A stretch of 64,000 bases of DNA, from positions 62,001-126,000 of the IMG/VR virus record IMGVR_UViG_3300042544_002197. One strand, given 5' to 3'. The DNA comes from a virus. Under the pieces are notes generated by a model. That model had not been told where the DNA came from. It searched no databases and saw only the letters and a list, made by a program, of their open reading frames with translations. The first letter of the stretch is position 1. Every line of letters starts with the position of its first letter. The translations under genes and the position numbers were made by a program. This document shows positions 1 to 64,000 of this stretch, one piece after another.

Positions 1-682
1 ATGTTACGAATTCACCAGAAGCCATTCCGTGTTCTACAGGTGCGGTAAATTCATAATATGAATTAAAAGTATTTGATAATCTAAATGGTATTCCGTCACC
101 ACTTTTAAATGATATTTTAGTTCCACCAGTTAAGGTGTATGTCATTTGATAATTTGTATCACCAGAATAAACATAACTCAAATAGAGATTCCAATTATGA
201 TATGGCGCTGTAATAGGTGTAATTGTTGTGTGATCGGTTGATCCTGTGAGTACTAACACCGAATCGAGATTTTCAGGGTAATATCCTAAAGTGTCTCCAC
301 TAATCGAACTTGATGGCATTATTTTTCTTCTTAAATCTCGTCTTAAAAATGCAAATTCATCATATGGTAAAAAACCCCCTAATGTTGGGTTATCCAAACC
401 ATCTCCCCTTCCATTTAAATAAACTCTCTCTTGTAAATAATCATATGAAGTATCTCCACTATACATGTTACGAAAAACCATTTTAAGTTTTCCATAAATT
501 TTATATTTGTTACTTTGATTTCTTTCTTTATCATATAGTTTATCAATATCTAAAATAATATCCTTATCCCCAATTCTTAATAAAGTTTGTGAGGTCTCTA
601 AACCTATGTTTAAATTTAAATCTTGTTCTTCCGCCTTTTTGTACCTTTTACTAGGTAATAATATTTCTTTTTTATTTTCCAT
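1..682 (-). CDS. Partial virion protein, N-terminal 227 residues, after the gp7-position wedge gene
   Basis: The reading frame is open from an ATG at 682 down to base 1, so the 3' end lies outside the window. The ATG shares its A with the TAA of the 1454-aa upstream gene (TAATG), so the two are probably translationally coupled. The protein starts MENKKEILLPSKRYKKAEEQ, is rich in Asp, Tyr and Ser with no membrane segment, and looks like a beta-rich structural protein. Its place at the end of the gp25-gp6-gp7-position run suggests a baseplate or fibre component; in T4 the next gene there is gp8. I see no motif that proves this. Function unrecognised. Confidence 0.8.
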   Translation of the reverse strand, partial: MENKKEILLPSKRYKKAEEQDLNLNIGLETSQTLLRIGDKDIILDIDKLYDKERNQSNKYKIYGKLKMVFRNMYSGDTSYDYLQERVYLNGRGDGLDNPTLGGFLPYDEFAFLRRDLRRKIMPSSSISGDTLGYYPENLDSVLVLTGSTDHTTITPITAPYHNWNLYLSYVYSGDTNYQMTYTLTGGTKISFKSGDGIPFRLSNTFNSYYEFTAPVEHGMASGEFVT

Positions 683-3600
683 TATTCAGCTGGTGGGAAC
701 ACCCCTTTAGGTCCGTAATATTTTATTAGTCTATCAAATGCAGATTTACCCGGTCTTATACCAAAGTAAAATTGTAGTCCTGTAGACAATACTTGTTTAT
801 TACCGCTATAATTTTTAGCAGTTCCGAAAATAAATAATTCCTTACTATTGTGTACATAACTTATTGGTGATGACCAAGTTTGTCCAGAAACAATATAAAT
901 GTTTCCCGTTGATGGTGATTTAACATCTCCTGTTAAAACTTCTAACCATATGTCACCTTCCGTATATCCTGAAGCAGGGTCTGTTGGTGCCGTTGTTTCT
1001 ATTCTATCAAACCTATCCATCATATCCGTATAATTTCCATCATATGAGTATGTGGGATGTTGTTTAGTCATTGGTAATAATAAAAACTCTTCTTCTCCGT
1101 CAGGGAACAAATAGTTTGTGTTTGTTTCGGTTTCACCAGATATTGATATAATCCTTTGGATTCTTTGGGTTGCAATTTTAGTTCTATCCCATCTTTGTTT
1201 ATCTGAATTCGCGGTATAAGGTCCAAAATCTTCACCCTTTTTATCCCACAAGAAGAACGGAACTTTTTGTGAGTAATCCCCCAATCTATTATTTAAACAT
1301 AATCTAACAAATCTACCGTTATCATCTAATTTAAAATCAATAGGTGTTGGCCCATAATTTCCTGTTCCTCCCGTAAAATAAGTTATTGTTAAAGGGTCTT
1401 CAGGGTCTAAGAATTCACCATTGAACATGAAGTATTTTGATGAGTCTAAATCAAAAGCCTCAATACCCGCCTCATTATTAATAGACATTAATTGAGTTAT
1501 ATCACCATCCAATACTTGTCCAAAATTGTAACTTGAATCACTAAAAAAATCACCGACATCAAATTTTGCGTTTGAAACATCCATTCTATAGTTAATAACG
1601 TGTTCAATAATATTAGCTGGGTCTTGGTATGTGGTTGGGGTTAAATCTCTAACAACAGAACAGGTTGGGTCAATCCTTGGGTCATAACAAATTTCATACA
1701 TAAATTCATCTCTAACACCTACATCATAAAATGTTGTTGGGTGTAACAATTCTAAGTAGTTACTATATTGTTGACCAATAAATCCACTTGTTGGATTATA
1801 TGGTGTTGACCTATAATAGAATTTTTTATGTAAAACATTATAAAAAACCAATTCTCTTGGGAATTTTGAACCTCTTTGATTTAAATCTAAAACTTGTTGA
1901 TTATCCCATTTAATCCTATATTCAAATTTAAAGAAATATAATAACCCATTTAACCAATTATCTATAAATGAAAAATTAGTTACTCCTCCACAGAAAAATA
2001 AACCAACTCTTTTTCTTTTATACCATTCTGTTAATAAATCAATATTTTTTGATGCTCCTTGAATAACGGGTATAATTGTAAAAACACCGTCTCTTATTTC
2101 TGAATAACCCGATTTAGTTTTTCTATCATAATATTTGTTACCAATTTTTGACCATATTTTAAAGTACGGCATTCTTTCTGAACCCCCACCTGCAATAATA
2201 TCAGCCATAATTGTAGAACCAGCAACAGGTGTTGAGGATTCGACTAAACCAGCGGCATATCCTGTTGATGGGTTTATTGGTGAGTGTGAATCTCCATATG
2301 AAGAATCTGGTGTTGCCCACAAATATTTGTATGATAATGCCTCATTATATGCTTTGTCATATTTTTGACAACCTACTTCTGTTGCAATTTCTGTTCTTAT
2401 TTGGTCAGCCGGATTTTTCTTTCTAACTGTTCTATCATAAATTCTCATGATAACGAAAGTTCCTCTATCTGCGAAATTACCCACTCCATTATGTCCTCCC
2501 TCATATCCTGCATAGTTAACACCACATAGATTTGTCCATTCCTCATGACTAAATGCTAACACTTCCATATAGTTTTTCCAAATACCAACAACGTTTGTCC
2601 ATTGTTGTATTTTACTACTTAGTCTTGTTGGTCCATTTGAAGCACCATATGCTTCCCAACTATCTTCTTTATCTGGACCCAAAAATGTTGCTTTCCAATG
2701 ATCTCTAAATTGAGCAGCTCTAAAATAACTTTTATTACCTAAAGCATTATTTGACTTATTAAAGTTTAAAATAAAATTTGAGAATGATATTGATGTTATA
2801 CCCGCTTTGTCTGGAGGCACTGTGTACGGAATAATTGTATCATCAACCAAAGGATACATATCCGCAATAAATCTACTATCGTTTATGTCTCCTTGTAATG
2901 GTATAACTTTTGCAGTGCTCAGATATTCTAATATTGTTTTTTGTGTTGCCTTTGTTGGGTTTGTTAATTGGAAATTGTTACTATATAGTGGTGATGATGT
3001 GTCAGAACTATAATCTCTTGCCTGTGCATCTGGATAAAATGATTGTAGCCAAGATGAACCGTTTGTGGTTGATGTGTTAAATTCTATTGGTATTAACATT
3101 ACCGAGCCAGCACCTTGACCAATACCGACTACTTTTAATTTTATCTCTCCAACAGACGCATATTCAGATTCAGTTGATAAATCGGCAAATGCTGATGTAT
3201 CTTCAGAACACTCTTCACAATCGGGATAAACCGTTAATGGAAGTACTTTTGTTCCTTTATCTTGCATACTATATGCCGCACTCATAAATTGTTCACCAAT
3301 TCTCGCAAACGGTCTCCAATTAAATGGCCATCCAAAATATATTCCGAATAGACCTTGACCTACTGAAAATAAAAATGAACCAATAAATTCAAAAAATTTG
3401 ACAATGATGATTGCAAAAACGAATTGTATAAATGTTACAATAGAAGATATTAATAAACTAAATTTAATTCTATTTCTAAATGCGAAGTTTGTTGGTATAT
3501 AATTTGCATTACCTGTACAATCATCTTCTTGACTTGGTCTAATTTGTTTAATACCTAAAAATGCATCTCTTCTTGATAAACCAAAAAATTGTTCGGCGGT

Positions 3601-5046
3601 TGAAACTTCATAATGTGACCCTTGAAAAGACGTTGGTGTGTAAACTTTACCATAAATAAATTTATAGAAAACGTCTTCGGGAACTCCTCCGTTATTTGTC
3701 CCCAACATTGCATTTAATTTGTCATTAACAAATGTTGTTGCCATTGTTGAACCAGTTGTACCGGCTGGCCATGCGATATTTAAATAATCTTCAAATACAT
3801 TTGAAAATTGATAAGTTGTTAATAATTCTTCATCATACTCACCTAAATTATTTGAACCATTTGCATTTTTATTATATTCTCTAATTTGTGGTATTAAATA
3901 ATGTGCCGATGTTGTTCCCTTTGTTGATTCGGTATTTCCTTCACCTAAACCAATTCTAAGTCTTGCAATTGTTGTTGTTGGAATACCTTTATTTCGGTCG
4001 TTTGTAATTTCTTCTTCACCAAATTCGTTTGTGAAGGTATATTCCATATTCATTGGAATGACAGCCATTGCTGTACCATCATCTTCAATAACACCCGGAT
4101 TAAAATACTCTAATTCAGGATACAATGTTGTTCCATCTGAACCATATACTTTATTTCCTGTATATCTTACACCTTCAATTTTACCACCACTAGTTTGTAA
4201 ATTACATTTATATCCAGTGTTCGTTCTAATAACACCAGTTTTCTTAACCGCATCTGAATCACTATCTGTTACAGATGAGATTAAAATTAATGAAATTGGT
4301 TCTACCTTAACACCTTTATCTGATAAGTCAAAATCTACTCTTGATATACCTATTTCACATAAATCTTGATTTCCCCAAAATGGAAAAACCTCAATTTTTT
4401 TATTAAATGCTACAATTTGTTCTAACCCGTCTAAATCTTCATCAGATTTAAAATTATAAAATCTATCAAATCTTTTTTCGTCAATTCCTTGTCTAATAAA
4501 ATCATATGGTCTAATTGAAAAACATCCCATATCTGACAAGTCAACTTCAGCATGAATTGTTTGTTCACCTAATGGAACTCCCCAAATCATAAAGTCACCA
4601 GCACTATTGGTTTTTACAGTATAATTGTAATAAGTTTCATAAACTTCTAAAACTTCCTCTCTTGATAAGATTTCTTGTTGGTCAAAAAATGTACCTGTTG
4701 GTACATGTCCTCCGTGTTGTTTCCTTGATGGTAAAAGATTATAACGATATCCATCATCATTTTTATCTACGACTGACGTATAGGGATATAAAGCGGATAT
4801 AACGGGGTCTGTTGAATCTGTGTCTTTTTGTGGTACAAAAACCGATACTTTAACATTTGGTATACCTAAACCATTATTTGCAGTAACTCTACCACAAACC
4901 ACTCCATAATCCGAGCATAACGATGTATATGCCTGTTGTTGGGTAAATTTTAATGATAAAACCTCCAATAAGTCGTAGTCTTGTTTTAACTCAACCGTAA
5001 CCCTTTGGTCTTTTCCAATATTTGTTGAAATTCTATGTTTTTGCAT
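682..5046 (-). CDS. Large baseplate wedge-type protein (gp7 position), with an N-terminal Ig/transthyretin-like domain and a hydrophobic segment
   Basis: The product has 1454 residues. Residues about 45-160 look like a carboxypeptidase-regulatory or transthyretin-type beta domain (CGRVTANNGLGIPNVKVSVF, then a second part around GDFMIWGVPLGEQTIHAEVD). Residues about 525-575 hold a long hydrophobic stretch (LLISSIVTFIQFVFAIIIVK followed by FFEFIGSFLFSVGQGLFGIY), unusual for a soluble wedge protein. The rest is rich in Asn, Asp, Tyr and Gly. It directly follows gp25 and gp6, the position of gp7 in T4 (about 1030 aa), so wedge membership is inferred from gene order and not from a motif. It has its own late-type motif 9 nt before the ATG. 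It could instead be a tail-fibre attachment protein. Confidence 0.75.
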   Translation of the reverse strand: MQKHRISTNIGKDQRVTVELKQDYDLLEVLSLKFTQQQAYTSLCSDYGVVCGRVTANNGLGIPNVKVSVFVPQKDTDSTDPVISALYPYTSVVDKNDDGYRYNLLPSRKQHGGHVPTGTFFDQQEILSREEVLEVYETYYNYTVKTNSAGDFMIWGVPLGEQTIHAEVDLSDMGCFSIRPYDFIRQGIDEKRFDRFYNFKSDEDLDGLEQIVAFNKKIEVFPFWGNQDLCEIGISRVDFDLSDKGVKVEPISLILISSVTDSDSDAVKKTGVIRTNTGYKCNLQTSGGKIEGVRYTGNKVYGSDGTTLYPELEYFNPGVIEDDGTAMAVIPMNMEYTFTNEFGEEEITNDRNKGIPTTTIARLRIGLGEGNTESTKGTTSAHYLIPQIREYNKNANGSNNLGEYDEELLTTYQFSNVFEDYLNIAWPAGTTGSTMATTFVNDKLNAMLGTNNGGVPEDVFYKFIYGKVYTPTSFQGSHYEVSTAEQFFGLSRRDAFLGIKQIRPSQEDDCTGNANYIPTNFAFRNRIKFSLLISSIVTFIQFVFAIIIVKFFEFIGSFLFSVGQGLFGIYFGWPFNWRPFARIGEQFMSAAYSMQDKGTKVLPLTVYPDCEECSEDTSAFADLSTESEYASVGEIKLKVVGIGQGAGSVMLIPIEFNTSTTNGSSWLQSFYPDAQARDYSSDTSSPLYSNNFQLTNPTKATQKTILEYLSTAKVIPLQGDINDSRFIADMYPLVDDTIIPYTVPPDKAGITSISFSNFILNFNKSNNALGNKSYFRAAQFRDHWKATFLGPDKEDSWEAYGASNGPTRLSSKIQQWTNVVGIWKNYMEVLAFSHEEWTNLCGVNYAGYEGGHNGVGNFADRGTFVIMRIYDRTVRKKNPADQIRTEIATEVGCQKYDKAYNEALSYKYLWATPDSSYGDSHSPINPSTGYAAGLVESSTPVAGSTIMADIIAGGGSERMPYFKIWSKIGNKYYDRKTKSGYSEIRDGVFTIIPVIQGASKNIDLLTEWYKRKRVGLFFCGGVTNFSFIDNWLNGLLYFFKFEYRIKWDNQQVLDLNQRGSKFPRELVFYNVLHKKFYYRSTPYNPTSGFIGQQYSNYLELLHPTTFYDVGVRDEFMYEICYDPRIDPTCSVVRDLTPTTYQDPANIIEHVINYRMDVSNAKFDVGDFFSDSSYNFGQVLDGDITQLMSINNEAGIEAFDLDSSKYFMFNGEFLDPEDPLTITYFTGGTGNYGPTPIDFKLDDNGRFVRLCLNNRLGDYSQKVPFFLWDKKGEDFGPYTANSDKQRWDRTKIATQRIQRIISISGETETNTNYLFPDGEEEFLLLPMTKQHPTYSYDGNYTDMMDRFDRIETTAPTDPASGYTEGDIWLEVLTGDVKSPSTGNIYIVSGQTWSSPISYVHNSKELFIFGTAKNYSGNKQVLSTGLQFYFGIRPGKSAFDRLIKYYGPKGVFPPAE

Positions 5047-5055
5047 TGTTCTTAT

Positions 5056-5064
5056 AATAAATAG
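5056..5064 (-). promoter_or_regulatory. Late-promoter candidate CTATTTATT before the gp7-position gene
   Basis: On the minus strand CTATTTATT lies 9 nt before the ATG at 5046, in the same orientation as at the other late genes of this window. Promoter function is inferred. Confidence 0.6.
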
Positions 5065-5103
5065 AAAGCATGAGATTTTCTACTATTATAACGAAAAAAC
5101 ATT

Positions 5104-6933
5104 TTAGTATGTAGTCGTTCCTAAAGATTTAGTTCTCACTTTGATATCTACATTTGGGAATCTGATTTGGAAAATTTGATTGGACTTCATGAATATCGTT
5201 AAATCAGTTTGTGTTATTAATCCTGTTGTTGCATTTACGTCTTGTGAAACTTCAGAACTTGAGTAGTTTCCACCTTTTTTGTTAAAAACTCTAACGTCGA
5301 CAACATTTACAACTCCTGAAACCGCACCAATTTCTCTCATTAAATCTCCTACGAATAATGGGTCACCCATTTTACGTTTTTCAATTGCGAAAAATTCTAC
5401 TGTATTTTGAATCGTTGTTCTTAAAATATCACTTGTTTTTTCGTTCTTATCGACAATTAAATCAATTTCTAACCCTAAATCAATTACCTGACCACTTGTA
5501 ATATCAATGTAATCATTTATCATTCTATATTCAGAAAGATAACTTAATATGTTGTTTTTCAATGTGTTAGAAACAATATCAGTTAAATTACCATTTTCAT
5601 CATATGATAAAAGTTTAATCTTAACCTTATTATCTTCTTCCATTACATTTACTTTAGCAGGTGCACCATAAGTAGATGGCATTGTCTCAATCAATGATTT
5701 GTAATCATTTAAAGTTACTGCTCTATCTTGTGCGGAAAAATTATAAGATACCATATTTCTTAACTCTTCTATTGTAGGTTGGTCAGCTCCACCGATTGCG
5801 GGAGTTACGTTAGTAACTCTCAATGATTGTTGAACTTGTGAATTAAAGTTCTCATTTGGACCATTAACCTCAAATTCAACGTCATCTACACTTGTTATAA
5901 TATTAACCCCTAAATTCGAGTCTTTACCACCGCCAATACGATATTTGATGAATATTGTGGTGTTGGCCTTTGGTACCGCACCCAATGACATATTATTTAG
6001 ATATGTTGATAGATTAACCTTTAAAGAACCATTCATATAGTTATCTAAATTATCTAATGGGTTAACAGTTCCTGAACCAAATGTTATTGAAAAATAACCC
6101 TCGGGAGTATATTCGGTTACAAATTTGTTGTTTACATCGAGATATTTTCCCGCCTTAAAATTATCTGAATCTGAAGCTGCAGTTGGGTCTGGTATAAAAA
6201 CTTTATCTTGAATTAATGTTTTTACTTCATACCATTTATTTGAAATGTTTGTAAATTCAGAAGATGATGGATTTGCCCCAAATGAGGTTCCATCTTTATG
6301 AATAATAGATGTTACACCTAACACATCTTGTTCGGGTAAGTAAAGTTTAAGAAATGGTTTTTGATCTAATTCTGAAATTACTCTTCTATAAATTCTTGTA
6401 ACTCCGTTAACAACGGGTTCTCTTTTTGTTATAGTGTATGAAATCAATCTATTATTATTATCAAAATTAGGTATTTTAAGTCTATTTGGTTCTCCTCTAC
6501 TATTGAATGGGTCAGAAAAATCAATATCTTCTAACGTTTCAAATATTTGTCCTCCTCCTGAAACCTGAGCACCTGCTTTAACAACACCCAAATATCTATC
6601 ATCCTCTTTATCTCCCCTTACCGGCACGTTAATAGAAAAATCACATAAAGAAACGGATGGTCTATTACCGGGTATTTTAATACCATAAGTTTTTGCAATA
6701 TGAAATAACGATTGTCTTTGTTGAGCAAAGTCTAACATTGTTTCTTGCCAAACCCTATCAATATGAAAGTGTAAGTTATCTGCAACTGCCGCGTTTAAAT
6801 CTAACAATACAGAGAATATTGATGCGTCGTTGGTATTTTTAACCAAATCAGGATAATATTCTTTTGTTAAATTTACTAATTCTTGTCTAAGTCCCGCAAA
6901 ATCTCTGGTTGCGTATGATATCTTTTTTCCCAT
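5104..6933 (-). CDS. 6: Baseplate wedge protein gp6 (baseplate J-like)
   Basis: The 609-residue length is close to T4 gp6 (660). The C-terminal half carries the baseplate-J pattern: a GGADQPTIEELR segment, then TLNDYKSLIETMPSTYGAPA at about residues 400-430, followed by a beta-rich tail with VGDLMREIGAVSGVVNV. In T4, gp6 dimers form the wedge ring that drives the hexagon-to-star change. The start ATG is 1 base from the gp25 stop, so the two genes are cotranscribed and probably coupled. There is no separate promoter motif; transcription would come from the element before gp25. Confidence 0.9.
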   Translation of the reverse strand: MGKKISYATRDFAGLRQELVNLTKEYYPDLVKNTNDASIFSVLLDLNAAVADNLHFHIDRVWQETMLDFAQQRQSLFHIAKTYGIKIPGNRPSVSLCDFSINVPVRGDKEDDRYLGVVKAGAQVSGGGQIFETLEDIDFSDPFNSRGEPNRLKIPNFDNNNRLISYTITKREPVVNGVTRIYRRVISELDQKPFLKLYLPEQDVLGVTSIIHKDGTSFGANPSSSEFTNISNKWYEVKTLIQDKVFIPDPTAASDSDNFKAGKYLDVNNKFVTEYTPEGYFSITFGSGTVNPLDNLDNYMNGSLKVNLSTYLNNMSLGAVPKANTTIFIKYRIGGGKDSNLGVNIITSVDDVEFEVNGPNENFNSQVQQSLRVTNVTPAIGGADQPTIEELRNMVSYNFSAQDRAVTLNDYKSLIETMPSTYGAPAKVNVMEEDNKVKIKLLSYDENGNLTDIVSNTLKNNILSYLSEYRMINDYIDITSGQVIDLGLEIDLIVDKNEKTSDILRTTIQNTVEFFAIEKRKMGDPLFVGDLMREIGAVSGVVNVVDVRVFNKKGGNYSSSEVSQDVNATTGLITQTDLTIFMKSNQIFQIRFPNVDIKVRTKSLGTTTY

Positions 6934-6934
6934 T

Positions 6935-7387
6935 TTAAATGTTTAATATTATAAAATCTGAAGACGAAAACGCTCCATTATTAACTGTATATTCAATCTT
7001 TACTTTAGCCGTGTACGGTTTATTTTTACTATCTGATACTCTAAAAAGTCTTTCGTCCTCATCAGAAGAAAATGTTCTTACATTATCAGGATCATCTTCC
7101 GCAGAAATTACTTCAAGATTTGTTATGTCTAAATTAGGTATGTATCTTTTTACCGATTCCCTAATTTCTTCTTCAATTAAGTTCCAAGTTACCATGTCGT
7201 TTTGGTCGAATATAAATTGATATAATCTTGTACCAAAATCAGGTAAGAAATAACGACTACCTCTTTTTGTTAATAATAAATGTATTAAATTAGCTCTAAC
7301 TTCCCTATCGGGTGCTGAGGTCATTTTTAAATAACTACCTTCTAAACTGTCTCTAAAAGGAAAATCAATTCCATATTTTACCGCCAT
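6935..7387 (-). CDS. 25: Baseplate wedge protein gp25 (gpW/gp25 family)
   Basis: The 150-residue product has the gpW/gp25 signature at about residues 42-60 (RGSRYFLPDFGTRLYQFIFD), the family's RG.r.f.pdfG...f pattern. gp25 joins gp6 and gp53 in the wedge and primes sheath assembly in T4. It is the first gene of a late minus-strand operon (gp25, gp6, gp7-position gene, truncated gene). The motif ATATTTATT lies only 3 nt before its ATG. Confidence 0.92.
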   Translation of the reverse strand: MAVKYGIDFPFRDSLEGSYLKMTSAPDREVRANLIHLLLTKRGSRYFLPDFGTRLYQFIFDQNDMVTWNLIEEEIRESVKRYIPNLDITNLEVISAEDDPDNVRTFSSDEDERLFRVSDSKNKPYTAKVKIEYTVNNGAFSSSDFIILNI

Positions 7388-7390
7388 ACC

Positions 7391-7398
7391 AATAAATA
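7391..7398 (-). promoter_or_regulatory. Late-promoter candidate TATTTATT before gp25
   Basis: The minus strand reads TATATTTATTGGTATG, with 3 nt between motif and ATG. It follows the nrdA terminator directly, so it would start the baseplate wedge operon independently of the replication operon. Confidence 0.6.
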
Positions 7399-7422
7399 TA
7401 AACTATTATAAAATGGTAATAA

Positions 7423-7448
7423 ATAAAAAACCCAGCCGAAGCTGGGTT
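7423..7448 (-). terminator. Intrinsic terminator after nrdA
   Basis: Minus-strand RNA reads AACCCAGC-UUCG-GCUGGGUU followed by UUUUAUUU. The 8-bp stem has a stable C(UUCG)G tetraloop and a U tract. It closes the replication/nucleotide operon and separates it from the late gp25 operon. Confidence 0.9.
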
Positions 7449-7477
7449 AAATTTATAGTAAAATATACCTAATTTTA

Positions 7478-9910
7478 TTACGAACCACATCCCTCACACT
7501 CAAATGGTGAATCGGTGGGTCTTTCTGATGTCATTACAACTTCAGGTGTTTGTTCACTAATCAATGTATTATTTGTTGGAACTTCAACATTATTCACAGA
7601 TGATGTTTGTTCGACTGGTTTTGATGCTGACATATCAACCCCCAAACCTTTCAACGCATCAACTGCCGCTCTTGTTCTTAAATAATACATACCAGTTTTT
7701 AAACCTAATTTCCATCCAAATAAGTGTGCTGCTAATAATTTAGGTTTAGTTGCATTATCCACAAATAAATTTAATGATTGTGATTGGTCAATAAATACAC
7801 TTCTGTTTGCTGCCATTTGTAAAACTCTCTTTTGAGACATTTCCCAAACGGTCTTATATACTTCTTTCATTTCAGTTGGAATTTCAGGAATATTTTGAAC
7901 CGAACCATTTTCCATGATTAACTTGTTCTTAATCGTATCATTCCATAACCCTAACTTCAATAAATCGGCAACCAAATGTTTGTTAATCATGACAAACTCA
8001 CCACTTAATGTTCTACGTGAATATAAATTTGTTGTGAATGGTTCAAACGCTTCATTATTACCTAAAATCTGTGCTGTAGATGCTGTTGGCATCGGTGCAA
8101 CTAATAATGAATTTCTAACACCATAGTTAACAACATTCTTCCTTAATTTTTTCCAATCCCAACGACCAGATAAATCTTTGGCAGTTTTACCCCACATCTC
8201 AAATTGGAAAATTCCTTTTTCGATTGGTGAACCTGCAATTGATTCATATGGTCCAAACTCTTTCGATAAGTCATTTGAAGATGTCATCGCCGCAAAATAT
8301 ATTGTTTCAAAAATATCTGTTTGTAATTTATCAGCATCTTCAGATTCAAATGGTAAATTTAACATACAAAACACATCGGCTAAACCTTGAACTCCTAAGC
8401 CAACTGGTCTGTGTTTAAGATTTGAACGTTTTGTTTCTTCTGTTGGGTAATAATTTAAATCAATCACATTGTTTAAGTTTTTTACAACTTGATATGTGTA
8501 TTCATATAATAAATCGTGATTAAATTCACCGTTTAAAATATACTTAGGTAAAGCAATTGATGCTAAATTACAAACCGCTTGTTCAGTTGGTGAACTGTAT
8601 TCAATAATTTCAGTACATAAGTTTGATGACTTGATAGTACCTAAATTTTTTTGGTTTGATTTATAATTGGCAGGGTCCTTATATAACATATAGGGTGTAC
8701 CTGTTTCAATTTGTGCAGTTAAGATAGCATCCATTAATTTTCTTGCTTTAATGACTTTTCTACCTAAACCTTGTTGTTCGTATGATTCATATAAACGAGT
8801 AAACGCCTTATCTTCAGGACTATCATATGCATCAGATAATCCAGGTGCCTCATCAGGTGAGAACAATGTCCAATCACCATCTTGTTCGACACGTTGCATA
8901 AACAAATCAGGAGTCCACATTGCTAAGAACAAATCTCTTGCTCTCATTTCCTCTTTACCGTGATTTTTTCTTAAATCAATAAATTCAAATACATCAGAAT
9001 GCCATGGTTCTAAATAAACAGCGAACGAACCTTTACGTTTTCCTCCTTGGTTAATCCAACGAGCAACTTCGTTATATGTTTTCATCATTGGTAACAATCC
9101 ATCAGATTGTCCACCTGTTCCTTTAATATATGCTCCTTTAGCACGAACATCATGAACGTGTAAACCGATACCACCAGCCCACTTAGAAATCTTTGCAACG
9201 TCTTTAATTGTGTCAAACAAACCATCAATATCATCACCTTTGTTTCCAATTAAAAAACAAGATGACATTTGTGCTCTACGTGTACCAGCATTAAATAATG
9301 TTGGTGTTGCGTGAGTATAAAAATGTTGTGATAAGTCATCATAAATTCTTAACGCAGTATCTAAATCACCCTTACATATACCAACCGCAACTCTCATATA
9401 AAGATATTGTGGTCTTTCAATAACTCTATCTCCAATCTTTAAAAGATAAGAACGTTCTAATGTCTTATAACCAAAATAATCAAAATCAAAATCTCTTTCT
9501 TGATGAATTGCACCATCTAAAGTTTCTCTATTATCAATCACAAACTTGTAAACGTCATCACTTATTAATGAAGATTCTTTACCTGTTTTTGGTTCAACAA
9601 AAGAATATAGTTCTTTAACACATTGTGAGAATTTTTTATGTGTTGTTTTATGTAAATTAGAAACTGCCAATCTACCAGCTAACTTAGCATAATCTGGATG
9701 TGTTGTAACCATAGCAGCAGCTGTCTCCGCCGCTAACACATCTAACTCAGTTGTTGATATTCCGTCATAAATTCCTTGTGTTACTTTTAATGTAACATAT
9801 GTTGGGTCAATATATTCTAAATTTAAATCACTACAGAAAACACTAATTCTTCTCGTGATTTTATCATACCTCATTTCCTCTAAGGAACCGTCTCTTTTTT
9901 TTACTTTCAT
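7478..9910 (-). CDS. nrdA: Class Ia ribonucleoside-diphosphate reductase, alpha subunit
   Basis: The 810-residue enzyme reduces NDPs to dNDPs for phage DNA synthesis with the beta subunit encoded just upstream. Residues 1-90 form an ATP-cone (starts MKVKKRDGSLEEMRYDKITR). The catalytic barrel shows SCFLIG near 216, NLCTEI near 433 and PMPTASTAQ near 606; these carry the redox cysteine, the thiyl-radical cysteine region and the phosphate loop. The C-terminus is CEGCGS, the mobile CxxC pair recharged by thioredoxin or glutaredoxin. Length and motifs fit the eukaryote/Bacteroidota-like subclass and not the enterobacterial one. It sits 15 nt after nrdB and before a strong terminator. Confidence 0.97.
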   Translation of the reverse strand: MKVKKRDGSLEEMRYDKITRRISVFCSDLNLEYIDPTYVTLKVTQGIYDGISTTELDVLAAETAAAMVTTHPDYAKLAGRLAVSNLHKTTHKKFSQCVKELYSFVEPKTGKESSLISDDVYKFVIDNRETLDGAIHQERDFDFDYFGYKTLERSYLLKIGDRVIERPQYLYMRVAVGICKGDLDTALRIYDDLSQHFYTHATPTLFNAGTRRAQMSSCFLIGNKGDDIDGLFDTIKDVAKISKWAGGIGLHVHDVRAKGAYIKGTGGQSDGLLPMMKTYNEVARWINQGGKRKGSFAVYLEPWHSDVFEFIDLRKNHGKEEMRARDLFLAMWTPDLFMQRVEQDGDWTLFSPDEAPGLSDAYDSPEDKAFTRLYESYEQQGLGRKVIKARKLMDAILTAQIETGTPYMLYKDPANYKSNQKNLGTIKSSNLCTEIIEYSSPTEQAVCNLASIALPKYILNGEFNHDLLYEYTYQVVKNLNNVIDLNYYPTEETKRSNLKHRPVGLGVQGLADVFCMLNLPFESEDADKLQTDIFETIYFAAMTSSNDLSKEFGPYESIAGSPIEKGIFQFEMWGKTAKDLSGRWDWKKLRKNVVNYGVRNSLLVAPMPTASTAQILGNNEAFEPFTTNLYSRRTLSGEFVMINKHLVADLLKLGLWNDTIKNKLIMENGSVQNIPEIPTEMKEVYKTVWEMSQKRVLQMAANRSVFIDQSQSLNLFVDNATKPKLLAAHLFGWKLGLKTGMYYLRTRAAVDALKGLGVDMSASKPVEQTSSVNNVEVPTNNTLISEQTPEVVMTSERPTDSPFECEGCGS

Positions 9911-9925
9911 CTTTATAATAATATT

Positions 9926-10903
9926 TTAAAAATCAATGTCGTCACCAAATGCTGAATCTAAATCTTCAGTTGCTACGTTATTAACACCAGCTTTTTGATA
10001 TTCAGCCACTCTTTTCTCAAAAAAATTAGTTTTACCTTGTAATGCAATGTTTTGCATAAAATCAAAAGGATTTTCTGAATTATAAACTTTAGGAGCACCT
10101 AATGCAACCAATAATCTATCTGTTACAAACTCAAGGTATTGTGACATTAAATCTGAGTTCATACCGATTAAACGAACCGGCAATGCTTCGAGAATAAATT
10201 CCTTTTCAATTTCTAACGCACCACAAATAATTTCTTTAATTCTTTCTGGTGATATTTTATTTTCAATATGGTTGTTATAAAGATGACAAGCAAAATCACA
10301 GTGTACACCTTCGTCACGAGAAATCAACTCATTTGAAAAAGTTAAACCTGGCATTAAACCTCTTTTCTTTAACCAAAAAATTGAACAGAACGAACCTGAA
10401 AAGAAAATACCCTCCACCGCAGCAAACGCTAATAGTCTATCTACGAATGATTCTGAATTAATCCATTTAAGTGCCCAATCCGCTTTCTTCTTAATTGCGG
10501 GAATAGTATCAATTGCATTAAACAATTTATGTTGTTCTTCCTTATCTTTTACCAATGTATCAATTAATAATGAATACGTTTCACTATGAATATTCTCCAT
10601 CATAATTTGGAATCCATAAAAGAATTTAGCTTCAGTATATTGAACTTCATTAACAAAGTTCATTGCCAAATTTTCATTTACTATACCATCAGATGCCGCA
10701 AAAAATGCTAACACGTGTTTTACGAAATGTTGTTCATCGTCATTTAATTTATTCTCCCAGTCATTTACATCTTGAGTTAAATCAATCTCTTCCGCAGTCC
10801 AAAAAGACGCTTCAGATTGTTTATAGAACTTCCATAAGTCATGATGTTCGATAGGAAAAAGGACAAACCTTCCTGGGTTGTCTTGTAAAATTTTTTCAGT
10901 CAT
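9926..10903 (-). CDS. nrdB: Class I ribonucleotide reductase, beta subunit
   Basis: The 325-residue ferritin-fold protein houses the di-iron/tyrosyl radical cofactor. Visible features are the first helix with [13 protein letters not shown], then [26 protein letters not shown] near residues 85-112 with Glu and His metal ligands and the likely radical Tyr, and [11 protein letters not shown] in the second metal-binding helix pair. The C-terminal tail ends in acidic/Phe residues ([10 protein letters not shown]), as expected for docking to the alpha subunit. It resembles the eukaryote-like subclass, matching nrdA. It lies 7 nt downstream of the helicase gene. Confidence 0.96.
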
Positions 10904-10910
10904 TTTTTTT

Positions 10911-12290
10911 TTAGTTTTGTTTGTTTGCTACTTCTTGTCTCTTTAAAAAGGCTTCTCTTGCTCTAACTTGGTTATTTTGAACTTTTTGTTCTTCGTGACC
11001 TAATAGAGTATTTTGTGATTCTGTATCAATAAGTAAGAACTCATTGTTGAATTTACAGTTTTGCCATATGATACCATCCTTACCTATACGAGATTTAAGT
11101 AAAGTTAAAGTTGCTAAGTTGTGTTCTTTTTGTTCTAATGTTTTACCAATAGATAATATAACGTGAGCAATTTGTGCCTTCTTGATTGAACCTCCCATTT
11201 GGTCTCCTGTTACAACTTCAGATGAAATTGATTCACGATTACCTTGAGTTGCTGTCCATATTGCCATATCAAACTCACCTGTCATTGCTTCTAAACTTCT
11301 CATTACCGAACCCTCACCTTTCCATTCTTCTCCGTTTGTTGATTTATCTGAAGATACACAATCAATATAATCAATAATTAATAAATCAATTTTGAATCCA
11401 TCTGAATTCAGTTTTCTAACTTTAGATTTGATATCGGCTATTGTAACATTATCACTAGCTAATTTTAATAATCTTAAATTACCTTTTGATTTTTCTTGTA
11501 CTTCCTCAACCTTTTTCTTAACTATGTCCTTAAATTCTGGTTGTTCGTCCGCAGTAATGTCAGTCCAAATTGTATAGTGTTTTCTCTTAATGTTACCCGG
11601 ATTATCTTCAAAAAATATTTGAAGTACGTTAAAGTCTAAATTATATGCTGTATTGGCAAATTTAGTTAATAATGTGGTTTTACCAGTACCAGTTGGTGCA
11701 AGAACTACTCCTAATTCACCTCTACCTAATCCACCCTTAAGAACTTTATCAACTCCAACAATTCCAGTTGCAATTGGTAGACGATAGTCGCTTTCTAACG
11801 CCTCATCAATATTATGAAATACGTCAGTTGCATCATCATTACTGATACCAACTTGTAATGCCTTTTGAATGATTTGTTCAATTTTACTATAAGATTCGAA
11901 CTCACCGCTTTCAATAATACTTTGTACACTTTTAAGTTCTCTTTTTAAATTTTGTTGTTTACAAAAATTAAGTGCCGTGTCTTTAATATATTCAGTTTGA
12001 CCCTCTCCTTCACTTATAGCCGTTAATGTGTCTAAATGTACTTTAGAAGAATCACGGTTACCTCCTTCAGCCATGATTTTTTGTGCTAACGTATCGTAAT
12101 TAGGTATTTTACTATATATTTTGTACAATTCCTTTGTGTTCTCCATAATAAATCTAAATGAATTATTATCAAAAAACTTAGCTTCAATTACATCAATAAT
12201 CGTTTCTCCGTACTTCTTATCCTCAATTATTGCCTTTATTAGTGATTGTTGAAATGTAAATCCCAAATACCCAAAATTCCTTTCTTCCAT
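10911..12290 (-). CDS. 41: Replicative DNA helicase, gp41/DnaB family
   Basis: The 459-residue product is close to T4 gp41 (475). The N-terminal about 150 residues are helical, as in DnaB-type hexamers. The RecA-like domain has Walker [10 protein letters not shown] near residue 200 and Walker [10 protein letters not shown] near 305, followed by TATQGNRES, a DnaB-type H3 segment, and an arginine-finger region [10 protein letters not shown]. It unwinds the lagging-strand template and recruits primase. It lies in the replication operon between a 149-aa unknown gene and nrdB. No primase or helicase loader was recognised in this window. Confidence 0.94.
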
Positions 12291-12315
12291 GTTATGTTTT
12301 ATTATATATTAAAAA

Positions 12316-12765
12316 TTATAGTTCGTAATGTAGATATGTTGTTTCCAATTCTTCAGATGATAAAATGTCAGTTAAGTCTGACAAAATACGCTTAAGTTTT
12401 GGACGAATATCAACCGTATACCTAACCTTTGGATGGTAATAATATGCGGGGAATATCCTTTGAATAAATACATCGTCATTCAACTTAATGACTAATAAAA
12501 AATGTTCTCTGTCCTTCTCCGGAGCATCTTCCACATAGTCCGAAGATAGGAAATAATTTTGATTTTCACACAAATAATCGGAACTTTTTATTTTTAAATC
12601 CTCCGCAATATCTTCACAAATATTTCTTATATAATAATGTAAATCCATAGAACGGCGGGATTGTTCTACATGATCCTTAACATTGAAGAATCGTTGACAG
12701 ATTATGTTTCCTTCTAATGTTAAAAGAAACTCAAATTTTGTGATGTCAAGTTGTTGGTTACTCAT
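12316..12765 (-). CDS. Unknown 149-aa protein in the replication operon
   Basis: The ORF overlaps the 3' end of the exonuclease gene by 8 nt, so translation is probably coupled. The product is acidic to neutral and soluble, rich in Tyr, Asp and Leu, with no membrane segment and no motif I recognise. By position between the 5'-3' exonuclease and gp41 it could be a replication accessory factor; in T4 the helicase loader gp59 (217 aa) is encoded near gp32. That is a position-based guess only, since no gp59 signature is visible. Good codon fit and tight packing support it as a real gene. Confidence 0.8.
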   Translation of the reverse strand: MSNQQLDITKFEFLLTLEGNIICQRFFNVKDHVEQSRRSMDLHYYIRNICEDIAEDLKIKSSDYLCENQNYFLSSDYVEDAPEKDREHFLLVIKLNDDVFIQRIFPAYYYHPKVRYTVDIRPKLKRILSDLTDILSSEELETTYLHYEL

Positions 12766-13780
12766 AGATTTTTACTTTAATTGTTTTTTTTTTATTTTTT
12801 TCTTTTGTTGTTAATCGAAGAAATGGGTTTATAAATTTAATCCACGAATCGTCAGATTTTGATAATAGATTGAATATTCCATCGTCCCTCATCATTCTCA
12901 TAGCATTTTTATATGACCTACCTTCTTGGTCTAAATTTTCATTTATTAGTAAATTTATATTTTCTTTAGCCTCATCAGTTAAAAAAGGTTCTTCCAAACT
13001 TACGATACGATTGTTAATATCGAAAAATTCCTCACCTAATACTCCGTGTTTGGTAACACCTGTTAGTAAATTTGCAATAAGTTTGTTGTGTTTGTCTTGT
13101 TGAAAGATTTCCTCACATTTGTTTTTAACTCGTTCAACAGAAATTTGTTGTGTTTTTAGTTCAGGGAAAACTGATAAAAATCTTTTTACTCCCATTCCTC
13201 TTATACCGGCAATGTTGTCTGAAGAATCACCACACATCATCTTAACCAATTTAACATTTTCGATTAAAATTTCTTCATGGTTGTATAGAATAGTATCGTT
13301 TTTTTTGTAAAGTTTTCCGTGTGAGGGATTGTAAATTTGTGTGGTTTCTGAAACGAGTTGAGTTAAATCTCCGTCTGAAGAATAAATTATTTTATTTTCG
13401 TCAGGTGAATTTTGAGTATAGTAAGCGATGTTGTCATCAGTCTCACAATACTCATATTCTCCCTGTCTTACAAATAACTCCTCGAGATATTGTTTTACTC
13501 TATCTCTTTGGTAGTTATAGGAATTTAATTCTTCTTCACTTCTAATTCTTTGTCTTCTATTTTCCTTGTAATGGATATAGATTTTCTTTCTGGTTTGTGA
13601 ACCTTCCAATCCATCCCAAAATACCACTATTTTATCTAAATGATATGTTTCAAATGATTTTCTAAGAGTATTGAGAAAATGATAAATTCCTCCAATATGT
13701 GCTCCTTTATGAAAGGCGTTCTTAACACCATAAAAACCAATCGTGAGTAAATTGTCTCCATCAACAAGTAATACCGACAT
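12758..13780 (-). CDS. 5'-3' exonuclease / flap endonuclease (T4 RNase H-type)
   Basis: The 340-residue PIN/FEN-fold nuclease removes RNA primers and processes 5' flaps. The acidic metal-binding residues sit in typical places: LLVDGDN at the N-terminus, VVFWDG near 57, SSDGDLTQLV near 137, and the helix-hairpin-helix-type segment CGDSSDNIAGIRGMGVKRF near 185-203. T4 Rnh is 305 aa, and the order fits the 5'-3' exonuclease/T4 RNase H family. It begins 11 nt after uvsX and overlaps the next gene. The C-terminus is very Lys-rich, perhaps for DNA contact. Confidence 0.9.
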   Translation of the reverse strand: MSVLLVDGDNLLTIGFYGVKNAFHKGAHIGGIYHFLNTLRKSFETYHLDKIVVFWDGLEGSQTRKKIYIHYKENRRQRIRSEEELNSYNYQRDRVKQYLEELFVRQGEYEYCETDDNIAYYTQNSPDENKIIYSSDGDLTQLVSETTQIYNPSHGKLYKKNDTILYNHEEILIENVKLVKMMCGDSSDNIAGIRGMGVKRFLSVFPELKTQQISVERVKNKCEEIFQQDKHNKLIANLLTGVTKHGVLGEEFFDINNRIVSLEEPFLTDEAKENINLLINENLDQEGRSYKNAMRMMRDDGIFNLLSKSDDSWIKFINPFLRLTTKEKNKKKTIKVKIYE

Positions 13781-13790
13781 TTAAAATTAA

Positions 13791-14771
13791 TTATAGATCA
13801 CTCTCTTCTGTTACAACTTCTACGTCCGTAATGTCTGTAACATTAACACCTAACATCTTACTGATGTAATCACCACTTTCTTTTTTGTACTCTTCAAGAG
13901 ATTTTTTTTCTTCTCCTTCCTCTCGTCCAGCCATAAATCCGTGTGATGTAACCAAGATACGTCCGTCTTCATATCCTAAACCATTGATGTGGTTTTTCAT
14001 GATAGAGATTTTTGTTCTTGTTGCTATTTTTACTTTTCTCTTATCTTTAGTGATAGAGATTTTAGTCGTTCCTGCACCTTTTTGATTACCAAATAAGAAT
14101 ACGATACTTGAGTTTAACCAAATGGCTTCACCACCTTTTGCTTTAATCTTCGGTTGTCCGAAAGGATTATCAGGTAATTCTACCCAAGGTTGGTTAACAA
14201 TGATTAATGTGTTCGTATAAGACTTATCTGTTCTTCTTGAACCTGAGATACGTTGGTTGATACCCATTCCAATTTTGTCAGCTAAAACTGATGCATTGTG
14301 TTGTTTACCACCTTTACCATCGTAAGTCATTTTACATGGAACCGAACCTACTGAATCCCATAAGATTAATAAATCGTGAGGTAAATCTCCTTTCTCTTGT
14401 GCATCTAATAATTCATTGATATAATCTGTGATTTGTTCAATGTACTCAAAATCACTGTTGAAAAGATAATCTCCTCCTTTATCGAATCCCATTAATTCAG
14501 CATGGTCCCAACTCCATTTTTGTTCTGTGATAATAAACACGGGAACAATACCTTTCTTTTGAGCATCTACCGCTGACTTTACAAGTGCGGTTGTTTTACC
14601 TGTATCACTATGTCCTAACAACATATTGATGTGACCCATTGCGGGGCCAGGTATACCTGTAGCGTCTAAGAAGGCACTACCCAAATCGAAAAAACGGTCT
14701 GGTTTATATTCTGCCTCTTTTGAGAATTTCTTCTTAATAGAAGAAAAATCTGTTTTTTTAATTCCTGCCAT
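13791..14771 (-). CDS. uvsX: UvsX RecA-like recombinase
   Basis: The 326-residue strand-exchange protein is shorter than T4 UvsX (391). Walker A is GHSDTGKTT near residue 48 and Walker B is LLILWDSVGS near 135, with the RecA-type glutamine segment NTLIIVNQPWV downstream. It forms filaments on ssDNA for recombination-dependent replication. It lies between gp32, its functional partner in T4, and the exonuclease. A 13-bp hairpin separates it from gp32 and could adjust the amount of UvsX relative to gp32. The acidic C-terminus (EVVTEESDL) is typical. Confidence 0.95.
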   Translation of the reverse strand: MAGIKKTDFSSIKKKFSKEAEYKPDRFFDLGSAFLDATGIPGPAMGHINMLLGHSDTGKTTALVKSAVDAQKKGIVPVFIITEQKWSWDHAELMGFDKGGDYLFNSDFEYIEQITDYINELLDAQEKGDLPHDLLILWDSVGSVPCKMTYDGKGGKQHNASVLADKIGMGINQRISGSRRTDKSYTNTLIIVNQPWVELPDNPFGQPKIKAKGGEAIWLNSSIVFLFGNQKGAGTTKISITKDKRKVKIATRTKISIMKNHINGLGYEDGRILVTSHGFMAGREEGEEKKSLEEYKKESGDYISKMLGVNVTDITDVEVVTEESDL

Positions 14772-14788
14772 GTTTTTGTTTTTTAAAG

Positions 14789-14818
14789 GATGTTCCCGAC
14801 AACAATGTCGGGAACATC
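14789..14818 (-). terminator. Strong hairpin between gp32 and uvsX (possible partial terminator or RNA-stability element)
   Basis: A perfect 13-bp inverted repeat, GATGTTCCCGACA / TGTCGGGAACATC, encloses a 4-nt loop. In minus-strand RNA it is followed only by CUUUAAAAAAC, so the U tract is weak. It follows the gp32 stop by about 10 nt. Partial termination or 3'-end protection of gp32 mRNA would give more gp32 than UvsX. Confidence 0.65.
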
Positions 14819-14827
14819 ATAAATTAA

Positions 14828-15673
14828 TTAGAATGGTAAATCTCCATCAACATCATCTTCTTCTTGTGGGTCAACCACAGGAGTAGAAGTTTTTGGTGAT
14901 GCAATTACCTCATCACTTGTAGATGATGAAACGTATCTTTTTTGGTCTGAATCCCAACGTGGGGCTTCACCTCTTGCAACTAACTCTAAGTAGTCTTCAC
15001 CCTTCTTAGCATATACATCTGACCAAGTTAATTCATCCTCTAACCATGTTTTTGCAACATCTGCATCCGTGTGTAAAACACCTGAATCTTCAGGGATGAT
15101 TGAATTAATTGTTGTGTATTCCTTACCGTTACCTGATTTAGTTAATGCCAAAGAAAGAATCAAATCACGTCCTGTTTCTGCATTAGTGATATCTCCTTTG
15201 TTACGGAAAATTGGGAATACTTTATCCATAATACCATCACCTTTGTGGTTATGTTTAAATCTCCAAAATTTAACTCCGTCATTTTCATGGTCACGGTCAA
15301 TAACCTTTACAATGTAAAATTTACGAGAACGGTATGTACGTGCTAATTCTTTATCAGAATCAACACCAGTCATCATTAAACCTTCATAAACCTCGTTTAA
15401 TGGTGAACGCTTACCTTCTTGTTTAGGGTCGAATAATTTAACCCATTTTCCATCCACTTGAACTTCGTGGAAATAAGCCTCTACAAATGGTGAACTACCA
15501 TCTTTTGTAGGTAAAATACGAATACGTCTTTCTTCACCTTTAGAACCCTTAGGTAATACGGTTGTGAAATACTTCTTCATTCTATCCTCTTGGGATACCT
15601 TGTTTGCATTGCCACTTGTGGCGTTGTTCTTGTTTTTCTCGTACTGTGCTAGTACTGCGTCAAATGTAGACAT
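14828..15673 (-). CDS. 32: gp32-like single-stranded DNA-binding protein, without the zinc-binding cysteines
   Basis: The 281-residue product (T4 gp32 is 301) coats ssDNA and organises replication and recombination proteins. The basic N-terminus (residues 1-50, KKYFTTVLPKGSKGEERRIR) would mediate cooperativity. The OB core includes RKFYIVKVIDRDHENDGVKF and FWRFKHNHKGDG. The acidic tail ends EEDDVDGDLPF, the usual partner-binding tip. There is no cysteine anywhere in the protein, so the Zn site of T4 gp32 (His64, Cys77, Cys87, Cys90) is missing. It opens the replication operon after a terminator. Confidence 0.92.
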   Translation of the reverse strand: MSTFDAVLAQYEKNKNNATSGNANKVSQEDRMKKYFTTVLPKGSKGEERRIRILPTKDGSSPFVEAYFHEVQVDGKWVKLFDPKQEGKRSPLNEVYEGLMMTGVDSDKELARTYRSRKFYIVKVIDRDHENDGVKFWRFKHNHKGDGIMDKVFPIFRNKGDITNAETGRDLILSLALTKSGNGKEYTTINSIIPEDSGVLHTDADVAKTWLEDELTWSDVYAKKGEDYLELVARGEAPRWDSDQKRYVSSSTSDEVIASPKTSTPVVDPQEEDDVDGDLPF

Positions 15674-15717
15674 AATTGTTAAAATTTAAGTTTTTAAAAC
15701 GTTATAGTAAAATATAC

Positions 15718-15748
15718 ATAAAAAAACCCAGACTTGGAAATCTGGGTT
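15718..15748 (-). terminator. Intrinsic terminator upstream of gp32
   Basis: Minus RNA reads AACCCAGA, an 8-nt loop, UCUGGGUU and then UUUUUAUG. It ends transcripts coming from 17241-15781 and insulates the gp32 replication operon from late read-through. Confidence 0.88.
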
Positions 15749-15780
15749 AAATTATTTTTAAAGTTTTTTTTAAGGTTGAA

Positions 15781-16008
15781 TTACCAAGAAATCACATATC
15801 TTGGATAGGTTCCCATAGTGTCATATGTGGTATCCACCGTAAAACCATAAGATTTTAATGTGGTAATCATTTGTGGGTTTACTCTTGCTCCATCCACCGT
15901 TATAGAGTATAAACCTTGAGCAGTTGCTCCAGTTACTAAACTATCTATGTAAGATAATGAACTTGTTGCTGTGTTTGATGCAATTCTTGCCGCTGAACCT
16001 GATATCAT
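15781..16008 (-). CDS. Unknown 75-aa protein
   Basis: The small Ser/Thr/Ala-rich product starts MISGSAARIASNTATSSLSY and has a C-terminal part with alternating hydrophobic residues (YSITVDGARVNPQMITTLKS). It is the last gene of a late-type group (66-aa, 215-aa, ferritin-like, this gene) ending at an intrinsic terminator. Being expressed with virion-type genes suggests a minor structural role, but no family is recognised. It was kept because the spacing (26 nt after the previous stop) and codon use fit its neighbours. Confidence 0.7.
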   Translation of the reverse strand: MISGSAARIASNTATSSLSYIDSLVTGATAQGLYSITVDGARVNPQMITTLKSYGFTVDTTYDTMGTYPRYVISW

Positions 16009-16034
16009 TTAATTTGGTTTTTTTAATAATTTTA

Positions 16035-16406
16035 TTATTCTAATGTTAAAAGATAAGATAATTTATTCAATTCTCCTAAGATTTCGTCACGAATATTTAA
16101 TAAATCGGTATCTGACGAGTCTAATTGCTCACTCATTTGAACCAACGCATCTCTTACTGTTGAAATCATACCCTTCATATCTAATTCAGATAAGTTACTT
16201 AATTGAATTGTTTTTGTTTCCTCATCTAATGTAAATCTACCATATTTTCCCATTGCGGACTCAATAAATGTGTCGATTAAATCACTTAATGAATCATAAA
16301 ATCCACCAAATGCGTTGTGTCTAGCATAACCTTTGGTTTGCCAATGATTAATCTTCATTTGTGTTTGTAATCCCAATAAAAAGTTTACGTTAGAACTTAT
16401 ATTCAT
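16035..16406 (-). CDS. Small ferritin-like (Dps-like) helical protein
   Basis: The 123-residue, all-helical product has an N-terminal segment that resembles the first helices of Dps/ferritin-like proteins: LLGLQTQMKINHWQTKGYAR followed by HNAFGGFYDSLSDLIDTFIE (an HW..T....H...FYD.L.DLID.F.E pattern, residues about 10-50). I associate this pattern with a phage family of unknown function near DUF5856. Conserved His, Asp and Glu could bind metal, but a complete di-iron site cannot be confirmed by eye. The start overlaps the 215-aa gene by 17 nt. Position in a late group suggests a virion or DNA-associated role. Confidence 0.7.
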   Translation of the reverse strand: MNISSNVNFLLGLQTQMKINHWQTKGYARHNAFGGFYDSLSDLIDTFIESAMGKYGRFTLDEETKTIQLSNLSELDMKGMISTVRDALVQMSEQLDSSDTDLLNIRDEILGELNKLSYLLTLE

Positions 16407-17037
16407 CTTCTTGTTGTTCTGGATTAAATGAGGTTTTTATAGTATCTGTTGGATAATTATCAACTTCATTTTTGGTTAATACATATTCATTTTTACCACT
16501 TACTTGCATTTCACCTTGTTTATGTGCGAAAAATTCTTGTGGTTTTTCATTAAACGGATATGAATCCAATGAACGCATTTCAAGTTTCTCAACTCCCGTT
16601 TTTGGTTTTGACGCTTCAACTTTAGCACCCAATTCGTCAATTTTAGCCATAACTTGGTCCATTTGAGATAATTTAGATTCTAAATCACTTAATTTGGTAA
16701 ACACATCATCCATCTTTCCGATAACATCTCCATTTTCGTTTTTACTATCCTCAACATCTTTTTTAAGACTTTTAGTCATATTAACTAAATCTGTAATATC
16801 AATCTCTTCTGTTGTATCGGTTTCAGCCGGTACATCAGCAGGTGCAGCTGCAGGGTCAATAGGTGCCGCGGGGTCAATAGGTGGTGCCACTGCATCTAAT
16901 GCTGGGTCAGCTGGTGGTGCCACCGCATCTAATGCTGGGTCAGCTGGAGGAGCATCTTGCTCCATTATCATCGTTTTACCATATTTGTTAATGGCTTTGT
17001 AACGATTTAATTCTTCTTGTAGTTTTTGTTCTAACAT
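16390..17037 (-). CDS. Late protein with Pro/Ala/Asp repeat linker and coiled coil; candidate prohead-processed protein
   Basis: The 215-residue product has three parts. A helical N-terminus ends ...GKTMIME-QDAPPAD; the (I/L)xE-Q step near residue 26 resembles a prohead-protease site. Then comes a repeat of APPADPALDAV and PIDPAAPID units (residues about 29-65, visible as a DNA repeat at 16850-16945). After that is a heptad-like coiled coil (residues about 80-140, VFTKLSDLESKLSQMDQVMA). The tail has FNEKPQEFFAHKQGEMQVSG and EYVLTKNEVDNYP, which look like conserved virion-protein tail segments. No enzyme motif. It starts 4 nt after the 66-aa gene. Confidence 0.75.
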   Translation of the reverse strand: MLEQKLQEELNRYKAINKYGKTMIMEQDAPPADPALDAVAPPADPALDAVAPPIDPAAPIDPAAAPADVPAETDTTEEIDITDLVNMTKSLKKDVEDSKNENGDVIGKMDDVFTKLSDLESKLSQMDQVMAKIDELGAKVEASKPKTGVEKLEMRSLDSYPFNEKPQEFFAHKQGEMQVSGKNEYVLTKNEVDNYPTDTIKTSFNPEQQEDEYKF

Positions 17038-17040
17038 GGC

Positions 17041-17241
17041 TTAATCTTGTAATAATTGTCTTCCGTCGTTTGTAACGTATTTTTTATTTATTCTTTCAAC
17101 AATTCCGTCTTTTTCTCTGATTGTGTAACATTCTCCCGTTACCATATCACATTCTTCTCTTTCCATTCCGTCATTAGAAACCTTTCTAACTTTTTTTGGA
17201 TTTAAGAATTGATCTACTGCATTAATTTTATTATTTTCCAT
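17041..17241 (-). CDS. Unknown 66-aa protein, first gene of a late group
   Basis: The small charged product has two cysteines in ECDMVTGECYTIREKDG and ends KYVTNDGRQLLQD. The pattern looks conserved and not random, but I cannot name a family. It is preceded by the late-type motif GATATTTATAC 17 nt before the ATG and heads the group that runs to the terminator at 15718. Probably a minor virion or assembly protein, by context only. Confidence 0.75.
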   Translation of the reverse strand: MENNKINAVDQFLNPKKVRKVSNDGMEREECDMVTGECYTIREKDGIVERINKKYVTNDGRQLLQD

Positions 17242-17258
17242 AATATTCTTTTATATTG

Positions 17259-17266
17259 TATAAATA
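17259..17266 (-). promoter_or_regulatory. Late-promoter candidate TATTTATA before the 66-aa gene
   Basis: The minus strand reads GGGATATTTATACAAT, 17 nt before the ATG at 17241. Same orientation as the other late elements. Confidence 0.6.
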
Positions 17267-17286
17267 TCCCAAATTTGTTAATATTC

Positions 17287-20200
17287 TTATGTCATTGTGA
17301 AATAAACAACATCTCCATCATATAATCCCAATTTGGTCATTAATGATTGTGATAATGCGATTCCATATCCATCGAGATTTGGTCCAACATTTATTGGTCC
17401 TGTTATATTATCCTTTGTGATGGGGTTACTTCCATTTGGTGTTATTGTTATTTTTTTATTTGTTTTGGGGTTAAGAAAATGAGTGGTTGCTCCGGCATGT
17501 GTTATATTAACTCCTTGTGTTTTATTAACTGTTCCAATAATAATATCCGCAGATGCAACACTCAAATCAAATCTTAATGAATAAAAGTCTTTTTCTTTGT
17601 TAATATCCCCCCAAGTTAAATAACTAACATATTCTCCATTATTATTCATCGTCGTACCCTGTATGGTTTTTGATTTTAGTCGAGACAATAAATTCATTTG
17701 AATTGCATCTTCAGGTTTATATGTTTTACCTCCCATCCCAACAGCAATTGCTCTAAAGTATTCATTCTTGTTATATGTTACTTTTTGGATGTATTTCTCA
17801 CCATTATATCCGTTATATCTAACACCAAATACATTGACCCCCGTTTCTTTTGTTAATTGTTCTCCTTTAATTTCTTGTTCCTTACCCCCCATATCAATAG
17901 TAAATGTACCTTGGTCAGTACTAATTGATTTTTCATTTTTAGTCGAACCTGTTATGTTTAAACTATCTTGTTTAACTCGAGCAACCGCACTTTTGGTAAT
18001 TCTATCGAATAACGCCCTATAACTTGCCATGAATGAATCTTTAGGGTCTGGTAATGAAGCATATGGTATTCTTGTACCCTTAAACGAAGTTGTTATGTTG
18101 TTGTTATTGATTTTATGTGATACCTCTGTAATCCAATATGAACCTTTGAACATTGGTATGTTTTTCAAATAAAAATACATTGTTGGTTGTATCATTACAT
18201 TACCTAAACACGTAACATCACAAGTATATGACGCTTGTCTGTATATGTCAAATAATCCAATATCTACTTGGTGTGCTCCCGATCCTGATTCGGACCTACC
18301 TAAATTTTCTTGAGCAATAAATGATTCCGTAGTATTTCTTATTGAACTTTGGTCTAAACTAACCCCTTTGAAAATACTTTGGTTTTGGTCTCCAAAATTA
18401 ACTTCAAACGCAACCACCTTATTTGATTTTGATAAATCAGCATTGCTGAATATATCAGGTATGGTTATGACTAAAGGATTTTTATTTGCATTACCAACAT
18501 TAAAACTGTCGTCATTAAAATTGTATTTTTTACTAACATCAGCCATTTCCAAATGTTTGGAAGTTGGTCCCGTATATTGTAAAATCATCTTTGGAGACGA
18601 TTCTTGATAATCTACCTCTAAAAACGTACCAAATAAATTTTGAGCCACCTTTTTAGATGGTGTTAATTTAGATTTGGTTGTTAAATTTGTTCCATAAAAA
18701 TTTACATATGCTGGTAAACCTCTCATATCAAATCCAGTACCATTTATCAACATACCAATAAGACCGTATAGGTTTTGTTTGTCGTTTTCCGGTTCTTCTA
18801 ACGGTATTAGTTTTTCTAAACTAAAATACGCTTTATCTCCAATATCTCTATTTGCTTTATCTAAAAATAAAAATTCCTCTAATAACAATCTTTGTCCTAT
18901 AGAATTACCTGCAATCCATTTATCATTAAATGATTTAAAATAATTATATTGTTCAAGTTTCATGGGACTGTCATTGTACCCATTTAAAATTGTTTGTTGT
19001 ATTGTTTTTGTTTCACTCTTAAGACCAACAAGTTTAGATATAATAGTATTCAAATATAAATCTTGTCTATTTTGAATTCCGTTATGGAATATAGTGTTAT
19101 ATGAAAGTATGTTACTAATTAGATATTGTTGGAATGCTCCTTTTGTATTTGTACCTCCATTTTTTCTATAACCCGCATAGATGTAAACTAAAGGTCTAAA
19201 AATTCTAAAATATTCTTCAGTAAATTCTACATTATTAGTACTGAAAAATTCCACATAATAATTTGTCGGTGTTCCCGTATATGGTTCTGTACCAATTATT
19301 AATTTTAAATCCTTTTGATTTGTTGTGTCTCCTGTTTGTACAATATCAAAATTATTATATGAGAAACTTTTTACGCTTCCACTTTCCGCAAATCCATTCC
19401 AAGTGTATAAATCAATTTCTTTCGGGTTACCAATAGTTATCTTTATTAAATTAGAATCAGATAAAATATCTTTTGTTATTGTTTTTAAATTTTCTAATTG
19501 TTGTTCTCTTAAAGTTTTTATTAACAAATTTGTGTTTGTTGGGTCGCTATCTTTCTTTTTAACCGTTACAATAGATTTTAATAAATTTTGAAAGTTATCC
19601 TGTTTTACGGATTTAAATTTTTTGTATGGGGTTTCCTCGATAACTCTTTCAGTTGCAAAGTCTAAAAAGTATTCCTCAAATTTATCTAAAATATCAGGAC
19701 TAAAAGTTGCAATTAAATCATTAACCTTTTTAAATTTAATAGAACTATCCATCACTAAGTAATCTCCAAAATTAACATCAATGTGATATTCATCATAAGA
19801 TGGAAACGTTTTACCCGTATAAGTTGTATAAACAGTTTCATCTGTCCACACTATTCTAAATGAATTTTGTCCTTTATTAAAGTTTTTTTCTGAATCTGAA
19901 CCTGTTGTTAAATCTAAATTTGAAGATGAGTTTGCTCCAACTGATGGTAATAATGTATAGTGTGTATCTGTTGATTTTAATTTAGAATTATCAACAAATG
20001 ATGTCCAATATCTAAATTCATCTCCGTTTGATACTCTATCAAAATTTATTGTATTACTTGTTGTTCTACCAGTAAAAGAATTAACACCGCTTGGTGCATT
20101 AATATCAAAATGACTATAATCATTTATAAATTGGTGGTAAAGAGCGTCGTAGAATGGATGAACTCCTGTATCAAGTACATCACTAACAGTTTCATTACCA

Positions 20201-23082
20201 ATTTCAATTTCGCCAGGAACGTTAAATCCGGGGCAAGTGAAAAATGCTCCTGTATCAATCGAAGATGTTATTCCACTTATAATATCAACATTTTCAGTTA
20301 GATACTTTTTATATCTATGATATTGGGAACCCCACTTTAACATTAAATGATATGGAATATAGTGTGAAGAACTTACTTCTTTAAATAACGAAGAAGGTCT
20401 TGTACTTGATAATCCAAAGTTAACCATTTCATCTAAATCAACAAATGGTAATGAGTTTAATAAAAGATACGCGGAACCCACATATTTTCCGTATGATGAT
20501 GTTTTATGTAAATCGTTATATAATTGTTTATGAAAATATGGTGTGTTTAAAATATTAACAGAACTAAATAAACCATCAGAAGTATCTAAATCTAATTTTC
20601 TTGCAAAAATATCTGTTGTATAACCATCTTTAATCCAAAACAATGAATTGATTGGTGAACTAATTAACCCTTCTTTAGTGTTTACCTGTAAAATACCTTC
20701 AAATTTAAATTCTTGAGGTTCAAATTTTGGTTTTTTAATATAAGACAAGTATTGTTCAGAATTGAATGGGTATATTTTTGTTCTATATGGTTCCGCTAAA
20801 TATGAAAATAAATTACTATTTAAGTTTTTATAAAGATTCCCTGACTCACCACTTTTTTTAGATGTTGTATATTCTTCTATTTGAAATGGTTTTGCCAATA
20901 ATTGGTTAACATATTCTACCGTTGGTAATTGGTCTTGTACATATGGATATCTTTCAAATGGTGAAAACGATAAAAGGTATTGTTCCATTTTTTCTTTACT
21001 ATCTATCGTATTTAAAATATCTATAATATCATAATCTTCTTTTAATAGTTTCTCCAAATTAGAAAAATCAATTAATGCCAATTCTTTTATTGATGCATTA
21101 TTAAAAGTGTCAATTGCCATCGTATATCTAGACCTTTCATATATTTCATATATAAGAGAAGAAATAGATTTATTTGAATATGGAACATTTGGTGTTAAAC
21201 TTAATAACGTTGATATATTATTGAAATTTTGTTCTTGTGAATTTTCTTCAAAAATGTAACTAATATTACCAACATTACCTTCTTTTTGTGCTAATGAGTC
21301 GAGTCTTTTAGTTGCAACTCCGTGGTAGTTTTCAAGAAAATCTATTTCAGGCCAAAGTGATCTGTTAAAACTTTGTAATTTTTGTTGTAACTCAGGGTCT
21401 CCTGGATACGCCAAAACTTTTTGTTTGTTTGGTGTTTGTTTTTTAATTTCAGGCCATGGGTAAATTTGTCCGTCTTTTGACTCATCTTCTAAATTACCTA
21501 TTATTTTTTTTCTTCTTTCCGCAACTTCAAATGCTCTATTATGAACATCTTTCATTAATCTAATGTAAACATCTGCATTTGCAAGAATAACACCTATAAT
21601 ATTTCTTATTGTAGGTTCAAAACCAATTCCACCCTTTGTTGGGTCTTTAATAACTTCATTAATTTTTTGTTCAACTTTAGCCTCTAACTTGTCTCTTTGT
21701 GCAACAAATGATTTTTGTATGTTGAATATGTCCGTTAAAATTGCATTTAAGTTTACAATTATTTTACCTTCGTGAGGTGCAAAACCATTACAGTACTCAC
21801 CAACTTTTTTAATTTGATTAATAAAAGAAAATGTTTCTTTTTTAAAATCAGCCCCTGTATCGTTAATGTATTTTTGGGCAAATAACTGTGTTTTTAATAG
21901 TTCTTTTGGGTATTCTATTAATATTTTTTCTAATGTTCCGGCTTTTTCTGGATTTATTAATTTAGTTGTACTTGTTTTTTCCTGTCCTGAAAGATAACTA
22001 TATGTAACTCCTGTGACTCCATTTATTTCAAATGTGTTTTTTTCTAAGTTAATTGAACCCCAAGTTCTAACCGCAGTTTCAAAATTCTGTACTGTTTTTT
22101 CAAATTCCTTTAAACCTGCAAATATTTTATAATCAACCACTTGGTTGAATATTTCCTTTTCTAATATTTTATCTAAACTTCTTGCAACCGTAATAACTTC
22201 TCTTAGTGTTTTCGTTGGGAAGTTTTTAGGTAATAATCCCTTTGCAATATATTCATCATATACCGACCTCAACATTGTATAACCTCTTGAAGATTTTGAA
22301 ACCTTCTTCTCGTATCTACCCGTTTTTTCGTTAAAAGATGTGTTTGTTTCTTTTTCAATTGCATACATATACGGAGCATTTAATATACCCGTTAATGGTA
22401 TGTCGTTTAGATATGCATATGTTGAACCAACAAATGTGGTTGAAACTTCAAAATTACCATTTGATTCGTTGTATTTTGTATTAAATTTAACTAAATGTAA
22501 ACGATATCTAATTGCCTTACCATAATATCCTTTTACTGTTAAGTAAAATATTGGCCAAGGCATGTGAAAAAACGCATTATATGGTGAATTCTCAGGAGAC
22601 TCAAATAAAGTCTTACCTCTAACATCGATAAAGTTTATGTTAATTTGTGGTATGAAATTTGCACCTTTGATATTGATGTTAATACTGTCAATACCAAAAG
22701 ATTGTGCGGTTCCATCATAACCTTTATTTTCAACACCTTTATAAATTTGATTACCGTTAGAATCTTTTTCAGTAACAACGTTGTCACTACCATTATATGC
22801 CTCGGTCCATGACGTATCGTAATCTCCTGTTTTTGGTTTTAGAATGTTGAGTGTTCCTTTTGCAACAGAGACCAATGTGGTTTTATTACCCGAATCAACT
22901 AATGTGGTTCTTGGAATTAAATCAGCCTCTAAATTAACATACATCACCAAGTTTTCTTGTTTAACCCCTCTTTCTTCAACAACGCCATTGTTCACAACGC
23001 TGTTTGGGTCGATGTATATTAAATTGTTTTGGTCAACTTTGACTAATATATTTTCACCACTGTTTAACTTATTGTTCGCCAT
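17287..23082 (-). CDS. Giant baseplate hub protein (gp27 / late-control-D type)
   Basis: At 1931 residues this is about five times T4 gp27 (391). An N-terminal region near residues 130-240 contains a tail-hub-like stretch (FFHMPWPIFYLTVKGYYGKA). Near 1615-1680 is the pattern seen in contractile-tail hub proteins: CDVTCLGNVMIQPTMYFYL, then FKGSYWITEVSHKI and TSFKGTRIPY. The segments between are large insertions rich in Asn, Tyr and Lys. The last about 150 residues form a separate domain ending GLYDGDVVYFTMT. It overlaps the gp53 gene by 14 nt at its start. The hub assignment rests on this motif and position, not on full-length similarity. Confidence 0.75.
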   Translation of the reverse strand: MANNKLNSGENILVKVDQNNLIYIDPNSVVNNGVVEERGVKQENLVMYVNLEADLIPRTTLVDSGNKTTLVSVAKGTLNILKPKTGDYDTSWTEAYNGSDNVVTEKDSNGNQIYKGVENKGYDGTAQSFGIDSININIKGANFIPQININFIDVRGKTLFESPENSPYNAFFHMPWPIFYLTVKGYYGKAIRYRLHLVKFNTKYNESNGNFEVSTTFVGSTYAYLNDIPLTGILNAPYMYAIEKETNTSFNEKTGRYEKKVSKSSRGYTMLRSVYDEYIAKGLLPKNFPTKTLREVITVARSLDKILEKEIFNQVVDYKIFAGLKEFEKTVQNFETAVRTWGSINLEKNTFEINGVTGVTYSYLSGQEKTSTTKLINPEKAGTLEKILIEYPKELLKTQLFAQKYINDTGADFKKETFSFINQIKKVGEYCNGFAPHEGKIIVNLNAILTDIFNIQKSFVAQRDKLEAKVEQKINEVIKDPTKGGIGFEPTIRNIIGVILANADVYIRLMKDVHNRAFEVAERRKKIIGNLEDESKDGQIYPWPEIKKQTPNKQKVLAYPGDPELQQKLQSFNRSLWPEIDFLENYHGVATKRLDSLAQKEGNVGNISYIFEENSQEQNFNNISTLLSLTPNVPYSNKSISSLIYEIYERSRYTMAIDTFNNASIKELALIDFSNLEKLLKEDYDIIDILNTIDSKEKMEQYLLSFSPFERYPYVQDQLPTVEYVNQLLAKPFQIEEYTTSKKSGESGNLYKNLNSNLFSYLAEPYRTKIYPFNSEQYLSYIKKPKFEPQEFKFEGILQVNTKEGLISSPINSLFWIKDGYTTDIFARKLDLDTSDGLFSSVNILNTPYFHKQLYNDLHKTSSYGKYVGSAYLLLNSLPFVDLDEMVNFGLSSTRPSSLFKEVSSSHYIPYHLMLKWGSQYHRYKKYLTENVDIISGITSSIDTGAFFTCPGFNVPGEIEIGNETVSDVLDTGVHPFYDALYHQFINDYSHFDINAPSGVNSFTGRTTSNTINFDRVSNGDEFRYWTSFVDNSKLKSTDTHYTLLPSVGANSSSNLDLTTGSDSEKNFNKGQNSFRIVWTDETVYTTYTGKTFPSYDEYHIDVNFGDYLVMDSSIKFKKVNDLIATFSPDILDKFEEYFLDFATERVIEETPYKKFKSVKQDNFQNLLKSIVTVKKKDSDPTNTNLLIKTLREQQLENLKTITKDILSDSNLIKITIGNPKEIDLYTWNGFAESGSVKSFSYNNFDIVQTGDTTNQKDLKLIIGTEPYTGTPTNYYVEFFSTNNVEFTEEYFRIFRPLVYIYAGYRKNGGTNTKGAFQQYLISNILSYNTIFHNGIQNRQDLYLNTIISKLVGLKSETKTIQQTILNGYNDSPMKLEQYNYFKSFNDKWIAGNSIGQRLLLEEFLFLDKANRDIGDKAYFSLEKLIPLEEPENDKQNLYGLIGMLINGTGFDMRGLPAYVNFYGTNLTTKSKLTPSKKVAQNLFGTFLEVDYQESSPKMILQYTGPTSKHLEMADVSKKYNFNDDSFNVGNANKNPLVITIPDIFSNADLSKSNKVVAFEVNFGDQNQSIFKGVSLDQSSIRNTTESFIAQENLGRSESGSGAHQVDIGLFDIYRQASYTCDVTCLGNVMIQPTMYFYLKNIPMFKGSYWITEVSHKINNNNITTSFKGTRIPYASLPDPKDSFMASYRALFDRITKSAVARVKQDSLNITGSTKNEKSISTDQGTFTIDMGGKEQEIKGEQLTKETGVNVFGVRYNGYNGEKYIQKVTYNKNEYFRAIAVGMGGKTYKPEDAIQMNLLSRLKSKTIQGTTMNNNGEYVSYLTWGDINKEKDFYSLRFDLSVASADIIIGTVNKTQGVNITHAGATTHFLNPKTNKKITITPNGSNPITKDNITGPINVGPNLDGYGIALSQSLMTKLGLYDGDVVYFTMT

Positions 23083-23395
23083 AATATAACTTGTACAATT
23101 CTACAGCACTTTTGTAATCTTGTAAAGTGCTAATCAGAGGAAATGGTATTCTAATAAAAGAATTATCAGGTATTTCAAATTCCACACTACCAAGTAATGG
23201 ATTTGCTTGTAATATAATCCAACCAAATAATGGTGAGTTATAATACTCTTGTGATATTTTATCTAATCTATCTTTACCCCTTTTGTATTGCATATACTTA
23301 TCACTTCCCTTTATAGGAATTTCAATGCCAGGGACAATTCTAAATTTACCGTCCGCTAAAAAATATTGGTACCTGTCAAAATAGTCCCTACTCAT
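23069..23395 (-). CDS. 53: Baseplate wedge protein gp53
   Basis: The 108-residue product matches the compact core of gp53-type wedge proteins. It has an N-terminal YFDRYQYFLADGKFRIVPGI, then a LysM-like segment (KRGKDRLDKISQEYYNSPLF, GWIILQANPLLGS) and a C-terminal IPDNSFIRIPFPL. T4 gp53 (196 aa) is longer and also carries a LysM-type fold. It links wedges into the dome around the hub. The ATG overlaps the stop of the 1583-aa gene by 4 nt (ATGA), so coupling is likely. Confidence 0.85.
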   Translation of the reverse strand: MSRDYFDRYQYFLADGKFRIVPGIEIPIKGSDKYMQYKRGKDRLDKISQEYYNSPLFGWIILQANPLLGSVEFEIPDNSFIRIPFPLISTLQDYKSAVELYKLYYGEQ

Positions 23396-26300
23396 GGTTT
23401 ATAATAATTTAGTTTATCACCTATTTTATTCTTTGTATTAAATATTTTCTTCAAATCTGTTTTCGCTTCCGTGGTTAACTCCCCCGTTACTACCTCAAAT
23501 TCAATTTCTTTATCATTTTTCTTAACAGGAAATTTATCTAATTTAAACTTCTTCTCTGTTGGTTTTGTAATAAAATTATCAAATTTCTTTTCTAATTTTG
23601 TTTTTATCTTATCTGTAAAGTTTACAGTATCAACGTTATATAAATCTAAAATACTTTTCTTTTCATCTTTAAGTAATACAGATAACATATCATTCATATC
23701 TTGTGGTGATAATGCTGAATAATCTAATGTAGTTGTAAAATCTTCTGTAAAATGTTGGAAGTTATTTTTAATATATGTTATAACGCTTGAATAGTTTGAA
23801 TAAAAACCTTCATTTGTAAATCCCACACTAAAAGTAACTCCACTATAATTTTCCTTTTCTATTTTACCATCTCTTTCGTATTTTGTAATAAAATTAACTT
23901 TGTCTAATGCCTCAATCACCTCTTTTCTAACATCTTCTACTTTTTTCATTTCCTTAAAATCACTAATCTTTTGTGTCTTATCTGAAATTAATTTTTTAAC
24001 ATATGGTTTTAATAAGTCATTTGAATTAGATACTAATGATGATGGTAATACGTCTGAAAATCCTAAAACACTAGTTAAATCCGCAGTATTGGAAACATAA
24101 TTAACTAATGAGTCAGTTAATCTTATTTTTAATTTATTTAAATCAAGAGAAGGTTTATATTCTCCCAATAGTTTTATGTCTTCTGCAGATGTTGTATTGG
24201 TATTAACAGTATATCCAGTTATTGTTCTAAAATTTTGTGATAAAAACATTTGACCTATTTTTGGACCAAAGTTCTTTATAACTTCATTATATGCGGTTTG
24301 GTATGTATTAAAGTAATTTCCAACACTACTATAAACCATATCAATGGTGTTAGTATATTTCATCTTATTTCCATTTGGGGTTCCGATATATGTTCCCTCA
24401 ACTGTTTTGTTTGAGTTTGCTGAATCGTTTTTACCTTCTAACGAAAATCCGTTTCTTTTTTGTAATTCTTCTAAAAAATCTTTTGTGAATTTTTCAGCGT
24501 CTTTTCCGTCTATTTTAGTTGTTGTAGAAATTGCTCTTTCATCATACATTTCTGTATTTGCAAAAAAGTTTGACGATAATGCATTTTGTAATCTCTCAAC
24601 AGGTTTTTCTAAACCTTGTCCTCCAATAAATGAAACTTGTAAACTTACATTAGCAATCATTGGTTGTACACCAATTCCTTCTGGATTTAAATCCCAAGTA
24701 CTATCTTCATATGTAATTCCAACATCTCTAATAATAACTTTAGAATGGTAAAAATCACCAATTCTTAAAACACAAATAGGTGGTGGACCAAATGAAGTAT
24801 TTCTTGCTCCCACATCTAATGGGTCCGAAACTCCTTTAATTGGGATTGTATCTCCAGGTCTTACACATTGCAATAAGAATGTTAATCTACTATTTAATCC
24901 TTCGGGTGTTGTTGAATGGAAACCCGGATGGAAATATCTTAATTTTTCTTTTAATGAGGTAAATGCAACTGGTGAATCTTCTTCTAACTTTTTAAAGTAA
25001 TGACACTCCGATAATGTTTTCATAATGATTCTCTTCATCACATCTATAGTAGGTTTCCTATTCGGTACAGTCGTTGTACCATCTGGTTCAATTGTTGTTA
25101 TTGGAACCGGTATATTTGGTACTGTAATTTCCTGTGGTTGTTCAGGTTTCTTCTTATAATCAAATTTAACTCTAGCTTGTCTACAATAAAATGCAATAGG
25201 TGATGTATCTTTAAGACCTTGTCTTGTTAATATTTTTTGATTACAATTTAAATTATCTTTACCACCTGTGTTTTTTAAAGTGGTATCTTCACCATTTGTA
25301 TTAAATTTAAAAATAAACTTACCATCTACGTCATAACCAAAATCCTTAAATGTAAATTCTTTTACAAATTCTCCTGGTTTTTGATTGGTTCCTGTTTTTT
25401 CATATGGTTTTAAAACGGTATCGTTAAACCATTTTAGTTCAGGTGTTTTACCATTTGATATTCCTTTGAATATATCTTGAAAAATACTATGTCCTCTTCT
25501 AACACCTAAATAAAAATTATATGTACTATCTGCAACTTCTGAAGTTGATGATGAAATTGAAAAAGTAACTTCGCTAACCGTCTTACCTGTAATATCAGAT
25601 TTTAATGCAGCTAATTTTGTATTGTATTCTGTATACCCACTTGTTAATTCATCAAACCCTGTTGCAATTTTTTGTGCTTCTTTACTAATTGTGGCTCCAC
25701 TTGTTGCAGAATCAATAGATTCTTTACCAAAAATAACCAATCTATCTTTTTTATGATTTTCGGTTGTTCCTACCACTAATTCACCTAAATCGATAACAGT
25801 ATTTCCAGTGTATGTTACTTTTTGTTTAACATACTGTTCATATAATTGTGTGTACGTTAAATTTGTTGATCCTTTTGTTGAACCATCTTTTTTAGGATAA
25901 TCGTTTGCAAAATAAAATCTCTTATCAAATTGTACCGTTGTGTCTTTACCTCCATTTTGTCCTTTATCGGGTTTAGGAAATGTAACTGGTGTTGTGGTAT
26001 ATTTGTATTTTTTAATTTCCTGTGGTGGTTTAGAAGAATTTAAATATAGTTTTATTAGATTAATATCGTCACTATCTAAAGTTGTATATGTTTGTATTAA
26101 ACTATAAAAATCAATTTCTTCACATCCAGCAAAAAATGCATTAATGTAATTATCCGCCTCTTCATCCGACATTCCTTTGAAGTGTTCTCTAACTAATAAA
26201 TTTAAAATACTTGGGTGATCAACAACAACTTTAAAAGATATTGTACCACTTCTTGATGTATTTTGATAAGTATAAATTGGTTCCGGTCTTCCTAAAAAAG

Positions 26301-28143
26301 AGTTCTCCTCCCATCTTGCACTATTCTGTTCGTTCATTTTTAAATCATATGGTGGGAACCACATAACACGACCTCCGTTATTACCCCTTTCACAAGCCGG
26401 TAAATCGGTAACTTTAAAACCATCTCTATTAGATGTTTTCCAAGCCAAATTCTCAATTGAGAACATATACTTTTTAGCGTAAAAACCTCCTCCATATGGA
26501 TACTTGTCAACTATATTTGTTGAACCATCAAAAGATTTATTACCGTTAGACATTGGTGCATAATTTAAATTCCACGGTGTACTTCCTCCTCCCATTACAC
26601 TACCGTCAAATTTTCTTACATTACCTGTTCTTTTCATGGTATCGGAATAGTGCATATATGACCTATCCTTTGTCCATACTCTACAATATTCAACACCACT
26701 TTCTTCACCTGAAAATTTATTTGTGTATTTGATTGCAGAACCTTTTGATATTCTTAAATCACCTTCTCCAAATACTCTACTTGTTTGGTCGATTACATTT
26801 CCAACATGTGAAATTGATCCTCCGTCGGATGGCATCGAATTTAAAATTTCCTGTGTAGTTCCTAATATAGAATCTTCTCTAAAATTAAATGCGGTGGATT
26901 TTGAATCGTCAAATGTTGATGATTCACTACCCCATTCTTTATTACCTGAACCTAATTTATTTTTAGAATTTTTACTAATCCATGTAAGATTACCGGTAAT
27001 TTTACCTCCCTCAGTAATGTTTTTACTTCTGTGAAATAATTCGGCAGAAACTCTATCAAACATTATTGAAAGATAATATGGACTTCTAACGGGTCTATCA
27101 TTAAAATCACCCATCGCATATTTTACATCTTCACCTCTATCGTCCCCTATATATGCTATTCCCGCAGGTGCTTCAACACCTAAAATATTTTTTACACCTT
27201 GTGCTGCTCTGTCAATAAAATTAAATAATTTTGAGGTGTTTTGTGATCTTGCGGTTGTTGTATAATTTGGTGCATATTTGTTAAATGTTAACGTATCAAA
27301 TAATCTATTTTTTTGACCGTCACCCATATATTCGATTAATAAGTCCGAAGGTTTTCTTGATAACCTTGGTCTTCTTTTTATACCAATTAATGAACCTAGT
27401 ACACCTGTAACATCTTGAAATAATTTACCAACTTCAGTTCTTGCTTGTGGTCTTATATTTACAGGATTTGCTGGATTCGATAAATAATCGCCAGGTATTT
27501 CACTAAATGGTAATTGTGTTCCTGAAATGGTTTGTAAAAAATCAATTGCTTTACCCGGTAAAGTTCTTGCTACTGTAATTTTATTATTAGGGTCAACCAA
27601 TGGTTCTCTACCCGTAACTATGTTAAACGCAGTTGCGGTATTACCATTAAGAGCATCCAATAATCTTAATCTACCATTTGTTGCTGTATCAATATTTCTT
27701 GATATTCTTGAAAGAACAGGTCCATCAGGATTGTTTTTAATATTGTTAGCCGCAAATTTAAATAATTCAGATTCATTATCATATTTTGATGAACCCATAA
27801 TACCAACTAAATTATACGTTGGTGTATTTGTTGGGAAATAAGGATAAAGATTTAAACCATTACTTCTTCTTTGTATTAATACTGTATTTAAATCTTCAAC
27901 AATTAAATAATTGTCAGAAGGTTGATTAACATTTAAATTAGATATGTTATCAACTTGTGTCTTTCTACTTGTAGAATCGTTTAAAACAACGTCTCCATTG
28001 TCTTTATTAGACATGTCACTTAACTTATCAACTGAAAATGATGCATTACTAAAAGTCTGTGGACCATTAGGTACATTAAGTGTTTTACCTAATATATAAT
28101 CTCTGAATTTTTTAGTCGAATTAAAGTCTAAGTAACTTGGCAT
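23392..28143 (-). CDS. Giant baseplate/tube-initiator-type protein (gp48/gp54 position)
   Basis: The 1583-residue protein follows the tape measure gene, where T4 has gp48 and gp54 (about 360 and 320 aa). Near residues 1125-1175 the segment CVLRIGDFYHSKVIIRDVGI followed by ITYEDSTWDLNPEG and PMIANVSLQVSFIG resembles tube-like baseplate domains (l.iGdf......i....y......P..a.Vsl...fi). A second recognisable part near residue 680 (HPSILNLLVREHFKGMSDEE) is helical. The rest is low-complexity Asn/Ser/Lys/Thr-rich insertion. A late motif lies 10 nt before the ATG. Function is inferred from position plus this one motif. Confidence 0.7.
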   Translation of the reverse strand: MPSYLDFNSTKKFRDYILGKTLNVPNGPQTFSNASFSVDKLSDMSNKDNGDVVLNDSTSRKTQVDNISNLNVNQPSDNYLIVEDLNTVLIQRRSNGLNLYPYFPTNTPTYNLVGIMGSSKYDNESELFKFAANNIKNNPDGPVLSRISRNIDTATNGRLRLLDALNGNTATAFNIVTGREPLVDPNNKITVARTLPGKAIDFLQTISGTQLPFSEIPGDYLSNPANPVNIRPQARTEVGKLFQDVTGVLGSLIGIKRRPRLSRKPSDLLIEYMGDGQKNRLFDTLTFNKYAPNYTTTARSQNTSKLFNFIDRAAQGVKNILGVEAPAGIAYIGDDRGEDVKYAMGDFNDRPVRSPYYLSIMFDRVSAELFHRSKNITEGGKITGNLTWISKNSKNKLGSGNKEWGSESSTFDDSKSTAFNFREDSILGTTQEILNSMPSDGGSISHVGNVIDQTSRVFGEGDLRISKGSAIKYTNKFSGEESGVEYCRVWTKDRSYMHYSDTMKRTGNVRKFDGSVMGGGSTPWNLNYAPMSNGNKSFDGSTNIVDKYPYGGGFYAKKYMFSIENLAWKTSNRDGFKVTDLPACERGNNGGRVMWFPPYDLKMNEQNSARWEENSFLGRPEPIYTYQNTSRSGTISFKVVVDHPSILNLLVREHFKGMSDEEADNYINAFFAGCEEIDFYSLIQTYTTLDSDDINLIKLYLNSSKPPQEIKKYKYTTTPVTFPKPDKGQNGGKDTTVQFDKRFYFANDYPKKDGSTKGSTNLTYTQLYEQYVKQKVTYTGNTVIDLGELVVGTTENHKKDRLVIFGKESIDSATSGATISKEAQKIATGFDELTSGYTEYNTKLAALKSDITGKTVSEVTFSISSSTSEVADSTYNFYLGVRRGHSIFQDIFKGISNGKTPELKWFNDTVLKPYEKTGTNQKPGEFVKEFTFKDFGYDVDGKFIFKFNTNGEDTTLKNTGGKDNLNCNQKILTRQGLKDTSPIAFYCRQARVKFDYKKKPEQPQEITVPNIPVPITTIEPDGTTTVPNRKPTIDVMKRIIMKTLSECHYFKKLEEDSPVAFTSLKEKLRYFHPGFHSTTPEGLNSRLTFLLQCVRPGDTIPIKGVSDPLDVGARNTSFGPPPICVLRIGDFYHSKVIIRDVGITYEDSTWDLNPEGIGVQPMIANVSLQVSFIGGQGLEKPVERLQNALSSNFFANTEMYDERAISTTTKIDGKDAEKFTKDFLEELQKRNGFSLEGKNDSANSNKTVEGTYIGTPNGNKMKYTNTIDMVYSSVGNYFNTYQTAYNEVIKNFGPKIGQMFLSQNFRTITGYTVNTNTTSAEDIKLLGEYKPSLDLNKLKIRLTDSLVNYVSNTADLTSVLGFSDVLPSSLVSNSNDLLKPYVKKLISDKTQKISDFKEMKKVEDVRKEVIEALDKVNFITKYERDGKIEKENYSGVTFSVGFTNEGFYSNYSSVITYIKNNFQHFTEDFTTTLDYSALSPQDMNDMLSVLLKDEKKSILDLYNVDTVNFTDKIKTKLEKKFDNFITKPTEKKFKLDKFPVKKNDKEIEFEVVTGELTTEAKTDLKKIFNTKNKIGDKLNYYKP

Positions 28144-28153
28144 TATATTTTAT

Positions 28154-28162
28154 AATAAATAG
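28154..28162 (-). promoter_or_regulatory. Late-promoter candidate CTATTTATT before the 1583-aa gene
   Basis: The minus strand reads AATCTATTTATTATAAAA, 10 nt before the ATG at 28143. It lies in the 21-nt gap after the tape measure gene. Confidence 0.6.
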
Positions 28163-28164
28163 AT

Positions 28165-30093
28165 TTATTTAGTTTTTGGTGGTGCTGTATATTCATCATT
28201 ACCTGTGTTTATAAAATCTTCTTTTACACTTGCATCTCTGATAATTTGTCTAGTCCAACCATCCATTAATGCTTCAGATGATTTAGCTGAAACTTCAACT
28301 TTCACAACTTTTGTTGATGAGGTATTTGCGGCCGCTTGTTTAGCTTCCGCAGCTTTCTTTTCTGCCTCCGCAACATTCATCGCATTTGTTTGTGTTGTAG
28401 CAGTACCTTGTGATTTTGGTTTTTCACCTTTAAGTTCGCTAATGTAATTACCAACCAACTTATTAAAGTTATCACTCATTTGAACCGTACCCTTTGAGAC
28501 ATTATCTGCAGTTTCTTTGACGAATTTCTGAGCATCTTCCCCCGTTAAACCCGCAGCTTCGGCTGCAGATTTAGCCATATTAACTACACGACCTCTTGTT
28601 GTAGCGGCCATGAATCCAATATCTCTTTCTATGTTTTCCATAGCACTTAACTGTCCTCTTGCAATGTCTTCTGTAGACATTTTTTCAAATGCGGCTTGGT
28701 TTGCTAATAATGTAGTTTTTTGTGCATTTGTTAAATCTTCTAAAATAACTTCTGTTTGTCCACCTAATTCACTCATTAAAGATTTAGGAACTTCAATAAC
28801 CATTTTACCATCTTTCATTTGTGATAAGTTAGTTAAGAATTCCCTTTCTTTATCTTCCATTACTAATCCACTTGTCATTAAAGCACTCGCAGCGGCAGTT
28901 CTTTCTGAAGCCGCTATTGCACCTTTAGCCAATTCTTGATACGATATACCCAATTCACTTGCCATTGCTTTGGCCTTTCTTAGGTTAACACCTGTAATTT
29001 CAAATCTACCTTGTTCTTGATTATATGTGGTTAATGAACCCGCAGCACCAATTAATGCGTCTTGTAATCCTTCCACATTATTGGTTGCCATGTACATTAA
29101 TTTTATTGGGTCACCAAAGTCACCCATAGCACCTCCCAATACCGATAAATTTGCACTTAATTCTAACGCACCTTCAGGACTAAACACTTTATCCGCAATC
29201 TGATAAACAGAATCCATACTTATTCTAAATTCATTGGCCTTTTGAACCATTCTATTTAATCCTTGTACACCATTTGCAAATCCAAATTCATTTAATTTTC
29301 CTAAATTGTCTCTTAAATCTTGTGTTGTTTTTTTACTATTCAAACCTAAAGATAATGAAGATTTACCAGCAGTATCAATGGCCTTGGTTGCGTCTGAAGC
29401 ACCTAAACCGACTTTTTCAAATTGACCAAATACTCTACCCATTTCACTTAAATCTCCAACAAAAGACCTTGCGGTTGCTGCCGCTTGACCTATTGTTTCT
29501 TTTGATATGAGATTAAATCTACCCGATTCTGACATCATGTTTGTCATCATATCAGTTAGTTGTTGCATCCCATATCCTAATCTAAGTGTTGATGGATATG
29601 CGTCTATTATTTCTTCTCTTAGACCTTTTGAAAGTTCCCCTTGCATACCAACTTTTTCGTTGATATCTGTTCTTAATTGAGCTTCTTGTTTTAATTGAGT
29701 TGCTATTCCACCACCAACTTCTTCAACCAATCTACTAGCCATCCCCATTAGTCCTCCAGTTACCTGTCCTTTTTTATTAATAATATCTAACATATTACTA
29801 ATTCTAAACATTTCACCTTCGGCGTATTGTGATGATTGTGTTTTTTGTGTGTCTATTGTTCCTCTTACAAAATCAACAGCCTTATTTCCAAAATTTTGTT
29901 TGGTATCCGTTATTGGTGTATTTGTTGTACCTAATTTTTCATTATATAACTTCCATGTACCTGCTAATGATGCTCCATCGGAGCTGTCTCCCTTATATGC
30001 TTTACCAAATTCTTTTTGATACGCGTCGGCAAACGCAATTTTGAAAGCGCTTTCATTTGTAATTCCACTAGGTATTCTGCTTAATAATCCCAT
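28165..30093 (-). CDS. Tape measure protein (gp29 position)
   Basis: The 642-residue product is mostly helical and rich in Ala, Gly, Met and Lys. It has phage tape-measure-type stretches such as GGLMGMASRLVEEVGGGIAT, ELSANLSVLGGAMGDFGDPI and LIGAAGSLTTYNQEQGRF. Length is close to T4 gp29 (590), which fits a T4-sized tail if about 1.5 angstrom per residue applies. It lies directly after the gp26-like/gp51-like pair, the usual place after the tail assembly chaperones. The C-terminal part (residues about 555-610) is an Ala/Lys/Glu-rich helix. A late motif lies 4 nt before the ATG. Confidence 0.82.
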   Translation of the reverse strand: MGLLSRIPSGITNESAFKIAFADAYQKEFGKAYKGDSSDGASLAGTWKLYNEKLGTTNTPITDTKQNFGNKAVDFVRGTIDTQKTQSSQYAEGEMFRISNMLDIINKKGQVTGGLMGMASRLVEEVGGGIATQLKQEAQLRTDINEKVGMQGELSKGLREEIIDAYPSTLRLGYGMQQLTDMMTNMMSESGRFNLISKETIGQAAATARSFVGDLSEMGRVFGQFEKVGLGASDATKAIDTAGKSSLSLGLNSKKTTQDLRDNLGKLNEFGFANGVQGLNRMVQKANEFRISMDSVYQIADKVFSPEGALELSANLSVLGGAMGDFGDPIKLMYMATNNVEGLQDALIGAAGSLTTYNQEQGRFEITGVNLRKAKAMASELGISYQELAKGAIAASERTAAASALMTSGLVMEDKEREFLTNLSQMKDGKMVIEVPKSLMSELGGQTEVILEDLTNAQKTTLLANQAAFEKMSTEDIARGQLSAMENIERDIGFMAATTRGRVVNMAKSAAEAAGLTGEDAQKFVKETADNVSKGTVQMSDNFNKLVGNYISELKGEKPKSQGTATTQTNAMNVAEAEKKAAEAKQAAANTSSTKVVKVEVSAKSSEALMDGWTRQIIRDASVKEDFINTGNDEYTAPPKTK

Positions 30094-30097
30094 ATCA

Positions 30098-30105
30098 TAT
30101 AAATA
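30098..30105 (-). promoter_or_regulatory. Late-promoter candidate TATTTATA before the tape measure gene
   Basis: The minus strand reads CATCTATTTATATGATATG, with 4 nt between motif and ATG. Confidence 0.6.
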
Positions 30106-30110
30106 GATGT

Positions 30111-30293
30111 TTAATTATTTCCATTTTCTAATGATATTAAATATTGTATATAATAACGTCTGATATAGACGGGCATAGAAAGGATATCTCCATATGAGAA
30201 TCCTCTTTTAACTAAAAATAAAATCTCGTCTAACTGTCCCTTTTTATAATCCGTAGAAAGGACGAAAAAACTCAACCCCGAATCCAATTTCAA
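30111..30293 (-). CDS. Small gp51-like tail assembly frame, probably expressed by frameshift from the gp26-like gene
   Basis: The 60-codon frame overlaps the end of the 249-aa gene by 50 nt and has no ATG in the overlap; its first possible start is TTG. The peptide after the overlap (LDEILFLVKRGFSYGDILSM then PVYIRRYYIQYL) looks like a conserved short helical protein and resembles the small gene that follows gp26 in T4-type phages (gp51). A TTT TTT CGT site at 30261-30270 would move ribosomes +1 from the upstream frame into this one, giving a fusion of about 293 residues. In many tailed phages the paired assembly chaperones before the tape measure are made this way. Independent translation from TTG is the alternative. 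Confidence 0.7.
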   Translation of the reverse strand: MKLDSGLSFFVLSTDYKKGQLDEILFLVKRGFSYGDILSMPVYIRRYYIQYLISLENGNN

Positions 30294-30993
30294 CTTGGAT
30301 TGTGTCTCCTGACGGGGTGATTGCTGTTTGGGTTAAGTCTAACCCCGGTTTATTTTCGTTGATAAATTTTCTAAAATCTTGTGAGTCCTTAATCGGCATG
30401 TTCTCAACAAAGTTTCTAATATTCATTAGGTCTTTATTGCCCGCGACCGATTTAATCATCATTTCAAGTTGTTTAGTGATAATTGGAGCCACTCCGTTAC
30501 CGTTCCAACTATCTCTAATTGCGTCTATTTCCTTTTCTTGTTTCTTATTTAAAAAATTAAATGTGATATCTAATTTTGATTTTTCCATGAAATAAGAATA
30601 TTCACCATTTGAATCTGCAACTAATTTAAAGTCTTTTGTTTTTACTGTTGATAAATCTAATTCAAAATCAAACTGTTCTCCTGTTTTTGGGTCTGTTGAT
30701 GTAACTTTATAATCACTACCAAATGAGGTATTTCTTAAGAATATTAAAATCGCTTGTCTATCCTCCTCAACCAAATCATCGATAGGTAAATCTTTATCTA
30801 AAATTTTTCTTTTTAGTAATTCGTCAACAACTTTATTAGTTGCAATTAAACTTGGGGATGATAAGATATTCTCATCTGCGGCGGTTAAGTATGCGATTCT
30901 TACCGATTTTTTGTTATTTGTATAATGAATACCTCTACTTGGTAATTCAACTACGTCATAAGCAATGTTGGGGTCAATTCTAAATTCTTCCAT
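30244..30993 (-). CDS. gp26-like baseplate hub / tail assembly protein
   Basis: The 249-residue product has the N-terminal pattern of the T4 gp26 family: VVELPSRGIHYTNNKKSVRI then AYLTAADENILSSP, with a helical C-terminal half. I associate this family (T4 baseplate protein, PF12322) with small tail assembly factors that sit before the tape measure gene. It lies two genes after the tube gene and overlaps the gp51-like frame. The last residues before its stop are GVEFFRPFYGL, encoded by the U-rich site discussed as a frameshift signal. A near-consensus late motif (CTACTTATA) lies 14 nt before the ATG. Confidence 0.82.
   Translation of the reverse strand: MEEFRIDPNIAYDVVELPSRGIHYTNNKKSVRIAYLTAADENILSSPSLIATNKVVDELLKRKILDKDLPIDDLVEEDRQAILIFLRNTSFGSDYKVTSTDPKTGEQFDFELDLSTVKTKDFKLVADSNGEYSYFMEKSKLDITFNFLNKKQEKEIDAIRDSWNGNGVAPIITKQLEMMIKSVAGNKDLMNIRNFVENMPIKDSQDFRKFINENKPGLDLTQTAITPSGDTIQVEIGFGVEFFRPFYGL
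30261..30270 (-). promoter_or_regulatory. Candidate programmed frameshift site (U6-C)
   Basis: The minus-strand RNA is GAG UUU UUU CGU in the gp26-like frame. Phe-tRNA (anticodon GAA) on UUU can shift +1 to UUC, which pairs better, and reading continues GUC CUU UCU in the gp51-like frame. A -2 shift would reach the same frame with one extra Phe. No obvious downstream pseudoknot was seen by eye. Confidence 0.5.
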
Positions 30994-31007
30994 AGTACAA
31001 TTTAAAC

Positions 31008-31017
31008 TATAAGTAGA
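31008..31017 (-). promoter_or_regulatory. Variant late-promoter candidate CTACTTATAG before the gp26-like gene
   Basis: It differs from CTATTTATA at one base and lies 14 nt before the ATG at 30993 in sense orientation. Weaker evidence than the exact matches. The terminator after gp19 lies just upstream, so a promoter here is needed unless read-through supplies this operon. Confidence 0.4.
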
Positions 31018-31036
31018 TTAAAGTAAAGTTTTTGCA

Positions 31037-31090
31037 TAAAAAAAACCGACAACCCATTAGACAGATTTACTAATTTGATTATCGGTTTTA
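31037..31090 (-). terminator. Intrinsic terminator after the tail tube gene
   Basis: The stem AAAACCGA / TCGGTTTT (31042-31049 with 31082-31089) has an inner ATTAG/CTAAT helix in the large loop. Minus RNA continues with UUUUUUUU. It lies about 20 nt after the gp19 stop. Confidence 0.75.
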
Positions 31091-31107
31091 ATATTAAATA
31101 GAAACTA

Positions 31108-31596
31108 TTAGTATACTTGGATACAACGGTCCATTCTCAAGTTACAAGTAATTTGAGCTAAAGCATCGTTGTTGTAATCTAAATCACCAAAGTTTAAACT
31201 TGTTAAGAAACAACCTTGGATAATCCATTTTTCAACAACAACTCCTGTTGGGTCAAGCATTTCAAGTTCAATGTCTTTTTTGTATCCGGCAGCATATCCC
31301 ATTCTACCTGTTACTGATTCCGCATGTAAACGGAACCATTCCATTAACGCTTGAGAAGCTGAAGGACCAATCGGGTCTTTAAAAGTAACACTCATTTCTT
31401 CCCAAGTGAATCTACCAGCAACATAAGTTGAAGTATTCAAGAAAGGAATCTCTGTTGAGTTAATTTTAGCTGAAGGTCTTTTTGTTGAAGATACATACCA
31501 TTCGTTAATTCCCAAAGATGAAGGGAATCTAAGAATAAATCTGTTCTGTCTTTTCGGTTCGTAAGGAACCGGCATTTTCATTAGTAAATCTGCCAT
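31108..31596 (-). CDS. 19: Tail tube protein gp19
   Basis: The 162-residue product equals T4 gp19 in size (163) and matches the tube family throughout: N-terminal PYEPKRQNRFILRFPSSLGI, then FTWEEMSVTFKDPIGPSASQ, ALMEWFRLHAE and the C-terminal LDYNNDALAQITCNLRMDRC. It forms the stacked hexameric rings of the inner tube. The gene has its own late promoter 37 nt upstream and its own terminator, so it is a monocistronic, probably very highly expressed unit, as expected for a protein needed in more than a hundred copies per virion. Confidence 0.96.
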   Translation of the reverse strand: MADLLMKMPVPYEPKRQNRFILRFPSSLGINEWYVSSTKRPSAKINSTEIPFLNTSTYVAGRFTWEEMSVTFKDPIGPSASQALMEWFRLHAESVTGRMGYAAGYKKDIELEMLDPTGVVVEKWIIQGCFLTSLNFGDLDYNNDALAQITCNLRMDRCIQVY

Positions 31597-31633
31597 TTTG
31601 TATTTGTTAAATTTTTTGTTATTTTATACTTCT

Positions 31634-31641
31634 TATAAATA
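31634..31641 (-). promoter_or_regulatory. Late-promoter candidate TATTTATA before gp19
   Basis: The minus strand reads ACACATATTTATAAGAAG, 37 nt before the ATG. The leader is A-rich with no Shine-Dalgarno. The same 37-nt spacing occurs at gp18. Confidence 0.7.
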
Positions 31642-31786
31642 TGTGTTATTTGGAAATAAATTTATTTTTGGTTAGGTACTTGATTTTATCAATTATTTTT
31701 CGTAGTTTTTTACAAACCCTCCAGTATTCTAGTTCCAGTAATAAATAATATATCTATTTTTTAATAATTTATTCAATATTAAATAA

Positions 31787-31821
31787 ATACTAGTATAACC
31801 AGTTCTAGATTATACTAGTAT
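31787..31821. repeat. 12-bp perfect inverted repeat, ATACTAGTATAA / TTATACTAGTAT
   Basis: Arms at 31787-31798 and 31810-31821 enclose an 11-nt loop (CCAGTTCTAGA). Each arm itself contains the palindrome ATACTAGTAT, so the site could be two protein-binding sites or one RNA stem. It lies between the gp18 terminator and the gp19 promoter. Confidence 0.8.
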
Positions 31822-31861
31822 ATACTGGGTGCAGTAAAACAATCCAATCATTATACAAAAG

Positions 31862-31882
31862 GTTCCACGTGGAACGTTCCAC
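31862..31882. repeat. Alternating 7-mer triplet GTTCCAC-GTGGAAC-GTTCCAC
   Basis: Three adjacent 7-mers form two overlapping perfect 14-bp palindromes (GTTCCACGTGGAAC and GTGGAACGTTCCAC). This gives two mutually exclusive hairpins or a tandem binding site. It is GC-richer than its surroundings and starts about 75 bp from the gp18 stop. Confidence 0.8.
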
Positions 31883-31885
31883 AAA

Positions 31886-31914
31886 TAAAGAAGGAGGTCC
31901 AAAGACCCCCTTCC
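31886..31914 (-). terminator. Intrinsic terminator after the tail sheath gene
   Basis: Minus RNA reads GAAGGGGGUC-UUUG-GACCUCCUUC-UUUAUUU, a 10-bp stem with one G-U pair. On the plus strand that pair is an A-C mismatch, so the hairpin favours minus-strand transcripts. Confidence 0.88.
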
Positions 31915-31936
31915 TATTTTTATATCTCCTTTTAGA

Positions 31937-34816
31937 TTAGATATTCTCAAATGAGGCTCCTGTTGGAGTGATTACAAATTCAACATCAATAAATTCAAGA
32001 GAACGAGTAGGTTTAATATAAATTTTACCTCTCAATGTGTTTGCATCAATATCTTCTGGGTCACTAGAAACAGTAACTTTGAATTCGTACAAACCTCTTT
32101 CCTTTTTAATTGAATCCAAGATAGGGTTAACCAATCTTAAGAACTCTTGTCTTACTTGCTCGTCATTTTGTTCAAATAACAATCTTACCGCAACTGCTGA
32201 AATTAATTTTCTTGCTCTCAATAATAATCTTCTTACGTTGATTCTATCCAATGCAGATTCTCTTACTTGAAGTGTTTTGTTACCCCAAATAATTGTACCT
32301 GTATCAGAGAAAGTTGCAATTGGGTTGATTCTATTCTTATATAATTCATCTCTTTCGTCTAAAGTTAATTTTTTGGTTGCTTTAATGGCATTTACCAAAC
32401 CTCTTGAATAACCCGCGACTGCGAACCAAGGATAAGAAACGTTGTCGGTTAATGCGATATTCTTCAATACCTCACCTGTTGGTGGGATATATAGTTGAGT
32501 TGCATTATCCGTATCTCTTACTTGAATCCAAGGCCAATATGTTGCAGAATAGTTAGAATCAATAGATACTGTATCTAATTCACCAACAACGTCAGCAGCT
32601 GCGGTTGTTCCCGTAATGTTAGGAGAGTTCATAATGTATAATGAATCTGCTCTATCATTCTCAATCATATCAATTGCTTGATTAACTAAAGAACTATGGT
32701 CACGGAAGTTAATACCTGGAGTTGCAAATACGTTAATATCAACCGCTTCAGGGTTAGCAAATGTGTTTATAGCGTCTAAATAAGCATAATAGTCAGAGTT
32801 TCCATTATCAGCGTTAAACACCCCACTATACGCACCAGTTGTTTTATTATTGTTGTAAGTTGTTTTACCAAATATATAACCGTCGGTGTTGGTTCTTGAT
32901 GTTCTATAGATATCCCAACCATCTGTACCTCCACATGTTGCAAATGTAAATTTACGATATGCAATATTTTCTAACGCTCCTTTTGTTATACCTTCTAAAT
33001 CGTAAGGTGTACATTGGTATGTAGTTCCTGTAATATCGGTAGCATTAACAGATAAGTGGAATCCGAAAGTTTCAGTTGTACCACTTGTACCTTTATATTT
33101 AAATAAATCCTTATCAAATCCGACTTGTGATGATAATCCTAACATTACTTTCTTTACCTTATCACCTGACTCAATATTTTCAGTACCGTCTGCGTTATAT
33201 GTTACTACATCACCAGCATCGATATATTCAGTTTTATAAATTACACTACCTAATGTTGTTCCACTAAAGTTTGCATTATTAACAAATCCTTTAAATCCTG
33301 CAGGGAACGCATCCGATGGATGATTATCAGCTAAAGATAACATTATATATTTTGAACGTAATTCGTACTCACCATCGGCGGTACCTATTTTTCTACCAAC
33401 AAAACCTGGCATGTCAGGATTCATAGAACATCTTGAATATTTTTCAAGAACAACCATATTGTCATCAGTATCGTTAAAATCACGAACAACAATGTCAAAT
33501 TCACCTGAATCTAAATTAATGTTTTGGATTGTTATTTTAACTTGGTAGTTAGAACCTTCACCGTCTGAAATTGTTATTACTTCAAATAAATCTGAAACTT
33601 TTCCACCACGAACTTCTGAAACCACCATTGGAGATAAAGATGTTGACCATTGACCTAAAAAGTTAGAACCTTCATCATTAAAAACTTTAGTTGTACTTAA
33701 ACCTCTAATCAATCCTCTTTCATAAGCGGATTTAACTAAATTAGGATAAGATTCATAAACATAAAGAGGAAAATCTTCATATGACTTGTCAAATACATCA
33801 GAACCTAATACTTTTTTAATGTATTTTGTTGACGTTGTATCTAAAGTACAATTAAATGATTTTGCACCTCCTGTTGTTCCTGTAACATTAATTTGAAATT
33901 CACCTAATGGATTTAATTCAATATCTGTAACTTCGGCCAATGAAACTTGTGTGGTGCCCGTAACTTCATAAGTTAATATCTCTGAAGCATAACGACCTCT
34001 TGATCTTAATGTTGCCACAGATATACTATCATAATCGGTATTAACCTCAGCACCAAATGTGTATTTTACAACATCAAATCTAGTAGTACCTGAATTCCAA
34101 GCAAATTTATATGAATAAAGTTGATTAATTGTTGCACCTGAATTAAAGAAAGTATTGTACCATTCTTTATTATTAGGTGTTTCACTGTATAGTTTACCTG
34201 TTAAAGGCGATACAACTTGTAATGTCGTACTAGGTAATGTTACACCTGAAGGCATTAAACCAATTGTAAACCATTTACCGTCATCTGTAGTTGTAAAACC
34301 ACTAAAATTTGATACTATATAACTTGTTATAGATACTCCTTCTGTTGAAGTTTTACCCGATAACTCACCATATATTGTACTTCCGGTAATTGTTGCGGTT
34401 GTTGCAGACATAGTAGTACTTCCAGACGTACTATAACTTGAATCCCAAGTAGCACCTGTTGGTGAAATACCACCTAATGTTTTTATTGCGAATGTTTTAC
34501 CTGCTTTATATCCAGTCAATCCAAGTACTCTTGTTACGAATAATTGGTTTGACTCTTGTAAATAAGATTTAGCTACGTAAGGTAACTCATATTTTGGGTT
34601 ATTAGATCCGTCTCCATATTTTTCTGGAGAGGTACCGCCAAAGTATGTTTTGAATTCGTCGAAGTCTCCTATTAAAATTGGTTCGAAAGCTGGACCTTTT
34701 AAGGTTTCACCTACTAATCCCAATGTTGTTACTCCGACACTTTGAGCCACGAATGTTAGATCCTTCTCAGATGTGTAGACACCTGGAGAAACGAATACTC
34801 TGTTTGAATTTGCCAT
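31937..34816 (-). CDS. 18: Contractile tail sheath protein gp18
   Basis: The 959-residue product is larger than T4 gp18 (659). The N-terminus has the sheath pattern NRVFVSPGVYTSEKDLTF and the C-terminal core is conserved near residues 845-880 (GTIIWGNKTLQVRESALDRI, then NVRRLLLRARKLI), ending with an EFVITP.GASFENI strand. The extra about 300 residues lie in the middle (roughly 140-500) and are Thr/Gly/Ser-rich, probably outward-facing domains as in T4 domains I-II. It has its own late promoter 37 nt upstream and its own terminator, so like gp19 it forms a single-gene unit. Confidence 0.95.
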   Translation of the reverse strand: MANSNRVFVSPGVYTSEKDLTFVAQSVGVTTLGLVGETLKGPAFEPILIGDFDEFKTYFGGTSPEKYGDGSNNPKYELPYVAKSYLQESNQLFVTRVLGLTGYKAGKTFAIKTLGGISPTGATWDSSYSTSGSTTMSATTATITGSTIYGELSGKTSTEGVSITSYIVSNFSGFTTTDDGKWFTIGLMPSGVTLPSTTLQVVSPLTGKLYSETPNNKEWYNTFFNSGATINQLYSYKFAWNSGTTRFDVVKYTFGAEVNTDYDSISVATLRSRGRYASEILTYEVTGTTQVSLAEVTDIELNPLGEFQINVTGTTGGAKSFNCTLDTTSTKYIKKVLGSDVFDKSYEDFPLYVYESYPNLVKSAYERGLIRGLSTTKVFNDEGSNFLGQWSTSLSPMVVSEVRGGKVSDLFEVITISDGEGSNYQVKITIQNINLDSGEFDIVVRDFNDTDDNMVVLEKYSRCSMNPDMPGFVGRKIGTADGEYELRSKYIMLSLADNHPSDAFPAGFKGFVNNANFSGTTLGSVIYKTEYIDAGDVVTYNADGTENIESGDKVKKVMLGLSSQVGFDKDLFKYKGTSGTTETFGFHLSVNATDITGTTYQCTPYDLEGITKGALENIAYRKFTFATCGGTDGWDIYRTSRTNTDGYIFGKTTYNNNKTTGAYSGVFNADNGNSDYYAYLDAINTFANPEAVDINVFATPGINFRDHSSLVNQAIDMIENDRADSLYIMNSPNITGTTAAADVVGELDTVSIDSNYSATYWPWIQVRDTDNATQLYIPPTGEVLKNIALTDNVSYPWFAVAGYSRGLVNAIKATKKLTLDERDELYKNRINPIATFSDTGTIIWGNKTLQVRESALDRINVRRLLLRARKLISAVAVRLLFEQNDEQVRQEFLRLVNPILDSIKKERGLYEFKVTVSSDPEDIDANTLRGKIYIKPTRSLEFIDVEFVITPTGASFENI

Positions 34817-34853
34817 CGATTGTTGTTTGGTTAATTATTTTTATTAGTTATTC

Positions 34854-34861
34854 TATAAATA
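34854..34861 (-). promoter_or_regulatory. Late-promoter candidate TATTTATA before gp18
   Basis: The minus strand reads AAAGATATTTATAGAATAAC, 37 nt before the ATG. An inverted repeat, ATCTTTG (34861-34867) with CAAAGAT (34875-34881), lies just upstream. Confidence 0.7.
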
Positions 34862-34899
34862 TCTTTGTTTTTACCAAAGATTTCCGTACTTTTCTTAAA

Positions 34900-34939
34900 A
34901 AAGATAGTAAATTATCTTTTTATATCTAAAACTATCTTT
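34900..34939. promoter_or_regulatory. Operator-like inverted repeat before the 52-aa RHH gene
   Basis: AAAGATAGT (34900-34908) and ACTATCTTT (34931-34939) are perfect 9-bp inverted arms 22 nt apart. A further TATCTTT half-site lies between them at 34913-34919. They sit directly before the RHH gene start, so autoregulation is plausible. This is inference. Confidence 0.5.
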
Positions 34940-34943
34940 CATT

Positions 34944-35102
34944 ATGGAAAACAAACAGAAAAATGTAAAAATCAGTGAAAAACACCACGAGATGTTAAAA
35001 GTCCATTGTGAAAAGAACGGATTAAAAATTTACAAAGTCTTAGAAAAATTTATAGAAGACTTGTGTAAACCAAAAAAGAAGGACATGTATGGTGATGATT
35101 AA
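34944..35102 (+). CDS. 52-aa ribbon-helix-helix-like protein, opposite strand
   Basis: The short ORF ATG 34944 to TAA 35102 encodes MENKQKNVKISEKHHEMLKV and then HCEKNGLKIYKVLEKFIEDL. A beta strand (NVKIS) followed by two helices is the usual plan of CopG/Arc-type ribbon-helix-helix DNA-binding proteins. It is the only plus-strand gene inside the 17-37 kb minus tail cluster and ends convergently, overlapping the gp15-like stop by 4 nt. The region before it holds inverted AAAGATAGT repeats. It lacks the late motif, so expression may be early. Possible target: its own operator or the neighbouring sheath promoter. Confidence 0.7.
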   Translation: MENKQKNVKISEKHHEMLKVHCEKNGLKIYKVLEKFIEDLCKPKKKDMYGDD

Positions 35103-36355
35103 TAAAGATACGTAACCCCTATTCTTGACCCAATTACAGGTGCACCACTCAACGTTATTCTTTGGTCACTAGTTATATCAAAACCTGAACCTTCCTCTTG
35201 TAATAGACCGTTTATGTCTACAGTTATGATACTATTGATGGAGTTATGTAATGTAAATTCTAATGTTGATCCATTATATGTAAAATATTCCGTTGTAACT
35301 TGTAATAAGGAACCATAAGTGTCGATAATTACACTATTTCTACCCTTATAATATGTTATGGCAATCGAACTACCTTCAGGTGGTGGTTCAGAAAATGTAA
35401 TTTTTGATGTGTATGCGACGTGAAAATAATCCGTATCCCTCTCTTGTACAAGACCGTTTACCGATGCGTTGAATAACGTTCCTATACTTTCACCAACACT
35501 AAATTGTGTTTGAATTCCATCAGCAGGAAAAGTGGCCACAGTTACATCAATTAACTTATTAATAAATTTTTTACTGCCTGGTTTTTGATTTATAAATTCA
35601 TTTAATAGAAAAAATCTACTAATTGCCGGCTTAACCTCAAATTCCTCACTATCTATTAAAATACCCAACATTACAAATTTATAATTTTGAATATAAAATC
35701 TACGACCATCAACTGTATCTATAGGACTATTATCTTCAATACCCTCTAAAACTATTGGTATGTAATGTCCTTTTACAGATGTGTAAGCCTGTCTTGAAGA
35801 GAACTTTTGTAAAACAATTTTATTAAATTTATTTAAATCCCTAAATTTATGACACACTATTGTAACCTCAAAAGTTATATCCACAGCAACTGGTTGTGGC
35901 ATTTTATATATGTCGGCACCAATTTGTGTTCCGTTCCATGTTGGGACAGATGCATAATGGAATGTTCTTCTATCAGGTATTGTTCTTTGTGTTACAGGAT
36001 TCGTACCTGGCTGAACGTCAGGTTTTCTAATAATTGCAATAAATGGTACTTTAACATTACCATCGTCATCAGAAAACTCCCAATTGTTTGCAAATTCACC
36101 CCATCTTTGTATTGTAAGTATTTTTGGTATGATTGGGATTTGATTCCCATCAGATACAACAACAAAATTTGTTTTTATAAAATCTAACATTCCACCATCC
36201 AAATCATCATGAAGTATAGAATCAGGTAAATAGGAATCTGACTTGGTAATCCTATCCAATAATTCCTGTCTTCTCTCCATAACTCGTTCACCTTGGAACG
36301 ATTCTTTCGCACCACCATAAACATCAATGTTGTTTTTTCTTTTAGGTATTCCCAT
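35099..36355 (-). CDS. gp15-like tail sheath stabiliser/terminator with two C-terminal repeat domains
   Basis: The 418-residue product has an N-terminal about 270 residues that resemble T4 gp15 (272): KILTIQRWGEFANN, VPFIAIIRKPD, the segment KMPQPVAVDITFEVTIVCHK, and FSSRQAYTSVKGHYIPIVLE. The C-terminal part adds two related beta domains near 285-335 and 350-418, sharing VNGL.QE....F......ITFS.PP..GS.I.ITYY. The gp15 role is capping the tail tube and sheath before head joining. It is encoded between the neck-type gene and gp18, matching the T4 order 14-15-(16-17)-18. The two added domains are not in T4. Confidence 0.75.
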   Translation of the reverse strand: MGIPKRKNNIDVYGGAKESFQGERVMERRQELLDRITKSDSYLPDSILHDDLDGGMLDFIKTNFVVVSDGNQIPIIPKILTIQRWGEFANNWEFSDDDGNVKVPFIAIIRKPDVQPGTNPVTQRTIPDRRTFHYASVPTWNGTQIGADIYKMPQPVAVDITFEVTIVCHKFRDLNKFNKIVLQKFSSRQAYTSVKGHYIPIVLEGIEDNSPIDTVDGRRFYIQNYKFVMLGILIDSEEFEVKPAISRFFLLNEFINQKPGSKKFINKLIDVTVATFPADGIQTQFSVGESIGTLFNASVNGLVQERDTDYFHVAYTSKITFSEPPPEGSSIAITYYKGRNSVIIDTYGSLLQVTTEYFTYNGSTLEFTLHNSINSIITVDINGLLQEEGSGFDITSDQRITLSGAPVIGSRIGVTYLY

Positions 36356-36356
36356 G

Positions 36357-36869
36357 TTATACTCCTCTAAATTCGTTTTGTTGTGTTGGTACGCAAACTA
36401 TAGTTCTATAATGTGGTTTGAATCCAAACATTTTGTGTTTATTATCTGAGGTTACCTTACCATCATTTGAGACAGTATAAAACCTCAATTTCTCCTCCGA
36501 ATCGGGATAACCAATATAATCACCGTACTTAATATCCACATTCAATTCTTCCAAATGTGTTATATAAACCGACAATGTTAAATTTCCCGGCTCATTATAT
36601 CTAACCATACCAGATTTATATGTAACATTCTTCGGTTCTTCAATTTTAACCAATGCATTAATCTCAACAGGTGGAAAGTACTTTATCTCATCCGCACCCG
36701 CTTCAGCATAGACCGCGTCATTGTCTGTTTTACTCCTATCGACACGATAAAGGACTAATTTCATGTTTAAATCCCCATGAAGATATTCCCTACCCATTTG
36801 AATATTGATATCAAAGTCGTCTTGAGAGAAGAATTTAGACAATCTGGTAATTGGTAATTTATTGTTCAT
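36357..36869 (-). CDS. Neck / head-closure-type protein (gp14 position)
   Basis: The 170-residue soluble protein has several motif-like stretches: DINIQMGREYLHGDLNMKLV, LYRVDRSKTDNDAVY, VDIKYGDYIGYPDSEEKLRF and DNKHKMFGFKPHYRTIVC. Its length and position just before the gp15-like gene suggest the gp14 neck/head-closure role. I infer this from gene order and general resemblance to structural proteins of T4-like phages; it is not proven by a catalytic or named motif. It leads a late operon, with CTATTTATT 5 nt before the ATG, and is divergent from the helicase gene. Confidence 0.7.
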   Translation of the reverse strand: MNNKLPITRLSKFFSQDDFDINIQMGREYLHGDLNMKLVLYRVDRSKTDNDAVYAEAGADEIKYFPPVEINALVKIEEPKNVTYKSGMVRYNEPGNLTLSVYITHLEELNVDIKYGDYIGYPDSEEKLRFYTVSNDGKVTSDNKHKMFGFKPHYRTIVCVPTQQNEFRGV

Positions 36870-36874
36870 ATCCT

Positions 36875-36883
36875 AATAAATAG
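36875..36883 (-). promoter_or_regulatory. Late-promoter candidate CTATTTATT for the neck operon
   Basis: The minus strand reads AAACTATTTATTAGGATATG, 5 nt before the ATG at 36869. Confidence 0.6.
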
Positions 36884-36902
36884 TTTAATCTTACGTTCTA
36901 AT

Positions 36903-36910
36903 TATTTATA
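36903..36910 (+). promoter_or_regulatory. Late-type motif TATTTATA before the helicase gene
   Basis: The plus strand reads AATTATTTATATTTTAATATG, 7 nt before the ATG at 36918. The divergent neck gene has its own copy on the other strand 20 bp away, each in sense orientation. Confidence 0.55.
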
Positions 36911-36917
36911 TTTTAAT

Positions 36918-38669
36918 ATGGAAACAAAGATTCCCGAAATTGAGGCTAGAAATATACTTTCAACATATGAAGGTTCTAATAATCAATTATTAGATTGGAA
37001 AAGAAAATTTAAAGATGTTAAGAATTTTAAGTTAACGAGACCCCAATCTGAATATGTACAGAAATATCATGAAGTAACTCCAAAAATTGCCAGAAAACAT
37101 ATTAACATTGTTAGTACTTTCGGTGAAAAGATAATGGAGGATAGGTTATTAACAACTCCACCGACCAAAATTTGGTGTGAAAAATTATTATGTGAATCAG
37201 ATAAGGCGTTTCATATATGGGGTAAGGTTTTAGAAATTGACCAATTAAGTGCAATGTGGTTACCAAAAGCGGCGGTTGTTCAAGAAGAAAAAAAATTAGA
37301 TAGGGTAATTGATTATACCAAATACAATTCAAGACCCCCGATGGACCATCAAAAGATTGCAATTGAAAAATTATTAGCGAACGATAAATTTATTTTAGCG
37401 GATGATATGGGTCTTGGTAAAACAACATCTGCGGTTATTGCGTCTTTAGAAAGTAAAGCAAGAAAGATACTTATAGTATGTCCCGCATCATTAAAAATAA
37501 ATTGGGAAAGGGAAATAAAAAACTATTCAGATAGAAAAGTTTTAATTGTCGAAGGACGTAAATGGGGTTCTACTTTTGATTTCTACATTATTAATTATGA
37601 TATTATTAAAAACTACCACACTACAGACAAGAGTGAAGATAGCGACGATTATAAATTATTGGTTAATGCCAATTTTGACTTGGCAATCGTAGATGAGGCT
37701 CACTATATATCAAATGCCACAGCAAACAGAACTCGTTTATTAAATGATGTTTTAGAAACAATCCCAAAAGTTTGGTTATTAACTGGTACACCGATGACAT
37801 CAAGACCAATTAATTATTTCAATTTATTAAAGATTGTAGAATCACCATTAGCATTAAATTGGCAATCCTATGTTCGCAGATATTGTAAAGGTTACCAATT
37901 CAATGTCGGTAATCGTAAGGTTTGGAATACAAGTGGTGCAAGTAATTTAGATGAACTTCGTGAACGAACGAAAAATCTTGTTTTACGAAGAATGAAGACT
38001 GACATTCTTGACTTACCTGAAAAAATTGTTACACCAGTGTTTGTTGAATTGACTAGTAAAATGTATGATGAGGAATTAGAAGAATTTACTCGTATTAGTA
38101 CCGATAAGAAAAATGATGAAACAATCACAGTTACGTTAAATCGTTTAATGAAAATTAGACAACTTATTGCTTACGAAAAAATCCCTTATACTTGTGAGTT
38201 GATTGACAAGTGTTTAGAACAAGGTAAAAAGGTAATTGTATTTACAAACTTTACAATGTCATTAGATATGTTACATGAGAAATATAAGAAAGTTTCAGTA
38301 ACACTTGATGGAAGAATGAATAAAGATAAGAGACAAGAAAATGTTGATAGATTCCAAACCGAAGATAAAATCAAAGTCTTCATTGGTAATATTAAAGCTG
38401 CGGGTGTTGGTATAACATTAACCTCTGCTGAAGTTGTTATTATGAATGACTTATCATTTGTACCTGCTGACCACTCACAAGGAGAAGATAGAGCATATCG
38501 TTATGGTCAACAAAATAGTGTATTAGTTTATTATCCCGTTTTTGAAAACACGGTAGAAAAAATAATTTACAATATATTACAAAAGAAAAAGGGGATTATT
38601 GACCAAGTAATGGGTGACGGAGAATATTCAGAATCCTTTAGTAAGGACTTACTTAAACAACTCTTTTAA
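36918..38669 (+). CDS. SNF2-family DNA helicase/translocase (UvsW-like role possible)
   Basis: The 583-residue superfamily 2 protein has motif I DDMGLGKTTSA near residue 160, motif II DEAH near 258, motif III LTGTPM, and motif VI GEDRAYRYGQ near 522, the SNF2/SMARCAL1-type form of motif VI. It would remodel or anneal DNA, for example by reversing forks or displacing proteins. T4 UvsW (587 aa) has a similar size and role, but the motifs here are SNF2-type. The N-terminal about 130 residues contain no named domain that I recognise. It overlaps the convergent 69-aa gene by 21 nt. Confidence 0.92.
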   Translation: METKIPEIEARNILSTYEGSNNQLLDWKRKFKDVKNFKLTRPQSEYVQKYHEVTPKIARKHINIVSTFGEKIMEDRLLTTPPTKIWCEKLLCESDKAFHIWGKVLEIDQLSAMWLPKAAVVQEEKKLDRVIDYTKYNSRPPMDHQKIAIEKLLANDKFILADDMGLGKTTSAVIASLESKARKILIVCPASLKINWEREIKNYSDRKVLIVEGRKWGSTFDFYIINYDIIKNYHTTDKSEDSDDYKLLVNANFDLAIVDEAHYISNATANRTRLLNDVLETIPKVWLLTGTPMTSRPINYFNLLKIVESPLALNWQSYVRRYCKGYQFNVGNRKVWNTSGASNLDELRERTKNLVLRRMKTDILDLPEKIVTPVFVELTSKMYDEELEEFTRISTDKKNDETITVTLNRLMKIRQLIAYEKIPYTCELIDKCLEQGKKVIVFTNFTMSLDMLHEKYKKVSVTLDGRMNKDKRQENVDRFQTEDKIKVFIGNIKAAGVGITLTSAEVVIMNDLSFVPADHSQGEDRAYRYGQQNSVLVYYPVFENTVEKIIYNILQKKKGIIDQVMGDGEYSESFSKDLLKQLF

Positions 38670-38858
38670 CTCACCAATTTTTTTATCCAATAAAGAATCC
38701 AACTCCTTATCTTCATAATCCGATACGTTAACAACTATTGTTTTTTCAGGTTCATTAAAGTTGACGTAGTTCCCGCCTTCCTCTTTTTGATATGTAAAAA
38801 CAATATTATTTATTCCACAAAGGATTAATAGTTCATTTAGTTTATTCGTTGTAGTCAT
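38649..38858 (-). CDS. Unknown 69-aa acidic protein
   Basis: The small product is rich in Glu, Asp, Asn and Lys with a predicted C-terminal helix (DSLLDKKIGELKELF). It is convergent with the helicase gene and overlaps its 3' end by 21 nt. It is divergent from the neck-type gene at 38898. There is no exact late motif in its own orientation; a TATATTTC box in the divergent gap could be a host-type -10. It is kept because it starts with ATG, fills the only gap and shows a strand/helix pattern. No function recognised. Confidence 0.6.
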   Translation of the reverse strand: MTTTNKLNELLILCGINNIVFTYQKEEGGNYVNFNEPEKTIVVNVSDYEDKELDSLLDKKIGELKELFK

Positions 38859-38874
38859 AATACCAAAAATAAAC

Positions 38875-38882
38875 TATTTATT
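38875..38882 (+). promoter_or_regulatory. Late-promoter candidate TATTTATT before the neck-type gene
   Basis: The plus strand reads AAACTATTTATTGAAATA, 15 nt before the ATG at 38898. Confidence 0.6.
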
Positions 38883-38897
38883 GAAATATACCAAATT

Positions 38898-40013
38898 ATG
38901 GCTACAATTATTTCACAATCTGAAAAGGACAAATTATATACACAGGTTTTTCACCTATTGGGGATGCCCGTTCGTGGCATTGAACTTACTGAAGAACAAA
39001 TGGATACTTTTTTAGAGTTTTCCTTGTCTGAATATGAACAATACGTTAGTGATTGGTTGATTGAATCTCAATGGTCCGCATTGGCCGGATTAGATGTTGA
39101 TACACAATCCCTTTCTAGAGCGTTTACTACAAGAAGTTTAGATTATGAGACACAATACACTTATTCATATTCCAAAATAGTTGGTTTACAGGCCGGTGGT
39201 GATAACGAACTTAAAAAAGATTTTTTTACCCTTACAGGTGGTACACAAACATATGAAATACCTGCTGGTCGTGAAATAAACGAACTATTATGGTTTACAA
39301 GAGCCGAGTTAACCGATTCAATCGTTGACCCGTTTTTAGGTGGTTTCGGTGGTCTTGGAGGTGTTGGTTTTGGTGGTGTGGGAGGATTTGCTCAGGTTGG
39401 GTCTTCAGGTTCATACTTTATGTTACCAGCTTTTGACCTTCTTTTAAGAATGCAAGATAGAAGTATTAAAAATAGAATAATTGGTGGGGATTTAACATAT
39501 AGGATTACTGCGGGACCTGAAGGTAAAAAATATATTCACTTATACAACGTGCCTGGTGGAAAATACGATTTTGGTAATAACGCTAATAAAAACTATCAAG
39601 TATGGTATTGGTATTATGATACCATGGATAGAGACACTTGTCTACAAAAAAACAAAGATGTTATTAAATTACCTTCTGATGTTATGACCGAAGAACTTAC
39701 TTGGGATAAGTTAAATAAACCATCTCAAAATTGGGTAAGAAAATACCTAATAGGTTATTCTAAAGAAGGATTAGGTCGTATTTGGGGTAAATTCTCAGGT
39801 GATTTACAAGTTCCTGACAGTGCTGTTAAATTAGATTATAGTTCTTTATTGACTGAAGGTAAAGACGAAAGAATGAAATTGGTTGAGGAACTTATGGCTA
39901 GATTAGAAAGACTCCGCCCTGAAAAAATTCTTGAAAGAAAAGGTTCAGAAGCGGAGAATTTAAATAAAGCACTTAAGTTTAGAGCAATGCCAAGTCCGTT
40001 TAATGTAATCTAA
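38898..40013 (+). CDS. Neck / virion structural protein (gp13-like candidate)
   Basis: The 371-residue product has an N-terminal helical part and a Gly-rich loop near residues 150-165 (GGFGGLGGVGFGGVGGFAQV). The C-terminal segment resembles a structural protein common in marine T4-like phages, often labelled neck protein: NWVRKYLIGYSKEGLGRIWG then a DSAVKLDYSSLLTEGKDERM helix pair. I assign the neck role on that resemblance and on the closeness of the gp14- and gp15-like genes; T4 gp13 has 309 aa. It lies on the plus strand, unlike those genes, and carries its own late motif. The 3' end overlaps the convergent polymerase stop by 4 nt. Confidence 0.7.
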   Translation: MATIISQSEKDKLYTQVFHLLGMPVRGIELTEEQMDTFLEFSLSEYEQYVSDWLIESQWSALAGLDVDTQSLSRAFTTRSLDYETQYTYSYSKIVGLQAGGDNELKKDFFTLTGGTQTYEIPAGREINELLWFTRAELTDSIVDPFLGGFGGLGGVGFGGVGGFAQVGSSGSYFMLPAFDLLLRMQDRSIKNRIIGGDLTYRITAGPEGKKYIHLYNVPGGKYDFGNNANKNYQVWYWYYDTMDRDTCLQKNKDVIKLPSDVMTEELTWDKLNKPSQNWVRKYLIGYSKEGLGRIWGKFSGDLQVPDSAVKLDYSSLLTEGKDERMKLVEELMARLERLRPEKILERKGSEAENLNKALKFRAMPSPFNVI

Positions 40014-42913
40014 ACTTCTATTGCGTGGTAAGCGTAATCGTGTCCATCATTTTCAATGATTTCATCCTCATTACTGATTGTACTTTCAGCTTGTAGTGAT
40101 ACCACTTTTCTATTATGTTCCACCCAATTTTGGTCAACTAATTTTAGACTATCTTCAACATACATAAAATAAGGATCTCTACCCACTCTATTCCAAAAAA
40201 TAACTTCACTATCTGAAAGTGTCATTACCTCATCAAACTTATCTTGTCCACTTTCTTTTAATGGATAACCATTAACAAGTTCACATTGTAATTTAGTAAA
40301 GTATTGTCTATCCTTTGGGTCTTCAATAAGAATATCTTCTCTAATGTTTGGGTTAAATGCAACCAATAAAGGCTCAACACGTTTGTTAAAATTACTAAGA
40401 TAACGAGGAACGTTATAATCACCTTTTAAATCGGGATTATTTGTAATTTCCTTTTCATCAATCATGTAACAATTAACATTTATAACTGCGTGGTCTTTCG
40501 GCATTTCACTACCAATACTTTCAAAATACTCAATCATTTCCTTTTTTGTCCATCTAGTTTTTCTTTCCACATCTCCAGATGATTTTTTTATACCATTATT
40601 AACATAGTATATTGTATCACCTAAACCGGCAGGATAATCATTTTGAATTATTAATTCCATGTGTGCTTGACGAGACATTAAAGAACCTGATTTAGTTGTT
40701 TTTTGTACGTGTTTTTTATATTCATTAATAGATTGTTTAACACGAGCTTTATTTGCAATTTTAGATAATGGTATTTCTTTATTATATATTTTTTCTACGT
40801 AATTGTAATATAGTTCCACAAAAGAATGTCCGTCACCATTTAACAAATATTTAAAACCTTCATCCAAAAATTCAACAATATATGTTTGTAATTTTTTTGA
40901 TTTAATTGTGTTACCTGTTAATTTAATTTTCTCCTTGCCTTTCTTAATTAATTTAATAATATAATTCTTACGAGATACGTTAATGCAAGATGGTGCGGTG
41001 TAGTCAATATCTAAACCCATTTCACCTCTCATGAATATGTCATTGAACTCTGCGGTGTGAGCTTCAATACCTTTATATTCTTTACCTTCTATTACTAATT
41101 CATTTAAACCTTTACCAACATACACAGCGTCTAATGCACTATCAGGTGTTTCAAAGTTCACACCGTCCGTGTCCATTACAAGAGGTTTATAACCCTTTTG
41201 CATATAGAACATAATCATCATACGTAAACACTGACGACCAATGCAAGTAATAGTTTCACCTGAATCCATTTCCCCCCAAGGGAATACGTGTGGTGCAGAT
41301 AATGAACCAAAATATGCATTAATAAAAATCTTAATTGGTAATTGTTTACGGTCGTACATTTCAGCAGCAACAGGGTCGCTATCTTTTAATTCACTGGCAA
41401 GATGCTTATATTTAATACGAATGTTACGGAAATATTTCAACATCGATTTTTGTACTCCCATGACATCACACGCGGGAAATACATCATACACTAATTGAAT
41501 TGATGGGTAGAGCGATGAGTAGTCAAATTTAACAATATTCTTTGCATAACCAACATTTAATAAACGAGATAATCCACCAGTAAAGGCTCGTTTCTCATCT
41601 TTAGATGGTACTGCTAAATTATTTTCATAAGACCAAGCTAACATAATGATTTTCCATAATGTTGCCGTACCCATTGTTGCAATCCTTTCATAAGTTGTTG
41701 GTACAAGTTTTGACAATAAAAATGTTGATTGAGAAAATGAATCGTCTACAACCATTGTCTCATAAAGGTCATCATCAAGATATTGCTCAACAATTTTCCT
41801 ACCTGGCCATATCTCAAACTTGCCAGGATATTTTCGTAATAAATCTTCGGTACCTGGCTCACCTATTTGTTTATATCCACCTGTTTTTGGATTTACATAA
41901 TAACTTTCATTATCTAGATATATTTTTGATATTTTACTACCTTCAACATACACACGATTAGGTTTTTCTTTTTCCAAATATGTGGTAATGTATTTCAAAC
42001 CCCATGATTTAATTTCAGAATTGATTGCTTGAGCACGTCGTACTGAATGTGCAATATCAATGATATTAAAACCCCAAATAATATGTTGTTTATATGGCTC
42101 AACTTCATTTGCCAATTTTAACATTCCCTCTTTTTCTTTCATTCCTTGGGACGTGAAAATTTGAGTCATTCCATCAACATCAACACCAAGAATTTCCGCA
42201 CGTTTTAATATGAATGGCCAATCAAAAAATGCGGAGTTGTAACCAGCAATGATTGTTGGTTTTAAGTCCCTTATATATTGGAAAAATCTTTCAATACATT
42301 TTTTTTCTCCGTCTTCCCCAAAGGCGGGAATTGTTACGTTTAAACCACGATTATCTTTAACCCCAATTAATATAATAACACAAGTTTCAGGGTCAAGACC
42401 TGTGGTTTCAATATCAAATACAAATCGATTAACACCACCATAATCATCAATACCTTTGAATAATCTTTTTTTCGTTTGAACAAGATATTGTTCTACCGGT
42501 GATAAAACCGTAAAATGTTGTCTATATTTTTCATCCCACGGATTAATACCACCCATTCTGAAAAATGAAATTAAATCGGTATACGATTTAAGACTTTTTA
42601 CCAAATATTTCATACCCGACTCAAGTCGTTCATCTCCATGAGTATCTAATTTTTCAATTAGAATACCAAATTCACCCATACGTTTTTTTTGTATGGATTT
42701 TGAATTATTGTAAAAACCTAAACCTGATAAATCACCAACCCACATAAACGGGGTAAATGAATCTGATTTTACAATCTTTCCCTTTTCGGGGTCCTGAATA
42801 ATTTTGTAAATTGTGTTGGTGGGGTAGTCGTATTCGACTCCGACAATGAACTCTTCGGGGTCGCCACCGTTAAGGAAGTTTTCTATAACTTCCTGAGAGA
42901 TAACTTCTTTCAT
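40010..42913 (-). CDS. 43: Family B DNA polymerase gp43
   Basis: The 967-residue replicative polymerase has a 3'-5' exonuclease. Exo I is VFDIETTGLD near residue 171 and Exo II is AGYNSAFFDWPF near 227. Polymerase motif A is FDYSSLYPSIQ near 466, motif B KIFINAYFGS near 531, and motif C LVMDTDGVNFE near 581. Motif C has DTDG where many family B enzymes have DTDS. It is slightly longer than T4 gp43 (898). It stands alone on the minus strand with no late motif upstream; the leader has a TATATTTAC box of host -10 type about 60 nt before the ATG. Confidence 0.97.
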   Translation of the reverse strand: MKEVISQEVIENFLNGGDPEEFIVGVEYDYPTNTIYKIIQDPEKGKIVKSDSFTPFMWVGDLSGLGFYNNSKSIQKKRMGEFGILIEKLDTHGDERLESGMKYLVKSLKSYTDLISFFRMGGINPWDEKYRQHFTVLSPVEQYLVQTKKRLFKGIDDYGGVNRFVFDIETTGLDPETCVIILIGVKDNRGLNVTIPAFGEDGEKKCIERFFQYIRDLKPTIIAGYNSAFFDWPFILKRAEILGVDVDGMTQIFTSQGMKEKEGMLKLANEVEPYKQHIIWGFNIIDIAHSVRRAQAINSEIKSWGLKYITTYLEKEKPNRVYVEGSKISKIYLDNESYYVNPKTGGYKQIGEPGTEDLLRKYPGKFEIWPGRKIVEQYLDDDLYETMVVDDSFSQSTFLLSKLVPTTYERIATMGTATLWKIIMLAWSYENNLAVPSKDEKRAFTGGLSRLLNVGYAKNIVKFDYSSLYPSIQLVYDVFPACDVMGVQKSMLKYFRNIRIKYKHLASELKDSDPVAAEMYDRKQLPIKIFINAYFGSLSAPHVFPWGEMDSGETITCIGRQCLRMMIMFYMQKGYKPLVMDTDGVNFETPDSALDAVYVGKGLNELVIEGKEYKGIEAHTAEFNDIFMRGEMGLDIDYTAPSCINVSRKNYIIKLIKKGKEKIKLTGNTIKSKKLQTYIVEFLDEGFKYLLNGDGHSFVELYYNYVEKIYNKEIPLSKIANKARVKQSINEYKKHVQKTTKSGSLMSRQAHMELIIQNDYPAGLGDTIYYVNNGIKKSSGDVERKTRWTKKEMIEYFESIGSEMPKDHAVINVNCYMIDEKEITNNPDLKGDYNVPRYLSNFNKRVEPLLVAFNPNIREDILIEDPKDRQYFTKLQCELVNGYPLKESGQDKFDEVMTLSDSEVIFWNRVGRDPYFMYVEDSLKLVDQNWVEHNRKVVSLQAESTISNEDEIIENDGHDYAYHAIEV

Positions 42914-43004
42914 CTTATAATTTTTTTAAATGTGACGTATTAGCTTACTGAAAATCAGTAGTTTGCCTTGTTTTCATCTGTAAATATAAGAATTAAAATC
43001 GGTA

Positions 43005-43373
43005 TTAAAAAATGTTGATGTATAATTTTTCTTTAACGGGTAATATCAATTTTGTTGTTGGGTTTCCGTTTGTGTCTAAAAATTGTATAGTTATTTTACC
43101 CTCAAATTTACCCATTTCTGAAGTTTGGGTTTCAGTAAATCTATGTGTAATATAATATTCCTCGGTTGTTTGGTTATATAATTTTGTTCTCGTTGTCACT
43201 AAACAATCACTATTCAATATTACGGGTTCCCCTGTTTTAACGTCAGACATTTCAAATGTGATGTCTGCACTTTCGAGCATATCATTAAATGATGATTTGT
43301 CGTTTTTACCGTCATCAATCATCCTCATTTTTAATATTGGGTCAGATGCCCCTTGTCTTATAAAGAATTCCAT
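43005..43373 (-). CDS. Small beta-rich tail/baseplate-type protein
   Basis: The 122-residue product has a pattern of alternating strands and polar turns (DITFEMSDVKTGEPVILNSD, then GKFEGKITIQFLDTNGNPTT). This resembles the N-terminal domain of upper-baseplate or fibre-attachment proteins (BppU-like), but that is a weak visual match. It follows the Pro/Thr-rich adhesin gene and carries its own late motif 4 nt before the ATG, so it belongs to the late fibre region. No enzymatic motif. Confidence 0.65.
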   Translation of the reverse strand: MEFFIRQGASDPILKMRMIDDGKNDKSSFNDMLESADITFEMSDVKTGEPVILNSDCLVTTRTKLYNQTTEEYYITHRFTETQTSEMGKFEGKITIQFLDTNGNPTTKLILPVKEKLYINIF

Positions 43374-43377
43374 ATGT

Positions 43378-43385
43378 TATAAATA
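43378..43385 (-). promoter_or_regulatory. Late-promoter candidate TATTTATA before the 122-aa gene
   Basis: The minus strand reads AATATTTATAACATATG, 4 nt before the ATG. Confidence 0.6.
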
Positions 43386-43403
43386 TTGTTTTTTTAATAT
43401 TAT

Positions 43404-44567
43404 TTATCCTCTAAATGTTATTGTTATTGGTAAATTCTTTACAAATGGATTAGGTGAATCTTGTGTTTGTGTTACTCCGCCTGTCTCAGATATAATAAAT
43501 GTATTATATGTTGGTTGATTAAATATATAGTTAAAACCCGGAGCAAGTGAATATCTTGCGGTGTTCGAACCTTGTGTTAATGACACTGTACCTCCATTAT
43601 CTTTAATGCTTTGAAATAATGATAAATAATCAACACCCGCACTATTTTTGGTGTTAAAACGAAGTATAACAAATGTATTACTAATAAAATTAGGATTATA
43701 TGTAACAACTATATCACTAGGCTGTCCTGTAGGATTATATGTGAAAAGTGATTCACCATTACCATCGAAAGTTGCACTCGTCTGTCCAAAAAATAAACCC
43801 TCATCGCCCGTTAAATACCATTCACTAGTAACTACCATTGGTGATGTTGGACTTGGCGTCATAGTCATTGTTGGTGTCATTGTTGGTGTCATTGTTGGTG
43901 TTTCCGACGGAGTCATCGTTGGTGTTAAAGTAATGGTAGGTGTAATACTAGGTGTTGGTGTTACTGTATTAGTTGGTGTCATGGTTGGTGTTTCTGATGG
44001 GGTCATTGTGGGCGTTTCAGAAGGAGTTACCGTTGGAGTTTGACTATTTGTTGGTGTTTGAGTTATCGTTTGTGTTGGCGTTTGTGTTGGTGTTTCCGAC
44101 GGAGTCATCGTTGGAGTTTCACTTGGTGTTTGAGTTGGTGTTTCCGACGGAGTCATCGTTGGAGTTTCACTTGGTGTTTGAGTTGGTGTTTGAGTAATGG
44201 TATTTGTAGGTGTTACCGTATTAGTTGGTGTTAAACTAATTGTTGGAGTAATACTTGGTGTGGGTGTGTTGGTCGGTGTTACTGTATTTGTTTGTGTTAA
44301 AGTAATAGTAGGTGTTTGAGTTGGAGTTGGTGTTCCGGTAGGTGTAACAGTATTAGTTGGTGTTTGAGTTGGTGTAACAGTATTAGTTGGTGTTTGAGTT
44401 GGTGTGGGGGTTGCCGTTCCGGTTGGTGTCATAGTATTAGTTGGTGTAATACTTTGAGTAAGTATTGGAGTTACAACCGAAGACCAAATTATGTTTCCAT
44501 TTAAATAAACAAAAGATGGTGTGTTACCATTAAACTTAATATCTGATGCGTTTGTAAATAAACTCAT
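43404..44567 (-). CDS. Adhesin/fibre-type protein with long Pro/Thr repeat linker
   Basis: The 387-residue product has three parts. A short N-terminal domain (residues about 1-40, starting [20 protein letters not shown]) probably anchors to the virion. Then comes a stalk of about 200 residues almost entirely of [14 protein letters not shown] and SETPTMTP units. A C-terminal globular domain of about 145 residues follows, starting near [21 protein letters not shown] Pro/Thr stalk with a terminal domain fits a surface-exposed binding protein, with a flexible and possibly glycosylated linker. It starts 1 base after the 110-aa fibre gene stop, in the same operon. Confidence 0.75.
43858..44453. repeat. 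Imperfect tandem repeats coding the Pro/Thr stalk
   Basis: The DNA repeats a GTTGGTGTT-like core throughout. Two perfect copies of a 48-bp unit (16 residues, [16 protein letters not shown] type) lie at 44086-44181. A 30-bp unit (10 residues) repeats near 44340-44400. Such tracts change length by slippage or unequal recombination. Confidence 0.85.
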
Positions 44568-44568
44568 T

Positions 44569-44901
44569 TTAATTTATTATAATATACAATGTACCACTAA
44601 CTGGTGTTATCGATGCATATGATGATGATGTAATAGTTTCGAGTTTATTAACGGTATTTGATGACATAATATTACTTCCGTTTACATTTGCACTGCCAGT
44701 AACATTTAATGAACCTGTTAACGATAAACTACCACTAATATATTGACTACCGGTAAAATAATGTGAACCACTATCAACTAACGTTTGTCTAAGTGTGGAT
44801 AATGTCGATTTATATGTTGTACCACCAAATGCAACCGCGGTAACTCCGGTTAAACTTGGAGCAATTGAACTAGATAGTTCTGTTATTTTTTTTCCTGCCA
44901 T
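44569..44901 (-). CDS. Small fibre-type protein with TGSL-type repeats
   Basis: The 110-residue product starts [20 protein letters not shown], a start typical of phage fibre or tail-attachment subunits. The middle has repeated beta-helix-like turns: [20 protein letters not shown] then [12 protein letters not shown] role as a trimeric fibre shaft or connector is likely. The motif CTATTTATT lies 3 nt before the ATG, and the adhesin gene follows 1 base after the stop. Confidence 0.75.
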
Positions 44902-44904
44902 TTA

Positions 44905-44913
44905 AATAAATAG
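44905..44913 (-). promoter_or_regulatory. Late-promoter candidate CTATTTATT before the 110-aa fibre gene
   Basis: The minus strand reads AAACTATTTATTTAAATG, 3 nt before the ATG. The 10-base core AAACTATTTATT is identical to those at 36869 and 38898. Confidence 0.6.
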
Positions 44914-44914
44914 T

Positions 44915-46069
44915 TTAAAATAGTATGATATCATTATTATTTTCAGTTATTATGTCTTCACCATCCTCTGTCAGTAATGCGTTTGAAAATACACCACTTA
45001 ATGTGTCTAAACAATCTTCATAACATTCAACAATGTCAAAATTTGGTTTTATTTCGGTCAGATAATGGTGTCTTACTCTCGGGAAATTTAATGGTTCTTC
45101 AAAATATTTTATTTGATAAACATTAAATTGTGTATTCCCTGTATGTAATGATTGTATACCACTGGTTCCTCCACCCCATATTTGTACAATTTTATTTTCA
45201 GATTCTCTTAGTGAAGGTATTATTTCCTCCCAATCTTTTACTTTATAAATTAAATTTCCATTTAAAAATATCTTTAACGTACCCAACCTTCTCTGTTTTT
45301 CTGAAGCCCACTCTCTATTTAATTTCTCAATAAATTCATATGTTGGTGTTGCCCCCGATAATACATCTATTGAGTTTGTTATGGTATAGCCAGTTGTTAT
45401 TTGAGTTGTTGTAGTTCCGGTTGATGACCCAGTATAAGAAATAGGGTATGGACCTCTTATTAAATCGTTCCACCCACCGTCGTTTTCAATCTCACAACCT
45501 TCGTAGTGTTTATATCTGTCGAAAGTAATGGTTATATTAAAATCCATTGAAGTACCACCACTACATAAAACAGGGGTTTGTCCTGAAGATATATAATAAC
45601 TCTCAGTATAACCCGAACTTGAATCACATAAACCAGAATACCTATAAGATTCCCATTTTATTCTACGGTCATCCGTAAACGAAAAGGAAAGGTTGTTGTC
45701 AGCATAGTTAGATTGTACCGTTTCCCCACTAATACCCCAATAGTAAAATGTAGTACCACCCGACCAAGGTATATTCTCCTTATTAAAAACAAAATCCAAA
45801 GTCCAACCCTTTTCAGTACGTCTTCTAATGTTGAAATTACATGTATGACCTGTATATCTCTCGTTAATTGGTATTGACCACGGAGTTGTAAAATTGGTAT
45901 AACATGAAGAATCTATTGTTAATCCTGTATATATAATTTCATTTGTTAAATCTAAAACGTCGGAATCATAATTCACGTCTTTTGATAATTCAAAATCATA
46001 TAATTCGGAAGAATCCAACCTTAAATCTAATTTTAACCCATAAAAATTTAAAATATTCTGTCTATTCAT
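44915..46069 (-). CDS. Tail-fibre/baseplate appendage-type protein (start set at the second Met)
   Basis: The longest frame starts at 46090, but its codons 3-6 contain the late motif GATATTTATAGAAACATG. I therefore place the start at the second ATG (46069), giving 384 residues and a motif-to-ATG distance of 5 nt, as at neighbouring genes. The protein is Tyr, Ser, Gly and Cys-containing and beta-rich, and ends with NALLTEDGEDIITENNNDII. Such LLTEDG repeats are common at the C-termini of marine phage tail proteins. A lectin-like middle is possible but unproven. It is divergent from the 247-aa gene. Confidence 0.7.
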   Translation of the reverse strand: MNRQNILNFYGLKLDLRLDSSELYDFELSKDVNYDSDVLDLTNEIIYTGLTIDSSCYTNFTTPWSIPINERYTGHTCNFNIRRRTEKGWTLDFVFNKENIPWSGGTTFYYWGISGETVQSNYADNNLSFSFTDDRRIKWESYRYSGLCDSSSGYTESYYISSGQTPVLCSGGTSMDFNITITFDRYKHYEGCEIENDGGWNDLIRGPYPISYTGSSTGTTTTQITTGYTITNSIDVLSGATPTYEFIEKLNREWASEKQRRLGTLKIFLNGNLIYKVKDWEEIIPSLRESENKIVQIWGGGTSGIQSLHTGNTQFNVYQIKYFEEPLNFPRVRHHYLTEIKPNFDIVECYEDCLDTLSGVFSNALLTEDGEDIITENNNDIILF

Positions 46070-46074
46070 GTTTC

Positions 46075-46082
46075 TATAAATA
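46075..46082 (-). promoter_or_regulatory. Late-promoter candidate TATTTATA before the 384-aa gene
   Basis: The minus strand reads AAAGATATTTATAGAAACATG. The first 10 bases match the gp18 element (AAAGATATTTATAGAA). Confidence 0.6.
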
Positions 46083-46099
46083 TCTTTCATAAGATTTGA

Positions 46100-46107
46100 T
46101 ATTTATA
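46100..46107 (+). promoter_or_regulatory. Late-promoter candidate TATTTATA before the 247-aa gene
   Basis: The plus strand reads TTTGATATTTATAATAAAA, 15 nt before the ATG at 46123. It lies back to back with the element at 46075-46082. Confidence 0.6.
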
Positions 46108-46122
46108 ATAAAACCGATTTAG

Positions 46123-46866
46123 ATGAATAATTTTATAAAACAGGTAATTGAGGAGAAATTTGCATCAAAAGCACAACAAAGGTTCTTCTACGCTAAGGCG
46201 AATGAAAAGGGTAAACCTAAGAAAGAAAAGAAGAAATGGAGTAAATGGGCTAAGGAATTCTCTGATAAAACAAATTATGACGAAATACCTGATAAGGTAG
46301 AGACAGAGGTCGATGAAATTGTAGACAAATACGGAAATATTGCTACAGGCAAAAAACCAACTGATTTTAATACGAAAGGTGTCACACAAAAGAAAACAAG
46401 TGATGATGTTGCAAAGGCGGCTCATGGTTCTATGGGTAGAATGGCTAATGTTGGTGGATCAACAATGAGATATTGGGCTGAATCGGATATGAGTAAAGCG
46501 TTAGGATTTGACGACACGATGGCAAAAGATGCTGATTATGAGGATGCTGAAGACCATTTTAAAGGTGAATTAGGTTTAGATGAACCTGAAGCTGAAGATA
46601 GGTTAGCTCAAATGGGTTATGATAAAAAATTACCCGCGGATAAGGTAAGATTGGTTGAGAATCCTAAAAAATTCATGGAGGAATATATCGAAAGTGTTTT
46701 ATCTAAAAGGGCAAAAGACAATGAAATCGTTTCAAAAGACGAACAAACAGAAGAAAAAGAAATTAACCCAATTGTTTTAAAACAATTAAAATCATTGAAA
46801 AATACAATGAATAGTCATAAATTATCAATTAATGATATTATGAAACATTTAAAAGATAATGAATAA
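46123..46866 (+). CDS. Charged late protein, possible head-packaged protein
   Basis: The 247-residue product is rich in Lys, Glu and Asp. It starts MNNFIKQVIEEKFASKAQQR; the helix with VIEE-K and the following KAQQRFFYAKANEKGKPKKE block resemble small DNA-associated or structural proteins with KAQxRFFxAK motifs. The middle has GSMGRMANVGGSTMRYWAES, and the C-terminus is helical with FMEEYIESVLSKRAKDNE. No enzyme signature. It is first of a five-gene late operon (46123-49081) with a sense late motif. The 3' end overlaps the next gene by 8 nt. Confidence 0.75.
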   Translation: MNNFIKQVIEEKFASKAQQRFFYAKANEKGKPKKEKKKWSKWAKEFSDKTNYDEIPDKVETEVDEIVDKYGNIATGKKPTDFNTKGVTQKKTSDDVAKAAHGSMGRMANVGGSTMRYWAESDMSKALGFDDTMAKDADYEDAEDHFKGELGLDEPEAEDRLAQMGYDKKLPADKVRLVENPKKFMEEYIESVLSKRAKDNEIVSKDEQTEEKEINPIVLKQLKSLKNTMNSHKLSINDIMKHLKDNE

Positions 46867-47356
46867 AGATTTAAAAGATAGGGTATTCAACATACCTCAA
46901 AACATATTGGACAAAATTAATCACACTATTAAGAGTTTGGGTGGACAACACGTACATGGTGTACAAAGAGCACAAAAACTTTTAACAGATAAAACTGTAA
47001 AATATGGTCAACTTAAAAGAATTATCCACGATTTCCAAAAAATGGATAAGTCGGTAGATAGGGTTAAATATGATTTATCCGGCGGAGATTTAATGGATAA
47101 GTGGTCTAAACAACATTTACAGGGAGAAAGAGATTTAGTTAGTAATGTCAAAGACGCAAGAAAAAGAGCTGATGAAATTGGTAGTATAGGTGGAGAAAGA
47201 AAGAATAGTCATCTTAAATCACATACTAAAGATGAAACTTTTAAAATACCAACCAATTTATTAAAAAGTAATTCACATAAAAATACAATAAGTCCAATAT
47301 CATCTCTTGGATTGTTTGAACAAATTCAAAAATTTAAAAAATTAATATCATATTAA
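46859..47356 (+). CDS. Unknown 165-aa basic late protein
   Basis: The product is Lys/Arg-rich and mostly helical (KINHTIKSLGGQHVHGVQRA, KLLTDKTVKYGQLKRIIHDF). It starts 8 nt inside the previous gene and ends 1 base before the next ATG. The basic charge and late operon suggest a DNA-binding or head-internal protein. No family is recognised. The C-terminal part is low-complexity (KSNSHKNTISPISSLGLFEQ). Confidence 0.7.
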   Translation: MNKDLKDRVFNIPQNILDKINHTIKSLGGQHVHGVQRAQKLLTDKTVKYGQLKRIIHDFQKMDKSVDRVKYDLSGGDLMDKWSKQHLQGERDLVSNVKDARKRADEIGSIGGERKNSHLKSHTKDETFKIPTNLLKSNSHKNTISPISSLGLFEQIQKFKKLISY

Positions 47357-47357
47357 T

Positions 47358-47735
47358 ATGGCAACACAATTAGAAATTTTAGCAGAAAAACTTAGAAAAG
47401 AAGTTATTAGTAAGAATAGTTACAATAGTAGTAACGGTTATTCTTCAGTTAATAAGAACGCCTTGTCTGATGGAGACGAAAAGGGTAAGGGTGACGTTAA
47501 TGGACAAGTTGGTTCCTCCATTGATATACAAAACAGAATCGATAATTTAGGACGAAATAGATACAACAACGGTAATGAATATTCATCTGTTAATAAGGAC
47601 GCCCTATCTGATGGGGATGAATTTGGTAAAGGTGATGTTAACGGACAAGTTGGTTCATTAACCGATATTAAAACAAGAACTGACGTTGTTGCTAGAAATA
47701 AATACAATGAATCAAAAGGTTACCCTGATTTTTAA
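47358..47735 (+). CDS. 125-aa protein made of two near-identical 43-residue repeats
   Basis: After a helical N-terminus (MATQLEILAEKLRKEVISKN) come two copies of a repeat: YSSVNKNALSDGDEKGKGDV and YSSVNKDALSDGDEFGKGDV, each followed by NGQVGS..DI..R.D...RN, with a partial third copy (KYNESKGYPDF) at the end. The units are rich in Asp, Gly and Asn and might bind calcium (DGDExGKGD), which is a guess. Third gene of the late small-protein operon. The N-terminus has a LAE-K step similar to a prohead-protease site. Confidence 0.75.
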   Translation: MATQLEILAEKLRKEVISKNSYNSSNGYSSVNKNALSDGDEKGKGDVNGQVGSSIDIQNRIDNLGRNRYNNGNEYSSVNKDALSDGDEFGKGDVNGQVGSLTDIKTRTDVVARNKYNESKGYPDF

Positions 47736-47738
47736 TTT

Positions 47739-48461
47739 ATGTTAAATAATACAATCTTTGACATAATCGAAGAACAATCTATACTTAAAACAACTAAAAC
47801 GAAACCTATTGTTGATGCCATCAAAAATAGGAAAAAAATTACGTTTTATTATTCTGGACCAAGAAAACCTAAAAAAGATAGTGTGAAACCGGGTTATAGA
47901 GTAAAGGCAGAAGTCGTTGCATTAGGATTAAGTAAAAAAGGTAATTTGGTTATGAGAGCATATGTTCAACCCCCATCAACCTCAAAAAAGGGGTTTGCAA
48001 AACATGGATGGAGAACGTTTATGTTGAGTAGGATGAGTGGAACTAATGTGACCGATGAAATTTTTAACGAGAAGAGACCGGGTTATAAAGAAGGTGATGA
48101 CAATGGATTAAGTGTTACATATGTAACAACTGATTGGACTAAACAACCCAAAACCAAAAAAGTCGAAAAACCACAACCAAAAGTTGAACCAAAAACCACA
48201 GTTAAACCACCTATTGAAAAACCTGATGTTAATGTTGAAAAACCCCAACCACAAGTTAAAACACCGGAACCAAAACCAACAGAATTACCTCAACCAAAAC
48301 CAGAAGTAAAACCAACAAAAGCACAGGAACCTCCTAAGGAAGAACCAAAACCAGAGGACTTACCACAACCAAAACCAGAAGATAAACCAACTCAAAACCC
48401 TGAGGAGGATAACAATCTTCAAGAAAATTTAAAAAGAATTAAGAGTTTAATGTTACTATAA
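47739..48461 (+). CDS. WYL-domain-like protein with Pro/Lys-rich tail
   Basis: The product has 240 residues. Residues about 20-105 resemble a WYL domain: AIKNRKKITFYYSGPRKPKK, YRVKAEVVALGLSKKGNLVM, RAYVQPP and WRTFMLSRMSG follow the family pattern (ai...k.i.f.Y...r.v.P......g...lra.......r.f.l.ri). Residues about 145-220 are Pro/Lys/Glu repeats (PKPEVKPTKAQEPPKEEPKP). The C-terminal helix NLQENLKRIKSLMLL may be a docking segment. WYL domains usually sense ligands in transcription or defence regulators; here it is in a late virion-type operon. The N-terminus FDIIEE-QS could be a protease site. WYL assignment moderate. Confidence 0.65.
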   Translation: MLNNTIFDIIEEQSILKTTKTKPIVDAIKNRKKITFYYSGPRKPKKDSVKPGYRVKAEVVALGLSKKGNLVMRAYVQPPSTSKKGFAKHGWRTFMLSRMSGTNVTDEIFNEKRPGYKEGDDNGLSVTYVTTDWTKQPKTKKVEKPQPKVEPKTTVKPPIEKPDVNVEKPQPQVKTPEPKPTELPQPKPEVKPTKAQEPPKEEPKPEDLPQPKPEDKPTQNPEEDNNLQENLKRIKSLMLL

Positions 48462-48496
48462 AAATAGTTATAATTAAAAAAGAAAATATTATTATC

Positions 48497-49081
48497 ATGT
48501 CACAAGGTAAAGGAAGTATATCACAAAACGATTTAATGAAAAAATTAGTTCAGGCCAAAAAAGTTATGAATAAAGTAGATGGAGGAGATTATGAAAGAGG
48601 TCACGTTAATGAATCTATGTTATTATCTTCTCCTGAAGATGTAATGAACAATACTGAATATCAATCAACTCCAACAAGACCAATAGGTTCCCCTTCAATT
48701 GATAAAATACAAAATTCTAAATTACCCGACGCAATTAAAAGGGCTATGATTGAAAGTCCAATACAACAAATGAACCAAATTTCATTAAACGATACTCTTG
48801 ATATGGATTTTATTAAGGGAGCAAAACGATTAATGGAACAAGAAGGTGTTGCAACTAAAAAACAACAAGTACAACCACAAAGACAACAATCTTCAGGTGG
48901 TAATATTGATATGGGTGCAATTGCGGTTCTTATTGAAAACACCATACGTAAAGTATTGGATGAAAAATTAAATCAAATTCTAACCGCCCAAACAACATCA
49001 ACTATAAATGAAAATTTAGTATTAAAAGTTGGTGATTCTATTTTTAAGGGTAAAATTACTGGCGTAAATAAAGCCAAGTAA
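48497..49081 (+). CDS. 194-aa Gln-rich late protein with N-terminal propeptide-like part
   Basis: The product has a polar N-terminal half (SPEDVMNNTEYQSTPTRPIG), a helix with DFIKGAKRLMEQEGVATKK (an LME-Q step), a Gln-rich linker (KKQQVQPQRQQSS) and a C-terminal helix followed by a beta hairpin (NENLVLKVGDSIFKGKITGV). This layout looks like a structural or scaffold component. Last gene of the 46123 late operon. A host-type promoter begins directly after its stop. No named family. Confidence 0.7.
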   Translation: MSQGKGSISQNDLMKKLVQAKKVMNKVDGGDYERGHVNESMLLSSPEDVMNNTEYQSTPTRPIGSPSIDKIQNSKLPDAIKRAMIESPIQQMNQISLNDTLDMDFIKGAKRLMEQEGVATKKQQVQPQRQQSSGGNIDMGAIAVLIENTIRKVLDEKLNQILTAQTTSTINENLVLKVGDSIFKGKITGVNKAK

Positions 49082-49083
49082 TT

Positions 49084-49113
49084 TTGTTTTTCCAATTTTT
49101 TTAGTTATATTTT
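49084..49113 (+). promoter_or_regulatory. Bacteroidota-type promoter before the glycosyltransferase operon
   Basis: TTG (49084-49086), 19 bp, then TATATTTT (49106-49113) matches the Bacteroidota -33/-7 consensus (TTG ... TAnnTTTG) except for the last base. It lies 19 nt before the ATG at 49133. No late motif is present here. Confidence 0.55.
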
Positions 49114-49132
49114 AGACATATAAAGTAACATA

Positions 49133-50356
49133 ATGTCAAAATTGAGAATTTTAGCTATTCCGTCCGATGCCCATGGTGTGGGTAAATTTAGGATAATGGA
49201 TCCATACAAATATATTGGTGATAATCACATGGATGAATTTCATGTTGACATTTCATATAATGTTGAAAATAATGATGAAGCGTTTTTAAATTATGACATT
49301 GTTGTGTTTCATAGTTTTATACACCAAACAACTCACGAAGATAACGTTAATAGAGTTTTATGGTTAAAGAAACAAGGAATTAAAGTTGTAATGGACATTG
49401 ATGATTTATGGTTTGTTGACCAAAGACATCCAATGTACCAACAAATAAAAATTTCTAAAATGGGTGAGAAAAAAATCGAGTTACTTAAAATTGCCGATTA
49501 TGTTTCCACAACAACTTCCATCTTTGCTAAAACAATTAAAGAAAGATTAGGTGTTAAAAACATTGTTATTTTTCCAAATGCCGTGAACAATGAAGAACCT
49601 CAGTTTAAACTAAATCCAATTAAATCAGATAAAGTTAGATTCGGTTGGTTAGGTGGGTCATCACATTTACACGATATTGAGTTAATGGCAAGTGGTATTT
49701 CCGCGACACATAATTTATTTAAAGATAAAGTACAATTTGTTTTATGTGGATTTGATTTAAGAGGTAATGTAATGGAAATTGACGATAAAGGTAATCGTAG
49801 AAATAGACCAATTAAACCACATGAAACTGTTTGGTTCAAATATGAAAAGTTCTTTACAGATGATTATAAAGTTTTAAGTGAAGAATATAAATCATATCTT
49901 AATACGTTTATGGAAATTCCATATGATGATGAAAATGAACCATATAGAAGAAGATGGACAAAAGAAATAAACACATATGCAACAAACTATAACACTTTTG
50001 ACGTATCTTTGGCTCCGTTAGTTGAATCTGTGTTTAATGCAAATAAATCACAATTAAAAGTCATTGAAGCTGGTTTTTATAAAAAGGCTTTGATTGCAAG
50101 TGATACAGACCCATTCACTTTGGATTTATTGTCTGCGGTAAACGAAGGTAATTTTAATGATAAAGGAAACGCATTATTGGTAGGTACAAAAAAGAATCAC
50201 AAAGATTGGGCGAGACATATGAAACGATTAGTTGAAAATCCAAATATGATTGAAGACTTAGGAAACCGTTTATATGAAACAGTTAAAGACACATACTCAC
50301 TAAAAAAAGTGTGTCAAGATAGAGTAGAATTTTTCAAATCAATTATAAATAAATAA
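49133..50356 (+). CDS. Glycosyltransferase, GT-B fold (GT4-like)
   Basis: The 407-residue product has an N-terminal Rossmann-like half (LRILAIPSDAHGVGKFRIMD, VVMDIDDLWFVDQ near residues 85-97, IFPNAVNNEEPQF) and a C-terminal nucleotide-sugar half (VRFGWLGGSSHLHDIELMAS, LKVIEAGFYKKALIASDTDP near 310). This order is typical of retaining GT4-type enzymes. It probably modifies a sugar on phage DNA, virion or host surface; the acceptor cannot be read from the sequence. First gene after a host-type promoter, hence likely early/middle. Two more glycosyltransferases lie 3 kb downstream on the same strand. Confidence 0.85.
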   Translation: MSKLRILAIPSDAHGVGKFRIMDPYKYIGDNHMDEFHVDISYNVENNDEAFLNYDIVVFHSFIHQTTHEDNVNRVLWLKKQGIKVVMDIDDLWFVDQRHPMYQQIKISKMGEKKIELLKIADYVSTTTSIFAKTIKERLGVKNIVIFPNAVNNEEPQFKLNPIKSDKVRFGWLGGSSHLHDIELMASGISATHNLFKDKVQFVLCGFDLRGNVMEIDDKGNRRNRPIKPHETVWFKYEKFFTDDYKVLSEEYKSYLNTFMEIPYDDENEPYRRRWTKEINTYATNYNTFDVSLAPLVESVFNANKSQLKVIEAGFYKKALIASDTDPFTLDLLSAVNEGNFNDKGNALLVGTKKNHKDWARHMKRLVENPNMIEDLGNRLYETVKDTYSLKKVCQDRVEFFKSIINK

Positions 50357-50367
50357 AACAAACACGT

Positions 50368-50601
50368 ATGCATTACTTAGTAACTATCGGTTATGAAACC
50401 GAACAAATGGACAGAAACGGAAACGCCCGTCTTCAAAAATTAAAGTACATTATCGAAGCGGAAACTGTTGAAGAAGCGACAATTGTTGCGTCAAAATATA
50501 GAGCCGGAGATGTTCGAACAAGCGAAAGTATTTCAGTTGCAAAAATGGCAATTGAATGTGTTATCGACAAAAAGAACACGCCGGAATATTACAAGGCTTA
50601 A
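50368..50601 (+). CDS. Unknown 77-aa protein (DUF4494-like?)
   Basis: The small alpha/beta product (YLVTIGYETEQ, KLKYIIEAETVEEATIVASK, VAKMAIECVID) recalls a small protein family of Bacteroidota often labelled DUF4494, with a strand - E.tveEA helix - strand plan. The match is visual and weak. It lies 12 nt after the glycosyltransferase gene, in the same operon. Confidence 0.7.
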   Translation: MHYLVTIGYETEQMDRNGNARLQKLKYIIEAETVEEATIVASKYRAGDVRTSESISVAKMAIECVIDKKNTPEYYKA

Positions 50602-50623
50602 TAACAAACACACCAACTGAATT

Positions 50624-50845
50624 ATGGATTTCTACGGTAGAGATATACAGATAATGCGACAATCGCAAAGTAAAATGGCTTTAGAATACCTTAATACAGT
50701 TGGTGTTCAAGTTACATTTGAGGAATTACAACGTGTAACGGATGTATTTGTCGAGTGTTGTTTAAGACCACAAGATAATGACTTAAAAGAGAGAGTTAAG
50801 AAATTAGATAAATGGATATTAGAAAAAAAACTAAAAAATGAATAA
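50624..50845 (+). CDS. Unknown 73-aa helical protein
   Basis: The small charged product is predicted helical, with DFYGRDIQIMRQSQSKMALE and a basic C-terminus (KKLDKWILEKKLKNE). It lies between the 77-aa gene and dUTPase and overlaps the dUTPase start by 8 nt. No family recognised; an early/middle accessory protein by context. Confidence 0.7.
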   Translation: MDFYGRDIQIMRQSQSKMALEYLNTVGVQVTFEELQRVTDVFVECCLRPQDNDLKERVKKLDKWILEKKLKNE

Positions 50846-51437
50846 AAAAGAAATTGAGGACTATATAAAAAAATTAAAAGAGTTTGAAACAGAATTATCT
50901 AATGATGATGATTTGGATTTTAATTTTATTAATGAATTAAATGGTGTTTTAAATAAAATTAATACCGACATTAAAAATGAAACTCAAGAAACACCGATAT
51001 ATAATAATTCATTAATTGTTAAAGTTAAAAAATTGAGTGATAATGCCGTTATACCATCTTATTCTAAAGTTGGTGATGCTGGTATGGATTTAACAATTAC
51101 AAGAGAAATTGAAAACACATCTTTTAGTGTTTCCTATGGATTTGGAATCTCAATGGAAATTCCAAAAAATTTCGTTGGTTTAGTATTTCCGCGTTCATCA
51201 GTACGTAACCAAGATTTGATTTTATCAAACTGTGTGGGTGTAATTGACAGTGGGTATCGAGGTGAAATACAGGCAACATTCAAGAAAACGAACGGATTAG
51301 ACTCAATTAAATACAAAGTAGGAGATAGGGGTGCTCAGATTATTATATTACCCTACCCACAAGTTAAAATGGTCGAATCAGATGAATTATCCGATACTGA
51401 AAGAGGAACGGGTGGATTTGGGTCCACAGGTCAATAG
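50838..51437 (+). CDS. dut: dUTPase with N-terminal extension
   Basis: Trimeric dUTP diphosphatase, 199 residues. Motif 1 is GDAGMDL near residue 79, motif 2 PRSSVRNQDL near 117, motif 3 GVIDSGYRGE near 136, motif 4 GDRGAQIIILPYP near 160 and motif 5 RGTGGFGSTGQ at the C-terminus. It lowers dUTP and supplies dUMP for dTMP synthesis. About 60 residues before motif 1 form a charged helical extension (MNKKEIEDYIKKLKEFETEL) not needed for catalysis. It overlaps the preceding gene by 8 nt. Confidence 0.95.
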   Translation: MNKKEIEDYIKKLKEFETELSNDDDLDFNFINELNGVLNKINTDIKNETQETPIYNNSLIVKVKKLSDNAVIPSYSKVGDAGMDLTITREIENTSFSVSYGFGISMEIPKNFVGLVFPRSSVRNQDLILSNCVGVIDSGYRGEIQATFKKTNGLDSIKYKVGDRGAQIIILPYPQVKMVESDELSDTERGTGGFGSTGQ

Positions 51438-51442
51438 TGAGA

Positions 51443-51450
51443 TATTTATA
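51443..51450 (+). promoter_or_regulatory. Late-type motif TATTTATA before phoH
   Basis: The plus strand reads GTGAGATATTTATATAAAAT, 34 nt before the TTG start at 51485, a spacing like that at gp18 and gp19. Confidence 0.55.
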
Positions 51451-51484
51451 TAAAATAACAATTGAAATTTAAAATTTAAAAGTT

Positions 51485-52216
51485 TTGGCATTAAAACCTA
51501 AGGTTGGGAAAAACTACTCAGTTCCCGTTGTAGTTGAAGATAAGAAAATATCTCATAAAGATAAGATTAGACAAATAATAAAAAGACCAAAAGAAAAGTT
51601 CCTAACTAAGAATCAAGAAACCTATTGGGACATTCTTGGAGAAAATCAAATTACATTATGTTTCGGTCCTGCGGGTGTGGGTAAGTCCTACATAGCGATG
51701 AAACGAGCCGTAGACCTATTATACGACGATTCTAACAAGTATGAGAAGATAATTATAGTTAGACCCGCAGTTGAAGCTGAGGAGAAATTAGGGTCCCTTC
51801 CGGGAGGTTTAGAAGAGAAATTAGACCCATACATTTATCCATCATATTACCTTTTAAATAAGATTATCGGTAAAGAGGCTCGTGAAACTTTAAAAGATAT
51901 GGGTTATATTGAAGTGGCGGCACTTGCGTACATGAGAGGGTGGAACGTAGATAATACAATATTAGTGTTTGAAGAAGCCCAAAACGCTACACCATCTCAA
52001 ATTAAGTTGTTATTAACTCGTATTGGATACAATTCAAAATTCTTTATTTCAGGTGATCTTGAGCAATCGGATAAATTTAGAGATAAAACAAAATCTGGTT
52101 TATTTGATGCAAAGAAAAGATTACAAGATGTAAAGGGGATTGGAATATTTGAATTTGGTATGGAGGATATTGTACGAAATCCAATCATCGGTGAAATACT
52201 AAATAGATACGAATAG
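51485..52216 (+). CDS. phoH: PhoH-like ATPase (TTG start)
   Basis: The 243-residue P-loop protein has Walker A CFGPAGVGKSYIAMK near residue 60 and Walker B ILVFEEAQNATPSQIK near 160. The SGDLEQSDKF segment after it is typical of PhoH. PhoH-like genes are very common in marine phages and may act in RNA metabolism. There is no ATG before the Walker A site and an in-frame stop lies about 15 nt upstream, so TTG at 51485 is the likely start; the first residues (ALKPKVGKNYSVPVVVED) look like a real N-terminus. Confidence 0.93.
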   Translation: MALKPKVGKNYSVPVVVEDKKISHKDKIRQIIKRPKEKFLTKNQETYWDILGENQITLCFGPAGVGKSYIAMKRAVDLLYDDSNKYEKIIIVRPAVEAEEKLGSLPGGLEEKLDPYIYPSYYLLNKIIGKEARETLKDMGYIEVAALAYMRGWNVDNTILVFEEAQNATPSQIKLLLTRIGYNSKFFISGDLEQSDKFRDKTKSGLFDAKKRLQDVKGIGIFEFGMEDIVRNPIIGEILNRYE

Positions 52217-52253
52217 GGTTTACTTATAATCTCGATAATGTTATATTTCTTAT

Positions 52254-52904
52254 ATGGAAATATTCATTAGTATCGATGGTGTTTTAAGAAACACAATACA
52301 AAAATTTGACTACCACTATAATGATGCATATCTAGCATCTGATTTTGAGAACGAAAATAAGTTCGAATACGGTGTTGTTGAGCCAATTAAAAATGATGAT
52401 TTGTTTAATCATTATAGGTTTCAATCACAAGACGAATTCGAATTTTTTCTTTTTATGGAATATCCTATTGAGATATTTGGTCACGCTGGTTTAAGTTATT
52501 CAACAACATTTACCGATTTACATAAATTGTTGTTCGAAAATAAAGAACATAATTTTACGTTGGTTGGTTTAAATGAATTGGGTAAAGCAAAGCCCGCTAC
52601 TTTATTTTTTCTATCAAAAAATGGTTTTCTTGGTAATAATATAAAATTTATTAAAACTGAGGATATTAAAAATACGTGGGACTTATGTGATGCTTGGATA
52701 ACTGATAATAAACAAATTTTAGATTCGTGTCCTGAAAATAAAACAGGAATAAAATTCAATAGCAAATATAACGGACACTTTACTTATAATAAAGAAATAA
52801 CTAAATTAACTGAAATACAAGAACCATGGTCGAAATTTTCGGAAAATACTACTACATTGACCTTGACGGAATCACAGAAAAATGTAGAACAGGAAACAAA
52901 ATAA
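52254..52904 (+). CDS. HAD-like protein with altered nucleophile position
   Basis: The 216-residue product begins MEIFISIDGVLRNTIQ. In HAD phosphatases this N-terminal motif is DxDG(V/T)L with the first Asp as nucleophile; here the first position is Ser (SIDG). Later parts fit a HAD layout: a strand-loop-Lys region (FTLVGLNELGKAKPATLFFL) and a fourth motif-like WITDNKQIL near 150. If the fold is right, the enzyme may be catalytically impaired or use a different residue. The last about 25 residues are Thr/Glu-rich. It overlaps the following 97-aa gene by 79 nt. Assignment moderate. Confidence 0.65.
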   Translation: MEIFISIDGVLRNTIQKFDYHYNDAYLASDFENENKFEYGVVEPIKNDDLFNHYRFQSQDEFEFFLFMEYPIEIFGHAGLSYSTTFTDLHKLLFENKEHNFTLVGLNELGKAKPATLFFLSKNGFLGNNIKFIKTEDIKNTWDLCDAWITDNKQILDSCPENKTGIKFNSKYNGHFTYNKEITKLTEIQEPWSKFSENTTTLTLTESQKNVEQETK

Positions 52905-53119
52905 AAACTGAAGAAGAAGAAGATACTTTAGAAATAAACATTTTCAAATATGAAATTATTAAAATGTGTTTAGAAAGAATCTTAGGTGAGGTAGATGATG
53001 TTGATGAAGAGATGGGTGCGTTTGCACAAAACTCAACCACCACATCATTTAAAATAGCATTTAACACCCTAATAAAATATAAAATCTTAATCGAAGAATT
53101 AAACGAAGACGATGAATAA
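52826..53119 (+). CDS. Unknown 97-aa acidic protein
   Basis: The small acidic product starts MVEIFGKYYYIDLDGITEKC and continues with an acidic helix (KIKTEEEEDTLEINIFKYEI). The start lies 79 nt inside the previous gene; a later start (Met near residue 48) is possible. It overlaps the glycosyltransferase gene by 8 nt. Helical C-terminus, no motif recognised. Expressed with the glycosyltransferases by position. Confidence 0.7.
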   Translation: MVEIFGKYYYIDLDGITEKCRTGNKIKTEEEEDTLEINIFKYEIIKMCLERILGEVDDVDEEMGAFAQNSTTTSFKIAFNTLIKYKILIEELNEDDE

Positions 53120-54179
53120 TAAAGAAAACATTGAAAAATTAGAGTCCTCATTAGGAAGACTCGCAACAAAAGAAAATGTCATATATTTTTTAACATATGA
53201 TACAAGAAATAACGCAAGAGCATCTGTAAAGCATATCTACGATATGGCATTGATATTGAAACAAAACGATTACAATGTTAAAATATTAGTAGAGGATAAA
53301 AGCTATACTGGAGTTAGTAATTGGTTAGGTAGCACATATGACGAATTAAGTGTTGTTACAATCAAAGAAGATAAAATAGAAATAAAAATAGATGACGTAC
53401 TTGTAGTACCTGAATATTATTCAAACGCATTAGAACAATTATCTAGCGTTAAATGTGTAAAGGTAATGTTAATACAACAAAAAGATTATATTTTTGAAAA
53501 TCTACCAATTGGTAGTCGTTGGAGTGATTATGGTTTTGATAGAGTTATTACAACAACAGAAGAAACTAAGAAATATATTTTAGATATATTTCCAGAATCT
53601 TTAGTTTTTGTTATCCCTCCAATTATAGGTGAAAATTTCAAACCAATATCATTACCATTAAAACCATATATTGCAATTAGTTCAAGAGATAGATTAATTC
53701 ATAGAAGAATCATATCTGAATTTTATTTAAAATACCCACAATTACGTTGGATAACATTTAAAGATATGGTTCAATTATCTTATGATGAATTTGCAACCGC
53801 ATTAAAAGAATGTATGGTTTCTGTTTGGGTTGACGATGACTCTACGTTTGGTACGTTCCCATTGGAGTCGATGAAATGTGGAGTTCCTGTTGTTGGTAAA
53901 ATACCAAATATTGAACCTGAATGGTTAGACGAAAATGGAATGTGGACATATGATATCAATAAGTTGGTAGAAATATTAGCAACTTATGTATTGGCGTGGG
54001 TTGAAGGAGTTGAATTAAGTGATGAGGTTAAGGAAAAAATGAAGGATACTTTATTACCATATAGTCTTGATATAACAAAAAACAATGTACTATCAATTTT
54101 CAAATCACTAATAAATAAAAGAGTGGAATCTATCGAGAATGCACTTAATAAATTAAAAGAAGAAGAAACTACAGCATGA
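53112..54179 (+). CDS. Glycosyltransferase, GT-B type (GT4/GT1-like C-terminus)
   Basis: The 355-residue product has a divergent N-terminal domain (VIYFLTYDTRNNARASVKHI, a GT-B N-lobe pattern) and a clearer C-terminal donor-binding motif near residue 245 (STFGTFPLESMKCGVPVVGK), followed by IEPEWLDENGMWTYD. This is the E-x7-E-type region of GT4 enzymes. Substrate unknown. It overlaps the preceding 97-aa gene by 8 nt and the next glycosyltransferase by 4 nt (ATGA), so the two transferases are coupled. Confidence 0.82.
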   Translation: MNNKENIEKLESSLGRLATKENVIYFLTYDTRNNARASVKHIYDMALILKQNDYNVKILVEDKSYTGVSNWLGSTYDELSVVTIKEDKIEIKIDDVLVVPEYYSNALEQLSSVKCVKVMLIQQKDYIFENLPIGSRWSDYGFDRVITTTEETKKYILDIFPESLVFVIPPIIGENFKPISLPLKPYIAISSRDRLIHRRIISEFYLKYPQLRWITFKDMVQLSYDEFATALKECMVSVWVDDDSTFGTFPLESMKCGVPVVGKIPNIEPEWLDENGMWTYDINKLVEILATYVLAWVEGVELSDEVKEKMKDTLLPYSLDITKNNVLSIFKSLINKRVESIENALNKLKEEETTA

Positions 54180-54955
54180 AAAATATAACAGTAATTTTAC
54201 CAATTCATACCTTATCTGATGATTATAAGGAAATGTTAAATAACGCACTATCATCAGTCGAAGATTTTCATAATGATGTAAAAGTTTCTATTGTTTGTCC
54301 AACATCATTAAAAAAAGATTTAAAAGATTTATCAAATAAATTAGAAATAACGATTGTTACAAATAAAGGTGAGACCGATTTTTGTTCACAAGTAAATTTA
54401 GGTATTGACAATTGTGATACTGAATGGTTTACAATTTTAGAAATTGATGACGAATTTAAACCAGTTTGGTTAAAATCAATGAACGAATATAGTAAAGTCT
54501 TTACAGATGTTTCTGTATTTTTACCAATAGTTAAAGATATTAATGTAGAGGGTAAATTTATTAATTATACTAATGAATCTGCTTGGGCATATGGTTTTAC
54601 CGATATGCAAGGATTTATCGATAACGAAGTTTTATTAGATTTCCAAAATTATCAAACAAGCGGTGGATTATTTAAAACACAAGTCATTAAAGACAATGGT
54701 AAATTTAAAGAAAATATTAAATTAACATTTGTTTATGAATTCTTATTAAGATTAACACACAATGGTGTTAGAATAATGACAGTTCCTAAGGCGGGATATC
54801 AACACGTAAATCTAAGAGAAGATTCATTATTTTGGAAATATAAAAATGAGGAAAAAATGATTCTATCTGAAAACGAAGTTAAATTTTGGTTGGACACAGC
54901 AAAGAAAGAATTTTTCTTTAAAAATAAACGAGATGTAAATTATCAACCAGCTTAA
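54176..54955 (+). CDS. Glycosyltransferase, GT-A type (GT2-like)
   Basis: The 259-residue product has an N-terminal ITVILPIHTLSDDYKEMLNN and a nucleotide-sugar region ITIVTNKGETDFCSQVNLGI, with the metal-binding LEIDDEFKPVW near residue 90. This order fits the GT2 fold (ILP.h.......l..al.Si, then D.D). The C-terminal part contains AGYQHVNLREDSLFWKYKNE. Likely an inverting sugar transferase acting with the preceding GT-B enzyme. Its TAA shares the A of the gp55 ATG (TAATG), placing sugar transfer and late sigma in one transcript. Confidence 0.82.
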   Translation: MKNITVILPIHTLSDDYKEMLNNALSSVEDFHNDVKVSIVCPTSLKKDLKDLSNKLEITIVTNKGETDFCSQVNLGIDNCDTEWFTILEIDDEFKPVWLKSMNEYSKVFTDVSVFLPIVKDINVEGKFINYTNESAWAYGFTDMQGFIDNEVLLDFQNYQTSGGLFKTQVIKDNGKFKENIKLTFVYEFLLRLTHNGVRIMTVPKAGYQHVNLREDSLFWKYKNEEKMILSENEVKFWLDTAKKEFFFKNKRDVNYQPA

Positions 54956-55653
54956 TGCCGAGAAAACGTACCCAAAAAATTTATTTTGGGGAGGATCAAG
55001 AGAAGGCGGTAGTCAGTTACCTTGAAAGTAGTGACGATGCAGAAAAAAACAAGATATTCAACGAATATTTACGAGAACCCCTAATTATAATGGTCGAATC
55101 AATTATTCGACGTTATAAACTTTACAGAAAAGATTTAGAATTTGAGGAAATTCATAACGATACAATGTCGTTTTTAATTACTAAAATTCACAAATTTGAT
55201 CACACAAAAAATCATAAAGCATACTCCTATTTTGGGACAATCTGTAAAAACTACCTAATGGGGGCAATACAGAAAGACACAAAAGAACAGAATAGACAAG
55301 TTTCTTATGATGATATATCATCTGACATTGAGGATAGAACGGATTTATCCTATGTTATTGATGAGTATATCGTAGACTATCGGGATGTTATTATTAAACT
55401 AACAATATCCTTAGAGGAGTTTATGGAAAAAGAAGACCTAACAGATAACGAACAGAAATTAGGTTATGCGTTACTTGAAATTTTTAATAATTTTGATAGA
55501 ATATTCCAAGTTGGTGACGGTAATAAATTTAACAAAAACCTAATTTTATTATCATTACGAGAAATGACATCCCTTTCCACCAAAGAAATTAGAATATCTC
55601 TAAAAAAATTCAAAAAGATGTACGACGGGATTTTGGGTGGATTTTTAGAATAA
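54955..55653 (+). CDS. 55: Late transcription sigma factor gp55
   Basis: The 232-residue product (T4 gp55 is 185) has a sigma region 2-like core: FEEIHNDTMSFLITKIHKFD followed by HKAYSYFGTICKNYLMGAIQ near residues 75-110, and a basic N-terminus. gp55 replaces host sigma and directs RNA polymerase to late promoters. It is translationally coupled to the glycosyltransferase upstream. It lacks a late motif of its own, consistent with expression before the late phase. It is the natural partner for the (A/C)TATTTAT(A/T) element seen before the late genes. Confidence 0.85.
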   Translation: MPRKRTQKIYFGEDQEKAVVSYLESSDDAEKNKIFNEYLREPLIIMVESIIRRYKLYRKDLEFEEIHNDTMSFLITKIHKFDHTKNHKAYSYFGTICKNYLMGAIQKDTKEQNRQVSYDDISSDIEDRTDLSYVIDEYIVDYRDVIIKLTISLEEFMEKEDLTDNEQKLGYALLEIFNNFDRIFQVGDGNKFNKNLILLSLREMTSLSTKEIRISLKKFKKMYDGILGGFLE

Positions 55654-55656
55654 ATC

Positions 55657-55664
55657 TATTTATA
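55657..55664 (+). promoter_or_regulatory. Late-promoter candidate TATTTATA after gp55
   Basis: The plus strand reads AATCTATTTATAGGTATG, 3 nt before the ATG at 55668. It would start the late baseplate operon directly after the late sigma gene. Confidence 0.6.
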
Positions 55665-55667
55665 GGT

Positions 55668-56048
55668 ATGAGAACACAAAGAAATTTAATATCATTAGAT
55701 GTTGATTCTGCATTGGCTTTAATGCAGGAGATATATAATGATGTAGTTGAGAACCGAAACACCGCCTCAATTATTATGAAAAAAATGCTTTCTTTTATGA
55801 AAGATGCTGAAGATATGAGTGTTATTGGTCCCGTAATCAAAGAACAACAAAAGGTTTTAAATGACCTTACCGAAAAGAAAATATCCCTTGTAAAATTACA
55901 AAGTGCACTCCTTAAACAGACCCAAGGAACGGGTAGTGGTAAAGGTGGACCTATGGGTAAATTAACATTATCTGAGGAGGATAGAGATTTATTGGATAAG
56001 TTGGTTAATGACGGTGACAATAAAAACGAAACTAACTATAGATTATAA
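55668..56048 (+). CDS. Unknown 126-aa helical late protein
   Basis: The product is mostly helical (ALALMQEIYNDVVENRNTAS, VIGPVIKEQQKVLNDLTEKK), with a Gly/Lys loop near residues 90-98 (TQGTGSGKGGPMGK) and an acidic tail. It starts a late operon of five genes that includes the gp5-like protein, so it is probably a tail or baseplate assembly component. No named family. The stop overlaps the next start (TAATGG). Confidence 0.7.
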   Translation: MRTQRNLISLDVDSALALMQEIYNDVVENRNTASIIMKKMLSFMKDAEDMSVIGPVIKEQQKVLNDLTEKKISLVKLQSALLKQTQGTGSGKGGPMGKLTLSEEDRDLLDKLVNDGDNKNETNYRL

Positions 56049-57955
56049 TGGCATCTAAAATAAAAGAACAGAAGTCCAAAATAAAGGCCAAAATTGATGC
56101 GGTTAAGAGAATTGCCGACGACGGTGAGAAAAGTTTCAATGAGAAAAGTGATAAATTCTTAAAGGACTTACCAACAACTGATGCCCTTTTTGGTAAAAAA
56201 CTTTCAGATTTTGCTGAAAAAAGAAAAAAGAAAAAAGAGAACAACAAGGATATTTTTGGTGAATTAATCGATACCGTTGAGGGGTTTTTAGGAACAAACA
56301 ATAAGATAGAGATTAACGAAAAAAGTACAAACAAACAAAGACTTAGACAACACACAAACGATTCTATAAATGAAACTTTAAAAAGTTCAAAACAGATTGT
56401 TATGGATAGTGTTAAAAAGGTTTTATTTGCCGGAGACGGTATTTGTGGTACAAATAAATCTTTAATTAGTAGTGTGACCATATCACCTTCTGAATTTGAT
56501 TTTATGAATGTATTAACAGTTTCACCCGTTAGTAATAGTGGTAAAATTGTTTACGAAGATAATAAAGATAGAGGGTTAGTTAAAATGAACCAATTACTTT
56601 ATAGTGGTTTTACTTCACCACAAACATTTTATACAAAGGACCCCGACCCAATATTTGACATTAATTGGAATGCATCAACTCAAAAATATACATTTGATAA
56701 TTTTAGTGTAACCAAAGTTGATGAATTTTTAACAACATACTACACTAATATAGAGTTTTTAGACATCAGTGGTGTTACAAAAACAGCAATGTTAATGACA
56801 TTACAAGGAGATGGTACCGAACCTCCTTTATTTGATAAAGGTTTTAATGAATTAAATAGATTATTGGCAAAATTATGTGCATTATGTAACAACCCAACAT
56901 CTACAGGTACAAATCAAAATCCAACCACTGAATTTAATGAAAATGATGAAGACATTGAATTTTATTTTGATTTTGATAATGTTGAGGGTATTGATTTGGA
57001 TGATGAAAGTGCGAGATATAAAAAAGTATTGAGATTTAAAGATTGTAACAATTTTGAATCTGTGGCTGACACCTCTCACTTTGAAGATTTTGTTTACTTA
57101 TCAAATAAGAAAAATTTAAACGATGCTGTTAATAATGCATTGTTAAATGCCGCGGCTGCAGCACATGAGACATCAGACTCGTCTATACCGCCAGATAATT
57201 TTCATTTATCATTATTAAACACTTTTATTTTAAATTTACCAAAGGCATTAATAGGTTCCGTATTGGCACCGAAATATATGCTACCAATTGTTATTATATA
57301 CAAATCAGTTGTTGCTGGTGTTGGGGGATTGGTTGAATCCGCAAAAGAAATAATGAAAAAATTGAGTAAATTATTTAATGAAATTATTAGAAATCTACTT
57401 TGGAAATTTTTATCTGAGTTTTGGAAACGAGTTAAAATAGATTTATTAAATTTCTTACAAAGATTAGCATTAAAAATATTAAAAAATAAAGCAAAACGTT
57501 ATTATCTTATTATAACATCGTTAATTGCACTATTAACAAAATTATTAGAATTGGGGTTAGATAATTGTGATTCATTATTTAAAATTATATCTCAATCAAT
57601 AGATTTAGCCTTAAAGGGTGGTATTTCTAGTATTACTGGAGGTCTTACTGGAGGTGCTCAAGTGCCAGGATTTTTGTTAGGGTTGTCTCATTATTTACCT
57701 GGTTTTAGTACGGATAGAGCGTTATTAAATATTACTGAAAAATTAGAATCTTCTGGAATTAGTACAGGTCCAATTTTTGGAGAATCAAATAATTTAACTG
57801 CATTAGTTAAATCTGTAATTGATGGTCAAACCGAAGAACACGACGCAAACAGTTTTATACAAGTATCAACACAAGAGGTTATTATACCAACACCGTTTGG
57901 ATTACCAATTATAATTCCACCGGGTATTATAACAAGTTCAGGAAAAATGTTTTAA
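56048..57955 (+). CDS. 635-aa virion-type protein with hydrophobic segments
   Basis: The N-terminal about 100 residues are Lys-rich and coiled (KSKIKAKIDAVKRIADDGEK). The middle is beta-rich (residues about 130-340). Near residues 385-440 is a hydrophobic helix pair (FILNLPKALIGSVLAPKYML, PIVIIYKSVVAGVGGLV), and near 475-500 another (RYYLIITSLIALLTKLLELG), followed by a Gly-rich tail (GGISSITGGLTGGAQVPGFL). A lipid-contacting or membrane-inserting tail component is possible. It sits between the 126-aa gene and a small gene before the gp5-like spike protein. No family recognised. Confidence 0.75.
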   Translation: MASKIKEQKSKIKAKIDAVKRIADDGEKSFNEKSDKFLKDLPTTDALFGKKLSDFAEKRKKKKENNKDIFGELIDTVEGFLGTNNKIEINEKSTNKQRLRQHTNDSINETLKSSKQIVMDSVKKVLFAGDGICGTNKSLISSVTISPSEFDFMNVLTVSPVSNSGKIVYEDNKDRGLVKMNQLLYSGFTSPQTFYTKDPDPIFDINWNASTQKYTFDNFSVTKVDEFLTTYYTNIEFLDISGVTKTAMLMTLQGDGTEPPLFDKGFNELNRLLAKLCALCNNPTSTGTNQNPTTEFNENDEDIEFYFDFDNVEGIDLDDESARYKKVLRFKDCNNFESVADTSHFEDFVYLSNKKNLNDAVNNALLNAAAAAHETSDSSIPPDNFHLSLLNTFILNLPKALIGSVLAPKYMLPIVIIYKSVVAGVGGLVESAKEIMKKLSKLFNEIIRNLLWKFLSEFWKRVKIDLLNFLQRLALKILKNKAKRYYLIITSLIALLTKLLELGLDNCDSLFKIISQSIDLALKGGISSITGGLTGGAQVPGFLLGLSHYLPGFSTDRALLNITEKLESSGISTGPIFGESNNLTALVKSVIDGQTEEHDANSFIQVSTQEVIIPTPFGLPIIIPPGIITSSGKMF

Positions 57956-57956
57956 C

Positions 57957-58157
57957 ATGGAAAAAGAAAATTTAATTGAAATAGCAAAAGACCCTAAAAA
58001 TAAATCAAATAAAGATTTATTTGTTGTGGTTAATGAATTATATGGTGAACACGAAAAAACAAAAAATTTAATTATAGATTTAACAAGACATTTAGAATCT
58101 ATTGAAATTTTATATAATAATGTAAATAATGAAATAGAGAAAAGAATTAAGAAATGA
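57957..58157 (+). CDS. Unknown 66-aa helical protein
   Basis: The product is almost entirely helical and charged (FVVVNELYGEHEKTKNLIID, then LESIEILYNNVNNEIEKRIK). It begins 1 base after the previous stop and overlaps the gp5-like gene by 4 nt (ATGA). Probably a small assembly factor in the baseplate operon. No family recognised. Confidence 0.75.
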   Translation: MEKENLIEIAKDPKNKSNKDLFVVVNELYGEHEKTKNLIIDLTRHLESIEILYNNVNNEIEKRIKK

Positions 58158-59665
58158 AAATAATAGATATTGGTATTTGTGTTGATAATTTTGATCCGGC
58201 TGGTTTAGGTGCAATTAGATGCGTTAGATATAGTTCTTGGGTTAGTCAACAAGAAAAGGCTTTAGAATACACAAAATGGGATGATAATGATTTATTTTTA
58301 GCATATCCATTCCTACCAACAAATATTAATTTTATTCCAGAAAAAGGTCAAGCGGTTAAAATTATAAATTACAATCCTGATAAAGATACTGTAAATACAG
58401 AATATATTGCCGGTCCTTTTACAACAATGTTTGACTATAATTCACAAACACATTCCGCACAGGTTGAAAATACAACATATGGAGTTTCAGCAAAACACGG
58501 ACCTGCGGTTATGGATTCCACTAAAGCAGATGGATATAAAAATCCTAAATCAGTTGCTGCGTTCGCAAAAACAACAGACTTTGGTGTTTATGGAAAATAC
58601 GGTTCTGATGTTATTTTTACAGAAAATGGTGTACAACTTAGAGGTGGTAAATTAATCGCCAAAGACTATGCATCGACGGGTCAAAAAACAATAATGGTAA
58701 ATCAACCATTAATGTCCAATAAAGTATCAACACTATACCTTAAAAAATTTGGTAAAAGAAAAGAATTTAAGGAAGAAAAAATAACCACGAACACCGTTGC
58801 AATATCTGACTTATCACATCTTATAGAATATTCAATAGATAAATTTAGCGGTACAACAAGAACCGTTAGTTTATATGTTTATAAATTAACAAAGCCGTTC
58901 GGTGGTTTATATAGAACGGATAACCCAAAACTATCCGATGTTGATTTAATTCAAGACCATTATAAGTTATTAAATTTAGATGGGACAACAACGGGAGCAA
59001 CTCTTACCTTTACAACCGAAGATACCGAAGAAACTTATTGTACAATAAGAGATGTCTTAAAAACATTACACTTAAAGAGTCTTAATGAATTTAATACATC
59101 ATACTCAGAAGGAGATTTACATCCTTTTTATTTTAGACCAACAAGTGAATGTAAAAATAGAGTTTTATCCGACACAACCCAAAAAACTGAAAGAAAAACT
59201 ATATTCAATAAAATAACCATTAATAAAGGATGTGGTCCAATTAATGGTTTGGTATTTTCAAGAACAAAGGTTTCACCGCCGGTAACTCCAGTTACAAAAA
59301 AAGAAAACGTTCTTAAAGATTCAAACATTCCGGGGGAACAGACTTTTGCGTCTTTGAAATCGGATAACATATATCTTATATCTACAGATACTAACGATTC
59401 AGGTAAAACAATTGATTTTACCAATTTAGACAAATATGAATTAACCCAAGAAAATTATTTAAAGGATATTGGACCAAACACATACTCAACTGTTAGAGGT
59501 GAAAATTTATTAGAATTGTTAAGAGCAATTATAGATTTATTAAACGGACATAAACATAATTTAATGGGTCCTTTAGTGAAAGGAGACCCAAATTACGAAA
59601 GATTAATGGGGTTATATTCCTCTTTTGAAAATGACATTTTAAATAAATCGATTAGAATCAACTAA
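58154..59665 (+). CDS. Baseplate spike/hub OB-fold protein (gp5-like without lysozyme)
   Basis: The 503-residue product begins with an OB-fold pattern of gp5/VgrG type: IIDIGICVDNFDPAGLGAIR then CVRYSSWVSQ. The middle is beta-rich (FGVYGKYGSDVIFTENGVQL, RGGKLIAKDYAS, a prism-like repeat). The C-terminus has LLELLRAIIDLLNGHKHNLM near residues 455-470, a GHxHN motif seen in spike-type proteins. T4 gp5 (575 aa) has a lysozyme domain in the middle; I see no lysozyme catalytic motif here. It probably plugs the tube end. In T4 the hub is gp27+gp5; the large hub protein at 17287 could be the partner. Confidence 0.75.
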   Translation: MKIIDIGICVDNFDPAGLGAIRCVRYSSWVSQQEKALEYTKWDDNDLFLAYPFLPTNINFIPEKGQAVKIINYNPDKDTVNTEYIAGPFTTMFDYNSQTHSAQVENTTYGVSAKHGPAVMDSTKADGYKNPKSVAAFAKTTDFGVYGKYGSDVIFTENGVQLRGGKLIAKDYASTGQKTIMVNQPLMSNKVSTLYLKKFGKRKEFKEEKITTNTVAISDLSHLIEYSIDKFSGTTRTVSLYVYKLTKPFGGLYRTDNPKLSDVDLIQDHYKLLNLDGTTTGATLTFTTEDTEETYCTIRDVLKTLHLKSLNEFNTSYSEGDLHPFYFRPTSECKNRVLSDTTQKTERKTIFNKITINKGCGPINGLVFSRTKVSPPVTPVTKKENVLKDSNIPGEQTFASLKSDNIYLISTDTNDSGKTIDFTNLDKYELTQENYLKDIGPNTYSTVRGENLLELLRAIIDLLNGHKHNLMGPLVKGDPNYERLMGLYSSFENDILNKSIRIN

Positions 59666-59670
59666 TTTGA

Positions 59671-59678
59671 TATTTATA
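59671..59678 (+). promoter_or_regulatory. Late-promoter candidate TATTTATA before the 456-aa gene
   Basis: The plus strand reads TTTGATATTTATAAATAA, 11 nt before the ATG at 59690. It lies directly after the gp5-like stop. Confidence 0.6.
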
Positions 59679-59689
59679 AATAAAAAGAG

Positions 59690-61060
59690 ATGTCATATTT
59701 TCGTTCATATTTTGAGAAAAACAACACAATCATAAAGGATTCTGCTGTTAATACCTCTAAAAATCCAACAACTGAGATATTTTATGGTTCTGGATTTTCT
59801 AAATTTATATTTAAATTAGATTTAGACAGTTTACAGAATAAAGTAAACTCGGGTGAATTGGTTGTAACCAACACCACTAACCACACATTACATCTAACAA
59901 ACACGATTTTTGGTGACGAGGGACTAAAAGGTAAAAACAGAAGTACCTCAAGAGATAGAGCAACTTCTTTTGATTTAATAATCTTTAAAATAACAGAATT
60001 TTGGGACGAGGGTGTTGGTTTTGATTACCAAGACTCTGGTTATGATTTTACAACTGGTAACCACACATTTGATGAGAGACCATCTAACTGGTTTAATAGA
60101 ACCACTTTAAATGAATGGACAAGTCAAGGTGTATATGCAACAGACCCAATTATAGTAACTTCAATGCATTTTGACAATGGTAATGAGGATATTAATGTCG
60201 ATATAACAGGATATGTTAATGGTATATTATCGGGAGATACAAATCACGGATTGGGAATTGCGTTTTCGGTGTTATATCAAGATTTAAGTCCCGAGGTTGA
60301 TAACTCTGTAGCGTTTTTTACGAAATACACCCAAACGTTCTTTGAACCTTATATGGAATCAACATTTGATGATAGAATAGAAGATGATAGACAAAATTTT
60401 ATCGGTGGGGTTGACCAAAATTTATATTTGTATGTTACAAAAGGTTCTAATTTTTATGATTTAGATGAACTTCCAATGGTGGATATATTGGATAGTACAA
60501 ATACCGTTATTAGTGGATTGTCCAATTTTACAGCAACAAAAGTCAAAAAGGGAGTTTACAAAGTTACATTTGGAATTGATGGTGTTTTGTGTGACGGTAA
60601 AAAATTCTTTTTTGATAAGTGGAAAAATTTAACCTTAGATGGTGTTGACATTTCAGATGTCACTCAAAAATTCGTACCTAAACCATACACCTCATTATAT
60701 ACTATTGGTGCAAATCAAACAGAATTACAAAGATATGCAATACAATATTTTGGTATAAAACAATCCGATAAGATAAAAAGAGGAGAAAAAAGAAAAGTTG
60801 TAATAAGTTTTAAATCAATTGACAATCCTAAAACGGTGTTATTTGACGAGGTTTATTATAGAATGTTTATAAAGGAGGGGGTTACCGATGTTATTATTCA
60901 TGATTGGACTTTGACAGATACCACAAATGAAAATTCTTTTACATTAGACACGTCTATTTATATTCCGAGGGAATATTTTATAGAAATAAAAGGAAAAACT
61001 CATACAGAAGAAATCTTCTATAAAGAACATATAAAATTTGAAATTTTATCTGAAAAATAA
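59690..61060 (+). CDS. 456-aa structural protein with fibre/adhesin-type N-terminal domain
   Basis: The N-terminal 200 residues show a jelly-roll-type pattern similar to DNRLRE-like domains: SGFSKFIFKLDLDSLQNKVN, LVVTNTTNHTLHLTN, TSFDLIIFKITEFWDEGVGF and INVDITGYVNGILSGDTNHG with WFN..TL..W. The rest is made of beta modules (residues about 230-450). This suits a tail appendage, baseplate fibre or tail collar. No enzymatic motif. Its own late motif lies 11 nt upstream; the following 152-aa gene has another. Confidence 0.7.
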   Translation: MSYFRSYFEKNNTIIKDSAVNTSKNPTTEIFYGSGFSKFIFKLDLDSLQNKVNSGELVVTNTTNHTLHLTNTIFGDEGLKGKNRSTSRDRATSFDLIIFKITEFWDEGVGFDYQDSGYDFTTGNHTFDERPSNWFNRTTLNEWTSQGVYATDPIIVTSMHFDNGNEDINVDITGYVNGILSGDTNHGLGIAFSVLYQDLSPEVDNSVAFFTKYTQTFFEPYMESTFDDRIEDDRQNFIGGVDQNLYLYVTKGSNFYDLDELPMVDILDSTNTVISGLSNFTATKVKKGVYKVTFGIDGVLCDGKKFFFDKWKNLTLDGVDISDVTQKFVPKPYTSLYTIGANQTELQRYAIQYFGIKQSDKIKRGEKRKVVISFKSIDNPKTVLFDEVYYRMFIKEGVTDVIIHDWTLTDTTNENSFTLDTSIYIPREYFIEIKGKTHTEEIFYKEHIKFEILSEK

Positions 61061-61063
61061 AAA

Positions 61064-61071
61064 TATTTATT
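61064..61071 (+). promoter_or_regulatory. Late-promoter candidate TATTTATT before the 152-aa gene
   Basis: The plus strand reads AAAAATATTTATTATTATG, 3 nt before the ATG at 61075. Confidence 0.6.
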
Positions 61072-61074
61072 ATT

Positions 61075-61533
61075 ATGAACATAAGTGAATTAATTAAAAA
61101 ACATTTAAGTAAGGTGGTTAAAGAACAACAAGAATCTCACATATCTGAGGACGGAACGTACATGGTTTTAAGTAACCTTGTTAAAATAAAGAATGATATT
61201 GAAACAATACTGTCATTTAAACACCAAACCGATTTCCCTAAATTAGTCACAGGAGAACATGCTTGGGCTGGTGACCATATAACAACATCTGCGGATGATA
61301 TTGAGGAGGTTGCTAACTTCATTGATGGTTATTTTGAACAAAAAAATCTGTCAGAATCAGAGAAAAAAAGAAACAAACTTTGTTCAAGAGGAATGTCCGC
61401 AGCCAAATCTAAATTTAAAGTTTATCCATCGGCATATGCAAATGGGTACGCAGTACAAGTCTGTAAGGGTAAAATTAAAGGATTAGATGGTAAAAAACAA
61501 TGCTCCGGTTCATACTGTAGTGGTAAAAAGTAA
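61075..61533 (+). CDS. 152-aa late protein, candidate prohead-processed or packaged protein
   Basis: The N-terminal helix MNISELIKKHLSKVVKE-QQ ends in a VxE-Q step like a prohead-protease site. The middle is ordered (EHAWAGDHITTSADDIEEVA). The C-terminus carries a motif that I associate with recurrent small proteins of marine T4-like phages: CSRGMSAAKSKFKVYPSAYA then NGYAVQVCKGKIKG, ending GSYCSGKK. Four Cys could bind metal. Function of this domain is unknown to me. It lies 3 nt before the next gene in a late operon. Confidence 0.75.
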   Translation: MNISELIKKHLSKVVKEQQESHISEDGTYMVLSNLVKIKNDIETILSFKHQTDFPKLVTGEHAWAGDHITTSADDIEEVANFIDGYFEQKNLSESEKKRNKLCSRGMSAAKSKFKVYPSAYANGYAVQVCKGKIKGLDGKKQCSGSYCSGKK

Positions 61534-61536
61534 ATT

Positions 61537-62418
61537 ATGAAAATACACATAAACGAAGAAGATTTACGATATATTAAATTATCTATTAAAAATGGTGAAG
61601 TCTTAGAAGAAGACTTAGGTAGATGGTTTAAAGAAAAATGGGTTGATGTAAGTCGTAAAATTGACGGTAAACATCCTCCATGTGGTCGTAGTGACGCCGA
61701 TGGTGAAAAGGGAAGAAAGGGTTACCCAAAATGTAGACCCTCTAAAAAAGTATCAAAAGACACCCCTAAAGTAGCTTCTTCTTATGATAAAAAAGAAAAG
61801 AAAGCAATGACATCTCAAAAAAGAAACGCAGAAAAGAAAGACCCAAAAATTGGGAAAGGTAATAAACCAACAATGACAAAATTCGATGAACAACAAAATG
61901 TTGACGAAAGAAGTAGAAGTTTTGCGTTTACAAGAAAAAAAAGATTGTTTAGTCAATCAGAAAAAATGTCTAATCCCCTTAGATATAAAGAATCTGATAG
62001 ATTATCTGAAAGTGTAGAAAAAAGAACAATTATTCAAATATCTGAGGATCAATTTGAAAGACTTTTTGAATATAACGAAGAAACTCCTGTTTTAATTTAT
62101 GAAGATGAGTCGGGTTCTGTTCAAAATACAAATTTTGAATCAACCAATATGTTAAATGAGGCCGAGTATCAAGGACGTAAGGTTCAACTTGGCAAAATCA
62201 TGCAAGGTGATATTAAAAAGTTTAAAGTGTATGTCAAGAATGACAAGGGTAAGGTCGTTAAAGTAAATTTCGGTTTCGGAGGTAAATCTGCGAAAGGAAA
62301 AAGAATGGTTATTAAGAAAAATAATCCTCAGAGACGTAAATCTTTTAGAGCTAGACATAATTGTGAAAATCCTGGACCTCGTTGGAAACCAAGATATTGG
62401 GCTTGTAAAACTTGGTAA
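61537..62418 (+). CDS. 293-aa basic late protein with two conserved domains of unknown function
   Basis: The N-terminal part (residues about 28-95) contains LGRWFKEKWVDVSRKIDGKH, PPCGRSDADGEKGRKGYPKC and RPSKKVSKDTP, a Cys/Lys pattern I associate with the phage family DUF5872. The middle is a charged linker. The C-terminal part has YQGRKVQLGKIMQGDIKKFK, NPQRRKSFRARHNCENPGPR and WKPRYWACKTW, a recognisable repeated end of late phage proteins. It is strongly basic, so it could bind DNA or be part of the prohead core. It is convergent with the dCMP deaminase gene, with abutting stops. Confidence 0.75.
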   Translation: MKIHINEEDLRYIKLSIKNGEVLEEDLGRWFKEKWVDVSRKIDGKHPPCGRSDADGEKGRKGYPKCRPSKKVSKDTPKVASSYDKKEKKAMTSQKRNAEKKDPKIGKGNKPTMTKFDEQQNVDERSRSFAFTRKKRLFSQSEKMSNPLRYKESDRLSESVEKRTIIQISEDQFERLFEYNEETPVLIYEDESGSVQNTNFESTNMLNEAEYQGRKVQLGKIMQGDIKKFKVYVKNDKGKVVKVNFGFGGKSAKGKRMVIKKNNPQRRKSFRARHNCENPGPRWKPRYWACKTW

Positions 62419-62859
62419 TTAATAATAAATTATATTAACCCCACACTCATTTAAAAGTTGTTTGGCCTTACTTTGGGATTCATCCCACTTTTCTTTATTT
62501 TTAGTAGTGCAGACTTCCTTACAATATACCGTCTTTATACCAGAATTAACAATTCCTCTAGCACAATCCATACAAGGTAATCCCGATGTTAAATAGATTG
62601 TTGAGTTTTTAAGGGACACACCCTCTAACGCAGCATTATAAATCGCATTACGTTCCGCATGTTCCATCCAGAAGTATTTCTCGGGTCTTTCCTGACGTTC
62701 AGGTTTAGAATCGTCTAAACCCCTTGGAAAGGAATTATAACCCGTAGAAAGGACGTTTCTACCCTCCCCAACGACAACAGCACCTATCTGTGTAGATTGG
62801 TCCTTAGATTTAAGTTTTACAACCTCTGCAATTTCTAAAAAATATTCCGTCCAATTCAT
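62419..62859 (-). CDS. cd: dCMP deaminase
   Basis: The zinc deaminase (146 residues from the chosen start) converts dCMP to dUMP, supplying dTMP synthesis with the dUTPase at 50838. Zinc motifs are HAERNAI near residue 65 and PCMDCAR near 95. The frame is open from an ATG at 62883, but I choose the ATG at 62859 (MNWTEYFLEIAEVV) because it shares a base with the stop of the preceding gene (TAATG) and gives the usual family N-terminus. The motifs fit T4 Cd (193 aa), though this version is shorter. It is convergent with the 293-aa gene. Confidence 0.95.
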   Translation of the reverse strand: MNWTEYFLEIAEVVKLKSKDQSTQIGAVVVGEGRNVLSTGYNSFPRGLDDSKPERQERPEKYFWMEHAERNAIYNAALEGVSLKNSTIYLTSGLPCMDCARGIVNSGIKTVYCKEVCTTKNKEKWDESQSKAKQLLNECGVNIIYY

Positions 62860-63155
62860 TATATTAATTTTTGTGGTGACCAAAACATAATACGATTATC
62901 CTCGTACCTATTTAAATGTTTCCCTTCTTTTTTCTCGATTAATTTACTCATTTGTAGTAAATGGTCTCTATTTTTAATATCAATACCCACAGCATATCCA
63001 TTACCATCCTTCATATAAGTGGTTTCTCTGATATATTTATCCTCATCGTCCAATTTAAGGTATTTTATAATCTCATCCTTCTTGCTTTTACAAGAAATAC
63101 CCCTTTCATCAATGAGTTTAATAAGAACATCTAATCTAAGATTCTCGTATTCCAT
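62859..63155 (-). CDS. 98-aa protein with SAP-like N-terminus
   Basis: The N-terminal part (LRLDVLIKLIDERGISCKSK then KDEIIKYLKL) resembles a SAP-type DNA-binding helix-extended loop-helix. The C-terminal half (YAVGIDIKNRDHLLQMSKLI and HLNRYEDNRIMFW) is alpha/beta. It precedes dCMP deaminase with TAATG coupling, and TATTTATA lies 8 nt before its ATG. A small DNA-binding accessory protein is likely; the exact role is not known. Confidence 0.75.
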   Translation of the reverse strand: MEYENLRLDVLIKLIDERGISCKSKKDEIIKYLKLDDEDKYIRETTYMKDGNGYAVGIDIKNRDHLLQMSKLIEKKEGKHLNRYEDNRIMFWSPQKLI

Positions 63156-63163
63156 AATGCAAA

Positions 63164-63171
63164 TATAAATA
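63164..63171 (-). promoter_or_regulatory. Late-type motif TATTTATA before the 98-aa gene
   Basis: The minus strand reads ATTATTTATATTTGCATTATG, 8 nt before the ATG at 63155. The terminator after the 106-aa gene lies just upstream, so a promoter is expected here. Confidence 0.55.
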
Positions 63172-63192
63172 ATATTCTGGAATATGCCAAAA

Positions 63193-63219
63193 ATAAAAAA
63201 CCCCCATAATTGGGGGTTT
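63193..63219 (-). terminator. Intrinsic terminator after the 106-aa gene
   Basis: Minus RNA reads AACCCCCA-AUUA-UGGGGGUU followed by UUUUAUUUUU. The stem is GC-rich with a long U tract. Confidence 0.92.
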
Positions 63220-63222
63220 AAA

Positions 63223-63543
63223 TTATCTTACTACTGTAAATTTACCTAATTGTGAATTACCACTTAGTACACCGGGAGCGTCTGAATATAATTCAAGACC
63301 CGATTGTCCATTTTTTAACGATGCCCCACCGTATGTTCCTGGACCTGTTATAGTACCAACCATAAAATTTGGTTCTGCCGCTGTAATTTTTATTGTATAC
63401 ATTTGGCCATCAACATCTCTCTTAGTATTAACTACTTGACCCACACTAAAATTTTTAGGTTGGTGTTGTTCATTTAATAATGTTTTGTTTAATCTTTGGT
63501 TAGCCTCAATTATGTTTTGTAATTTTGCAAGTTTTTTGTTCAT
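63223..63543 (-). CDS. 106-aa late protein with N-terminal helix and LxE-Q step
   Basis: The N-terminal helix (KLAKLQNIIEANQRLNKTLL) ends NE-QHQPK, resembling a prohead-protease site near residue 25. The mature part is beta-rich and Gly-rich (FSVGQVVNTKRDVDGQMYTI, GTITGPGTYGGASLKNGQSG). It lies directly downstream of the major capsid gene and between two terminators, with its own late motif, so it forms a single-gene late unit. A head-associated or minor capsid protein is plausible. Confidence 0.75.
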   Translation of the reverse strand: MNKKLAKLQNIIEANQRLNKTLLNEQHQPKNFSVGQVVNTKRDVDGQMYTIKITAAEPNFMVGTITGPGTYGGASLKNGQSGLELYSDAPGVLSGNSQLGKFTVVR

Positions 63544-63561
63544 TTTTTAATTGTTTATAGA

Positions 63562-63569
63562 TATAAATA
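63562..63569 (-). promoter_or_regulatory. Late-promoter candidate TATTTATA before the 106-aa gene
   Basis: The minus strand reads GAAATATTTATATCTATAAA, 18 nt before the ATG at 63543. Confidence 0.6.
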
Positions 63570-63581
63570 TTTCAGTTTAAA

Positions 63582-63610
63582 TAAAAAACCCCCGATTTCT
63601 CGAGGGTCTT
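63582..63610 (-). terminator. Intrinsic terminator after the major capsid gene
   Basis: Minus RNA reads ACCCUCGA-GAAA-UCGGGGGU followed by UUUUUAUUU. It is an 8-bp stem with one U-G pair and a GAAA loop. It lies about 20 nt after the capsid stop. Confidence 0.9.
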
Positions 63611-63631
63611 TTAATATGATAAATCCTAAGA

Positions 63632-64000
63632 TTATCTTAATGTATCCATATTGAATGTTACAATACCTTGTACATCGATTACACCAAAGTAACGGTTGTT
63701 CACCATTTTCTTTGCGTAACGTGTCATGATACCTTTGATAGGAGTCATGTTGAATGGATTGTACATTGTTGGAGTTAATTGTAATGGCACGTATGGTGCG
63801 TATACATATCCTGCGTCCAATAATGATTTTCCTTTATGTCCAATCAAGATTTTTCCAGCTGGGAAGTAAGGGTCACGATATACTTGATATCTTCCAGCAA
63901 GAGAACCGATTTTCTCGATACCCATGTTGTATGAATCTTGCTCAGGAGCTGCATTAGATACGTGGAAATACTCTAAATCATCGAATACTGCAGAAACTTC
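63632..64000 (-). CDS. 23: Major capsid protein gp23, C-terminal 122 residues
   Basis: The frame is open to the right edge (first codons encode EVSAVFDDLEYFHVSN), so the start lies outside the window. It shows the gp23 C-terminal pattern: YRDPYFPAGKILIGHKGKSL, LDAGYVYAPYVPLQLTPTMY, then PIKGIMTRYAKK. This corresponds to the DPY...vGyKG...DAG..Y.PYvPL...TRY signature of T4-like capsids. After TRY there are about 27 further residues (VNNRYFGVIDVQGIVTFNMD) that extend past the T4-type end. A terminator follows. Confidence 0.95.
   Translation of the reverse strand, partial: EVSAVFDDLEYFHVSNAAPEQDSYNMGIEKIGSLAGRYQVYRDPYFPAGKILIGHKGKSLLDAGYVYAPYVPLQLTPTMYNPFNMTPIKGIMTRYAKKMVNNRYFGVIDVQGIVTFNMDTLR

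Follow-up and report, generated by a model that had tools for sequence, protein, structure and literature searches.

Motif copies and the genes they precede

The window, the whole stretch of DNA analysed here, is 64,000 nt long and belongs to a phage record of 150,872 bases (127 genes, 32% G+C). Genes were called with a simple caller of our own, which gave 56 genes in the window and 127 in the record. The first-pass annotation had named 20 starts with TATTTAT(A/T) 3-37 nt upstream on the coding strand, and all 20 carry the octamer in the sense orientation. The A or C that it placed before the motif is present at 18 of these starts; at 63155 and 36918 the base is T.

On the minus strand the form TATTTATT lies at 5056..5063, preceding gene 682-5046 (conserved in 6/6 orthologous regions), at 7391..7398, 3 nt before the ATG of the baseplate wedge gene 6935-7387 (8/8), at 28154..28161, preceding 23392-28143 (10/10), at 36875..36882, 5 nt before the ATG of 36357-36869 (13/13), and at 44905..44912, 3 nt before the ATG of 44569-44901. 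The form TATTTATA is found on the same strand at 17259..17266, preceding 17041-17241 (8/8), at 30098..30105, 4 nt before the ATG of 28165-30093 (fewer than three distinct orthologous regions), at 31634..31641, preceding the tail tube gene 31108-31596 (14/14), at 34854..34861, preceding the tail sheath gene 31937-34816 (6/6), at 43378..43385, 4 nt before the ATG of 43005-43373 (8/12), at 46075..46082, 5 nt before the ATG at 46069 (10/12), at 63164..63171, preceding 62859-63155, and at 63562..63569, preceding 63223-63543, where a sense terminator lies upstream of the motif. The baseplate wedge gene has a second motif copy at 7418-7425 and a sense terminator upstream of the 7391..7398 copy. Start 46069 sits within a longer open reading frame (ATG at 46090), and the motif falls 4-6 nt before the ATG matching 46069 in 10/10 motif-bearing orthologous regions.

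On the plus strand TATTTATA lies at 36903..36910, preceding the helicase gene 36918-38669 (exact in 9 of 16 orthologous regions, the other seven copies differing by a single base, at position 3 or 4), at 46100..46107, preceding 46123-46866, which is divergent from 46069 (15/15), at 55657..55664, 3 nt before the ATG of 55668-56048 and directly 3' of the gp55 gene (32/33), and at 59671..59678, preceding 59690-61060 (34/35). A further copy at 51443..51450 precedes a PhoH-like gene, the TTG start of which (51485) is less secure. Plus-strand TATTTATT copies are found at 38875..38882, preceding the head-tail adaptor-like gene 38898-40013 (16/16), and at 61064..61071, 3 nt before the ATG of 61075-61533 (13/19).

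The word as such was not in excess across the window (34 occurrences versus 36.9 expected). Upstream of genes, the sense motif was found at 20 of the 56 window genes versus 2.5 in shuffled sequence (sd 1.5, maximum 7, 1000 shuffles) and the antisense motif at seven versus 3.6 (sd 1.8, maximum 11); orientation tracks the gene, as had been proposed. Four of the seven antisense cases stem from two pairs of divergent genes, each gene's sense copy counting as antisense for its partner. The shuffle expectation lies at the upper end of the 1-3 chance matches originally estimated. The same comparison on the full record gave, with 40-nt upstream windows, 30 of 127 genes with a sense copy versus 4.0 (sd 1.9, maximum 11, 500 shuffles) and six with an antisense copy versus 6.6; with 60-nt windows the values were 30 versus 4.2 and 12 versus 7.2 (maximum 13, 100 shuffles). 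The T4-type word WATAAATA had no upstream excess in the record (6 versus 6.6 at 40 nt; 12 versus 7.2 at 60 nt). The upstream element of the record is TATTTATW instead of the T4 consensus TATAAATA or its TAAATA core.

The claim that the motif marks the late genes held for late and virion genes as a class, but not for every one of them: the major capsid gene lacks a sense copy (0/52 orthologous regions). The reported absence before nrdA, nrdB, gp41, uvsX, gp32, gp43, the glycosyltransferase and gp55 genes was borne out, the motif occurring in 2 of 125 orthologous regions. The major capsid gene probably relies on the promoter of its upstream neighbour, where the motif is found in 27/27 regions. 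RNA mapping of phages having the same bS21 gene arrangement is reported to indicate that the structural region does not constitute a single operon and that the capsid gene may be co-transcribed with the upstream gene (PMC9723584), and the motif map predicts both results. The same report suggests co-transcription of the protease gene with its downstream gene (PMC9723584); in this phage the downstream gene, provided that it corresponds to 127421-128596, carries a motif of its own, which counts against the promoter map. The bS21 gene is preceded by TA(T/C)TTAT in 26 of 36 upstream regions.

Conservation, tolerated changes and spacing

Among distinct orthologous upstream regions from IMG/VR, those of 18 motif genes retain a sense copy in 304 of 327 cases (antisense 44), versus 46 of 883 (antisense 64) for 43 other genes. 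In this count, which covers the 61 genes having at least three distinct regions, upstream regions at least 85% identical were merged and those that similar to this phage were dropped; because the regions share ancestry the counts are of non-independent events. Ten of the 46 hits come from the gene whose start had been placed at 46090 rather than 46069, a further 15 from bS21 and seven from 110497. The analyses of one-change copies, spacing drift, 384 occurrences, start codons, terminators and upstream information used the merged set including regions similar to this phage.

In the analysis of one-change copies, 354 orthologous regions had an exact copy, 42 a copy with one change and 26 had neither. 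Base 3 was changed in 20 of the 42 one-change copies, and the enriched one-change words had C or G at base 3 or G at base 4. The one-mismatch copy noted before 30993 is indeed present (TACTTATA, 31008..31015, minus strand, preceding the baseplate hub gene 30244-30993), but is better classed as a base-3 variant: TANTTAT(A/T) is found in 17 of 18 orthologous regions versus a shuffle mean of 4.2, and the exact word in only one. The tolerated changes fit the T4 register, but as bases 1, 2, 5 and 6 all vary little this is suggestive rather than proof.

The neighbourhoods of gp55 genes were also rich in sense copies in each of four identity groups (loci of at least 4 kb; n = 98, 57, 19 and 60), with 189 versus 42, 152 versus 29, 21 versus 1.6 and 66 versus 6.7. 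Antisense copies were raised in three of the groups (108 versus 64, 82 versus 52 and 9 versus 4.5), perhaps from shared divergent regions, and were not raised in the fourth (14 versus 18). The motif is also present in Flavobacterium phage immuto and in Microcystis phage Mel-JY01. A megablast search with 24 kb of the window matched none of the named phages. The hosts of the clade are probably mostly Bacteroidota. Phage LR756508, which has a gp55 of this lineage, yet has the motif at 0 of 98 genes (0.7 expected; 88 of 484 kb examined), is a counterexample and weighs against gp55 as the reader as well. In 27 of 30 bacterial genome segments, mostly Ignavibacteria/Bacteroidota and not known hosts of these phages (those above 42% G+C were left out), the sense motif preceded 8 of 256 genes versus 5.0 and the antisense motif 8 versus 5.4.

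Spacing of motif to ATG ranged from 3 to 39 nt, apart from a single outlier at 46, and drifts from one orthologue of a gene to another. The 3-37 nt range first given for the window is correct, but its consequence had been missed: copies ending 3-6 nt before the ATG, which are 14 of 31, would give leaderless mRNAs. Spacings of 3, 4 and 5 nt account for 82, 45 and 32 of 384 occurrences. In immuto only two of 31 copies lie at 3-6 nt and in Mel-JY01 none do; 9 of 14 Mel-JY01 copies lie 31-43 nt upstream, with GGAG or AGAGG between motif and ATG in five of the eight examples listed. The close spacing suggests leaderless late mRNAs where the motif ends 3-6 nt before the ATG. If +1 lay six nt beyond the motif, as in T4, transcripts of the 3-nt class would lose part of their ATG; the start would therefore have to be about 2 nt closer, unless those mRNAs work in another way. 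Misassigned start codons were rejected as a source of the 3-6 nt class, as variation across codons 2-15 is greatest at third positions in 8/8 genes. Up to codon 14, these eight genes have no further ATG common to most orthologues (the test covered ATG, with GTG and TTG outside it); later ATGs common to most were at codon 16 in 7/9 and at codon 19 in 30/33. Bacteroidota ribosomes do not use Shine-Dalgarno sequences, and the mRNAs of these bacteria are mostly leadered. In F. psychrophilum 5.5% of mRNAs are reported to be leaderless (PMC9723704).

At the large terminase gene, 33/33 motif-bearing regions (35 in all) have a terminator whose T run stops 1-2 nt short of the motif; the same test gave 0/27 for the portal gene and 1/9 for the baseplate wedge gene.

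The gp55-like sigma factor and other possible readers

The proposed reader of the motif is a gp55-like late sigma factor of 232 residues encoded at 54955..55653 on the plus strand. The annotation of a gp55-like sigma was upheld by profile searches showing homology to T4 gp55 sigma region 2 (phrog_234 late sigma factor, E 2.7e-4; T4 gp55 structure 7d7c, E 7.9e-4), 7d7c being the best match among solved structures. The protein was found in 14 of 15 large relatives. The gp55 structure model was of low confidence (pLDDT 65.6, with weak fold matches) and hence the DNA-binding pocket was placed by sequence alignment. In T4 gp55, Tyr97 is described as stacking on A-12, with Asn13 at -9 and Thr99 at -8 (PMC7892883). 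Comparison of this region with T4 showed that Tyr97 is retained in 12/12 aligned gp55 proteins, whereas Asn13, present in 6/6 T4/cyanophage-type proteins, is found in 0/6 of this lineage, where Thr99 is also replaced in all six. His95 is Tyr or Phe in this lineage and is variable in the T4/cyanophage type too. A search of the record for the clamp family PF02916 gave no match, but the control genomes likewise gave none.

We consider it highly probable that TATTTAT(A/T) forms the -10-like core of a late promoter of the T4 type, recognised by the diverged gp55 of this phage and of a large T4-related clade. We infer promoter function, reading by gp55 rather than by another sigma, and the position of the start. 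In the proposed mechanism gp55 on host RNA polymerase would read the motif as non-template-strand DNA without a -35 element; relative to T4 TATAAATA (-13 to -6), A-12 and A-8 would be kept and TT would replace AA at -10/-9. The predicted start of transcription, some 4-6 nt beyond the motif, would give leaderless or nearly leaderless mRNAs for motifs ending 3-6 nt before the ATG and mRNAs with a short leader for those ending about 10-20 or 33-39 nt before it.

Reading by another sigma, whether that of the host or a sigma-A-like protein encoded by the phage, seems unlikely. The record does encode a sigma-70-type protein at 25844-26458 and upstream, outside the window (phrog_351, E 8.8e-46), which is present in 12 of 15 large relatives, and the motif and the Bacteroidota -7 box TAnnTTTG have TTT in common. 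However, immuto has the motif and gp55, and a tblastn search of its whole genome with the sigma-A-like protein found nothing at E<1. Moreover, flavobacterial sigma-A is reported to read TAnnTTTG (PMC6847099, PMC9723704), which differs from TATTTATW with C or G tolerated at base 3 and no TTTG; no conserved block lies within 30 nt upstream of the motif, and TATATTT words precede some non-late genes here.

Somewhat more improbable still is an element acting in the mRNA leader, such as a translation-initiation signal, ribosome enhancer or RNA-binding or cleavage site. The many copies 3-5 nt before ATG would suit it, and in Bacteroidota mRNAs lacking Shine-Dalgarno sequences another signal could be expected. 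This reading is disfavoured by the drifting 3-39 nt spacing, by the motif-free major capsid gene, by Mel-JY01, where the motif lies mostly well upstream of a Shine-Dalgarno-like sequence, and by the terminase terminator, an argument that rests mainly on one gene. That the motif is a by-product of AT-rich intergenic sequence is hardly credible and was rejected: the genome is AT-rich and the word is no commoner in the window than chance predicts, but the strand bias in the record, the conservation in orthologues and the near-chance count in AT-rich bacterial segments contradict it.

A rather doubtful extension of the gp55 promoter reading is that this gp55 lineage re-specified the late promoter through its -9/-8 pocket and that, in Bacteroidota hosts, nearly half of the late promoters of such phages give leaderless mRNAs; combined with bS21, a ribosomal protein encoded by the phage, this would amount to a coupled late takeover of transcription and translation initiation.

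Comparison with T4-type and Bacteroidota promoters

A title-level literature search, with most subscription journals outside its scope, found no earlier description of TATTTATA as a phage promoter. With the motif, late genes can be marked computationally in a large group of aquatic phages that are uncultured. It is also a natural experiment in sigma-family DNA specificity, in which a two-base promoter change stands alongside differences at a few mapped residues of the pocket, and its closeness to the ATG makes a testable claim on leaderless translation in a phylum that does not use Shine-Dalgarno sequences.

The Bacteroidota sigma-A promoter (-33 TTTG/-7 TAnnTTTG) is the likely host promoter type, and TATATTT words precede bS21 as well as some non-late genes in these phages. 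The late motif differs in lacking the TAnnTTTG spacing and final G, and no -33 element was seen.

To describe the motif as the reverse complement of the T4 late promoter is correct to the letter, yet misleading. Only two of eight bases separate TATTTATA from TATAAATA, and the motif is better described as the T4 element bearing TT in place of AA at -10/-9; a flipped T4 promoter was rejected because the tolerated changes fit the T4 register with two altered bases. The accompanying warning stands, in that a strand-blind scan with the T4 motif would place these promoters on the wrong strand. As with the T4 promoter, which works with gp55/gp33/gp45, a single -10-like octamer lies in sense before late and virion genes, a gp55 homologue is encoded, A-12 and A-8 are kept if the register is the same and no -35 element is conserved (information content of 0.02-0.24 bits per position between 4 and 30 nt upstream). 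The differences from T4 are TT for AA at -10/-9, altered residues aligned with Asn13, His95 and Thr99 of gp55, a longer C-terminal part unlike that of T4, and spacing: T4 WATAAATA copies lie 14-28 nt from ATG (43 kb), whereas the motif here is often at 3-6 nt.

The same pipeline run on control phages recovered T4's own TATAAATA type (9 versus 1.2) and CTAAATA in P-HM2 (5 versus 0.5), Aeh1 (8 versus 0.6) and a Rhizobium phage (6 versus 0.1); TATTTATW in T4 itself gave 3 versus 0.8, which counts against our reading. The altered late promoter of Aeh1 has already been published (PMC1524935). The CTAAATA promoters of Aeh1 and other T4-like phages resemble the present motif as altered T4-type elements sense-oriented before structural-region genes, but they keep TAAATA, have altered first bases and lie at spacings of 18-45 nt, whereas in this phage the change is at -10/-9.

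Place and strand of the motif

Across the window TATTTAT(A/T), hereafter TATTTATW, occurs 34 times where 36.9 copies are expected, and with no overall excess its signal resides in the place and strand of the copies. Sense copies precede 20 of the 56 window genes versus 2.5 in shuffled sequence (maximum 7 in 1000 shuffles), and antisense copies precede 7 versus 3.6 (maximum 11). All 20 starts for which the first-pass annotation had listed an upstream sense copy were verified, the motif lying 3-37 nt before the start. Its proposal that orientation follows the gene also held when sense and antisense frequencies were compared with shuffles over the whole 150,872-base virus record, which contains the window as bases 62001-126000 (127 called genes): in 40-nt upstream windows sense copies precede 30 genes versus 4.0 (maximum 11 in 500 shuffles) and antisense copies 6 versus 6.6, the antisense figure becoming 12 versus 7.2 in 60-nt windows.

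We then compared orthologues in 320 loci of relatives, obtained from four IMG/VR scans that took gp55, the capsid protein, the sheath protein and gp41 as queries, using distinct upstream 60-mers as the unit; the numbers of genes are our counts from the result table. For 18 motif-bearing genes, 304 of 327 orthologous regions contained the sense motif and 44 the antisense, whereas for 43 genes lacking the motif in this phage the values were 46 and 64 of 883. The sense motif was found upstream of terminase (32/34), portal (26/28), head protease (27/27) and the gene preceding the capsid gene (27/27). The capsid gene itself had no sense copy in 52 orthologous regions and an antisense copy in 17; its leader is A-rich (32 loci printed). 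Replication and early-type genes (nrdA, nrdB, gp41, uvsX, gp32, gp43, glycosyltransferase and gp55) were said to lack the motif, as do their orthologous regions, with 2 exceptions in 125.

The motif extends to other phages. It precedes 31 of 205 genes of phage immuto, which is in culture with its host Flavobacterium sp. LMO8, versus 4.8 expected, among them annotated terminase, gp20, tail sheath, tail completion and tape measure genes, and 14 of 133 genes of Microcystis phage Mel-JY01 versus 2.7 expected (132 of 190 kb covered). In loci around gp55 genes, taken as four identity groups, sense counts were 189 vs 42, 152 vs 29, 21 vs 1.6 and 66 vs 6.7, with antisense counts raised less (108 vs 64, 82 vs 52, 9 vs 4.5 and 14 vs 18). 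Phage LR756508, having a gp55 of the same lineage, counts against this breadth, the motif preceding none of the 98 genes in the 88 of 484 kb covered (0.7 expected). As controls, T4 gave 9 vs 1.2 for WATAAATA and 3 vs 0.8 for TATTTATW, and CTAAATA gave 5 vs 0.5 in P-HM2, 8 vs 0.6 in Aeh1 and 6 vs 0.1 in a Rhizobium phage. In 27 AT-rich bacterial genome segments, mostly from Ignavibacteria/Bacteroidota, TATTTATW was found at 8 of 256 sense (5.0 expected) and 8 antisense (5.4 expected).

Promoter or RNA element, and the register of gp55

Several observations favor a promoter over an RNA element. Upstream of the large terminase gene the T run of an intrinsic terminator ends 1-2 nt before the motif in 33/33 motif-bearing regions (35 in all); the same test gave 0/27 at the portal gene and 1/9 at a baseplate gene. 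In this phage a sense terminator lies within 100 nt at 5 of 34 motif genes, upstream of the motif in all five, and at 7 of 93 genes without it. The motif-to-ATG distance is 3-39 nt (one at 46) and drifts among orthologues. Finally, 9 of the 14 Mel-JY01 copies lie 31-43 nt upstream of the start, and in 5 of 8 printed examples the stretch from motif to ATG contains GGAG or AGAGG. The available text of PMC9723584 describes RNA mapping of phages, with hosts predicted to be Bacteroidetes, that resemble this one in their bS21 gene arrangement. There the structural region does not form a single operon, and a transcript may be shared by the capsid gene and the gene upstream of it, which is what the motif positions would give; the protease is paired with its downstream gene, a pairing that would not be expected from the motif map should that gene be 127421-128596. 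We conclude that the motif is genuine, conserved and sense-oriented, and that it very probably represents a class of late promoters.

The gp55-like protein (54955-55653, +) matches PHROG late sigma factors, and its top match among solved structures is T4 gp55 (E 7.9e-4). We infer that this protein reads the motif. T4 gp55 is described in the available text of PMC7892883 as receiving flipped bases -12, -9 and -8 in pockets; placed in that register, TATTTATA would retain A-12 and A-8 of the T4 form TATAAATA and replace AA by TT at -10/-9. The observed variation fits this register. One-change copies at expected places (n=42, 21 gene groups) had 2, 2, 20, 5, 1, 1, 6 and 5 changes at bases 1-8, and in 1278 upstream regions, where the consensus occurred 373 times versus 61 in shuffles, the one-change words more than 2-fold over shuffles were base-3 C (44 vs 15.0), base-3 G (28 vs 11.4) and base-4 G (21 vs 9.6). 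Of the first-pass proposal of a reverse-complemented T4 promoter, the T4-type late class stands as the probable reading, and the tolerated changes suggest an altered variant rather than an inverted element.

In a gp55 alignment the residue at T4 Tyr97 is Tyr in 12/12 proteins. Asn occupies the Asn13 site in 6/6 proteins of T4/cyanophage type, the remaining six having Gly, Thr or Asp there; at the Thr99 site 5/6 of the former have Thr, and the latter carry Gly, Gln or Ser; the His95 site varies in both. The pattern amounts to a two-lineage correlation rather than a specificity test, the six of this phage's lineage including three close relatives and one protein from LR756508, and promoter type in the T4/cyanophage six having been measured in T4 and P-HM2 only. 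This phage's gp55 lineage shares a C-terminal helical extension (about 55400-55653) that gives the impression of a helix-turn-helix, and T4's short C-terminal tail is missing. In the record of one relative (L104, G005; 67212-67898) gp55 is broken into three matches with stop codons, which would reflect either misassembly or decay of the gene.

Other upstream elements, some of them putative promoters, and a second sigma factor

Words like TATATTTTACTATAA upstream of gp32 (14828-15673) and the glycosyltransferase gene (49133-50356), conserved in printed relatives, resemble the Bacteroidota TAnnTTTG box and the immuto motif TATATTTAGGTATAATAA, and are probably early or middle promoters. CTTTAC(A/T)TT (31020-31028, -) lies directly upstream of the TANTTATW variant before the baseplate hub gene (30244-30993) and accompanies it in 16 of 18 orthologous regions. 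Outside the window, the phage-encoded bS21 gene (record 129937-130128, +) lies amid structural genes; upstream regions in relatives contain TATATTT (31/36) and TA(T/C)TTAT (26/36), suggesting tandem early-type and late promoters. Also outside it is a sigma-A-like factor (record G000 25844-26458 plus upstream sequence; L002:5844-6458, -), open upstream as far as an ATG (about 271 aa). The factor is found in 12 of 15 large relatives and gave 30 cellular matches, mostly Ignavibacteria/Bacteroidota at about 40% identity.

Spacing to the start codon

Of the 31 motif copies counted in this phage, 14 stop 3-6 nt short of the ATG. Over all distinct regions (n=384, our sums) the distances were 0-2 nt in 4, 3-6 nt in 170, 7-9 nt in 9, 10-20 nt in 149 and farther in 52. 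In 8 genes of the 3-6 nt class the N-terminal codons show, from that ATG onward, the variation pattern of coding sequence. The close class is not universal, comprising 2 of 31 copies in immuto and none in Mel-JY01. As a promoter, the motif would leave many of this phage's late mRNAs leaderless or nearly so, their 5' ends lying at or beside the AUG. The 3-nt class is about 1 nt tight relative to the 4-5 nt spacing assumed for probable F. johnsoniae promoters in the available text of PMC6847099, and the T4 start point, the sixth base past its element, would cut the AUG of this class.
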